From NCBI GenBank assembly GCA_009746045.1, contig RPFO01000103.1, forward strand, positions 412,070-476,069: a DNA stretch of 64,000 nt, read 5' to 3'. Shown here piece after piece: positions 1 to 64,000 of the stretch (the stretch's first letter is position 1; each line of letters starts with the position of its first letter). The notes beneath the pieces are model-generated. The model saw nothing but the letters and a program-made list of their open reading frames with translations. It made no database searches and was not told the DNA's origin. Made by a program: the position numbers and the translations under genes. The DNA is from Mesostigma viride. Taxonomy: Eukaryota > Streptophyta > Mesostigmatophyceae > Mesostigmatales > Mesostigmataceae.

Positions 1-145
1 TTCATGGCGTCGAAGGCTATGGTGCGTGAAAGTTTATTGTGCACGGATTACGAAGCCATTTCGCCCCGGATTTCGCTTGTTCGATCGGCATTGACGTAAG
101 AAAGTTTATTCTGCAAAAAAAAGGCGGCAAACTGTTATTTATTCA

Positions 146-527
146 TTGGATACGAGGGGATTCCTTGGTCTGGCCGGCCCCCAGCGGCTTGGACAGCCAG
201 GGCGGCACATTCTGACCTGGCCTGGCCCCAAGGACATTCCCAAAAGGGTAGGGAAACCTGTCACCAACTACGTTCAGATGCTGCTGGACGACCTCGTGGT
301 CCCAGCCCAGTTTGACGGAGCACCGCATCCACTCTCTCTCCCGTCTTTGGACTGCCATGCAGGACACGACGCGGTGGAAGCAGATTGTCAAGGCACACAC
401 GCCCGAGCTAGATAGAGTTAGGATAGTTCGATCACGCGGCTTCCTCCACCCCATCCATCATGAAATATGTGCTACATGACCTCCCCACGGAGGCATGTTA
501 TAATTTAATTTAATTTAATTTTTAATT
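146..527 (+). mobile_element. 3' end fragment of a LINE (non-LTR retrotransposon)
   Basis: This is a 5'-truncated copy of the same element that lies in the opposite orientation at 1370-3900. It encodes only the C-terminal tail of the reverse-transcriptase polyprotein, with the short motifs LGLAGPQRLGQPGRHILTW and VGKPVTNYVQ. The 3' UTR contains the short hairpin CCTCC-CCAC-GGAGG (480-493) and then an A/T-rich (TTTAA)n tail. Severe 5' truncation is typical of target-primed reverse transcription. Not functional. Confidence 0.8.
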
Positions 528-1369
528 TTCATACGAGGGGAAACACGCAGCTGGCCAGTTTCTCACGGCTCGAGCGCACCCGCGACCCGTGCGTCTTCAA
601 GGTAACCTCTAGAGTAGATAAAGACGCTTGCAACGTATCCCCACACTTTCTAACGATTCCTAACATCATTTCGAAGAAGTTGAGTGTTTGTTTTCCCTTA
701 ATTTTGCGTTTCCATGTTGCACGCAATTTTTCCGAAAAAGTCAGATTTATAGAAGCGCTGACAGGGGCAACCATGCATGTCGTGGATTTATTCGCTTTTA
801 CGCCATTTCTTGCAGATTTATAACTTCCCTTGGGGGGGTAAACATTGTCCGCTGCATGAACTGCGGGCGGGGCTAGCTGGCGATGTCATAGGTGTGCCGG
901 CGGGCCCGGGGTGCGGGAGAACCGGCAACATCTACTGGTTTCCGTATCGTTGTAACCCGCTTTTTTATCGTCATTAACCGGCGTATTCTAGTGGTTTAAG
1001 CGTCTGGCGACGGGCAAAAAGAACTCTTACCCTGGGCACCGCCATGGCCTGATGAGGCACTGCGACAAGGACTGGGGCGGGCGGGCAAAATAAAACGCGA
1101 CAGTGCCCGCACCCCGCCGGCGCACCCTGGCAAACAAGACAAAGCGCACCGTTACCCGGCACCAAGGGGACCATCGACTTGGCAATATAATGGAAGCCCT
1201 ATGTACCAAGGAGACAACCAGCGCAGGCCAGAAAGAAAGCCCTATATATACAGTAATTATATTTTTTATATATACAGAATCCACGCATGACGATCAAATC
1301 TCAACTGGTCAGCCATAAAGTACGCAGCGCGGAGCGACTGCACGGGCCCCCAGAAGATCTCATACTTTA
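528..1369. other. non-coding spacer between two convergent LINE tails
   Basis: I see no gene here. The stretch lies between two tail-to-tail LINE 3' ends. It holds one isolated terminus of the dispersed TCAAGGAGAC-type family at about 1206-1235 (with CC in place of the leading TC). Confidence 0.5.
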
Positions 1370-3900
1370 ACCTAAAAATTAAATTAAATTATATTATAAC
1401 ATGCCTCCGTGGGGAGGTCATGTAGCACATATTCCATGATGGATGGGGTGGAGGAAGCCGCGTGATCGAACTATACTAACGCTAAGCTATCTAGAAAATC
1501 CTAACTACACTACTCATCAAAACGCCTCCTCCGCTAATTGGGGGGAGGTGGCTTGCCCACAGGGTCGGGCGTGTGCGCCTTGACAATCTTCTTCCACCGC
1601 GTCTTGTCTTGCATGACAGTCCAAAGACGGGAGAGAGAGTGGATGCGGTGCTCAAACTGGGCTGGGACCACTTAAGGTCGTCCAGCAACCGTCTGAACGT
1701 AGTTCGTGACAGGTTTCCCTACCCGTTTGGGAATGTCCGCGGGGCCAGGCCAGGTCAGAATGTGCCGCCCTGGCTGGCCAAGCCGCTGGGGGCCGGCCAG
1801 ACCGAGGGTGGTGTCGACCTGGCTGGTGCGGGCAAGGTGTCCTACAAATGCTATCCTACGCTGCCTAATCTCGTCCGAAACACGAGGCATGCCATGATAT
1901 AAAGACTCGATCGGATGACGGACGCTCGGAAAAACCTACACTCAGGACCTGTCGGAGCATCCTGTAAACCGTGCCGTCTAGCCTAGCTGCCAGTTTGGGT
2001 GGGAGGGTCCACGCCTCGGCGCCATACGTGAGCACCGTGAGGACGAGGACCTTGAAGAGCATGCGCTTGCGGTGCCCGCCCAGGCCCTTCGAGCGCCAGT
2101 AGGGTGTGAGCGAACGGAGCTTGGCCCAGGCAAGGCCGATGCGGGTGTCCACATCGTCGGCGGTGTCAGGAAGCCAGCTCCCCAACAGCTTGAAGCGGTC
2201 GCGGAACGGGACCTCCGTCCCGTCGAGCAGGCGCGGCAGCGGTGGTTTACTGGAGGCCCCAATCACCATCGCCTCGGTTTTGACACTAGTCTCCAGCCCC
2301 ATCGCCCGCGCCTCCAGGCCCAGGCAGTCCAGCCAGGTCTGAATGTGCTCGGGGCTCTCGATGAGGGTGCATGGTATCATCCGCATAAATCAGGTCGGCA
2401 AGGCGGTAACCAGGTCTAACCCCGCCGTGCTCTTTCATGTCCAAGCCTGGCTCGAACCCCTTAATTAAGAGCAGTAAAGCGCGCACGTGCCCGGCGCATG
2501 ACGTGATCCACGACAATAATGAACAGGTATGGGGACAGGACACAACCTTGCCACACCCCGTGGTGAAGGGGGAATGGTGGGGTGGTGCCTTCCGCAGTCC
2601 GCACTACTGCCTGTGAGCCCTCATACAGTCGGCGAATGGCAGCAATAAACGCAGGTGGCACCCGATCCAGAGCTAGGATGGCCCAAAGAGCCTCCCAGAG
2701 AACCGTGTCAAAGGCTTTGATATAGTCAACAAAAATGAAGACCAGCGGCAAACAGACTGTCAGGGGGAAGGCGACGCACCTCGATCCTCCATCAATCGGC
2801 GCGCGACAAACACAGCCATGACCTGATGACAGTGTTACGAGCACGACGGAAACCCATCTGAGACTCACCCAGGTGTGGGTCCAGCGCGGCGCGGAGCCTG
2901 TGCAGCGCATCATGCGCATGAAGACCTTCAGCGCGGCGCTCTGGAGGCAGACATCCCGGTAGTTACCGGGGTCAGCAGCAGAGCCCTTCTTGTACAGCAT
3001 GACGCGGATGGCCGTCTGCCACTCAGCAGGCGGAGGCTCGTCAGAGACTAGGACACGGTTGCAGAACGCCAGCAGAAGATCCCTAAGCGCCAGATCAGGG
3101 GTCTTCAGCAGCTCAGCAGAAAGGTGGTCGGCACCGACCGCCGCATCGTACCGCAGGCGAGCAAGGGCGCCGTCCAATTCCTTCAAAGTGAAGGGGGGGA
3201 CGACGTCGTCAGTGGCAAGGCAGCCCTCCTGCAAGGCGGGGACTTGGTAGTCCGCGGCCGAGGAGGGGGGCGCTGGTGGCGGCGGGGGTCCGGCGACCCC
3301 GAGGCGGGCGGCCGTCTCGGGGTGAAGCGGCGGGGGGGGGCGCGAGCCCCACCGGTCAAGGAAACATTGTGGGCCAACCAGCGGTCAAGGCTGACCGGCG
3401 CCGTGCCGTCCCCCGTGTGCTCCACCGGGGTGCGCTGCCGCCGGCCGCCGAGCCGGTCGAGGTGGTACCACATGTCCTTGCCCTGGTTGCGAGCCTGGCA
3501 GGCCTTGGCATCCACGATGCACTGGGCCGCCTCCGCGTCCTGAGCGTGCTCGTAGGCCTCCACAAGGGCGGCCTTGAGCAATGGTTTCTGCAGCGGGTCC
3601 CGGTTACGCTTGAGGCGGTGCCGGGCGGCCAAGACCTTGGGGTCCTGCATGGCGGTAGAGCGGGCCGGGGCGGCGGCGGGGCATGACCGGCAGGTGCCGG
3701 GCCGCCAGCAACGGGGCACGGGCCGCAAAGCCCGCAAAAATGGCGGCGTTGGGGGCACCCTTGTCCAGCTCGTCGACGTCCGCCCGGGCGTCCAGGGCCG
3801 ACAGGTACTCCTGGCGGCACTGGTTCCGCTCGTGCTCGGCGTCCGTCCAGTCCTCAGGATCTCCCTTGACCGGACGTAGAGCAGACTTTAACCTAGGCCC
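1370..3900 (-). mobile_element. LINE non-LTR retrotransposon, decayed copy with reverse transcriptase
   Basis: Reading on the minus strand, the element runs from a frameshifted 5' coding part (3183-3972), through the reverse transcriptase (1672-3234), to a 3' UTR at 1370-1560 with the CCTCC/GGAGG hairpin and a TTTAA-rich tail. The 3' UTR matches the fragment at 146-527. The order of RT motifs followed by a conserved C-terminal segment (ISDEIRQRRIAFVGHLAR) is that of endonuclease-type LINEs such as the CR1/Jockey/RTE groups. I could not assign a clade and see no clear endonuclease domain. Confidence 0.85.
1672..3234 (-). pseudogene. reverse transcriptase of the LINE, broken by frameshifts
   Basis: Conserved RT blocks are visible in order. 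KKGSAADPGNYR (near 2990) is the fingers motif. FVDYIKAFDTV (near 2710) carries the first catalytic Asp. GVWQGCVLSPYLF (near 2550) is motif B. LIYADDT (near 2380) carries the catalytic Asp pair but lies in a different frame. The thumb/connection follows (ETSVKTEAMV, FKLLGSWLPD, LTYGAEAW) at 1865-2386 in a third arrangement, then the tail GHLARTSQVDT at 1672-1890. At least two frameshifts separate these blocks, so the copy cannot encode a full protein. In the family this enzyme copies its own RNA at a nicked chromosomal target. Confidence 0.85.
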
Positions 3901-4044
3901 CAAATAACTAGTCTGAATCACACAAACTATCATAAATCCATACAAAAGTCCTGACCAAGGGACAATGCCCAAATTAACGGTCCCAAAATGAGCCCCAAAG
4001 TCCTACGGACTATGACAACAAGCCAAAATACATAATTTATTCCA

Positions 4045-5080
4045 TTGTTGCGCCCGTTTCAAGGGTCGGGCACGCAACACAGAGGCTGGCGTGTGGGCCT
4101 GGACAATCTTCTGCCACCTCTTCTTGTTCTGCATAGCAGTCCAAGCAAGGGAGAGGGAGTGGATGCGGTGTTCAAACTGAGCTCCAGGGGACCACTAGGT
4201 CGGCCAGCAAAATCTGGGTGTAGCTCATGGAAGGTTTGCCTAGCTTCCTAGGAATGTCCTTGGGGCCAGGCCAGGTCAAGATATGCCGCCCTGGTTGGCC
4301 AAGCCGCGCGTCGGCCAGCAACATCTGGGTGTAGTTCATGGCAGGTTTGCCTAGCTTCAGTAGGAATGTCCTTGGCCGGGGCCAGGCCAGGTCAAGATAT
4401 GCCGACCTGGTTGGCCAAACCGCTGGGGGCCGGCCAGACCAAGGGCGGTGTCGACCTGGCTGGTGCGAGCAAGATGTCCTACAAATGCTATCCTACGCTG
4501 CCTAATCTCGTCCGAAATACGAGGCATACCCTGATACAAAGACTCTAATGACCTATGCTTGGAAAACCCTACACTCAGGACCTGTCGGAGCATCCTGTAA
4601 ACCGTGCCGTATGTATAGCTTAGCCGCCAGTGTGTCCGTGAGTGTCCACGCCTCGGCGCCATACGTAAGCACCGTGAGGACGAGGACCTTGAAGAGCACG
4701 CGCTTAAGCGGTGCTCGCCCAGGCCCTTCGAGCGCCAGTAGGTGTTGAGCGAACGGAGCCTGGCCCAGGCCAGGCCGATGCGGATGTCCACATCGTCGGC
4801 GGTGTCAGGAAGCCAGCTCCCCAACAGTTTGAAGCGATCACGGAACGGGACCTTTGTCCCGTACGTCGAGGAGTCGCGGCAACGGTGGGCGACTGGAGGC
4901 CCCAATCACCATCGCCTCAGTTTTGACACTAATCTCCAACCCCACCGCCCTCGCCTCCAAGCCCAGACAGTCCAGCCAGGCCTGAATTAATTAATGTGCC
5001 CAGGGCGCGCGATGAGGGTGGTGTCATCCGCATCAATCAGGTCAGCCAGGCGGTAGCCAGTGCCAACCCCGCCATACGAT
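4045..5080 (-). mobile_element. second LINE copy, truncated and rearranged
   Basis: This copy covers the RT thumb and C-terminal region (FRDRFKLLGSWLPDTADDVD, then RMLRQVLSVGFS, then RISDEIRQRRIAFVGHLART) in the same orientation as the copy at 1370-3900. The 5' part is missing. It lacks the hairpin-bearing 3' UTR of the first copy and contains an internal tandem duplication at 4199-4430. It ends at 5080-5095, where a different repeat begins. Confidence 0.8.
4199..4430 (-). repeat. about 112-bp tandem duplication inside the LINE copy
   Basis: Two adjacent, imperfect copies (about 4199-4310 and 4311-4430) both run from the CGGCCAGCAAxATCTGGGTG segment to TTGGCCAAxCCGC. The duplication is private to this LINE copy, so it arose after insertion. 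Its size matches the local duplications seen at exon edges elsewhere in the window. Confidence 0.7.
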
Positions 5081-5095
5081 CAGATCCCGTTCATA

Positions 5096-5693
5096 TCAAA
5101 GAGACAACCAGCGCAGGCCAGAAATCGGGAGAATCCGGACCATGGTAGCTCGAGCCTGCCGTTATCTTTTCCGCGTTTTCGAGTCGTTCAGGATGATGAA
5201 GATGAATGGTGATGGAAATGTGTATCCTTGTGCATTGAAATTATGGCTGGCTTACGTGTGGAGCGACTAGATGACCTAGACGGTGGGGCCGGAAACAGCA
5301 TGCTTGATCAGGGCGTGTGTTTCTAGCCTAACTGGCCGGGAGTGTCTAGTGGTGAGCACCAGTTGCTGCGATCGCTCTCCCACCATTTACGAGGAAATAC
5401 CCGCAAATGGAAAACCACTGAAAAGGTCTAGCTAGTCAGTCATCACGTTAGCCATGCCATGATTCCAAACGTCCAAGAACTGCACACGGTGCAAAGGCAA
5501 AAAGCCGGAGGACAGCACTTTCAAATGTGCGGCGGGAACCAAAAGCCCGCGGATGCCAGAAAACATCGTGTTGCGGCAGCGACGCGACGATGTGTACAAC
5601 GAATCCAGTGCCAAGCTCGGAACGGCCGCAAAGGAGATCTGGCATCACAGGGTTCAGATGTGCGGAGATACTATGCAGGGTGCAGATGTGCGG
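5096..5693 (+). mobile_element. TCAAAGAGAC-terminus repeat element, copy A
   Basis: This copy is nearly identical, in the opposite orientation, to the element at 20320-21012, and starts with TCAAAGAGACAACCAGCGC. It contains a short possible coding stretch with a zinc-knuckle-like NCTRCKGKKPEDSTFKC (about 5478-5530). Its distal end is truncated just after GATACTATGC. Relative to the 20-kb copy it carries substitutions in the presumed coding part (for example TGTACAACGAATCC versus TGGGCAACAAATCC). The 15-bp AGATCCCGTTCATAT lies at both ends (5082-5096 and 5694-5708). Confidence 0.7.
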
Positions 5694-5709
5694 AGATCCC
5701 GTTCATATA

Positions 5710-6155
5710 TGGATCAGATGTCCAGGGTGACACGTCCACGAGGTTCATTGTCTCATGAGTATGATGTAAGATGTTAGATGGGTTGCACATGTATATCAAT
5801 TGCATTCGATCCATGCAGGTATCCATGTGGACACGCATTGAAAGCACAGGCCTAAACAAACGATAAAATAGAAAGAAAGTTGTAGATTTTTTTATTGAAT
5901 ACTAAATTATTTGGAATTAGTTCAGCGCGATACAACCAACACTGGGAACTCTGCTTGATCTCGATAATACGTTGGCAGCAGAAATATTGAGTGCGGCAAC
6001 TAAAGATCTGTGGGAGATGTGCAAATGTGGTTGTCCATGAGGCACCTTCTGGAATTGACATATCCAGGGCCGCACATCTTGTCTTGCATCCGTGTTACAG
6101 GATTAGCTCCGACAAAAAAAATGTGATGACGGTTCTTCTGCAGAGGCAAATCTTC
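5710..6155. other. spacer and 3' flank of the coatomer epsilon gene
   Basis: I see no further gene. A TGTAAC motif on the minus strand at 6094-6099, about 57 bp beyond the COPE stop codon, is a candidate polyadenylation signal of the chlorophyte TGTAA type. That role is inferred from position only. Confidence 0.45.
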
Positions 6156-9100
6156 CTATGCAGAAGCAACGGCGCCGAACGCTTGGGCAGAACGGTCAAA
6201 GGCTTCGTCCATTGCTTTGAGGCGCTTGACGAAAGCATGATTTGGCCCGCACACTTTCAGTTGGCTGCACAACGAACCGACAACAGAAAGCCCATGGTGC
6301 ATATATACCAGCCAAAAGGGTTTTAAATTTAAAAAAGTTGTGAGTCAAACTTCAACAAGTTAGCAATACCCCCATAAGAAAACAAGTGTAATGTCTCGTT
6401 GACAAAGCCATATCTATGGCCGCATAAAATGAGAGACACACAGAGAAACGTGCTGTTTGTCCCACATAGAATCCCTCAGAAAGACGTTGCACATTAAGCA
6501 CTTTGCATGGCTATACAGCATGAGAATACGAATTTATAATACTATCTTATACGATACGTTACAAGTATGAGGGACCCTCTCTGATGGAACCTCTGCAGTA
6601 AGGAGAAAAAGGAACCTGCACGCATCGTTCCTGTCTAACCACTACATCAGAAGGTGCTGAAGTTCAAGATATTCGGTTAGTAATGCCGCAAGCAACAGTC
6701 CAAAAACATTTCAAGGCTTCCCCGTTGCATACTAGCCATCATTGACAGATCGAGTCGCAATACACGATCGAGAACATCAAATATTGTGCTAGTACGTACC
6801 AGAATGAGACACTACTATGCTAGTACTTAACTAAGTAGTCACGCAGTACCATTGGGGAGCCGCGGAGCATTAACCAAGAAATGAGAGCGATTCGTGACAT
6901 GAATTCCAGGCACACGCCGACATGCATGCCACGCCCATGCTCCCCTGTCCGTTTAGCTAGCGCGCCCGAATGCAGCTGTGGCATGCCTTTGGCATGAAGG
7001 AGACTGGGGGTCCCTGCCCTTTCTCCTGTAGTGCACACACAGGGATTACAAGCACTTCGGTGCTCCGTGACTCCCCAACGGGGGCACGTGATTAATTAAT
7101 TAATTAATGCTCCCCAAAAGTGACACAGGCGGCCAAGAACCCCTTTTTGGCGTGCATTCAGGCCTGGCATGGTAAGCACTCAAAGCACTCATCAGGACAT
7201 CACTCGCTTGTAAGGGTGCACACTGGATACCTAGTGGTGGCCGCTGGGCAACAAGTCGCGAGTACCTTATTGTTATAGGTTCCTTACAGTTACTAGGTTC
7301 CTTTTAGTTACCCATGTGACGTAGTCCCGTGCTCCTTAATTGATTACTTTACATTGATAAATAGTTCCTTATGCGCTAGGGGGGGGGGGTTCCAGGACGA
7401 AATGGCTGCCGACGCAGCAGCCAGGAAACAACAGCACGGGGGACAGTAGGGCTTGATTGAGGAAAATGTTTTGGGGGCATGGGGAGGTTGAGGATGATAT
7501 TTACTATTGCAGCATGCGCAATGTGTGGGGATAGAGGGCCACTGGGACGAACTTGAGGCAGAACTCCAGCAGCAACAGCTAGTGCAACAAACCACCATGT
7601 GAGGTAGCGCGTGGATGGTATATAGTGCAGCAACATGCCAGTACATACAATACAGTGACCGTTGACAGCAAACCACCACTCACTTGAGGTAGCGCGTGGA
7701 CGGCTTGCCAAGGTGCAGGCTGGCCACGATCAGGTTGGCCAGCGTGTCCGCGTGCTTCGAGTCCTGCAAACATGTAGGAGACACAACAACCGGTACAACG
7801 GCACTAGAATGTATAAGAAAAGGTCATCGTTGGCCAGCGTGTCCGCGTGCTTCGAGTCCTCTTATACACCAAACGCCAAGGCAGTACACCTCATGCAGGT
7901 GCCAGACGCAAGTATATGAGAATAGGCTGGGTCCTTGGCCAGCGTGTGCATATGCTTCAAGTCCTGCACGCACAATAGGCAAGTCATGACAGCGCGATGA
8001 ATAGAGGTGCCACACACTTGCAAAATACATCATCATGGGACAGTCCTGCCACATGCTGATACTAATACATAAAATGCTGCATTATAGCGGAAGTCCTGCG
8101 CACGTGCACATCAGACAAATCAACAATGTGGGCATATTGTTAACACATTTGCCCACACTAAAAAAGAAATAGATCTTACAGCCCAAGCAACCACCCACCT
8201 TGTTGACCGCCTCCAATCACTCCTCCGCGTCGTCCACGCGGCCTCATACCTGTAGTACCTCTGTTCACTATACGACCAACATGTAACTATACTATACACT
8301 ATACAATAAACGACACCCACCTTGTTGAGCGCCTCCAGCAGCTCCTTCTCCGCATCGTCCACACGGCCCATGCGCAAGCTGGCGACGGCTGACCCGTTGA
8401 TGAGGGAGAGGGTCCACGTGTACTTCTCGCCCAGCTCCTGGAAGATGTAGAACGCCTCCTGTACCTTGGGGCCGCCCTGCACAAAGACAGGCACAACAAA
8501 GACAGGCATAGCACCGTGGCATGAGCACAACCACAAGGCAGGAATATGGTTATGGAAAAGGGCAACAAAAGATCTAGAACGCCTCTCGCACCTGGTGGGA
8601 CCGCCCTGGACAGCTTCCCACACAAGGCAGAGGGGGTTAGGGCATGCGCCGGTCGCGAAAGCAAGCCATGACTGTGCGCTGCAGCAAGACAGCTTCTTCA
8701 TTGATTCCGTTGAGTGCACAGTGGTCACTACAGCTACAATACATGTATCTTCCCCATATGCTTTAGCTATGATACATTTATTAACCCCTCATCCCCCCAC
8801 CCACCAGCGCCATCTTCACCCACGCGGGCAACCGCTGCGTGGGGGATGAACACCCGATATCTACCCTATTCCTATAGCTTCGATGCAAGTAGTATCCACC
8901 CCACAAATCCCCCACCCACCAGCGCCATGTTCACCCACGCCGTCGCCAGCTGCGTCAGCGTCGCGTCCTCGTCGATCCCGTGCATCGCCTTGAGCTGGCG
9001 CTCGGCCGCATCGGGGCGGTCCATCGCCAGGTACACCTGCACCGAGAGGGACATCCTGCGTGTGGGTGGGAGGGGGGGTGGGGGTGGGTGGGCAACAAAG

Positions 9101-11973
9101 GCAATCCAGGAATAAATATTCAGAGTTTTAGAGTGTCATGATCAGAAGGGGGCAGGAGATGGGGAAGCGGGGGGCTGGGGGGGGGGATGAAGATAGCAAT
9201 GTTGGTGGGCCAGAAGGCAACCGGGGGGGGGGGGGGGGGGGGGGCGGGGAATGCATACAAATTGGGGTGGGGTAGGGTGGGGTGGGGTGGGGTGGGGTGG
9301 GGTGGGGGGAGTACGAAGGTATTCCAGGCATACATATTCAAAGTTTTAGAGTGAATGCATACACGTGGAGGTTTAGAATGTCAGGACCAGAGGGGGGAAG
9401 GGGATGGGGTGGGGGGTGAAGATAGCAATGGTGGGGGGCCAGAAGGCAAGGGGTGGGGTATGTGGGGCGGGCGGGGTAAGAGTGGGGAATGCATAGAGAT
9501 AGGGGAGGGCCAATGGCGATGATATTGCCACGTTTGAGTTTATGGGTCAAGAAGTGGTGGTGGTGGTGGTGGTGGTGGTGGTGGTGGTGGTGTGGTGGTG
9601 GTGGTGGTGGTGGTGGTGGTGGTGGTGGTGGTGGTGGTGGTGGTGGTGGTGGTGGTGGTGGTGGTGGCGGTGGTGGTGGTGGTCGTGGTGGTGGTGGCGG
9701 TGGTGGTGGTGGTGGTGGTGGTGGTGGTGGTGGTGGTGGTGGTGTGGTGGTGGTGGTGGTGGTGGTGGTGGTGGTGGTGGTGGTGGTGGTGGTGGTGGTG
9801 GTGGTGGTGGTGGTGGTGGTGGTGGTGGCGGTGGTGGTGGTGGTCGTGGTGGTGGTGGCGGTGGTGGTGGTGGTGGTGGTGGTGGTGGTGGTGGTGGTGG
9901 TGGTGGTGGTGGTGGTGGTGGTGGTGGTGGTGGTGGTGGTGGTGGTGGTGGTGGTGGTGGTGGTGGTGGTGGTGGTGGTGGTGGTGGTGGTGGTGGTGAT
10001 ACAAAGCAAATGATTAGCAGCATGAGACAAAAAAAAGGAGGGGGGGGACGAAGGCAAAAGATTGGTCAGAAGTACATGTCATGTGCGAAAACAAAGGGCC
10101 ACGCCACCGGGATCTGTCCGGGTAGGCGCTGCACACAAGCGTAAAAGATGATTATCATTCTATGCATGCTCAAGTCAGTCAAAGACAACAACAACAACTG
10201 CATTTATTTTTAATGACATGTATAAGCAACAAACAAGTAACCAAATCCAAAAGACCTTGCTGCGATGCAGGTAGTCAAACACAACGATTCGAATCCCTAA
10301 GGACCTGAGAAGCACAAACTGCTCAGAAATCCTGTTGCGTGTTACTGCTATCACTGCTTCCAGGAGCCACCGCCTCCAGCACCACTCACATCTCTAGAAA
10401 CTGATCAAGTACCAGTACAACCATTCCAGTGACCGGCACCCAACAGAAACCAACACAGTGACCAGCGCCACTCACATCTCCAGGTCAGAGCTGGACTGCA
10501 GGTACTTGAGGGCGTCGGGGTAGTTGCCCTCGTGGCAGTGGATGATGCCTGTCACCAGCAGCACCGTGGGATTGACCGCGGTGCTGGCATCCGACAACCA
10601 GTCTGACAGCGTCTTCATGACCAGCTCCTGGGGTGGGGGAAGAGGCGAAGCATACAAAGAAAGGTGTTACAAGGAAAGGGGGCAGGTGTTAGATGAAGAC
10701 AGAAGGGCATCTGCTGCACCGTCCAAAGGTGTACTCATGGCCACTAGGGCTTCGCGAGGGGATTGGATTGTGAAAGTGTTGCAGCTCATGGGGTGGGGGT
10801 AGCGATGGAGAATGGGTAGGAATATAGCAACATTCTTTGAAGAAAGTTTTCTTTGAAAAAAAATTATAGGGAAAAAAGGGAGTTCTTAGCATATATAAAA
10901 ATATCTGGAGCTTTTTGGGCAGTGCTTCTGGGGCAGGAATAACGTTTATACTTGAGTGTGCTATTTTTATACGTGAGTATTCTTTGTGATAAGAAAGGGC
11001 ACGGTGCTCGTGGGGGTCGTCGTGAAGCATGGGTACTGGGTAAAGTTGTTACGAGGAACGTTGGTGGGAGAAACAGTGGGAGAAAAGGAGCGTCTTTTGC
11101 ACAGTCTGGCTAAGCGTCCTCATCACCAGGTCCTCTCATGGGAGTGATAGCTGGCATTAATTAATAAATACGTAGACTGCGTCACATGGGTATGGGCATG
11201 GGTAGGGATTACAAGGCATTAAGTAAGTAACAGTGGGGGCGCAAAAGGTCGTTAATTGCACGGGCCGACAGAGTCGTGATAATGAGATTCCGTAGGGTAG
11301 TGCTCATGGCGAAGCACGGGTCCCTGGAGTTGAAGAGGTTAGTATTAAGAGGGCCGTGATCATTGTGAAGGTTATTTATCGAGGGGGTGACAGTGGTGGC
11401 GGTGGTAAGGGTATAGCACAGGGGTATACGTTACAGGCGAGGGCAGCATGGTGGTGATGATACTTGAGGCATCCATTCTGGGAGGCGGACATTAGAAAAT
11501 GGCGAGGCTAAAAAGTTTTATAAATTACGTGTGCATATATCGAAAGCACCAACCTTTTTGTCCGGGCTGGACAGGTAGGTAGCAAGAAGCCTCACTGCCT
11601 GCAGCGCAGGAGCCGCGGCCTTAGAGATTTCGGCCAGGACGAGCTGCGGCGAGCGCGAGTTGAGTGGGCAAAGCGTTTGAGTGGGCAACGGTTGAGTAGG
11701 TATAGGCAGACTCGCAGAACGTTAGCCTATGCCACATTCTATAACGACACGTGCAGACGCATATAGGTACCAGGACCAAACTGGAATCGGTCAAACTAGA
11801 CGGACCTCATAGCTGCCCTGCGCGATGTAAGAACGATATACGTAGCAATCCCGAATGATTTCTCTAGCCTCGCCCAAGTTTGTGAGAGAGGCGCCCTCAT
11901 TAATGGCCGCCTGGAACGCCCCCAAGTAAAAGTTGTTTTGCAAGTTGAACAGGACCGTGTCCGAATCCCCCAT
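6156..11973 (-). CDS. COPE: coatomer subunit epsilon (COPI coat), 7 exons
   Basis: Epsilon-COP is a helical-repeat subunit of the cytosolic COPI coat that returns vesicles from Golgi to ER; it stabilises alpha-COP. Exons, in transcription order: 11806-11973, 11554-11643, 10476-10627, 8920-9055, 8321-8476, 7684-7763, 6156-6264. All introns are GT-AG and the phases close, giving 296 residues, close to the usual 290-310. Landmarks are the N-terminal LFNLQNNFYLGAFQAAIN, then RDCYVYRSYIAQGSY, LQAVRLLATYLSSPDKK, the strongly conserved DEDATLTQLATAWVNMA, EAFYIFQELGEKY, LINGSAVASLRMG, DTLANLIVASLHLGKP and the C-terminal FVKRLKAMDEAFDR. The Met at 11973 is the first in frame and gives the expected N-terminus. 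It is divergently arranged with the S26-like gene, 932 bp apart. Introns contain copies of neighbouring exon edges and a 445-bp GGT array. A TGTAA candidate lies 57 bp past the stop. Confidence 0.95.
7586..7618 (-). repeat. echo of COPE exon 6, 3' edge
   Basis: This is an imperfect direct copy of the end of exon 6 plus the start of intron 6 (7668-7704), about 85 bp downstream in the transcript. A 4-nt deletion at the junction removes the donor GTGAGT, so it is not a usable splice site. Confidence 0.8.
7830..7860 (-). repeat. echo 1 of COPE exon 6, 5' edge
   Basis: An essentially exact 30-bp copy of the first bases of exon 6 (real edge 7735-7765), 96 bp upstream in the transcript. The acceptor context differs (AAGAG before the copy). 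Confidence 0.85.
7935..7968 (-). repeat. echo 2 of COPE exon 6, 5' edge
   Basis: A second, more diverged copy of the exon 6 start, still preceded by an intact TGCAG acceptor. With 7735-7765 and 7830-7860 it makes a ladder of about 100 bp. Confidence 0.8.
8199..8246 (-). repeat. pseudo-exon: echo of COPE exon 5, 3' edge
   Basis: A copy of the last 48 or so bases of exon 5 together with its GTGGGTG donor, 122 bp downstream of the real junction. In the homologous frame it reads DDAEE, then a stop, then LEAVNK, so it cannot be used as coding sequence. Confidence 0.85.
8577..8608 (-). repeat. echo of COPE exon 5, 5' edge
   Basis: A diverged copy of the acceptor and first bases of exon 5 (real 8450-8479), about 128 bp upstream in the transcript. 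Confidence 0.7.
8793..8840 (-). repeat. echo of COPE exon 4, 3' edge
   Basis: A 48-bp copy of the exon 4 end and its GTGGGTGGG donor (real 8909-8956), offset 116 bp. The flanking intron sequence (TATGCTTTAGCT versus TATTCCTATAGCT) is also duplicated, so this is a tandem duplication across the splice site. Confidence 0.85.
9554..9998. repeat. (GGT)n microsatellite, about 445 bp
   Basis: A long trinucleotide array in COPE intron 3, with rare GGC and GTC interruptions that recur as a block near 9666-9700 and 9826-9860. It creates long open frames in all phases; none is a gene. Confidence 0.97.
10378..10397 (-). repeat. echo of COPE exon 3, 3' edge
   Basis: A short copy of the exon 3 donor region (CACTCACATCTCxAG on the plus strand) 88 bp beyond the real junction at 10476. 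Confidence 0.6.
10781..10807 (-). repeat. echo of COPE exon 3, 5' edge
   Basis: A copy of the acceptor/polypyrimidine region and first exon bases (real 10621-10650), offset about 160 bp. Confidence 0.55.
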
Positions 11974-12905
11974 TTCCCAACGTTCGACGAACTACACGTG
12001 TTATATAGCCAAGTCCTACGCTACCATAAACCTGCAACTGCTCAACCGCAAATCCTGGCCTCCCCGTACAGCTTCTATGCCTGCAGCCTCGAATGAAACC
12101 TTCTGCAATGGGAAAACTAGCCAAGCTTCTTTCGTTGATCGAGCAAATATGCCTGTGCGGTCAGCTCGAGCAACTGCTTGCCACTTGCCAGTGCATTACA
12201 TAGCCTTGTATTCCTCGCTCGATGCACACTATCGAGGCCATGTCCTTGGTCGTCATTGCGTGGGCATGGCGGGCACTGGAAACGACCCGTAGGCATGTGA
12301 CATGCAGGGTCAGCGTATATGGCGCCGCGTCACACACGGTGTGCTCCCGTGCGTTGCTAGTGTTTTGCTACCGAGTATCTACGAGTCAGAAGTTCCTGAA
12401 AGTGCACAACAGGATTTCGGGGTTGTTGTCCCAGCCACGTCGACATGTTTCTCTTCTGCTGCCATCTGCCACGCAGGATGCCTACAGCAGCGCTTGACAG
12501 CATTGTGATACATCTGCCACGCTGTTCGGGCACCAAGCCATGGCCGCTCGCTCTCTTTTCCTGCAGTCTAATTTGTGCTAGTCCTTTTAGTCCTGACCGA
12601 CGTCGAATTTTGGTGGTACGTCAGCCTTGGCCTAGAATCTCGCGCGCATATCGCAGGCTAGCCGTTTCTCATCGTTGTAATTGGGTGGGCCAGTCTGCTG
12701 GCAAGCGCAGGCTGCGTATCGCTGCATGCATGGTATGATTGGTATCTTCGACTGACCAACGGCGTCGATGATTGCCCGCTTGTCAATCGTCTGCCAATTT
12801 AGCTGTACACTTAGTGCCCGGAACGCGCCGCGTAAATCCTGAATTCTAATTTTCACGTAACCTCTCTTTAGAGGCTCATTGCACAGGGACTGCTTCAATA
12901 TCACA
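11974..12905. promoter_or_regulatory. divergent intergenic region between COPE and the S26-like gene
   Basis: These 932 bp separate the two start codons and must hold both promoters. I see no convincing TATA box or conserved motif. Short open frames here look like chance. Confidence 0.5.
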
Positions 12906-15900
12906 ATGGCTGGTGACCTAACGCTCCGGGCGCGCTATGTGGTGGCGAGGTTGAAGGATGCCATCGTCCCTAACTTGAAGGTTAGCCATTAGTGCCACAC
13001 ACATCGATTCTACTATAGTAGGCGGGTGGGCCGCCCATGCAAGAATCTCTGGGCTTTTCCTGCCAGATTACTTTCGGTGTTTATTTATGCTAATTTTTAT
13101 TTTGTTTCGTCGATGGTCTCACCTTTTTTTCCCTAGGTCTGATCACGCATTCGGGAATTAATTACGGACCAACTGGCCTACTCAATCCATACCATATGTC
13201 CACGTTGCCCGGTTTCTCGATTGTGTGACCGCACCTTTGCGTACGGCCAGAGCTACCTCAAAGGCCAGATGTCCGGCGCCGAGCTGTCTTCCAGCGTGGC
13301 CCTTGAATTGAAAATGCGGAAGCTGACGTGGATTATGGAGATGACGGGGAGGGCGATGGCGCCCACGCTGAACCCGTCGCCACCCTCATCCTCGGCAAGC
13401 GGTGACAAGACAGCCAACGGTGACAAGACGGCCAATCCTCTGCCGACAGAGCGGCTGTTGATCCGCACCATCATGCAGCCGTCCCCCAGGTGAGCAAATG
13501 GGTTCAGAGACGTAAGGAATACTCAACAATTGATGCAAGTCTGTGCTGGGAGAGCGTCGGTTGATCCACACCAGCATTATCGCATTCCAACTCTCTAGAC
13601 TGTGCCCCATTCAAGGACACAGTTTTTACGAAATAGCCGCCCCGCCGGTAAGGAGGTTTTTCAAATGTATATATTGTTTTTATTTTTTTTAAGGAAGGGT
13701 TTTCAGAGATGCATGTTCTCAATGCTCTGCCTGGAGAGCGGCTGTTGGTCCGTGATCCGTCCCTTTCAGGATCTGTCCCTAGGCAACGACTACGGAGGGG
13801 GGAAAGCGGTGTTGCAAATGGGCGCTCATCCACCCCTTTGCCTCATTATCCCATTTCTCAAGTATCCCAACCCACCCAGCCCCCAGTTTCAGCGTCTTTC
13901 TTCCCCACATAAAAAAATCTTAAATCATTTCCCGGGTTCGATGATCAACCGTCCGGGTGGAGTATTGCTCGTTGTGTATGGGTGGAGTATTGCTCGTTGT
14001 GTGTTGCACCTTCTTTGAAGGGGCGTCGCCGGGGCAGGCATCCTCACGTGGGATCGCACTAGGCGTTGGGGGGGGGGGGGAGGGCTTTGGCCATTGGAAA
14101 GACATGGAAAGGGATGATGGATGATCACCCACGTCTTCACGCAGCACGGCTGCCTCTTATGAGTCTTATCTGCAACCTTCCGGCCTTATCTTCTCCCTGG
14201 GACGATACTTCGGATCGTGTATTGTTGTCTTTGGTTTCCCCATAATTATTCCCATATAATGATAATCCCCATGATATCAGTTCCCATGATAGCTCCCATG
14301 ATGATTCCCATAACAGTTCCCATTATAATCCCCATAATAATAGTTCCGATAATAATCCCCGTGATGAATTCCCATAATAGTTCCCACCATAGTTCCCCAT
14401 ACTAGTTTTGTTTGAGGGGACGGTCCCGGCGTGAACACTTCAATTTCCCCATGGCCCTTGCACCAGCGCGTGACCACACGCTTCTCCTCTTTGTCCATCG
14501 CATCTCACGAGGCGCACATTTCACGCAGAACTAATTCTAACATTGTAACCACACATTCTGCCTGATAGTGCTTCGTGTTCGCCAAAACGGGCCGTGTGTT
14601 TCAAGCACTTTTTGAAAAGGGCACACGCAAGAAAGAAAAACTAGAGCCTGCCTCGCTCACCCTGCGGACCTGGCTCCCCTAGCATAGAGTATACTTGCCC
14701 TACCGTCCTAGCTAGGTGCTGTCCTCGAGCGTACACATGCGAGCGTACACATGCGAGCGTGCACATGCGAGCGTACACATGCGAGCGTACACATGCGAGC
14801 GTGCACATGCGAGCGTGCACATGCGAGCGTACACATGCGAGCGTACACATGCGAGCGTGCACAAAGCGATGTCGTTTGTCCTTGCGACGCCACCCGCTTC
14901 GCTTTTTTCTTCCGCTGTTCCCTCACCAGCCCTTAACCTTGCAGGTGTCACATCTCCTAGACAGGTCTGGTAGAGAGGGACCTTTACCGGACCCACTAGA
15001 CCGCAGGTTTAGGTAAGGTCAAAGCCAGAGGTTTATTTTAGATAAGGTTAAACCCCACTAAACCCACTAAAACGCAGGTTTAGGTTAGCGCACAGCTGCA
15101 GGTTTAGGTAAGTTCAAAGCCGCAGGTTTAGGTAAGCTCAAAGCCGCAGGTTAGAGTCGGCAAGGGTAAGGGGGAGGGGACTACAGTTCTGCCCCATTCT
15201 GGCCCCGAATGCTTACATGGGGACTCCCTCTCGACGTTGCCAAACAGGCCTAGTATGTTTATTTTCCCTCCCTTCCTGCCTATTTCTTTCCTTCCCACTC
15301 CGTGCCCTCATCCCTCCTGCTAGCTGGGCATGCCACGCGCAGTCACCTTAGTTCCTCCCATCCTTGCTACGGCTTTTCATGTCTTGTGCCGCATCCTCAT
15401 TTTCCCGTCCCACTCCCCGTTTATTTTTCCCGCTCTAGACTTTTCCTTCCCAACCCGAAACCTCCCCAAGATATCAAGGCAGCCGCTTCTTTGGTTTTGT
15501 GACTCGGCAGGCCCCTTTGGCTATCCTTGTCCTCCGCACCCCCTCACTGCCTTCCCCGATGTCATGTCAGTCGCTCTACACGTAAGCCAGCCATAATTTC
15601 AATGCACAAGGCTACACATTTCCATCTCCATTCATATTCATCATCCTGAACGACTTGAGAACGCGAACAAGATAACGGCAGGCTCAAGCTACCATGGTCC
15701 GGATTCTCCTGATTTTCTGGCCTGCGCCGGTTGTCTCCTTGACCTTACCACACATCTTTGCATCATTGGCATGCTTTTGTAGTTGTAGTTGTTTGTAGTC
15801 GTTGGTTGGCAGACCGCTTGCAGGACCGGTAGTCTCATAAGTCTCACCCACGCATCGGCACGCAGTCTTATCCGCGCAGCCTTACCCACGCCTCTGCTGG

Positions 15901-18900
15901 CAATTCCCTCGCAGCCTTACCCATGCTTTGGTGCTCCCGGTTCCGCCTCCCGGTTGGTGGCGTGCAGATTGATCTGCAGCAACCAACTTCTACTGGCCTG
16001 TCTGCGGGCACAGTTTAGCTTCTGGATTCACCCTTGACTGGATGAATCCAACCCCCCCCCCTTGGCTGGACACAATTTTGACGATGGCTGTGCTCGTTTT
16101 CTGCCCCTTGGCTGTGTCATGTGACATGCACAGGAATTTGTCCGTGATGCTTATTCTTACCTGCTCCCTCCCCTCGTGGCAATTCTCCACGCTTGCTTGC
16201 TTTGGCCCCCCTTTCCATTGGTGATACAATGCTCTTGCTCTTGTCTGCTTCTATGCCCCCCCCCCCCCCCCCCCCCCCCCGCGATGCGGCATTTTTCTCG
16301 CAATGCTCCCAGGAACCTGTTTGTGGGCGATGTCGTCGCAGCGATCGTCCCCCGCGGATATTCCCCGCCCTCCTCATCCTCCTCATCCTCCTTATCCGCC
16401 CTATACAAACAATCGGTGTCAAGGGCATCATCATCCATGTCAGCGTCACCGGGCGACAGTTCATCATCGACAGCTTCATCATCGCGTGGGCCTTCACCAT
16501 CCACATCATCGTCATCAACATCAGAATCGTCCAAAGCTCCATCGCCAGAGGGGACGCCATCACCGAAATTATTCTCGTCACCGTCACCGGGGGATCTCCA
16601 CGCGCTGCTCGTCCGCCGCATCGCCGCGCTCCCCGGTGACGAGATGGTCTCGAGCGACGCGTCGGAGCCAGCGTTTGTGCTGCCGCCCGGCAAGTGCTGG
16701 GTGCTGTGTGACAACGAAGAGGGGGGGAACGATCAGGTGGGTGTCGATGCGTGGCTGGCAGGCGGCTGTCTAGACTGGCTTTGGTGCTGTGTAGTAGAGT
16801 CTAGTAGTGCATAGTTGGGCGCTGGTGCTATGGGGTGCCTCGGAGTCTGTGTGTGTGTACATGCTGTGGGTACAAGGAGGAAGAGGGAAGGTTGAAGAGG
16901 GAAAGGGGGAAGAGGGAAAATAGGGAACGGCGGAGGGAAAGGAGGGGGGTGCAGAGTTTTCTTCGTTTGCTGATGTGAACTGAAAGCGCTGCAGTCAGAT
17001 GGGTTTTACCGACCTGTTTCGATTTACCCTGAACTTGTTGCAGACTAGGAGATGGGCCTTGGTTGTTAAGGGTATGAAGAATGGGGGGGCGGGGGAGGGG
17101 GGGGGGATGTTCTGATAGCATTATGCGTCGCCAGGGGGCTCAACACACTATACATGTGAGAGTGTACGGTACTTATTTGACTGTCGTCCTGGACGGGGGC
17201 TTTTATATTAATAGTACATGCACTACTTTATTAACGATTTTCCCTTATGCTTCCAACTGTCAGACTCGACTGATCGCGCATGTCTCCCAATCTTTTCTCT
17301 TGTATGTTGGTGGCTCCCTGCCAGCAAGGCGGTCCTGCTTGTTGATGCTTCACATGGCTTCCTTCCTTTTCGGTCTGCCCTCGGCTAGACGTGTCTGCTC
17401 CAATCTGATGGAGCCGTAGTCCATCTCACGGCCTCTGCGTGCCTGCCTTTAGCGTGAACATGGTCCGCTTTCCGGGGCCCCACGTCGCCTATGCATCACT
17501 CCCTCGTTATGCCTTCACAGGGAGGAACCGACTTTAAGATAATGGAAAACCCGACCTAACCCCTCTCTTATAGAGCTGAAACCAGCAGTTGTACTGTTAT
17601 AATTGGTTTCTATTAATATTTTACTCTATTATACTAGAGGTAAACGAAAATGAAGTAGGGTTCCTTATAAGAGTTTTTAATGAAGTTGTATAAAGTTTGT
17701 TCCCCCCTGGTATATGGCGATCACATGCCCCTGCTCCTGTATGGTTTCGCTTCGTGTCGGCCGCTCGCTGGCTGGCACAAACAGCGTATCGGTTACCCTG
17801 CTTTTCGTGCCTTCCATGCCTTACCTTCAGTTTCCTTCCCTCTGTCTCTGCGTGCCGTTTGCTCCCAGGTTGACGCATGTTTTGATGCCTTAAGTGGATG
17901 CCTCTGCTCCGTTTCCGCCCTCCGTTTCTGCCCCCTCATCCCTGGGCCGCTCGCAGGTCGGCCTGGACAGCCGCAACTTTGGGCCCCTGGAGATGGGCCG
18001 CATCGTCGGGCGCATCATCTACCACACGCGGTCGCCGGTGGACCACGGCCCCGTTGAAAACAGGTGTGTGGGGGGGGCGGGGGGTAAATTGTAATCACTA
18101 TCACGTAGACTGCGTCACGTGAGCATAACCCTCAATGAATGGATTCTTATCATGGGTGATCAGTAGGGAATAGAACGCTCATAGGCAATAAAACTAGCAG
18201 GCTGCATGTGGTCAGGTGAGGGGGCGGGTGGGGGAAGAGTAGGGAATATAACGATCATAGGGTAGTCATCTTACTACTATTATATCATTAATGTGTTCTT
18301 ATTACTACTACATTCCAGCCAATGGATGGGGATTCCTCGGCTAGCTGGACAAGATCAGGTGAGGGGCCAAGTGGGTGTTGAGTGGATGAGGTGCGTCCCA
18401 TTGGAGGACGATGGCAGTCTTCGGTATCGTTGTTGGCATCATTATTGCCACTGTTATTGCCATTATTATTGCCATTATTATCGCGATTATTCTTGCCATT
18501 ATTCTTGCCATTATTCTTGCCATTATTCTTGCCATTATTCTTGCCATTATTCATGCCATTATTCATGCCATTATTCATGCCATTATTCTTGCCATTATTC
18601 TTGCCATTATTCATGTCATTATTCTTGCCATTAATATCGCCGCCTGCCAAGCGTTGGCATTCTCTGGGATTCGCGTCGCGTTTCCTATGGAGCGTGAAGT
18701 TGTGGCATTTCCGTGCTCACGGTTCCCCAGCAAGTTAGCCCCCCCCACCCCCCCATCCCTCGCGCCTCCCCTCTCCTATCTCACCCTTGTCCATCTCCCT
18801 GAGGTGCCACCCCCCGTGTTCTCTCCATGCTCATAATTAATGGATTTACATGTAGACTGCGTCACGTGCACACTATGCCTGTCGTCCAGCCAATCGCGAC

Positions 18901-19122
18901 GCAGGTACTCGCTCCTAAGCCCCCCCCAGTGTTCCCAGAAAGCGTCGTACTGACCCCCTTGCCGCGTTTATCGTCATACTTTTGTGTATCGATCCCCCCA
19001 TTCCCCCCCCCCCCACGCCACCACCACCCCACACGCCCAGCGAGCAAGCTCGGCAGGCGGACGCGCTGGTCCTGGAAGTGGAATTGGATGGCGACATGCT
19101 GTCCGTCATGTTAACCCGGTGA
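12906..19122 (+). CDS. S26 signal-peptidase-like protein lacking the Ser/Lys dyad, 6 exons
   Basis: Exons: 12906-12980, 13251-13489, 16313-16736, 17957-18063, 18319-18358 and 19057-19122; phases close to 316 residues. The last two exons are less certain. The S26/IMP fold is shown by TGRAMAPTLN (box B), NLFVGDVVAAIVPRG, VRRIAALPGDEM (box D), LPPGKCWVLCDNE, LDSRNFGPLEMGRIVGRI (box E) and SPVDHGPVEN. In active enzymes box B has Ser where this has Ala (GRAM for GxSM), and box D has Lys where this has Arg (VRR for VKR), so both catalytic residues are absent. From memory, a land-plant S26-like subgroup with VDHGPV near the C-terminus and VLEVELD at the end has the same losses; the final exon here reads ADALVLEVELDGDM. 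About 75 Ser/Pro-rich residues interrupt exon 3. The exon 2 acceptor at 13251 was chosen because an earlier one leaves an in-frame stop. A TGTAA lies about 105 bp past the stop. Confidence 0.85.
13551..13580 (+). repeat. echo 1 of S26-like exon 2, 3' edge
   Basis: A diverged copy of the exon 2 end (GAGCGGCTGTTGATCCGCACC, real at 13449-13470), about 100 bp downstream. Confidence 0.65.
13731..13771 (+). repeat. echo 2 of S26-like exon 2, 3' edge
   Basis: A second copy, beginning GGAGAGCGGCTGTTGGTCCG, about 280 bp beyond the real edge. Confidence 0.7.
14220..14405. repeat. degenerate 12-15-bp tandem repeat (TTCCCATAATA-like)
   Basis: About 14 irregular units such as GTTCCCATRATA and ATAATCCCC in intron 2 of the S26-like gene. 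Only compositional similarity to the ATTATTCTTGCC array at 18447-18640. Confidence 0.7.
14727..14863. repeat. 14-bp minisatellite GAGCGTRCACATGC
   Basis: About 10 near-perfect copies in intron 2 of the S26-like gene, alternating GTACAC and GTGCAC variants. Open in several frames, with MRAYTCERAHASVH-like translations that are by-products. Confidence 0.95.
15003..15160. repeat. degenerate about 25-bp repeat with GGTTTAGGTAAG core
   Basis: Five or so imperfect units (GCCGCAGGTTTAGGTAAGCT). The core resembles the telomeric GGTTTAG unit but is not a telomeric array. Confidence 0.6.
15560..15748 (-). mobile_element. TCAAGGAGAC-terminus element, 5' end fragment
   Basis: The outer 190 bp of the family (terminus, ATCxGGAGAATCCGGACCAT block, GATAACGGCAGGCT block) in minus orientation inside intron 2 of the S26-like gene. 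It ends abruptly where the longer copies continue. Confidence 0.75.
18103..18122. repeat. dispersed motif GTAGACTGCGTCACGTG
   Basis: The same motif occurs at 11170-11188 and 18850-18868, each time near A/T-rich (TTAAT)-type sequence. Probably the end of a small mobile repeat. Confidence 0.5.
18447..18640. repeat. 12-bp tandem repeat ATTATTCTTGCC
   Basis: About 16 copies with point variants (CATG for CTTG) in intron 5 of the S26-like gene. Confidence 0.95.
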
Positions 19123-19168
19123 TGGCATTTCCATCAACTGCTAAACGTACCTCAGCCAATGGTGTCGA

Positions 19169-19326
19169 CAACATGCTGTCTGCCATGTTAACGCGGTGAT
19201 GGCGAGATAGATTCGGTTCGCTATAGTGTAACCTGCCTGCGACGGAAAAAACAGACATCCAATGTTTGGACTTCTGGTTCAGCCGTTGATGGAACATGCT
19301 GTCCGCCATGGTCTGCCTGTGATGAT
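19169..19326 (+). repeat. two echoes of the last exon of the S26-like gene, beyond its stop
   Basis: Copies at 19169-19203 and 19290-19326 repeat the final codons (ATGCTGTCCGTCATGTTAAC, then CGGTGATGGC). They lie about 75 and 195 bp past the real end at 19099-19132. Confidence 0.75.
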
Positions 19327-20235
19327 GTTAATATTAGCATGGCCCTCCGGTGATGGTCACATTATCTCCCTGGGTGGCTCATAGATATAATTAGCACGGC
19401 CAGCGGGTGGCCTTGTATCCATGTATAGTGTATACTTGCACTGTCAATAACTCCGCCGGTGATTTGGGCGGCAGTGGGGATGGTGACGGTGGCAGTGCCT
19501 GACAGGGGCCAGGACGTTCGCGGCCATGCATGGCCAGCCGGCGATGGCGTCTGTGTCCATCAAGCGTCCGCCAGAATCATTTCGCATCCTGACTAGGAAC
19601 GCATGCTAATTTCCAGTCTTGGAAGTGACCCAGCCGGTGGTGGCGACGCACCCGGCGGGGGCCCTGGTCCTCCCTGGCGGGTGATGATGACAATATTAGC
19701 ATGGTCCGCCGGGCACCATGACGGTGGCAGTACCTACGTGGGGCCAGGCCGCCCGGGACCACGGTCAGCCAGTGAACATGACCAGACAAAAAAGAGTTGC
19801 TAAGAATGATGATACCTTGCGCCTGGCCTGCGATGGTTGTCTCATCGATAGCTCGGCACAGCCTGTGACGCTCAGGATGACATGCATGCGGCTATGGTCC
19901 GCTGGTAACGGCAATACTGTTAGCCGCACCTGATGCCAAGCCATCTCGTCCTGCATCTTTTTCCATATCACTGAGAGACCTTGCCCCCCCGTGTCTGCCA
20001 TTAGGCCACTGGTCCTGGAATGTGCGGCCGGGCCGGGCCCCGTTCGGCGTTTGGCTTTGGCTGGGCCGCCCCACAAGGTGGGTGACGACCAGGCTGAGCA
20101 GAATGCAGCCATGCAGGCACGTGGGGCCACGGGATGGGCGTTAATGAATAAAGGATCGACGTGTCTACCTGATTGGTGCGCGCCCGATGCCCTGCCATTG
20201 AAATCTACACCAACTGCATCATGCCTCATAGTGCT
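19327..20235. other. degenerate repeat-rich spacer, no gene seen
   Basis: Phrases such as GATGACAATATTAGCATGGT and CCGGTGATGG recur irregularly (near 19325, 19395, 19685 and 19905). This suggests a decayed tandem array continuing from the exon echoes just upstream. On the minus strand near 20140-20200 a LINE-like piece (GHRARTNQVDT) survives. Confidence 0.5.
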
Positions 20236-20319
20236 TAAATAAATTAAGAGCATACCTCCGTGGCGAGGATATGTCAAGGAGACAACCAGTAACACATATC
20301 CCTGAGAAGGGGCATATGG

Positions 20320-21012
20320 TCAAAGACTGACATTATGCTCCGTCAAGTCCGATGTTTTTTGCAACGTCACCCACATCTGTTCGGTGCTGCCCCTTGGCAC
20401 AAGCTCTACAAACAGGTCGTGGACCGGCTGGATCGCATAGTATCTCCGCACATCTGAACCCTGTGATGCCAGATCTCCTTTGCGGCCGTTCCGAGCTTGG
20501 CACTGGATTTGTTGCCCACATCGTCGCGTCGCTGCAGCAACACGATGTTTTCTGGCATCCGCGGGCTTTTGGTTCCCGCCGCACATTTGAAAGTGCTGTC
20601 CTCCGGCTTTTTGCCTTTGCACCGTGTGCAGTTCTTGGACGTTTGGAATCATGGCATGGCTAACGTGATGACTGACTAGCTACCTTTTCAGTGGTTTTCC
20701 ATTTGCGGGTATTTCCTCGTAAATGGTGGGAGAGCGATCGCAGCAATGGTGCTCACCACTAGACACTCCCGGCCAGTTAGGCTCGAAACACACGCCCTGA
20801 TCAAGCATGCTGTTTCCGGCCCCACCGTCTAGGTCATCTAGTCGCTCTACACGTACGCCAGCCATAATTTCAATGCACAAGGATACACATTTCCATCACC
20901 ATTCATCTTCATCATCCTGAACGACTCGAACACGCGGACAAGATAACGGCAGGCTCGAGCTACCATGGTCCGGATTCTCCCGATTTCTGGCCTGCGCTGG
21001 TTGTCTCCTTGA
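20320..21012 (-). mobile_element. TCAAGGAGAC-family transposon, 693 bp, with 5-bp target duplication
   Basis: The element is flanked by TATGG on both sides (20315-20319 and 21013-21017). It begins (minus strand) TCAAGGAGACAACCAGCGC and ends GACATTATG...GTCTTTGA-type on the same strand, so its tips TCAAGGAGAC and TCAAAGAC are short imperfect inverted repeats. The empty site can be recognised because the interrupted host repeat has a second, uninterrupted copy at about 21187-21240. It carries an open stretch with CTRCKGKKPE, a possible zinc-knuckle, and another frame open for 110 codons (20320-20652). I do not recognise a transposase, so it is probably non-autonomous. Confidence 0.75.
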
Positions 21013-21017
21013 TATGG

Positions 21018-21310
21018 TTTTCAATACATTCTGGGCGACAACCTGCAGGTGGTTGGTGTAAACTGCCACCTACTCTGGATGCACAAAGTTCTGAAGTGCG
21101 GCATTAATTAATTAATTAGGAACATAACTGGATTAGGACCCGATTTCTGGCCTGCGCTGGTTGTCTCCTTGATAACTGGGAGTACATGTAGCACATATCC
21201 CTGAGAAGGGGCACATGGCTTTTAATAGTACATTCTGGGCTACTTCCTGCAAGGGTACGATGTAAACTATACACCTGCCCTGGGTGCACAAAGTGCACCT
21301 GCACCATGCA
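21018..21310. repeat. duplicated host repeat around the transposon insertion
   Basis: The halves 20290-20319 plus 21018-21110, and the intact copy at 21187-21310, share CACATATCCCTGAGAAGGGG and ACATTCTGGGC and TGCACAAAGT. A TCAAGGAGAC terminus sits at 21145-21175. Confidence 0.6.
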
Positions 21311-22529
21311 CTATGTATTCCAGCAGCGAGTGTGCAGACATAGGGTGGAAGACCAGCATGGCTATACAAAAGCTAGGGCATGGCTTCTCATCAGAGAGTG
21401 ACTCTCTGCATAGGCAGAGCTTGGCTAAATTCTTAATGCAGCATCCGTGGGGAGTCCCGTTATAGGAAAAGCTTGGCTAAATTCTTAACGCACAATCCAT
21501 GGGGGGCCCATTATGGGCGCACATGCGCGTAGGCCACGCATGCATGTGAGGCTAAGCCCGACTAAGCTACACTACTGCTATACATTCCCTAGACTGAGGT
21601 CGCGGAGGTGGTAGGGGGCGCCTGCCAGGGCTTGTGGTCGACGTGGATGACGTGCCCCCCTCCAGTATACCGGTTTCCCCCCTGCGCTCTGCCGGAGCTG
21701 AAGGTAGGCCTAGGTAGGCCATAGCTCGCGTCGCCGCTGTTGCTGGGCCAGGGTCAAGTCGTCGTCCAGCGTGTATAGGAAGTCCTCCAGAGCTTCTTGC
21801 GGCATTTAAGAAACGACAGCTTATCCGACATGTACTTAAAGGTGAGGAGCAGGGGAGCCGGGCCAGCCTTACCCCGTGCGCGGGGAACTAAGGCGGACAG
21901 CCGACATATCCGCAGCTCACCACAAGTGCGGCATGTCTGGGTAGAACTCCCCTCAGTAGCACGCAGTCAGCATATTTTGACCTGGGAAACCTAACATAAT
22001 CTGTTGACCTACATGACGTTGCCGTACGTCTAAGATGGATGCCACTGCAGGAGCGTCCATGTTTCCACCCCCGTAGGTGAGAAACGGGGATGGCCCATCC
22101 GTGGATAGAGACGCGTTGCTGACACATGAGTAAATCAAGTGAGACAACTATACATATGTTGTATGCCTTGATGTTGATCTATAAAAAATGTATCCAGAGG
22201 GCAGGGCCTACGGATATAATCTAAGCGTTTGCATGCGTGCCTAGAACAGTATTGTCAGATTTCAGATTTGATATCAGTTTCTGAAAATATTAACTGTGGG
22301 CCGGCTCGAGCATATCATTGTGTATCCATGGTCCGGATTCTCCTAGTTTCTGGCCTGCGCTGGTTGTCTCCTTGATATCATTGTGAACATGCTCAACCAC
22401 GGTCAATGGATAGCGAAATACTGCGCTCTGTGATTATTCCCCAATACAGAATACATGCCGTGGCGTACGGGATCCTTGCTAAGTCAAGGCGTGTGTGCTC
22501 AGGAGGTTAATAAAAACCCATGGCAATAA
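21311..22529. other. spacer 3' of the LRR gene, repeat remnants only
   Basis: Two LINE-tail-like pieces (GCTAAATTCTTAA... then CCRTGGGGxG) lie at about 21422-21465 and 21472-21515. A short TCAAGGAGAC-family remnant at 22324-22376 is flanked by TATCATTGTG. No gene seen. Confidence 0.5.
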
Positions 22530-24449
22530 CTAATACCAGATGAGATGATGGACAACGTTGCAGCGGTCCAAGTTCAACATGCGAAGGCCATCGGGGGTCA
22601 CGTCGCAGCCCCTAATATCCAGAAATGTCAGCCGCGGGCAACCCCGCACGATGGCTCGTAGCCCGACGTCCGTGACCGCAGCCGACGACAGCTTCAGCGT
22701 GCGCAGCTGCACGCATGCCCGCCCGACGGCCACGAGCGACTCATCCGTGATGTTGTGGCAGGCGGAGAGGTCCAGGTGTACCAGCTGGCCCGCGAGAGGG
22801 CCCGCGAGCAGCGACCCCACGTGCTTGTCCGAGACCGTCTCACAGTTGGTGACCAAGAGCGACCGCAGGCGCGCGCACTTGCGGCCGATGGCCCGCCAGC
22901 CCACGTGAAAGCACGCGTTCCAGACGTGAAGGTTCTCCAACTGCACGCACTTCTGGACGATGGCACGCAGAAGCGCCTTGTCCATGTGGCCCACCTCAAC
23001 CGACCGCAACCGGGCGCAGCTGCGGGCGACCGCGGCAGCCTCGGCTTTGTTCATGGATTCGTCCATGACCATGTTGACGCGGAGCTCCTCGAGCCGCTCG
23101 CAGAGCTCGCCCGCGAGGATCAAACTGGCCGCCGTCACGCCGATGCACGCCCGGACGTCCAGGTGGCGCAGCCGCAGGCAGCGCCGGGCGACCGCGCTTA
23201 TGCCGACGTCGGTCACCCGGGGGCACGCCAGCACGGACAGGTGCTCCAACTCGTGGCACCGGTCCGCCAGCATGATCACGCTGGCATCCGTAACGTCCGA
23301 GAGATAGGCGACCGCCAGGTGGCGCAGCCCCGGGCACCCACTCGTCAGCGCGTCGATGACCTCGTCGTCCATCTCCGGCCCGCCCCCCGCGTCCAGGTGG
23401 CGCAATTTCGGGCAACGGGCTGCCAATTGGATCATGGTCTCCCGGCGGACGTGCCGCAGCCCCCCAACGCTCAAGTACTGCAGGTCCGGGCAATGCTGGG
23501 CGACGGCACGGAGGCCCAAGTCACGCACGCCGCCTGGCCCGTTGTCGCAATCATGGACGTCCAGCCCTGTGAGCGAGCGGCAACGCCTCGCGATCTCGAT
23601 TATGCTGGCGTCGGACACGACGCCCAGCCCGCCACTCACGCCCAGGTACTGTAGGCTTGGGCATCGCTCCGCCACGGCTCGTATGCTGTCATCCGTCACC
23701 TTCTTTGCACCCCCTAGTCCCAGGTGGCGGAGGTCGGCGCAGTGCCGTGCGATCGCGGACACGCTGGCGTCCGTCACGCAGGTACCCCCGACATCCAACC
23801 TCCGCAGTCCCTGGCAGTTCGCCGCGACCTGTTCGATGCTGGCGTCGGTGACGCGCCTCATCCCCCCCGCGCTTAGCTCCTTGAGGCCGGGGCAGAGCTG
23901 GGCAAGCTCAGTTATGCCTGCATCTGTGACGCGGCAGTAGCTGACGTCAACGCTGTCCAGCTCCCGGCACGAGGCCGCCAGCGCGGCCAGCAAAGCGTCA
24001 TCCATGTCCGCGCACCCTGCCAGGTTCAGGGAGCGCAGCCGCGTGCAGTGCGCGATTCCGAGCAGGGAGGGGGAGGCGATCTCTGGGCGGGCTGGACGGC
24101 CCCCCATCCAGCCCGGGATCGGTGTGCGGCACTCGAACATAGTTCCTTGATCAGAGCGCGGCCACAGAGAGAGGGTGCGCAGATTGGGGCACTTCCGGAC
24201 CAGTAAATCCAGGCCGCCTGCCGTCATGGCCACCCCGGCGATGTCTTCCCAAAACAGCTCGGAAATTTCTTCCAGGGAATCGTCCACAGCGGACTGGAAC
24301 GCGCGGCAAGCTGGGCGGAGCCGCAGCCGATCCAGCAAGGGAATCGCTGTTGCTATCTGCGCGCCAACGCCACGAACAGTCATCACGTCGGCGATGGTAA
24401 TGTTGCCGGATGACGGCAGTTCACTGCACAAGGTTTCCCCGGAGTCCAT
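22530..24449 (-). CDS. F-box-like / leucine-rich repeat protein (AMN1 type), single exon
   Basis: An uninterrupted 639-residue protein and the only intron-free gene in the window. Residues about 25-70 (GVGAQIATAIPLLDRLRLRP, then ACRAF) resemble an F-box. From about residue 75 to the end run about 20 cysteine-containing LRRs of 25-27 residues with the pattern C..L..LdvggC..VTDASI..IA, as in AMN1 and F-box/LRR adaptors. In that family the LRR solenoid selects a substrate and the F-box contacts Skp1 in an SCF ubiquitin ligase; here the F-box match is weak, so an AMN1-like scaffold is an alternative. It begins with the Met at 24449; upstream frames show no extension of homology. It is strongly GC-rich at third positions. 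Having no introns, it also has no exon-edge echoes. The target is unknown. Confidence 0.9.
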   Translation of the reverse strand: MDSGETLCSELPSSGNITIADVMTVRGVGAQIATAIPLLDRLRLRPACRAFQSAVDDSLEEISELFWEDIAGVAMTAGGLDLLVRKCPNLRTLSLWPRSDQGTMFECRTPIPGWMGGRPARPEIASPSLLGIAHCTRLRSLNLAGCADMDDALLAALAASCRELDSVDVSYCRVTDAGITELAQLCPGLKELSAGGMRRVTDASIEQVAANCQGLRRLDVGGTCVTDASVSAIARHCADLRHLGLGGAKKVTDDSIRAVAERCPSLQYLGVSGGLGVVSDASIIEIARRCRSLTGLDVHDCDNGPGGVRDLGLRAVAQHCPDLQYLSVGGLRHVRRETMIQLAARCPKLRHLDAGGGPEMDDEVIDALTSGCPGLRHLAVAYLSDVTDASVIMLADRCHELEHLSVLACPRVTDVGISAVARRCLRLRHLDVRACIGVTAASLILAGELCERLEELRVNMVMDESMNKAEAAAVARSCARLRSVEVGHMDKALLRAIVQKCVQLENLHVWNACFHVGWRAIGRKCARLRSLLVTNCETVSDKHVGSLLAGPLAGQLVHLDLSACHNITDESLVAVGRACVQLRTLKLSSAAVTDVGLRAIVRGCPRLTFLDIRGCDVTPDGLRMLNLDRCNVVHHLIWY

Positions 24450-25236
24450 GGCACGGGTTTGGCTGGTTTCGTACTTTCGGCTAAGCGGCCAGCAGACTAA
24501 ACCGCGGGTGATTAGTAAGCAATTACGAATTCGCCCAACTGCGCCTTTCTGGGGCTTGTGTCACGACAAGGGATTCTCCATGGCTAGGATGATCGCGCAA
24601 TGATGACAACAAGAACGAGCGCCATGAAGCCCTAAATTGCGCAAAAATTGAAGACCAGCAAGGTAGTTTGCGTGGAGAGCTTCGGAGGCGGCGAAATGAA
24701 CCGGCTCACGTGTGAGGCGACTATCTCGGGAACTCCAAATGACCGCTGGGAAAGTACGTATCCAGCAATCCGTCACACAAAAATAGTTTAACAGGCGTAC
24801 TTCAATGTACATCGACACCGAGCTACGATAGACATGTTGTGCGCGTTAAATCGCGGTGACCTGCCGGTTGTCCAATTTGGTTGCAAGTCCAAATTGGTCA
24901 GCCGTCAGATCCGCCATTTGCGAATGCACCAGGTTAGCAATTAAGCTCCTGTGGGCCGTGTGAGCATCCTCGCCAGTCGCAAAGCTTGGCTTGTAGCCCT
25001 CAAACAGTCACTGTCAGTCAGTCAGGTTATGGATTATTCCCACGCCGGTTGTCCGAGAGTCATTATCCTCGAGCAAATATCCTAGGAAGGTACAGCATAA
25101 TCCGTACGTAGCGTAAGACATTCTGCTATGTACTTACCAATTAACTGCTTTTAAACTAGACATAGTTCAACCAACAATATCCATGGTACGGTAGCATCTA
25201 GTACGAAGGTAGCACGAGAGGTTACCTATGTATCCT

Positions 25237-25310
25237 TTCCAAATCTCTGCTGCCCATGTGCGGTGTGGGCAACAATACTGTACTGTAACAACAACAACAA
25301 CCTTTGTATC
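25237..25310 (+). repeat. SINE-like unit with (CAA)n tail, copy 1
   Basis: A shared 39-bp core (TTCCAAATCTCTGCTGCCCA, then TGTGCGGYGTGGGCAACAA) is followed by a CAA-rich tail. The second copy is at 38392-38445. A conserved core plus a simple-repeat tail is typical of a retroposed short element. Confidence 0.6.
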
Positions 25311-27179
25311 CGTTCACCCACCGCCAAAAACCAGCGCTTGGCACCGATCGGTAGCAAGTAGCAAGTCACGTGAGCATGATGAGGGGCTGCGAAATGGGTA
25401 AAAGACCTAAAGATCTACAGTGCTCAACTGCTCATGTAAGCGGAACCGCAGACAAATGGGTAAAAGACGATATTCCAGATCGACCAGATTGGCACCGGTG
25501 ACGTTCGCCGGGTAACTAGGTATCATAAACATGGCGGCCGACGAATAGCTAGTCGGAAGTTGTGTGATTCTGGCCCTGGGTTGATAGACACCCCACATGA
25601 GGCTAATTTTGTCGGCAGAAAAAAGTTCGTTGATGGGATCGACACCGGACAGATACGTATCTATTCGGCGCCGGCACCTTTATCCGTGATGCCACCGGCT
25701 CGACCGCGGCAGGTGGTCCGTCATCGCGCCATGGATGATGTCCTTGCTCGAGGACAAAACTGCTAAAGAACATGCAGCAGCTGCCATGGCTGCCCGTCGG
25801 CGGTCGCTTAGGAGGCCTTTGAGGCCGGCGACGCCCACCTGCATGCTCACTTCCCTCAGGGAAGTCTTCCTCGTCGCAGCGAAGGTAGCTCATGACTAAG
25901 GATGACAACCCGCAAATATTCAACCGCCAGGTCAAGCAGCGTTCCGACTTGGAATAGACGACCTTGTCCACGGCTGATCACTGGGCAGATAAAGTTCTTG
26001 ACAGCGTGCCAAGAACTTGAGAACCGCGGCCAAAATGTTCTTTGGTATATAAGCGCACACCATGCCAAGATATATATGCGAAAATCGGGGTGGCCGTCGG
26101 CACCAAAACGGCGGACGTCCAATGCAACTGGGCGTCGACAGCGGTGCTCGTTTTCGTGGGCGTTGGCGACGAGCTCGGGTGTGGAACCTTACCCTGAGTT
26201 GCGAGCTAGGTACCTAGATCGGGATTCGGGAGGGATCAGGCTTGGATCAGAGCGAGAAGGTTGGCATCCGGAGGAGTAATGCTTCTGGCAGGTCGATACA
26301 TGTTTTTCGAGGCTTCTTGTTGGTGGCATGGCCGAAACTTTCGTGATATTGCGTGATAGCGATGAATTTATATATCAGCTTGAATAGATCTCGAGAGGAC
26401 GCTTCTATTGTGACCGAAAAGGAGCTCAGACGGAAAAGGAGCTCCACCGTCTGGCCAGCCACGTGTGGCTGAGTGGATAACTTGCATGTGTTCAGTTCTT
26501 GTACATGCCGGTTGTCATGCATGCACATCGCACGTCAGTACTTGGAATCAAGCCGCCGGCCCAGACAAACTGAAAGGCATTTTGTCGCATGCAAGCTTAG
26601 CTAGGTCCCACGGTGCATCATGCATGCTGTCATCAGCCCTCCATGTGTGCGCTCCAGCATGACAACTAAAATCCATGCAGCTGGGCCCATGCATTCATGG
26701 CCACTGCTGTATATATCCCCTAGCTCGACCGGACATGGCCCAAGTACACTTCGATCAAATGGCCGGCCCAGCATGCATGCACGCACATGCATTAATTAAT
26801 TAATAAGCACGTGACTCACGTACGTGGGTGCCAATACAGAGTAAAAGAACCTTCCACCCTATATAAACAACGAGGAGGGAGGGCGCCCTAGCTTCTCTCA
26901 CTGCCGCGAGTGGGCAGGCCACAGAGTGCTCTCTCGATCCACAGCACCGGGCCGGTGCCGGGCCGCAACACTGTGGGTGCAATACAACCAATGAAATACC
27001 CTAGGTAGGCTGACGCTTAGCGCACATGCATATATGGCGATATCACGTCGATCCAGCCAGGGAGCGCATGTGCACGTTTGTCGTCAGAAAGCAACAAACG
27101 TGAAAACGCTAGCTGCCCATGCAAATCTGAGATTCCGCGGAACACGTACAGAAAGTAAGAAAGCCTAGAAGCTACCAGC

Positions 27180-27235
27180 AAGGAATCGAATTAACACAGG
27201 ACCTTTGGCATGATTTCGCGGCTGTGCATGTGAGG
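27180..27235 (-). repeat. tRNA-like (SINE) remnant, copy 1
   Basis: Shares ACACAGGACCTxTxGCATGA then TTTCxxGGCT with 48705-48750. On the minus strand this resembles a tRNA anticodon-to-T-arm segment; the other copy has TGTTCGAATCC, a B-box-like motif. The stems do not pair well, so this is a remnant rather than a tRNA gene. Confidence 0.4.
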
Positions 27236-27996
27236 GATCTCCTGATCCGAAGGCATCTCACTTAATGTTTTGAAACAGCCCAACTGCGAAAAACCTCTTT
27301 ACCGTCCGGAGAGGGGTGCCAATATGTCCGATATTGCCGAATCTATAGAAGATGACATGCTTATGATATATGCACATGCAGACGTACAGGACAACCATAA
27401 TGATTACAAGTGTCAGCGCTGCACATGTCAGTATTAACTAATTGATGCAAAGGTACATGGCTAAACATTCAAGCATGGCTGAACATACAAATCTTTCAGA
27501 ACATCCTGTACATTCTGGCTTCGAGTGTGCACTACAAAGTACAGACATTCAATTCAGCTCCTTACGTTACTTGCTGGCCCGTGCCAGGCCAGTCACTGGC
27601 CACGGTACATGATCGACATGTATGAAGCAATCTGCACTTGCAGCCGCATATGCAGCAAATTCATCCTGATTGCGACTTCTCCCACATAAGCTAAAATGTG
27701 GCTATAGATCAGCTGGTAATGAAGTTGCTCTTATTAACAGCTCAATTAGCGCCACTTGAGTCTGTCTATCAACACCACGAGCAATTAACACCTGACTGCA
27801 TCTATTATACTAGACTACCAACTACTTCACAAGAATTTTGTGTTCTGTGACCTCGGACGCGCACGGGGCCGTGAATTATGTATCAGTTACCGCGTTGCCG
27901 AATCATCTTATGAGGATTCCGTGTTGGCGTGTTCCACATCCTCGCAACAAGGGCATTGACAGAATTAAGGGGCACAAAGAAGCCACCAAAGGCCTC

Positions 27997-28662
27997 CTAT
28001 GCTGCTCGCTTCTCGTCGGGAAACAAGAAGCCGAGCCCAAACAACCTCGCAAATTGCTTCGCCCACGCCACCAACCGCGCCCATACGCCCCCTGACACCT
28101 TCTGTGCACCCCCTTGCCCCGGCGAGCCCTCCGGACCCTTGCCCAGGAACCCTCCGAATACTTTCTTCTGCTGCCGGTACGCCTCGGCCTCCTCGGCTCG
28201 AACCAGCTGCAGCTCTGCTTTGATGCCAGAATCGTTGGGTGCTAACGCCGCCGCAGCCGTGAGGTCTGCGCGGGCTTCCTCCGTCTGGCCCAGCAGCCGG
28301 CGTGCACGGCCCCGCCGGAAGAGGGCCTTCACGTTGTTGGGCTCCTCGGTCAGCACCTGAGGTGATAGTCCAAGTTGACATGGGGTGAAAGGGTTGCGTG
28401 CATGGGTGGTGCCCAACAAAAGGTAAGGTAGCGGGAAGGGGCAGGGGAAAAAGGGCCAGAGCGTTGCTGGGATGTTCCGCCAGGGCCTGGTTCGAGATCA
28501 AGGATGACAATGTGCATGGGTGGCAGAAAACAAGTAAACGTGAAATGGTGACGTATGCGTGGTTTTGTAAATGAATTAGATGACCATCACAAGTACAAGT
28601 ATAATTGGTCCATGGAGTGTTATCCCAGTTCCAGTTCCAGTTCCAGTTCCAGTTATGATAAC

Positions 28663-28712
<50 letters not shown>

Positions 28713-31700
28713 TTAACCTGATATGCATTGGCAAAAGTTACTTTGCGTCGGCAATATATGCAGTATGTTAATGACAGCGCTCACGTAACTTAAGGCTCTG
28801 CAGCGCGGCCTCTGTGCATCCCCCCCAGCTTGCGATTGCACAGCGCCCGGCTGAAGTGACAAAAATGACGATAGTGCTGAGTAACAACTGTAGTAAACAA
28901 GATCATGCTTACATACACGTATGACGATGCCATTACCAGGGTTGGGCGCGGGAGTTGACGTAGCGTGACCCCTTAAAGCCCGATCCCGATTATTACCGTA
29001 GTGGTAACAACAACAACAACAACAACAATGACAGCTATTACCGTGGTGGTAACAACAACAATGACAATAGTAGACGAAACAGCGCTCACGCACGTGCGTG
29101 CTCTGCAGCGCTGCCTCGGTGTACTCGCCCAGCTTCAGCTTGCACAGCGCCAGGTTGAGGTGGCACGGCCGCGTGACCGCCTGCGCTTGCGCCGCATGGG
29201 TCTCCATTAGCTGGAACATGACGTCCTCGTCCAGGTAGGACAATGCCTGCGTTGAATAGGGGGTATAGGGAGGGAGATATAGGAAGATAGGGAGTTAGCT
29301 GTGCGTCTCCGTCAGCTGGAACACCACGTCTTTGTCCAGGGAGGACAATGCCTGTAATACGAACAAACTGCTATAGGGAACAAAGACTTAGGAGTAGAAC
29401 CATGCATCTCCGTCAGCCTGGAACGTGACGTCTTCATCCAGATCAGGGTTTAGGGTTTAGGGTTTAGGGTTTAGGGTTTTGCGACGACCCCTCGAGAGTA
29501 AATCCTTATCCACCTTTGCTTCCCCGGAGACCTGGGCATGTTTTACCCCTTCCCAAGCTCAAATGAATTCTTCTCTTGTCTTGAATGGATGAATGAATTC
29601 TTCCCAACTAAGTCGGTGCTAGTTGCTACTCCGCCACCTCTACCCGCGCCAAGCCAAAGGATCGTGCTACCATCCAACAAAGCGAGTTACCCATGCCAGT
29701 GTAACCCATGCTACTACTCCTGCACTTCTATACTTACATAGTATTAATTAATTTATTTACTACCCACATCTGTTTATGCCTATCCCACCCTTCGAAAACC
29801 AAAAACTACATCTTGTGAGAGCGCAATCTCCCCATCCTCATTTCATCGCCCCATCACAGTCCCATCACCCCATCACCCTTCCATCATCCGATCACACTTC
29901 CATGACTTCCATCACAGAGCGGAGCCTGGAATCTCACTGTGGTGAAAAAGAAAAAACAAAGACGCTGCTGTTTTGCTGCCAGCCTTTATCCTACAGCCAG
30001 TAGTAAGTACATTCAGACGACGTGGTGTCGCAAAGTCTCCAAGACAGAAAGGCCAATCATATGTCTCAAACAATGCGTCCGTTGATGTCTGCATCAATGC
30101 TTCCATGCAAGTGCCAGCTTCAACCACCACCCCGCAATAATCTTCCTAACAACGGCATTACTCCAACGACAACAACACTTTAAGTTAAGTCGTCATGATG
30201 ACATGTAGCTATGACCTTCACCCACCATCTCGTAGTGTTGCGCTGCGCCTGCCCAGTCGGCCTCGGCACACGCGGCGTTGCCCAGCAAACGCTCCGCGTT
30301 GGCCGCTTCAAGACGCTCCTCAAACAGCATCATGGAGCGCGGCTTGCCCTGCCAAAATCAACGCAAACAGCATGGCAATCAGTAGCGACTTAACAAAACA
30401 TCATCAGGCTGCTAGGAAAGGGCCTCCACAGGTCACAGCACACCTCCTAAATGCTGCACTAGGCACAATGCACGGCTCCGTTCACTATGCCGTCCAGGCT
30501 CCGTACGGACCTCAGGCGCCGCACCAGTGGGTACAGGCTGGCCCGGAATCCACAAGGTCTGAAGAACCACTTCCAAATAGCAACTTTTGAATTACAACTT
30601 CCGAGTCACGGTACTAACATCCCAGTAGTCGGCTCAGTGCCTGTACGTGACCAGACCCCCACCACCAGCAGACGGCGCGGTGCCCACGTGGCCAGTGCTA
30701 GTACCTATTATTGCCTATCGGCAGGCCTGTCCCCCTTTGAGAACAGATCGCAGGTCAAGTATAAAATGATCAACAATAAGATGATGAGGTATGAAATGGT
30801 GAGGTAAAAAATGATAATGTATAAAATGATTAGGTATAAATTGAGCAATCGCTCATGAAGTATATCATTGATGAGCTCCACCTCGCACACCAGGTGTCAT
30901 ATGCACCATACATCCTAACAAATGCTATCATAGTCTCAAAACAGAGCTATAGTTTCATAACTAAATATAGAAGCAGCTTACCTCCGCCTCCCCGCTGCTG
31001 AAGGAGATGAGCTCTACCTCGTACACCAGGTGCGAGTCGGGCGGCACTGAGGGGAAGGAGAAGTGCCCCGCCTTGCCGTAGCCATACTCCGGCCCCACAT
31101 TCAGCAGGCAGCGCTCGCCTTTACGCATGCTACCGAGCGCGGCCTTGACACCGCGCAGGCCACGGCCCTCCTGGTCCTCTGGTGGTGAACAGGGGGATTG
31201 GGTAAAGAGTTGAGATAGGATGTAGGCAGCATACATAAGGATGAGATAGGATGGAGGCAGCATACATAAGGATGAGATAGGATGGAGGCAGCATACATAA
31301 GGATGAGATAGGATGTAGGCAGCATACATAAGGATGAGATAGGATGGAGGCACCATACATAAGGATGAGATAGGATGGAGGCAGCATACATAAGGATGAG
31401 ATAGGATGGAGGCAGCATACATAAGGATGAGATAGGATGGAGGCACCATACATAAGGATGAGATAGGATAGCGCAGGCCACGGCCCTCCTGGTCCTCTCA
31501 TCGTAAATGGGGGGGGTTAGGGTTTAGGGTTTAGGGTGGGCAGCAAACACGGTGGTAAAGAGACCATCAGGGTAAGGGGGGGGGGTTGGAACAACCATGG
31601 CGCATGGGGGGGGGGGGGGAACAAATGGGGCATGTGTGTGTGTGGGGAGGAGCATAAGTAAGGCATGGGGAATGGAGTGACCAAGGGGCGTGGGGAGTGG

Positions 31701-34230
31701 AGCAGAAATAAGCATGCGAAAGGGGCGCGCCCTCTGGTTATTGGGGGGGGGGGGGAGTGCCAAAGGGGCAACAGGGGTTTAGGGTTTAGGGTTTAGGGTT
31801 TAGGGTTTAGGGTTCAGGGGGGTGGGAGACATTTGGGCGAGTGGGTGGTTTGAGCGATGGTCGGGCATTAGGGGGGGGGGGCATAATAATGAGGCATGGG
31901 AAGGCAAATGTGGATGGGCATCAGCAATCTAGGGCCCGGTTCTTCCGGGTGTGGGGGAGGTGGAGCGAAAATGGCGTGTTGGGGGCTACGGCTTTGCATA
32001 ATGGGGATGGATTAGGAAAATGTTGTGTGGCACATAAATGGATCGTTGCGGGTGGACCGTAGATGGTGCATTGGTGTTGTCTTGCGAAGCCGTAGGGGGG
32101 AGGCACCAATGGGGCATTGCTTAGCATGTAGACCGCGCCACCCGGGGCCATAAATGAGGCATGGGGGGGGGGGGGGGGGGGGGGGAGCATAAATAAGGCA
32201 TGGGTGAGGAGAGCACAAGTTACGTGACGAGTTCCTGAAGGTCCCAGCCTGCTGGTGTCGGGAGGGATAGCGCGAGTCGAGCGTGGAAGGGGCGAGGTAG
32301 CGTGGGGGCGTTGGATGGGGCACCGGGGGACGCATCGATGGGGCATCCATGCATCCCCCAGTGCAATGGGACATGCAACGCGTGCAACTTTTATGCATGA
32401 CGCCAATATATATAAATATATATATAACAGATCATACTACGCAGTGCCACCACCACCGCAGTGACCACACTGTTCTTACGCTTTATGTGTTACAGCGCGT
32501 GCCTCCAAGAGTACCTTCAGATTTCTCTTCACTTCGAAAGGCCCTTTTTTAAGTTCTCTTGACTTTTGAAAGTCCTTTTCAAGTTCGCGCCTTGACATTC
32601 CAATTACTTTACAAAGGCACACTTAAGAGCACTTCTGGGCCGTGGGCGGAAGGCCAGCGGAAGCAGGAGGTGGGGTGTGGGTAAATATTCATTTCATCAA
32701 CGTGCAGCGTGTGCGGCAGGACCCTTTGAAATCCCATCAGATCCATTCCATCCCAAGTCACGAGCCTTCAAATCCATTCCACGCGAAACCGTAGGACATT
32801 CGGCCGCTCACGGCTGTTACTTATCTAGAATTATAACCTATAAATCATGTACACAACATTAGCGGAACCCAGACCCCCCTTGAAGGGTCCCCTTATTTTT
32901 TTCAACCCCTACCTTTATCAGGCCAACCCCTTATTAGGGCCAACCCCTTTATAGGGCCCTCCTATCAAGGTCCCCAAGCCTTGCAAAGCCGTCGCAAGCC
33001 GTGGGGAGGGGGGAGGGCAGGTGAAAGAGTGGGTCGGAAGGGAAAGACGGACGGACATGAGGACATGAGTATATGGAATGGAGTGGAAGGCCGGACAAAC
33101 TCCGCAGGTGTGCATTGCGCGGCCCATGGTCAAGGCGCGCTGCGGTGAGGGGCTCCGTCCTGCCCTTCGACTTTTGGATACCACCATGCGGCGAGCTACA
33201 GCAAACGCGCGCATGGCATATTAGTGGCTGGCTGGCTTGGACTTCCCTAAGGCTTTGCAAGGCAGCCCCTGTGGGCTTGCGATACTGTTGCCTAAGGTTA
33301 ATTCTGCAAACGCGTTATGTCCAGCTTGGAAAACAATCATGAAACTTTCCCTAGTGCTCCGCGGGGCAGCTCCTGTGGGCTTTAGTGTTGCCAAACGTTA
33401 ATTCTGCAAACGCGTCCCCCATGGCTTCGCGAGGCAACTCCCGTTTCCCTCGTTCATTCAGCCGGCGGACTTCCATGGTTATCTCGTTAATCCATGTTCC
33501 CTGCATTGTTTCAGTGCTTAACGCAAGCATTCATTCTTGATATGTATATGTAGAGAGAGCGGGGACGTTCATGGAATGGGCAAGTACGTAGCATCCCAAG
33601 GGTGCGTGTATCCCTGGGACCTGCCTAGCATGTAGGCGTTCATGTCCAGACAGGAATAGACAAGGGGGCAAGCCAATGCTGACAGACGCAACGTACTGAT
33701 GCCGCCCAGCTGCAGCTGCGCGACGCCCGTCTCCCACGTGTCCACGAACTTGGTCTTGGACTCCGCCAGCCAACCCCGGAAGTGAACTGCACAGGCCGAC
33801 ACCGGGTGGTAGCGTGATGATGCCCATGGCTTTGGTCAGCAAGCAAGGAGGCATCCGGCAAGAGAAATCTTGTACGAAGCCACGCATACGATGGCCATCT
33901 GGCCTGGCAAAATCAATTGCCCTGAAATCAAAATACAATAGCGTCTCGATTTGCCGAGGATAGTCATTTCTAATTTGCGCCGGTGTCAGTTAGAAATGCC
34001 TGGCGCAACGTACCAAAACACATGGAGCCAGCCTGGGGCTTGGCATCCCCTGTCCCTTCTCTTATAACTTGCTTCGAGACGGCGCCATGTACCAAATCTT
34101 CGCTGGGCGCTGAGCTTGTCGGGAATTCAATGTTCCGCCGATTGACTTCGTCCCCTTGGCCCTCCATAGCGCTTGACGCAAACCTAGCCCCTAAAGGGGG
34201 GGAGAAAAACCGCGCAGAGGCCTCTGCCAA
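27997..34230 (-). CDS. TWD1: FKBP42 / TWISTED DWARF1 homologue (FKBP-TPR co-chaperone), 6 exons
   Basis: Exons in transcription order: 34014-34230, 33697-33786, 30982-31178, 30226-30348, 29094-29246, 27997-28356. All are GT-AG with closing phases; 379 residues against 365 in Arabidopsis. Residues about 50-160 form the FKBP domain: VSKQVIREGTGD, VHFRGWLAESKTKFVDTW, LGSMRKGERCLLNVGPEYGY, FSFPSVPPDSHLVYEVELI. Three TPRs follow: EERLEAANAERLLGN, RPCHLNLALCKLKLGEY and NNVKALFRRGRARRLLGQ. The tail RQQKKVFGGFLGKG then a hydrophobic/amphipathic ARLVAWAKQFARLFGLGF corresponds to the membrane anchor of plant TWD1. In plants TWD1 binds Hsp90 through the TPRs and helps ABCB auxin transporters reach the plasma membrane; the role in an alga is unknown. 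The start could also be the Met at 34167. Intron 2 (2.5 kb) holds telomeric arrays and a minisatellite. Confidence 0.93.
28622..28712. repeat. (CAGTTC)n and (ATA)n microsatellites
   Basis: About five CAGTTC units are followed by about 45 bp of (AAT)n in TWD1 intron 5. Confidence 0.9.
28774..28857 (-). repeat. echo of TWD1 exon 5, 3' edge
   Basis: An 84-bp diverged copy of the end of exon 5 plus its donor (real 29079-29160), about 300 bp downstream in the transcript. ACAGCGCTCACG and CTCTGCAGCG are conserved. The donor GTGCGTGAG has become GTTACGTGAG. Confidence 0.8.
29305..29360 (-). repeat. echo 1 of TWD1 exon 5, 5' edge
   Basis: A copy of the first 50 bases of exon 5 (real 29198-29250), about 105 bp upstream in the transcript, ending with an intact ACAG acceptor. 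Confidence 0.85.
29405..29441 (-). repeat. echo 2 of TWD1 exon 5, 5' edge, truncated by telomeric repeats
   Basis: A third rung of the ladder, ending at CATCCAG where a (GGGTTTA) array begins. The acceptor part is missing. Confidence 0.8.
29446..29480 (+). repeat. interstitial telomeric repeat (GGGTTTA)5
   Basis: Five perfect plant/algal-type telomere units in TWD1 intron 4, directly joined to an exon-edge echo. Confidence 0.95.
30870..30899 (-). repeat. echo of an internal segment of TWD1 exon 3
   Basis: A copy of the LVYEVELIS coding segment (real 31006-31036), about 135 bp downstream in intron 3, with several substitutions. Confidence 0.75.
31212..31470. repeat. 31-bp minisatellite, about 8 copies
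   Basis: Unit GAGATAGGATGGAGGCAGCA plus TACATAAGGAT, with G/T and G/C variants, in TWD1 intron 2. It lies exactly between the real exon 3 start and its echo at 31471. Confidence 0.95.
31471..31498 (-). repeat. echo of TWD1 exon 3, 5' edge (28 bp, exact)
   Basis: Identical to 31153-31180, the first bases of exon 3. Separated from the real exon by the 31-bp minisatellite. Confidence 0.9.
31511..31537 (+). repeat. interstitial telomeric repeat, second array
   Basis: Three (GGGTTTA)-type units 12 bp from the exon 3 echo. Confidence 0.85.
31775..31820 (+). repeat. interstitial telomeric repeat, third array
   Basis: Six GGGTTTA units, the last with a GGGTTCA variant, still in TWD1 intron 2. Confidence 0.95.
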
Positions 34231-34658
34231 CGGCAGAAATGCTATGATTTAAGTTTTTCTAAAACGACTCGCACCTAAGCAACATACTGCTGACCATATC
34301 TAGGCGGACGAAGGTGAGTCCGGCTAAATCGTGAAAATACTCACGGCAAAAAAAACTAATGGTATTTACAGCGAGCGAGCGAGGTTGGGCGACAAAACAT
34401 GCGAGTGAACGACGACTCTTCCGGCTACACAATTTATTTTACGTAAGCTTTATTACTAGGGAGCAATAACTAGAGAAATATAACCATATGCATGAGCTGT
34501 GTGCATCGTCATTCCTTGGGCGTTTTCCGGTTTCCTGCGTCGTGTCCCAGTTTGCGAGACACTCGTCACAGCGTTTCCTGCTGCCTGCAGACGTCACCGT
34601 CAGAAGCTTGATTGAACGGAGCTTTGAACGGCAGTAGAGTCAATGGTTCCTACTATGA
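34231..34658. promoter_or_regulatory. 5' flank of TWD1 up to a transposon
   Basis: A 428-bp stretch between the TWD1 start and the Harbinger-like element; probably contains the TWD1 promoter. No clear motif seen. Confidence 0.45.
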
Positions 34659-36369
34659 GGCCCGGTCTATACGGATTTTAAGTTAAAACCGAACCGGTCA
34701 TTTTTAGCTGAAAATTCGGTCCGGAGGTAAAAATTTCAGTCTATACGAAACTCAACTGTCTGGACCGCAAGTAGAGTGGTTCCCGCCAAGTCGATGACGT
34801 GGCGCCAGCTCCGTGCCCGGGCAATCAGGCAATTACCAATTAAACCCAAAACACTGACGGCGGGGAAGGGGAAGATGACCCGCGGTCGCCAGCCATGGCG
34901 GACAATGCCGAAGGAGATGGACCATTGCTGCCACCCGAAGCGCGAAATCATTGCGTGCCATGCGGAGTCGCCCATGGGATAACGCCGAAGTGGACGATGA
35001 GAGAAAAAGCGCGTTTCGGGCACGTCCTAATTGACGAAAGCATCCGAGCAGCGTATTTTAAAGGATATATCGGTTTCTTTTTACTTTTTATGATGATTTG
35101 TAGTCGTAAACTTGCAAGGGTGGCCAGAGATCGCCGAATCTAGCGACCATGCTGCACAACTTTGGTGTGCCGCAATGCGCCATTATGCGGCCACCGCCTG
35201 GGCTAAGGTAATGCCAGCCATGCCAGGTAAAGCTGAGTTATCGTTTCCTTGTCGACGTATGGCGTTTAGGTATACGTTCTAGCTTGTGTAGCACATTCTT
35301 TTTGCATTATTCATGTTCTTTCTTGACCATGGCCTGGCCCCTTCCTAAAACACCATTCATAGATGCCTCCCTCAGTCAGTTGACCTGCCATAGTGTGATG
35401 GTGATAAGTTTTAGAGGCTGTATGGGTTTGAATACCTCCATATATGTTTGTTATACATTTCCCACACACATATTGCATGAGTGAGAGGCAGTTGGCTGGT
35501 CTCTGTGGCATCATCAAGCATGTAACCGGTGAGTAGAAGCTTCCCATTGTCAGTGAGCATGTGCCACCAGGTGTGCTGCAGGCCATCACCTGGCAAGCTA
35601 TAGCAGCTTAGGCCTAGTTTATCCTTGCTAGGGCAAGCTGAAATAGGCTTAACATCACTAGTTTGTTGGTGGCTGCCTCCTAGAATGCATGCCTTGCGTA
35701 GGGTGTCCGTACCACGTTACCTACGTGCATGGACAAGGTGGCACCTGCACATAGGTGCCATGTAAGGGCTGTGTGATGATGCAGTTATGTTTCCCCATCA
35801 TTGTGGAAGGGAAATGTATTGTATGGCATGGTTGGTGGCCTTATTAGTAGGTAGTATGCCAAGCCCTACCCCCTTGGTTGCTTTTTACCAACGGTACCCC
35901 TATGGGCTGTACTGGGTGTAGCTGCTGGTATACCCAACCAAGTGATGACCCCAATGGCTCAAACTGCTCAGCAACTAATTGTTTATCATCCCTGAAGTGG
36001 TAGGTGCCTAGCTCTTATAACATGATTCAAAATGCACATTCTACCAAAACTGAAAACGCGCGTCTTGACCGCCCTGACTTTGACGGTAGTTATACATGGC
36101 CTACCCTGCATATATGTAAGGTTGTGATGTATCAACCCGAAGAGCAACTCATGGACATGCTTGGCCCCCAAGGACAGCCATTGGATATGGGTAGGTTGGA
36201 TGGCATCTGGTTTGCAAAGTTGTGAAGTTACAGCCGATGCATTGGCAGTATTTCTGCCCATTTAGGGGTTAAGTTTGACAACTGTGATGGTCATCAACTA
36301 CCATTGCACATGCATCCTTTTTGACATTACAATAGCGGGATTAGGCAACATTCTCATCCTCACCGCTTG

Positions 36370-37180
36370 TGGGTAAAAAAAAATGGCAACCAAACACCAT
36401 GCCACACGTGGCACACTCAAGCATACACCAAGGTGGGTAAAAAAAACTGGCAACCAAACACCATGCCACACGTGGCACACTCATGCATACACCAAGGTAG
36501 GTAAAAAAAACTGGCAACCAAACACCATGCCACACGTGGCACACTCAAGCATTATACACCAAGGTGGGTAAAAAAAACTGGCAACCAAACACCATGCCAC
36601 ACGTGGCACACTCATGCATACACCAAGGTGGGTAAAAAAAACTGGCAACCAAACACCATGCCACACGTGGCACACTCAAGCATACACCAAGGTAGGTAAA
36701 AAAAACTGGCAACCAAACACCATGCCACACGTGGCACACTCAAGCATTATACACCAAGGTGGGTAAAAAAAACAGGCAACCAAACACCATGCCACACGTG
36801 GCACACTCAAGCATACACCAAGGTGGGTAAAAAAAACAGGCAACCAAACACCATGCCACACGTGGCACACTCAAGCATTATTATACACCAAGGTGGGTAA
36901 AAAAAACTGGCAACCAAACACCATGCCACACGTGGCACACTCAAGCATTATACACCAAGGTGGGTAAAAAAAAATGGCAACCAAACACCATGCCACACGT
37001 GGCACACTCAAGCATACACCAAGGTGGGTAAAAGAAACTGGCAACCAAACACCATGCCACACGTGGCACACTCAAGCATTATTATACACCAATTGGTGGG
37101 TTAAAAAAACTGGCAACCAAACACCATGCCACACGTGGCACACTCAAGCATTATACACCAAGGTGGGTAAAAAAAACTGG
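36370..37180. repeat. 61-70-bp satellite, about 12 copies, each with a G-box
   Basis: The unit contains CCAAACACCATGCCACACGT then GGCACACTCAAGCAT, a CACCAAGGTGGGT segment and an A-run. Length variation comes from ATTATA or ATTATTATA insertions. Each unit holds CACGTGGC, the core of plant G-box/ABRE elements. It sits inside the Harbinger-like element, at the 3' end of the transposase remnant. Confidence 0.95.
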
Positions 37181-37980
37181 CTAGCATGTTGCATGTCGTC
37201 GGCCTTATGTCAATGCACGGTGAAGGATGCCAAAGCGGTGAATAAGAATCCCAAATGCACGCTCTATGACCTGCCTGTACAAAGAGATGTAATAGTTACA
37301 CCTCTTGGACGTTGAGACCCCTTCCTGGGTAGGGAGTCACAAGCCAAGGCTTGATGGTGTATGCCTCATCTGCCACTATGTAGAATCCTTCTGGCAGGCC
37401 AACACGTGCCAATTCCGTGTGCAAAGAGCTGACACGAAATGCGACACTGTCAATATGGGTACTGCCGCAACATTTGTTGGAGCCATACAGAAAACGACAT
37501 TTCGAATCGCACACAGCTTGCATGACAAGCGCATAAAACCCCTTACGATTGTAGTACTGCCTGGGGTTCGCTACCTCCGACTTGAAGTTTTTTTTTTATC
37601 TTGATTGCGATACCATCGAGCGCACCAACACAACCATCAACAACTCCCCTGGTCGTCTGGTTGAAACCATCGGCCAAACGCGACAGTTCGCCCGAATCAT
37701 CCGTGGTTGCGAGTGCGCTTCTCATTAGCAGCTCGCGGCAAGCCAAACCGACTTACGTAGGGCTTGGAAACGTGCACCACGCCTTGAGAGACGTCTTTAT
37801 CCTGTACGCCTTCGCATCATCTTCAAATCCTGCAAATCATTCCAGTCCTCCCTGTCAATCCTGTCCTCGTCGGGCTTGCGCATAAGGTGGTATGACTGGC
37901 GAGACATTATGGCCGAGTGTTTTCGTGCTTTAAATACGCAACTGAAATGGTCGGAATTACCAACTGCAATGGCACACACA
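37170..37980 (-). pseudogene. Harbinger-type DDE transposase, frameshifted
   Basis: Visible blocks: CVGALDGIAIKI (first Asp, near 37620), MQAVCDSKCRFLY with GSTHIDSVAF (second Asp, near 37450), YIVADEAYTIKPWLVTPYPG (near 37350), and in a shifted frame YRQVIERAFGILIHRFGILH (the Glu, near 37240). Together these are the DDE_4 catalytic core. A stop and frame change lie between LNVQEV and the IERAFGIL block, and the C-terminus runs into the satellite. The N-terminal part near 37800-37980 is poorly conserved. Not functional. Confidence 0.8.
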
Positions 37981-38242
37981 GCTATGGCAACCAGCCTTCA
38001 CGTCGGTAGTAGCAGCCCGACCACCAGGGTTTTCCCGCCAATTATTCCTTTTTAACTTTTAACTCCGAAAAAAAAATAACAGGGGTCCGTGGCCAAGCCC
38101 GTCTGGAGTTATTTTTTATCTCCGGTGAGTTAAAACCGCAAGTTATTTTTCACCGTTGGATGAAAACCGGCCCTCAATCTCACCGTCCATTGTTTCCCGC
38201 CACTTTTAACTCCGCGAAGTTAAATCCCGTATAGACCGGGCC

Positions 38243-38894
38243 TGAGACAGACTACTTGTTATTGTTGTTGTTATTGTTGATGCAATATTTTGATACAATA
38301 TACTAGTTAAATATATATTTATTTACTTCAAGTTTTTTAAAACCGACAACACTGTTGCGCTCTTTGTCGTATTTCCAAAGCGTATTTCCGGTTCCAAATC
38401 TCTGCTGCCCATGTGCGGCGTGGGCAACAACAACAACAACAACCACTTTTTATCAGCTGACAGTTCATGTACAAGTGGCAACTGTTTGGTGGTCAACGCC
38501 ACTTGTCCCCACCTTGCTGCGAGACGCTCGCCTACCCAGTCCCCGCCACAAAAAACGTCCTACGTACCAGCCAAAACAGCGCGGAATGAAATGCGCAAGC
38601 CGAGGCCATCGCCAGTCATTTCCATATGAATTGACCGTTATTATCGCTAATCATGGCAAACCTCGGGCCACGCGTCCTGTCCTGAGGAGTGTGCAAGGTT
38701 GCTGCCAGCCTGCACGCGCCCTTCCGTCTTTCTGAACATTGGCAAGTCGAAGAAAACTATTAGTTAGCTTAAGACCATTGGCCATAGCCCATTATCCATG
38801 TTGCCTCGTGACCGCATAGAGAATTGCGGGCGGCGATTACCTCGTACTCACGATAACACGATAGTTACAGCATTCTGTAGGTGGCTGGATCGGC
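38243..38894. promoter_or_regulatory. 5' flank of the SLC4 transporter gene
   Basis: 652 bp between the transposon and the SLC4 start codon. It includes copy 2 of the SINE-like unit with (CAA)n tail at 38392-38445. No definite promoter motif seen. Confidence 0.45.
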
Positions 38895-41800
38895 ATGCCA
38901 GCCACCAAACAGTCTGTTGTTGGTCCAGACCCGGAAGCCATGACGGCAGGGGTAGCAAGCCGGAATTATGATGGCCAGGTCAATGGCGGCCAGGCGTCGT
39001 TGAACTGGGGCGCATTCGAAGAGCCCCTGGACATAGAAGGTGTCTTCACCAAAATGAAAGAGGAAAAGAAGAGAAAAAGGAGGCTCTTTTCTGGAATAAA
39101 GGAGGACCTCCAGGCGCGCCGGCCGTGGTACTTTTGGAGCGATTGGAGGGATGGCTGGAACCCCAAGGTCGCCGCGTCGGCGCTGTTCATGTTCTGGACC
39201 AGCATCGCGCCCGCGGTCACCTTCGGCCAGTTCCTCGACAACAAGACCGAGGGCCAGATCGGCACGGTCGAGGTCCTCCTCTCCACCGCCCTGTGCGGGA
39301 CGCTATTCGCGATCTTCGGCGGGCAGCCGCTCGTGATCCTGGGTGTGACCGGCCCCGTCGCCATATTCAACTACACCCTGTTCGACATCGCGGCCTCCCT
39401 GGGCATAAATTTCCTGCCCTTCATGGCCTGGGTCGGCATCTGGGCCGCGCTCATGCACGCGCTGCTCGCCATCTCCAATTCCTGCCGACTCATCATCTAC
39501 GTGACCCGCTTCTCGTGCGAGACCTTCGGTGTTCTCATCGCGGCCATCTACATCTACAACGCGGTCGAGGAAATCGTGAACTATTTCCGGGCCGACCCGT
39601 TCGATTCGGCCCTCTTCTCCCTCGTCCTCGCACTCGGCACTTTCTTCCTGACCACCTACCTGGCCTCCTTCCGATCGTCCACCTTGTTCCACCGCTCCGT
39701 TCGCGCCGCCATCGCCGACTACGCCGCGGCAGCCGCCATCCTCCTGTTCACCGCGTCCCAGTACCTCCCCATCCTGGACCACACGATCGTCCCCCGCATC
39801 GATGCCCCTGATCGGTTCCGGACGACATCGGGACGTCCCTGGCTGGTCGACATCACGGACCTCCCAGGGTGGGCGATCGCGGCGGCCAGCATACCCGGCC
39901 TCGTGCTCACAATCCTCTTCTTCTTTGACCACAACGTCTCATCGCTGCTGTCCCAGAAGGAGGAGTTCCGGCTTCGCAAGGGCAGCGCGTACGACTGGGA
40001 TTTCCTCGTGGTGGGGGTGCTTATTCTAGCGTGCGCGGTGCTGGGAATCCCCTTCACCAACGGGCTCATCCCTCAGGCGCCCCTCCACGTGCGCTCGCTC
40101 GCAAAGGTGGGTGCATCGTATGATGGGCACCCTAAGGCTGGCTGGTAATATATATAGTAGTTGTTGTAGTTGCCGCTATGGTACTAGTATTATATATAGT
40201 TGTCGCTGAGTAGGATTTTATAGATAAGTTTCGAGGCAGCTTAGTTAGGTTTCGCGGCTTCGCTCACCCCCGTCCATCCAGCAAGGGAATACGTGCTACA
40301 TGATCTCCCAACGGAGTCATGTTATGATTTAATTTTCTTAAAAATGTAATAGTTGTCTCACGTAATAAATACTACCCGCTATACCCCTCCACGCCCGCTC
40401 GCTCGCCAAGGTATACTAAAACATACTAATGCTGTGCTCTGCCTTTGCTTACCTACCTGGCAAGCAGGCGCCCCGGCCTCCACGTGCGCTCGCTGGCCAC
40501 GGTGGGAGCCCTAGATGCTCTTGTGTAAGGATTGCTGGTATTGCATGTGTGGGAGCCCTCGATGCTCTTGTGTGAGGATTGCTGGTATTGCATGTGTGGG
40601 AACGCTCGATGCTCGTGTGTAAGGATGGCTGGTATTGCATGTGTGGGAGCCCTCGATGCTCTTGTGTAAGGATTGCTGGTATTGCATGTGTGGGAGCCCT
40701 CGATGCTCTTGTGTAAGGATTGCTGGTATTGCATGTGTGGGAACGCTCGATGCTCGTGTGTGAGGAAATTGCTGGTATTGCATGTGTGGGAGCCCTCGAT
40801 GCTCTTGTGTAAGGATTGCTGGTATTGCATATGCATGAGACAACCATATGTATAGTTCCTAGCGGCGAAATGCATCAGATGTTGGGGGGTAGGTTACCTG
40901 GCAAGCAGGCGCACAACAACGTGCCCTCGCTCCCCAATCAGGTGGGAGCATTACATTGTAGTACTATATTATCATGCCCAAGGTGGGTGCATTGGCAGAT
41001 GGGTGGCTGGTATCCTTACTACTGCTAACATAATTTAGTATATATTATATCTCTACTGTCTAGAGTATTCATATCTCTAGAGTTCTATATCTTGTTATTT
41101 GCTATAGCACTGCTCGCGTACTCTGTCATACTGCTTGCCGCCATACTGCTGCAGTAAGGTATACTGTCACATGCCACTGCTCGCGTACTCTGTCGTACTG
41201 CTTGTACTGCTGCAGTAATGTATACTGTTACATGCCACTGCTCGCATACTCTGTCATACTACACAACAAAGAGAAACCGATCAAGCTGTGTCACGGATCC
41301 AGCAAGCTCCCCCCCCACACCTAGTCGGGTGGCCGCTCGGAAAACCAAGTTCGTCGGTCCCTCGTGCATACTATTTGCATGTAGAGTTGACTAGTTTTGA
41401 GTTTGGCGAGCTTGTTGAGGTCAGGTTGACGGTGCATGGGGGGCACCTGGACCGTAGGTACGCTCCTTTGCCAAGTTGGGTGGCGATTCGATTAAGAAGG
41501 CACTTGGGTGGTGGGACTTCTAATTGGGGGGGTTGGCAATTTTATTGAGAGTTATTACGAAGGTTCATGTCATTCTTTGGTCCAAGAGTGCATGGCGGTC
41601 GTCGTCGTTTCGCTGGTTGTCAGTGGGGCCCCCTAAGCGGCTCTGGTAGGTGGCAGCTCAGCGCCCCGCCCCCCCCCAATCATGGTTATTCTCATGGTTA
41701 TGGTTATGCATAATGGAATTCCGTGTGTTTACTATATTATTCACATCATGGTGTGCAGATTATCCACCAGATACTGTGGCTCTGCCGTCAAACGAAACAT

Positions 41801-42385
41801 TCTATTAAGACAGGGGTAATGAATCCAGTGGAAGATGGGCGAGGGCAGGTACAGTTCTGATCCTCCCAGGTAGCCAACTCGGGAGTTCGCAATCCTAAGT
41901 TGACGGTGGGTGTTCGGGTAGCTCACAGGTGGGCGTCATGCAGCACTTTTGGGATCCCTCAGTGGTTGTCCTCCCCACCCACCCACCCACCGCTACCACC
42001 ACCGCCACCACCACCACCACCACCACCACCACCACCACCGCCACCACCACCACCACCACCACCACCACCACCACCACCACCACCACCACCACCACCACCA
42101 CCACCACCACCACCACCACCACCACCACCACCACCACCACCACCACCACCACCACCACCACCACCACCACCACCACCACCACCACCACCACCACCACCAC
42201 CACCACTTCTAATTACATCTGCTCACATTTGCTCACATTTGCTTACATTTGCTCACATTTGCTTACATTTGCTTACATTTGCTTACATTTGCCCACGTTT
42301 GCTTACATTTGCTTACATTTGCTGCATACACATATACTGACCTTTCACACCCTTGCGGGCACCACCATTGCCACCACCTGGTCAT

Positions 42386-42444
<59 letters not shown>

Positions 42445-44574
42445 ACAGGTGAAGGAGCACGAGATCAACGGCCACAAACACGAGGAATGGACGCATGTGG
42501 TCGAGCAGCGCGTGTCCGGGCTCGCCCAATCCCTCGCCATCGGCCTAATGCTGGCGCCGGGGCTCATCCAGCTGATCGACGAGGTCCCCCTGGGCGTCCT
42601 CTCGGGCCTATTTTTATACATGGGCTTCGCCTCCTTCCCAGGGAATCAGTTCTACGACCGCGTCATGCTGCTCTTCTCGGACCGCCACCGGCGCCGGCAC
42701 GCGAAGTACGTGGACGTCTGCAAGTACGGCACGATAGTAAAGTTCACGGCGGTCCAGGTGGCGGCCACGGGGGTCATATTCGGGGTCACCAAGACCAAGG
42801 CGGCGATCTCGTTTCCGGTGTTTATCCTGCTGCTGGTCCCGTTGCGGCGGCACCTGCTCCCAAAGGTGTGTGCTGTGGTGGGGCGTTGGGTAGGGCACGG
42901 AACCTCTCGCTCGATAGCCCTACTGCTGGCCCCATTGCGGCGGCACCTGCTCGGGTCCCAAAGGTTTGTGCTGGGGTGGGGCGTTGGGTAGGGCACGGAA
43001 CCTCTCGCTCGATAGCCCTACTGCTCGTCCCGTTGCGGCGGCACCTGCTCGGGTCCCAAAGGTATATTTGTGGTTTTGTGAGGCAAGGTAGTTGCTTATT
43101 TGCCCCACGCTATTCCCCATCGCTGCGCAGTGATTCTCGTGTCGTGACGCTGGCCTCCTTCCATAACCTGTGTCTCATTATCGTATGCGTTCCCTATTTG
43201 TTACCCATTGTATGCGTACCCTATTTATTTCCCATGATTCTTTAGGGTTCCCTATGTGTTCCCCATTTTTCGCATACTTATCTATTTCCCATCATTGTAT
43301 ATATTCCCTATTCATAACCCATTGTATGCGCTCCCTATATATTGCACAGTATATGTGTTCCGTCTCCATATCCCCACCATCCCTCCATTACTACCCCCAT
43401 GGGTGGCCACCCCCATCCATGCAGCTCTTCACACGCAGCGCTGCTCTCGCAGGGGTTCTTGTCAGATCCCGTCAAAACATGTAATGGCCATGATGTTCAT
43501 GTAATGGCCTTTAATCACGCCATGGCCTTACTATTGATCGTGCAATGGCTTTAATGGAATCTCAATCGTGCAATAGCTTTACTACTACTAATACTACTAT
43601 ATTTTTAAGCATGTAATGGCCTTACTATATACTATTAATAATGTGATGGCCTCGCCCTCCCCACCTCTCGTCCTCGCGTTCAGATCTTTTCCCGCCGCGA
43701 CCTGCTGGCGCTGGACGAGGAGTCGTGGGACGAGGAGATCGAGTCCGAGGACCGCGCGCTGGCCGCGCACGCCAATGCGCCGGCCACCGGATCCCTCGAC
43801 GTCACGCCCGCCCTGTCCGGCGACCTGTCCCGGCTGGCGCTGCACCGACCCACGACCTCCCGCAGCGATGCCCATGCCCATGCCCCACCACAAAGTCATC
43901 CCAAGGACAAGAGCGATGCGGATGCCCATGCCCCGCCACACAGTGACTGTACCAAGGACAAGAGCGATGCCGAAGGCAAGGGCAGTTCCCGAGAACGGCA
44001 AGAAGGAGCCCCCAAGTCTGCCAGCGGTAGTAACAGTCGGAGCAACACGGGCGCCAGCAGCAACCTCCGAACTCCGCCCAGTGCCGGCAGCAGCAGTAGT
44101 AGCAGCAGCAGCAGCAGCAGCAGCGCTGGTAGCGGCAACGCTAACAGTCTCCGGGCGCCGGCCAGCGTGATTGGTAGCAGTAACGTCAGTGGCGACAGCC
44201 CCCCTCTGGTATATCCCCCGCTCGCGCACGCTGCGTCCTTGTGCAAGACTTCACTCGCGACACAGAAGGAGTTGTCGCCGCCATCGGCCTCGGCTGCTCA
44301 TGGGAACTCCAACGGCGCTGTCAACCCGGGTAACCAGCCTCGGGCTGGGGGAGCTGCGGAGGGCAGCATTACTACCATAACTGGTGCAGGAGAGCCACCG
44401 AACGATATTCCAGTCTGGCATGCAATTGGCTCCCGTCATGCTGGCTCCCGAACCCAAGTGCCAGGTGGCGGGGCATTCTCCCAGGTGGGCCAACGCCACG
44501 CCCACCACGTTCGCCACGTGTCGGTCCCAGAGTTCATGACGTCGTGGCAGAGCGGCGACATGGCGGCGGATTGA
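38895..44574 (+). CDS. SLC4-family anion (borate/bicarbonate) transporter, 3 exons
   Basis: Exons 38895-40106, 42449-42865 and 43684-44574, all phase 0, giving 839 residues. A short N-terminal cytosolic part (about 70 residues) precedes the HCO3-transporter domain. Hallmarks: RRPWYFWSDWRDGWNPKV, TFGQFLDNKTEGQIG, GGQPLVILGVTGPVAIFN, FPFTNGLIPQAPLH-type motif (IPFTNGLIPQAPLHVRSL), VEQRVSGLAQSLAIG, PLGVLSGLFLYMGFASFPGN and FPVFILLLVPLRRHLLPK. The order of about 12 membrane segments fits plant and fungal BOR proteins better than animal band 3, which has a large N-terminal domain. In plants and fungi these proteins export borate; bicarbonate or other anions are possible here. Residues about 590-839 are a low-complexity Ser/Gly/Asn tail, including an (AGC)n poly-Ser run. 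Introns carry copies of the exon edges. Confidence 0.92.
40225..40345 (+). mobile_element. LINE 3' tail fragment in SLC4 intron 1
   Basis: Matches the 3' UTR of the LINE at 400-530: TAGTTAGG, GCGGCTTCGCTC, CCATCCAGC, ACGTGCTACATGAT, hairpin CTCC-CAAC-GGAG, then a TTAATTTT tail. An extreme 5' truncation. Confidence 0.75.
40383..40510 (+). repeat. two echoes of SLC4 exon 1, 3' edge
   Basis: Copies at 40383-40413 and 40465-40510 of the exon end CCCTCCACGTGCGCTCGCTC with its GGTGGG donor (real 40074-40118). The second includes the upstream CAGGCGCCCC. Confidence 0.85.
40503..40830. repeat. 47-bp minisatellite, about 7 copies
   Basis: The unit begins GGGAGCCCTCGATGCTCTTG and ends ATTGCATGTGT. 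The first unit begins inside the second exon 1 echo (GGTGGGAGCC), so the array appears to have grown from it. Confidence 0.9.
40894..41012 (+). repeat. two further echoes of SLC4 exon 1, 3' edge
   Basis: 40894-40952 copies ACCTGGCAAGCAGGCGC and the GTGCxCTCGCTC edge with GGTGGG. 40975-41012 copies the junction and early intron (AAGGTGGGTGCAT, then GCTGGTA). Confidence 0.7.
41995..42206. repeat. (CCA)n microsatellite
   Basis: About 70 trinucleotide units in SLC4 intron 1. Confidence 0.97.
42216..42328. repeat. 11-bp tandem repeat TTTGCTTACAT
   Basis: About 10 copies with C/T variation, between the CCA and CA arrays. Confidence 0.9.
42387..42443. repeat. (CA)n microsatellite abutting the SLC4 exon 2 acceptor
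   Basis: The dinucleotide array runs to within 5 bp of the acceptor CCACAG at 42443-42448, so it replaces the usual pyrimidine tract. Confidence 0.95.
42920..43061 (+). repeat. two echoes of SLC4 exon 2, 3' edge
   Basis: Near-exact copies at 42920-42963 and 43019-43061 of the exon 2 end (TTGCGGCGGCACCTGCTC), each ending in AAAG|GT. They form a ladder of about 98 bp that includes the intron start (GGGCGTTGGGTAGGGCACGG). Each copy keeps a potential donor. Confidence 0.95.
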
Positions 44575-44624
44575 CCGGCTTGGGCCGATGCAACAGGTAG
44601 GAGTTTCGGCAATCTATCAAAGTA

Positions 44625-45260
44625 GAGTGGCGGCATGGTGGTAGATCAATCACCGGCTTGTGTCGACAATTTATCAAGCCAGAGTGGCGTCTGATGGCGG
44701 CAGACGGACCGAGACGTTGATTGGTTAGGTGGCATTGTTTAGTTTACTATTGGTTTGTTGGACTATGACAGAATGTGGCGTGAAGATTGGAGCGTTTGGC
44801 TGTGTTTCCATGCAGCAACTGCGTGAGTGGTGGTCGACATGGCAGCGCATTTATTGAGGCATATTTATGTTGAGGCATGTGTCGAGTCATGGATGGGATC
44901 CGCGCTCGGCATGCTGTTGCTTCTGCATGCGCACGCCAGGCTGTGGCGGAGCAGCGACATGTGGTGGCGGCGCGATTGATCGATCTACTTCCTAATGCAA
45001 CGCTACTACGCAGTACTTGTAGTAGTAGCAATGCATGCCACCTGGGCGACATGATGGCGGCGGGGTGGAGGCTCCATGGGTCGACGATGCAACAGCAGCT
45101 AGCACTTGGTGTTGGGAACAAGCGCGGCCGGGGTTGACCCGCTCGAGGATCGACACCTGGAGATGCCACCTGCCAGGGGTGAAGTTGCTTCGAGAAACCG
45201 CACGTGTGGTGATGTGGCGGCGGCTTGACCGGCTTTCCAGGCCGATGTTGCAACAGGTAG
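44625..45260 (+). repeat. 3'-flank echoes of the SLC4 last exon
   Basis: Diverged copies of the end of the gene (GGCGACATGGCGGCGGATTG, then ACCGGCTTGGGCCGATGCAA; real 44545-44603) near 44625-44680, 44679-44720, 44941-45000, 45037-45100 and 45201-45260. The last is the best, matching through GCAACAGGTAG. Confidence 0.75.
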
Positions 45261-45950
45261 TAATGTTGCCCAGGAGTCAGAAACAAAGTGTCATATAATA
45301 ATGCGGCTTTCTGGCCCGCGCTGGTTGTCTCTTTGATATATGCGGCAGGCAAACTTGCGGCATGCAAGTAGCTTCTTTGAGAGCAAACATATAGGCTTCA
45401 TACACGTACCTACTAATATTTATTTACTGTACGGTTGCTACTATGTTATAGGTAGCCCTATAACACATTATAATTTAATTTTTTTTTGTGCATGCACTCT
45501 CGTTGGGGAGTCACGAAGCACAATAATAATATATGGAAGGTTATATATGGTGCTTCCCATCCCTATTTATTGCAGTACAGTGAGAAGGGGAGCAGAGACT
45601 CCCGTCTTCCCTCATGCCCAAAGGCTCTGATCGAAGCCACAGTTGCGCTCAACATTGTGCTATACTATAAATTGCGTCTTGAATTCATGTGCGCATGCTG
45701 GGTGTCAAGGAGATTGGAGAAGGAGAGTCCAGGTCGGCTCTGCAGCTACTGTGGGTGCACTCGATAAAACAGCTAGAAGTGTATATGTGCATGCGGGGGT
45801 ATGCAGGCCCGCCGGGGTCTCCTATGCGGATCGAAAAAAAAGGTCGCCCACAAGCTTTAATCCCCAGCTCACGGCCGGCGCTGCAGACCGCAGCGCATGG
45901 GCTTCTGAGGCGCATGCCGCACATAGTTCTCATGTCAGTACGTAAATCAG

Positions 45951-46187
45951 GTGGAGGGCAAGTGCGGCCTGCTCGTCAAGAAGCTCGACGCCATCGCCGC
46001 CCAAACCGAGGCCCTGGCCGCGCAGGTCCCAGATCAAGATTGCGGCGCGCGCAGACGGCCACCATCGCTGCCCGGCCAGCCCACCCGCCCAGCAGATATG
46101 GCAGCCTATCGCAGCACTCCTACGCGGACCTACTGCGGTCACCGGCCACCTCGACCACGCGGATGCCATCGCCACCAAGCTGTCATG
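45951..46187 (+). CDS. possible exon pair or gene fragment, unknown
   Basis: A GC-rich stretch preceded by an acceptor-like ATCAG reads VEGKCGLLVKKLDAIAAQTE (helical, coiled-coil-like), followed by a GCAG|GT boundary. About 25 bp later a second frame reads to VTGHLDHADAIATKLS and a stop. The codon composition resembles real exons here. I recognise no family and find no partner exons, so it may be a fragment or chance. Confidence 0.3.
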
Positions 46188-46851
46188 AACAGGATTGATG
46201 GAAGCCCAATTCCGAGCCTACGCGCGCACGCCACCAATGCCGAGTGGTGCTGCATCGTTTCGAGCAGCAGCCAGGCCGGGGAGACGGTCAAGTCTTGATC
46301 AAGTCTTCAGCGGAGGCAAAAGTCAGGAGCAAGCTCCTGACCCAACTGTCCAGAACTTGTAGGTAAATTAAAACTGCGTGGGCACCGCCTTCCCCACTCA
46401 CGGGACAAGGCGGCACCCCCACCAGTAGGACTGCTTATACCGGCCCTTCGTTCCAGTGAGGACAAGCGGCTGTTCCTCTCGTGCCGCATGCAAGAAGCTG
46501 CATGACCTAGAGCTCCTGGACGCTGGACGACGACCTTACTGGCCCCAGTGGTTTGTGGGTGAACCCTGGATATGCCCCTAAAAGCCCTCAGGCTCCGGGA
46601 GAGGCCTTTATATGTTCTCCTGGGCTATCGGGGGTCAGCATGCAACCAGCCCTCTCACTCGTCATCATGGCCGACCGTACAGTCGCCTTGGATAGTCCGG
46701 ATGACGCGGAGTACGTTGCTATCTGCGACCGCCAGACCTGCATGGGCGAGAGAGTCGCGCCACTTGCCTTCGCGGGTGAAGTATCCGCGTAGAAAAGTAC
46801 CTGATCCAGTACTCCGTGGCATGCCTGCAGTGCATGTTCACGCACTTACTT

Positions 46852-46945
46852 ATCAAGGAGACAACCAGCACAGGCCAGAAATCGGGAGAATCCGGACCAT
46901 GGTAGCTCGAGCTTGCCGTTATCTTGTCCGCGTGTTCGAGTCTTA
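46852..46945 (+). mobile_element. TCAAGGAGAC-family fragment
   Basis: The outermost 94 bp of the family, starting TCAAGGAGACAACCAGCAC and ending where GTGTTCGAGTC diverges from the longer copies. Confidence 0.75.
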
Positions 46946-47784
46946 CTTATACTTACTTGACCGGCCCCACTCAGCAGCAGCAGCGCCGCGACCTGCTAGT
47001 GTGGCCACGTTTAATCATGCATGCGCGGGCACGGAGTAAGGATAGTCCCTCAAGCCCAGCCTGCATCCTCAAGCAGTTGTCTCACATAAGTCCCAGTCGC
47101 GCCGCGTCGGTGCGGGGCGCGCGCAAGTCGGCCAACTTGGGTTCATGCGTGGAGACCAGGGGGCCCTGCCATAGGAGGAGATGTCTACCTGGTTGGCCCC
47201 CGGCAGCTTGATCTAGTTACATGCATGCAGGGTTGTGGGCACCACAGCCAGGACCCTGTACCAGATAGCTGATTGTCCAACGAAGTAGGGCTGCAAATCA
47301 ATATTAATACAGCCCGTTGCCCAAACTCACTGTTAGACTGACACCATGTCATCTTGTGGACCTCATATCAATGCCTGATAAATTCCACAACCCTCGATCC
47401 CATGCACAACTGCCGTCGGTGGTAGGGCTGAGCAATGCTGCGGTCAACACCCATACAATGTTGCTCCGGCTACTCTATTACATTCTATAATATTGCTCTG
47501 GCCCCCAATCCCTCCCGGGGTCAACCCTCGGAAATCGTAGGACGTTGCAAGGAAGACTCTTTGGTTCCCTGATCTGCCAACGTTGGGAGTGATGAACTTC
47601 CATAATCTGTGAAGTCCCAGAGTCCTTGTTGTGCTGCCATCAGGGATGGTATTCTGAAAAGCACTCCAACCTTAGCGGTAGTACTGTGCTCTGGGGCTCC
47701 TTTATGAACCCGCATTCCTAATTAAATAGTAGCATGTTTCGGGCCTGCGATGGTCTCCATGACATCGCGTCCCAGCGCCTACGA

Positions 47785-59252
<11,468 letters not shown>

Positions 59253-59881
59253 CCTAGGTTATGCGCCCGGAATTGAATGCATATAAGCGCGCGTCCATGC
59301 AGCCGCGGCCCGTTACAATCACTGTCTTTACTTGACAGGACAATGCGGCCACGAGCTGTCGCACATCAGTCGGCTATGCCGATTTCACGCCTCCAATAAT
59401 TATAATTTGGCAGGCTGGTTGTCCACGCACAAGGTTGTCAACGCACAAGGTACGCACACATAACGTGAGCGTACGGTATACGCAGCATGCGGTGACGAAC
59501 TAATAATGAAGTGTGGTACGGCCTCCTGAAAACCGATCTCCCGCGCAAAACACCATACGGAATCAAGCCAAGGTCCGACCACGGAGCATAAACAACATGC
59601 TTCCGTCTCTTGTCCGTTCGATCAATCCTAGTATCGATCCCCAACCCGGATGCCATCACGGGACACTCGTCAATCCGCCAAGGTGTCTTCCTCCTCACGG
59701 CCCAAAGGGCGCTCAACAGCTGACCTCCTCAGCAGCTGACCTCATCAAAAAATGCAATGGGCGCACGAGGATAGCGATCGGATATCTGCTCGCACGAGTT
59801 GCAGTTAACCACAAGGATTCCCCAGTCAATTTGCAATTCCCACCCAACAATCCCTCCTTACCTCGGCCACTTACCATAATC
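59253..59881. promoter_or_regulatory. divergent intergenic region, metallo-hydrolase and uricase
   Basis: 629 bp separate the two start codons, so both promoters should be here. No clear motif recognised. The open frame running into uricase from 59513 is a chance extension, because homology begins at the Met at 59882. Confidence 0.5.
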
Positions 59882-62800
59882 ATGGCAGGATATTTGGCGG
59901 AGCACCGACATGGCAAGAGCAAGGTGCGGGTGGGAAGAGTCTGGCGAGAAGATGCGGTGCACCACATTGTCGAATGGAATTGCTTCATCATGCTGGACTC
60001 CAAGGCCGACAAGTCTTTTCTGAGCGATGACTGTTCCAGCGTCATAGCTACGGATACCATGAAGAATACAGTGAGTGGGCAGATTTGGTGACTGTTCGTT
60101 ACCTTCGTTAGATGCACTCAATTCAGTAGGCCGCTGCGAGTTAGGTTAGCAAGTGCACGTGTTGCACTTAATTGGTCCCGGACGGTAATTGCCTCCAAAT
60201 GTCCAACCAAATTTCCGTTTCATCTTATTAAGCAGCATAATGGCATGGAATTCCAATGTATCTTATAGTTTACCCTCCCTTATGGTTTAGCTAATTGTGT
60301 GGAATGTACAAGGTGCCTTGGCTGGGGCTGCGGTTGATAAATAGTGGCCCGCTCGGTCGAGTACTGATTGCGCTGGGTTTAATAACAGCAGCTGGGGTGG
60401 TGGTCTGGTAGACTTTTATAGCGTACACGCGCCTTTCCAGAAGATCACGATGAATCCGTGCGGATCTCGTTTCTGAACGTACGACGCTGACGACAAGACG
60501 CCACTCTGATTAGCATCGCTAAGGCAAACTTATATCTCGATAAATTAAAGCTTTTTATTATAGTCAGTTAGCCACAATTCGTCGATATTCGCCTGGAATG
60601 CATTTTACCGCAGCAAAACTCAAAGTCCCTAGTAATTGAATGAATACTCCATGAGGATACAATGTCCAATTCACCCTACCCTTAGGCTCTTTTGCCCCCG
60701 TGGTGGGTTCCTATCGCCAGGTTTGTGCCGGAAAAAGATCCCTGCCATAAGACTCCTAGCCGTCAACTTTTTCTGCAAGTCCTGGCCTGTTCCCCATGGC
60801 CTCCGTCATCCTATTCCCATGCGCCAATACTGGGCCTTCTCTAGGAGTTGGCTATCTTGCAACACATCACGCACCACCGTTGGATCTGGCAGACGGAAAA
60901 CTGAAGCGAAGATGTCACAAATCTCCCTGTTTCTTATGTCTGCATCGGAGGTTGGATTACGTGGGCCCGTGATCAATAGTTTTTCAATTAATTATCCAAA
61001 ATAATTGATAAAGTAATCTACGTGTGCACTCGTCCCTAGTATCGCAATCGCAAGGCAACCCCTCTGTGGTCGATTTTCGGTCGACTCGAAGTTATTTTTC
61101 AAATATTCGATCAAGTAATCTGCGCGCGCACCGGGCCCCCGGCTCCTGGCCCTGTCAGCTCGTCTCTATTAACGAATGTACTAATACAAATGTTTTGAAT
61201 TCTTTTATAATCCTCTTGATAGCGAATACATGAAGTAACGAATGAAAAAGGGAAGGACATGAATCTTCTGCCTAATCGCTACCCCCTTGTCCCAAAATAA
61301 ACATATTAAATGAATAACGTAAATCTTCTCCCTTTGGCCCGCTCCCTGCGCATGCCCCTGCGCATACCCTGCCAGGTGTACTACGTCGCCCAGAAGCTGG
61401 ACAAGCGCTGTGCGCTGGAGGTGTTTGCGCTGGCTCTGGTCGACCACTTTTTGACCAAATACGACCATGTGCGTGGTGGTGCCATGTTGTGTGGGGATGT
61501 TGAACTAGTGTGTGTTGGGCTGCTAGTCTGACAGGTGCTGCGCGCCTGCGCGCTGGAGGTGTTTGCGCTGACCATAGTAATGCTCACCTCAATGCAATCC
61601 ACGCTCTACCTATAATACACCTCTACCCACCTGCCCTTGCGAAGTTTTGCTTTTGGCTCAGGGTAGTCAAGACCTTTACCCTGATCCAAAGCAAAATGGC
61701 TTCATTCTTCCGATCTGACCCATCATTACCCCGTTGCAGAGAGCTTGTTGTGATGAAGTTTGTTTCCTCATGCTCTCGATTGTCCTTTTTCTCTAGCTGT
61801 TTTCTTCTCAGCGTCGTCATTAACATAGGGGGGTCTATAACATGGGGAGCCAACCTTGGTTTTAGGGGTTGCCATGGAGTTACTTTCTTTGAATTATTTA
61901 CTTTTTGAGCTAATTTGTCGCCCCAGGTGTCACCCCCACAAAGCTTTGCGAAGGCAGCATCGTAGGGGCGGAAGGATGACTCGGCTTCATAGTTAGCTTT
62001 GCAGTATGCCAGTAATCCTTGGGGTGATGTCGGACTGTTCTCCACTGGCCTTCCCTTTCCCTTGTGTTTGGGGTGACGTCGGATCGTTCTCCACTGGCCT
62101 TCCCTTTCCCTTGTGTTTGGGGTGACGTCGGACCGTTCTCCGCTGGCCTCTCCTTTCCTTTGTGTTTGGGGTGACGCCGGACCGTTCTCCGCTGGCCTTC
62201 CCTTTCCCTTGTGCTTGGGATGACGTCGGACCGTTCTCCGCTGACCTCTCCTTTCCTTTGTGTTTGGGGTGACGCCGGACCGTTCTCCGCTGGCCTTTCC
62301 TTTCCCTTGTGTTTGGGGTGACGTCGGACGGTTTTCCGCTGGCCTTTCCTTTCCCTTGTGTTTGGGGTGACATCGGACCGTTCTCCGCTGGCCTTTCCTT
62401 TCCCTTGTGTTTGGGGTGACGTCGGACCGTTCTCCGCTGGCCTTTCCTTTCCCTTGTGTTTGGGGTGACGTCGGACCGTTCTCCGCTGGCCTTTCCTTTC
62501 CTTTGTCCTTGAGTGACGCCTGACAGGTCACCGGCGTGGACGTCGCGGTGGCGGAGAAACGGTGGGAGCGCGCCACTGTTGGGGGCCAACCGCATGACCA
62601 CGGTGGGTGGGAGGTAAAGAAGAAGGGGTGGGAGCGCGCCACCGTTTGGGGCCAATTTCACGACCACGGTCGGTGGGGGGTTGTCTAATGGTGAGCCGCG
62701 TGTGGTTTGGTGGGTCGGGGCGTGGGATATGCCCTTGTAGGTGGAAAAGATGACCCTGACTTTTGGGTGGGAGGGGGAGTGGATATTGATGGTTTGGCTG

Positions 62801-64000
62801 GTGGGTGGGTGGATAGGAAGTAGTGGTTTTATTATGGTTCACGGGGTGAGGACCATGGTAGTATGATAGGTAGCACGATACATGGTATGTTAGATAGTAG
62901 GTTAGATAGTATGATAGATAGTAGGTTAGATAGTATCATACATAGTACTTTAGATAGTATTGTAGGTTCGGGGGGTGGCGGGGTGAGGCGTAATGTAGTT
63001 GGTCGGCGGGGTAGCTTACCTTGTTTGGAAAAAAGGTAGTGCTGTGTGGAGGCTGGGCTACGAGGCTGCCGTGGTGATGTGGCGATGTGACAATCGTTGT
63101 TATTTACATAAGCTACTGATTTCAGGAGTAAACTACACACGCACACCCACACTATGTTTTATGTATGATGGTAGTGGGATTTTAGATTAGTGAATCGCGT
63201 GCTTTTCTGGTGGTGCGGAGAAGAGTACACTGCCCACTGTGAACCATTATAGTGACCGCGCGTGCTTGGTGGCTAGTTGATTACGTGGCAGGCTTCATGC
63301 TGGGCGCAAGGAAAGAATGCTTGCCCGTTTGTGATGAATGTACTGACCGCTAGAAGGTGCGGGGTGACTGGACATTCTCGCAGGCCTCATGCTGGGCGGT
63401 GCCGACAAGAAGTTTTCGCCCTTGGTTAACAACATTACAGTGAACCCGCATGCCTGATGGCTCGATGGTTTGATGGCTTGTTTGTATGTGTTTATACGTG
63501 GCCGGCAGGCTTCATGCTGGGCGGTGCCGACAAGAACGTGGTCCGCATCACACGCAAACGGGGGTCAACCCCCGTCATCGAGTCGGGTGTCGATGGACTG
63601 GAGTTGCTCAAGACCACACAGGTGGGGCCATGGCATGGTCAGACTAGTCTCTATTTAGATATACTAATTCATGTGCTACTTGATGTATACTACTATGATA
63701 CTAGATATACTGCTTGATGTATACTACTATGATACTAGATATACTACTTGATGTCTGCTGTTTTCCACATCCCGTAGTGACCTGTGCATCCACTCACAAA
63801 GTTTTTCGGTCTCTATGGTGTATGTTCACGCAATCTGGCGTTGAGAAGTCCTACCGCCACGGCCTGACAACGCTATATGAGTACCGTGCCTCTACCATGC
63901 TAAGGAGATTTATGGGAGTCCATAGAGCTTTCATTTCTATGCGTTCACTATGAACGTTTGTGACCACTCCGTCCTGCTTTGAGAAGTTTTGCCGCAAGAG
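59882..64000 (+). CDS. UOX: urate oxidase (uricase), first 4 exons, runs off the window
   Basis: Uricase oxidises urate to 5-hydroxyisourate in peroxisomes, the first step from urate towards allantoin. Exons 59882-60070, 61376-61468, 62527-62602 and 63509-63621 join in phase to 157 residues of an expected 300 or so. Motifs: RHGKSKVRVGRVWR with the catalytic Lys (K12), SSVIATDTMKNT with the catalytic Thr (T57), YYVAQKLDKRCALEVFALAL, VAEKRWERATVGGQPHDHGF, and SGVDGLELLKTTQ. The start is the Met that aligns with known uricases. The peroxisomal C-terminal signal would lie outside the window. Near 63971-63999 the phrase CFEKFCRK resembles the next conserved block (SGFexFxRD) but lacks a clear acceptor, so it may be an echo of exon 5. 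Confidence 0.93.
61536..61573 (+). repeat. echo of uricase exon 2, internal/3' part
   Basis: TGCGCGCTGGAGGTGTTTGC copies 61411-61430 of the exon, about 140 bp downstream in intron 2. Confidence 0.85.
62027..62526. repeat. 49-bp minisatellite leading into the uricase exon 3 acceptor
   Basis: About 10 copies of a unit containing TTCTCCGCTGGCCTTTCCTT, then TCCCTTGTGTTTGGGGTGAC, then GTCGGACCG. The last, diverged unit (TTTCCTTTGTCCTTGAGTGA, CGCCTGACAG) supplies the pyrimidine tract and acceptor of exon 3. The unit is open in all three minus-strand frames, so it creates a spurious long open frame (61623-62642). Confidence 0.93.
62624..62680 (+). repeat. echo of uricase exon 3, 3' edge
   Basis: GGTGGGAGCGCGCCACxGTT and CACGACCACGG copy the exon 3 end and donor (62559-62609), offset 69 bp. 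The donor GGTGGG became GGTCGG. Confidence 0.9.
63284..63412 (+). repeat. two echoes of uricase exon 4, 5' edge
   Basis: GGCAGGCTTCATGCTGGGCG at 63284-63310, and CGCAGGCCTCATGCTGGGCG with GTGCCGACAAGAA at 63378-63412. Both precede the real exon 4 start (63507) and both keep an AG acceptor. Confidence 0.92.

Follow-up and report, generated by a model that had tools for sequence, protein, structure and literature searches.

Degenerate copies of neighbouring exon edges in introns of the green alga Mesostigma viride

Why should an intron contain worn copies of the edge of the exon beside it? The question is raised by a stretch of 64,000 nucleotides of Mesostigma viride DNA, here called the window, in which an earlier note had described short direct copies of exon boundaries in the adjoining introns. 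The window is not an independent choice, as it was selected since such copies had been noticed there. Exon models were built for six genes in this 64-kb window, giving 23 exons and 17 introns. The spliced frames are open in five of the six models, the uricase-like pair being incomplete, and Pfam supports the assignments COPE, HCO3_cotransp, FKBP_C/TPR and Lactamase_B_2. The Pfam score of the S26-like gene is slightly under the cut-off. The exons 61376..61468 and 63509..63621 (plus strand), which we take to be uricase-like from their sequence, gave no match in a Pfam search. The exons referred to below are:

7684..7763, minus strand: COPE exon 6, donor of three copies (exon model)
8321..8476, minus strand: COPE exon 5 (exon model)
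8920..9055, minus strand: COPE exon 4 (exon model)
19041..19122, plus strand: stop-codon exon of the S26-like gene (exon model, Pfam below cut-off)
29094..29246, minus strand: FKBP-TPR exon 4 (exon model)
30982..31178, minus strand: FKBP-TPR exon 2 (exon model)
38895..40106, plus strand: exon 1 of the SLC4-type HCO3 transporter (exon model, Pfam)
42449..42865, plus strand: SLC4 exon 2 (exon model, Pfam)
43684..44574, plus strand: SLC4 exon 3 with the stop codon (exon model)
55475..55580, minus strand: exon of a metallo-beta-lactamase-fold gene (exon model, Pfam)
61376..61468, plus strand: presumed uricase-like exon, without Pfam match (exon model)
63509..63621, plus strand: presumed uricase-like exon (exon model)

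For each edge, at most 100 bp of exonic sequence was compared by alignment with at most 500 bp of adjoining non-coding DNA, and alignments with a score of at least 34 were counted. Direct copies were found at 12 of the 34 internal exon edges of the window, against inverted copies at none of the 34 in the same alignment and at the same score, and the comparison of exon edges with the flanks of other genes in the window gave 0 matches in 1,260 comparisons. Of the 12 outer model edges, two have direct copies; both belong to stop-codon exons, and their copies lie in the 3′ flanks. Introns of this green alga do contain degenerate copies of the neighbouring exon edge. The copies in the window, with associated repeats (distances in bp), are:

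7600..7618, minus strand: copy of 7685-7703 (5′ splice side), distance 85, 19 bp, 95% identical; scores 33 in the edge alignment, one below the cut of 34
7829..7860, minus strand: exact 32-bp copy of 7734-7765 (3′ splice side), distance 95
7935..7968, minus strand: second, more diverged copy, of 7735-7768, distance 200
8192..8247, minus strand: copy of about 8314-8371 (exon 5 end and 5′ splice site), distance 122
8569..8605, minus strand: copy of 8442-8476 (COPE exon 5 start), distance 127
8794..8840, minus strand: copy of 8909-8955 (COPE exon 4 end and splice site), distance 115; the intronic spacer beside it is homologous too
19171..19203, plus strand: copy of 19094-19126, distance 77, in the 3′ flank and hence not in an intron
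19294-19324, plus strand: further 3′-flank copy of the S26-like gene
29302..29354, minus strand: copy of 29197-29249 (FKBP-TPR exon 4), distance 105
29418-29441, minus strand: weaker copy after the preceding one, in a whole-unit tandem ladder
28795..28861, minus strand: copy of 29100-29165 (FKBP-TPR exon 4), distance 305
30870..30896, minus strand: copy of 31006-31032, a donor inside FKBP-TPR exon 2 and 24 bp from its edge, distance 136
31471..31514, minus strand: copy of 31153-31196 (FKBP-TPR exon 2 start and 3′ splice site), distance 318
31211-31469: minisatellite with a 31-bp unit, between 31153-31196 and the preceding copy
40384..40412, plus strand: copy of 40080-40108 (SLC4 exon 1), distance 304
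40465-40509, plus strand: another SLC4 exon 1 copy, distance about 391-395
42826..43063, plus strand: whole-unit tandem duplication, 2.5 copies of a 98-bp unit that spans the SLC4 exon 2 end, the 5′ splice site and adjoining intron
44943..44979, plus strand: copy of 44544-44574 (SLC4 exon 3) in the 3′ flank, distance 399
45215-45235, plus strand: copy of 44561-44581 (SLC4 exon 3 end)
55376..55405, minus strand: 30-bp copy of 55459-55488 over the 5′ splice site of the metallo-beta-lactamase-fold gene, distance 83; its exonic part is short and alone scores 23
61542..61570, plus strand: copy of 61405-61432, a donor inside the presumed uricase-like exon, distance 137
63380..63411, plus strand: copy of 63505-63536 over the 3′ splice site, distance 125
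63287-63306, plus strand: further copy at the presumed uricase-like exon 63509..63621, distance 217

The identity of the copies ranges from exact down to about 80%. These counts bear out the central observation of the earlier note, that adjacent introns hold direct copies of exon edges, while several of its details need adjusting. The copies that it saw in all six genes lie in introns in five, the S26-like gene having them in its 3′ flank only. It placed most of them 65-160 bp away and a few up to about 300 bp; 12 of the 20 tabulated copies do lie within 160 bp, and the others reach 399. That the copies span the exon edge agrees with 10 of the 12 internal cases, in which the donor lies at most 6 bases from the edge, but not with the remaining two, where it is within the exon body (31006-31032 and 61405-61432). 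To call the introns filled with copies was an overstatement, as the copies account for 812 of the 21,611 bp of intron in the window (3.8%). The pattern recurs beyond the window: in a genome sample from further contigs, direct copies lie at 15 of the 120 exon-match ends and inverted ones at none of the 120, and mismatched controls gave 0 of 8,952.

Repeats of this kind also occur outside genes and away from junctions. An ungapped scan (offsets 20-2000 bp, tandem arrays included) returned 253 direct repeats versus 8 inverted ones. Pseudo-edges placed in non-coding DNA of the genome sample have direct repeats in 63 of 621 cases and inverted ones in three; these pseudo-edges were drawn solely from CCT and AAA loci, are not independent at their spacing of 100 bp, and may contain unmodelled exons. 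The distances of exon-edge copies and of non-coding repeats do not detectably differ (medians of 131.5 and 113 for the former and 112.5 for the latter; KS p 0.15 and 0.39), in lists that were compiled by hand and of which the non-coding one counts arrays several times. Non-coding comparisons in the window are:

4199..4422, unstranded: tandem duplication of about 111 bp in a retroelement-like stretch
33243..33415, unstranded: intron-internal duplication, distance about 100-104
41108..41260, unstranded: 61-bp intron-internal tandem duplication, 2.4 copies

We consider it probable that small tandem duplications are frequent throughout this genome and cross exon edges among other places; the repeats are in direct orientation both in the window and in the genome sample. 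Units would mostly measure about 45-200 bp and affect non-coding DNA and exon edges alike. A unit that spans an edge would leave one junction intact and place a second copy, made up of exon end, splice site, and part of the intron, inside the intron, so that the event would be tolerated and the intron lengthened by one unit. Donors that begin at the edge, as 10 of the 12 internal ones do to within 6 bases, are what tandem units crossing it must produce. Selection would remove duplications internal to exons and deletions that cross a junction. The intronic part would then decay in both copies while the exon is conserved, leaving the exonic stub recognisable, and ladders would arise through repeated events. 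The molecular route is probably error-prone repair of staggered breaks, or slippage; the repair route, the part played by selection, and the neutrality of the events are what we infer here. The earlier note had likewise invoked repeated, direct, and local events of varied age, and this part of its interpretation stands, with the lengthening of introns as a by-product; the evidence for a centring on junctions is mixed.

Whole units are plainly visible at 42826-43063, 29197-29410 and 8720-8955. At the first of these, the spacer is as similar as the exonic part. Across the set, the spacer by the copy resembles the spacer by the exon in 8 of 20 copies (p<0.02, first 10 bases skipped, one copy that had been masked in the anchored flank test left out), and the remaining 12 of 20 have no significant spacer homology at the same cut. 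The earlier anchored flank test had given 13 of 21 (p<0.02) with splice-consensus bases included, and the 8 of 20 test, which skips them, is preferred. The haplotype contigs C1641 and C887 are about 2% apart over 5.3 kb and have four indels of at least 8 bp between them, of which two are tandem duplications, one of 43 bp (98%) and one of 18 bp (94%), i.e. tandem duplications are polymorphic between two haplotype contigs, on the evidence of two events in one contig pair that are not polarised. The nearly identical pair C2 and C622 has no indels of at least 8 bp.

A different reading, possible but on the whole unlikely, is that splice junctions are preferred sites of small tandem duplication. 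Breaks (e.g. transcription-linked ones) or slippage would be more frequent at exon-intron boundaries than elsewhere, owing to transcription, R-loops, or structure related to splicing, and introns would grow outward from their edges as a directed ratchet. Whether junctions appear favoured depends on how repeats are counted. With all repeats counted in the genome sample, edges show no excess (15/120 versus 63/619-621, p 0.42), whereas masking arrays of at least three copies yields a roughly threefold one (13/120 versus 22/559, odds ratio 3.0, p 0.005), so that the centring on junctions proposed in the earlier note is favoured by one treatment and not by the other. The excess varies with gene family as well and is driven by kinesin genes. 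By family, the unmasked counts are 5/58 for CCT, 0/22 for AAA and 10/40 for kinesin; with arrays masked they are 9/40 for kinesin (p 7e-5), 4/58 for CCT (p 0.29) and 0 for AAA, of which 8 of 11 matches lie inside open frames of more than 400 aa, so that most of these ends do not mark an exon edge. Excluded from the counts were L011 (haplotype twin of L010), L050-L057 (plastid ORF), and L001-L008 (LRR paralogues). Splice sites placed by weight matrix in the genome sample have copies in 6 of 66 cases, which is no excess, and CCT alone has none under either treatment. Stop-codon ends are echoed as well, and repeats at the same distance occur far from junctions.

Within the window, copies are commoner at exon edges than at intron pseudo-edges without masking (12/34 versus 50/368, p 0.002), and more so with arrays masked (12/34 versus 38/632 in introns and 32/1,217 in intergenic DNA). 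Window and genome sample pooled, unmasked, give 27/154 versus 149/1,633 (p 0.002). Simulated uniform duplication (2,500 draws per setting, distances as seen here, ages uniform to 0.6 substitutions per site) gave an edge to non-coding ratio of 0.83-0.93, i.e. about 0.9, in a model without large deletions and without conversion. Because of this ratio, exon conservation does not account for the edge excess within the simulated model, and because of the simulation and the array-masked family split, we give a junction bias more weight.

It is rather unlikely that the copies were captured during repair, with nearby DNA copied into a break (of the synthesis-dependent strand annealing or polymerase-theta type) to leave a spaced copy. 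The two interior donors would fit such a route, as would the exact copy at 7829-7860 with its poorly matching spacer, the 12 of 20 copies without spacer homology, and the distances up to 399 bp. Inverted copies are nearly absent, yet vertebrate repair-mediated duplications include one in the excerpted text of their description (PMC2671141), and the spacer homology in 8 of 20 copies also speaks for tandem units. Most copies look too old for their breakpoints to be placed.

A little less probable again is that the stubs at exon edges survive longer and do not arise more often. Conversion from exon to copy, the sole tolerated direction, or constraint on the copy would preserve the stub, and an edge excess without a hot spot would thereby be accounted for. 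The 32-bp copy 7829-7860 is exact while its spacer is strongly diverged, and several copies retain GT or AG at the copied junction. Other copies are down to about 80% identical, however, and the spacer of 42826-43063 matches as well as the exonic part.

An assembly artefact or chance is very improbable: tandem repeats are prone to mis-assembly, but many copies differ from their donors by as much as about 20%, more than read errors would produce, the published Mesostigma assembly combines PacBio at 113x with Illumina polishing according to its excerpted report (PMC6947507), and with the inverted and mismatched controls empty, a chance origin is rejected. Barely credible is an introner-type mobile element or a remnant of intron birth from duplicated exonic segments: the excerpted literature (PMC3443670, PMC4974935) accepts that introns can be gained by tandem genomic duplication, but copies match their own exon only, no sequence family is common to the introns compared, and the intron start against the downstream exon and the intron end against the upstream exon gave 0 of 34 in the 17 introns.

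Even under the ordinary reading, that of general small tandem duplication, exon edges act as preserved tags: as the exon is conserved, each intronic stub can be compared with a stable standard and dated. Since a tandem duplication that spans a splice junction can leave one intact, gain of sequence at junctions should be easier than loss. Mesostigma introns have a mean length of 1,142 bp, linked to repetitive elements that make up 30.1% of intron space (PMC6947507, excerpted text), and duplication at edges would be a testable contributor to that length. If the edge excess were a true mutational bias, junction-linked duplication would be measurable from genome sequence alone.

Several known systems invite comparison. 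Vaughn and Bennetzen in 2014 reportedly treated rice and Schiml et al. in 2016 plants, both being cited by Schimmel et al. in 2021. The 'doublets' of Thomas et al. are reportedly grouped with repair-mediated proximal duplications. Like introners as excerpted (PMC9860276), the copies bring additional sequence to many introns; unlike them, they form no family common to the introns compared. Intron gain by tandem duplication, of which a potato case is given in the excerpted text of PMC4974935, likewise involves exonic sequence and splice sites, but here pre-existing introns lengthen, and the birth signature is 0 of 34.

Among the matches listed by a literature search, the excerpted texts hold none on exon-edge copies in introns of the present kind, and donors with exon parts are mentioned by Pace et al. 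2009. The excerpted text of that study (PMC2671141) gives repair-mediated proximal duplications a median of 147 bp and the one inverted example mentioned above, excludes copies at most 50 bp from the donor, and has a few donors that contain exon parts and splice sites. The present copies resemble these in being local, with a nearby donor (within 5 kb, in searches reaching 500 bp at exons and 2 kb in the ungapped scan), and in activity over a long time; they differ in that those around exons are shorter, direct only, and often tandem units. Schimmel et al. 2021 (PMC8355091, excerpted text) describe small tandem duplications from the repair of staggered breaks, rank them first in frequency among short insertions (<100 bp) of the human genome, and also mention natural insertions in plants. 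As in that system, the copies here are short and direct, and those with spacer homology (8 of 20) look adjacent; unlike there, the units often exceed 100 bp and many are decayed, the exon edge being the part that stays visible.

Exon edges recur as direct copies in the adjoining introns of the window, as the earlier note had claimed. The alignment compared as much as 100 bp of exon at each edge with up to 500 bp of adjoining non-coding DNA; at a score of at least 34 it gives direct copies at 12 of 34 internal exon edges and inverted copies at 0 of 34; none of about 1,260 comparisons of exon edges with the flanks of other genes in the window reaches this score. The window is eukaryotic DNA with GT-AG introns, and the edges are those of exon models built for six genes (23 exons in total):

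epsilon-COP, open spliced frame
S26-like peptidase, open spliced frame, Pfam match slightly under the cut-off
FKBP-TPR protein, open spliced frame
SLC4-type bicarbonate transporter, open spliced frame
metallo-beta-lactamase-fold protein, open spliced frame
uricase-like gene, two exons without a Pfam match

Four of the six models have Pfam domain support; as the uricase-like exons have no match, their name is one that we presume from the look of the sequence. Copies had been described in all six genes, which holds for the introns of five and fails for the S26-like gene, where the 500-bp edge alignment finds no intronic copy. In total, copies cover 812 of 21,611 intron bp. Among the outer edges of the models, 2 of 12 reach score 34. 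Both belong to stop-codon exons, and their copies, at 19171-19203 and 44943-44979, lie in 3′ flanks that contain no known intron.

Exon-edge copies occur genome-wide. In a sample of CCT chaperonin, AAA ATPase and kinesin exons from other contigs, picked blind to the pattern, a direct copy lies no more than 500 bp away at 15 of 120 exon-match ends and an inverted copy at 0 of 120; among mismatched control comparisons, 0 of 8,952 score. Without masking, copies are much commoner beside kinesin exons (loci L060-L079, 10/40 match ends) than beside CCT exons (L009-L038, 5/58). The AAA exons have none (0/22); 8 of 11 AAA matches lie inside open frames of more than 400 aa, so few of their match ends are exon edges. 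Ladders of copies recur, for example in the kinesin loci L064 (at 44, 88 and 132 bp) and L076 (at 73 and 119 bp, plus 204 bp at lower score). The assembly containing the window comprises 439.9 Mb, and the published Mesostigma viride genome 441.8 Mb (PMC6947507); an 890-aa AAA reading frame present on several assembly contigs is 100% identical to Mesostigma viride Ycf2.

The copies look like tandem duplications. Tandem duplication of a whole junction-crossing unit must yield a copy whose exonic part begins at the edge and whose spacer (the adjoining intronic DNA) matches that beside the exon. Internal donors, the exon-side originals, are no more than 6 bases from the edge in 10 of 12 cases in the window, and 11 of 15 donors in the genome sample are at most 2 bases from the match end; spacer homology at p<0.02, with the first ten bases skipped, is found for 8 of 20 copies. 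Two plain whole-unit cases lie in the window:

42826-43063, 98-bp unit
29197-29410, ladder

Distances between exon and copy (median 131.5 bp in the window, 113 bp elsewhere) show no detectable difference from those of non-coding repeats (112.5 bp; KS p 0.15 and 0.39, respectively). One pair of haplotype contigs, C1641 and C887, differs by about 2% over 5.3 kb and has four indels of at least 8 bp; two of these are tandem duplications, one of 43 bp (98%) and the other of 18 bp (94%). A block of about 3.1 kb (locus L058, 4045-7168) is present in C1641 and absent from C887.

A small tandem duplication process, with junction-crossing units retained, is most likely the best account. Many regions of the genome would acquire such duplications, with error-prone repair of staggered breaks as the probable route, one shown in mammalian cells (PMC8355091, whose introduction mentions natural insertions in plants). 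A unit crossing a junction would be tolerated because one working junction remains, thereby lengthening the intron, while exon-internal units and junction-spanning deletions would be lost. Since the conserved exon would serve as a fixed reference, the exonic stub should stay visible once the spacer has decayed. Some observations fit this account poorly: 12 of 20 copies have no spacer homology at p<0.02, 2 of the 12 internal donors in the window lie inside the exon, and a 32-bp copy (7829-7860) is exact, without a single change, beside strongly diverged spacer. Misfit copies may stem from spaced repair copying or from later events, or conversion from the exon may have refreshed them; for the exact copy, a recent second event, conversion and constraint are the candidates.

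The earlier note had proposed, as a candidate, duplication centred on exon–intron junctions, and here the outcome depends on how repeats are counted. With all repeats counted in the genome sample, edges (15/120) do not differ detectably from pseudo-edges, points in non-coding parts of the same loci (63/621 direct, 3 inverted; odds ratio 1.27, p 0.42). Many non-coding matches are long arrays, and with arrays of at least three copies masked in both, 13 of 120 edges compare with 22 of 559 non-coding points (odds ratio 3.0, p 0.005). The excess is then marked for kinesin exons (9/40, p 7e-5) and not for CCT exons (4/58, p 0.29). A weight matrix trained on the window was also used to place splice sites, of which 6 of 66 have direct copies; mismatched controls score in 1 of 1,282 cases. 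Edges in the window, which was picked because the pattern had been seen there, are in excess both unmasked (12/34 versus 50/368 intron pseudo-edges, p 0.002; intergenic 36/644) and masked (12/34 versus 38/632 intron and 32/1,217 intergenic). A simulation with evenly spread events and a conserved exon predicts an edge to non-coding ratio of 0.83-0.93. The model omits large deletions and conversion, and each of these would help exon-edge copies to survive. We therefore neither assert nor reject a junction bias.

Other elements in the window are as follows:

163-500 versus about 1395-1805, inverted repeat adjoining a retroelement remnant (minus strand, reverse-transcriptase-like frames, classed by eye)
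22530-24560, intronless leucine-rich-repeat gene, with at least 43 further match rows in the assembly, several per gene in places
29445-29479, 31513-31537 and 31775-31819, interstitial TTTAGGG runs, which we take to be the plant-type telomere repeat
34658-38240, probable DNA transposon remnant, presumably PIF/Harbinger-type, with 27-bp terminal inverted repeats and a broken transposase-like reading frame
36369-37181, 64-bp minisatellite of about 12 copies within this remnant
35087-35553 versus 52602-53065, 89% identical, about 17 kb apart, one in the long intron of the metallo-beta-lactamase-fold gene
52267-52435, plus strand, 93-bp duplicated reading-frame piece within the long intron of a minus-strand gene

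Among known systems, introners are not supported, because no shared sequence family appears in the cross-gene comparisons of the window or the mismatched comparisons of the genome sample. Intron gain by tandem duplication, as described in PMC3443670 and PMC4974935, differs from the pattern here, where 0 of 34 intron starts or ends in the window resemble the far exon. Section 2.3 of the genome paper links the long introns of Mesostigma to repetitive elements and makes no mention of exon-edge copies (PMC6947507). The nearest patterns described are the repair-mediated proximal duplications of vertebrates, a few of which include exon parts and splice sites, together with the doublets cited alongside them (PMC2671141).
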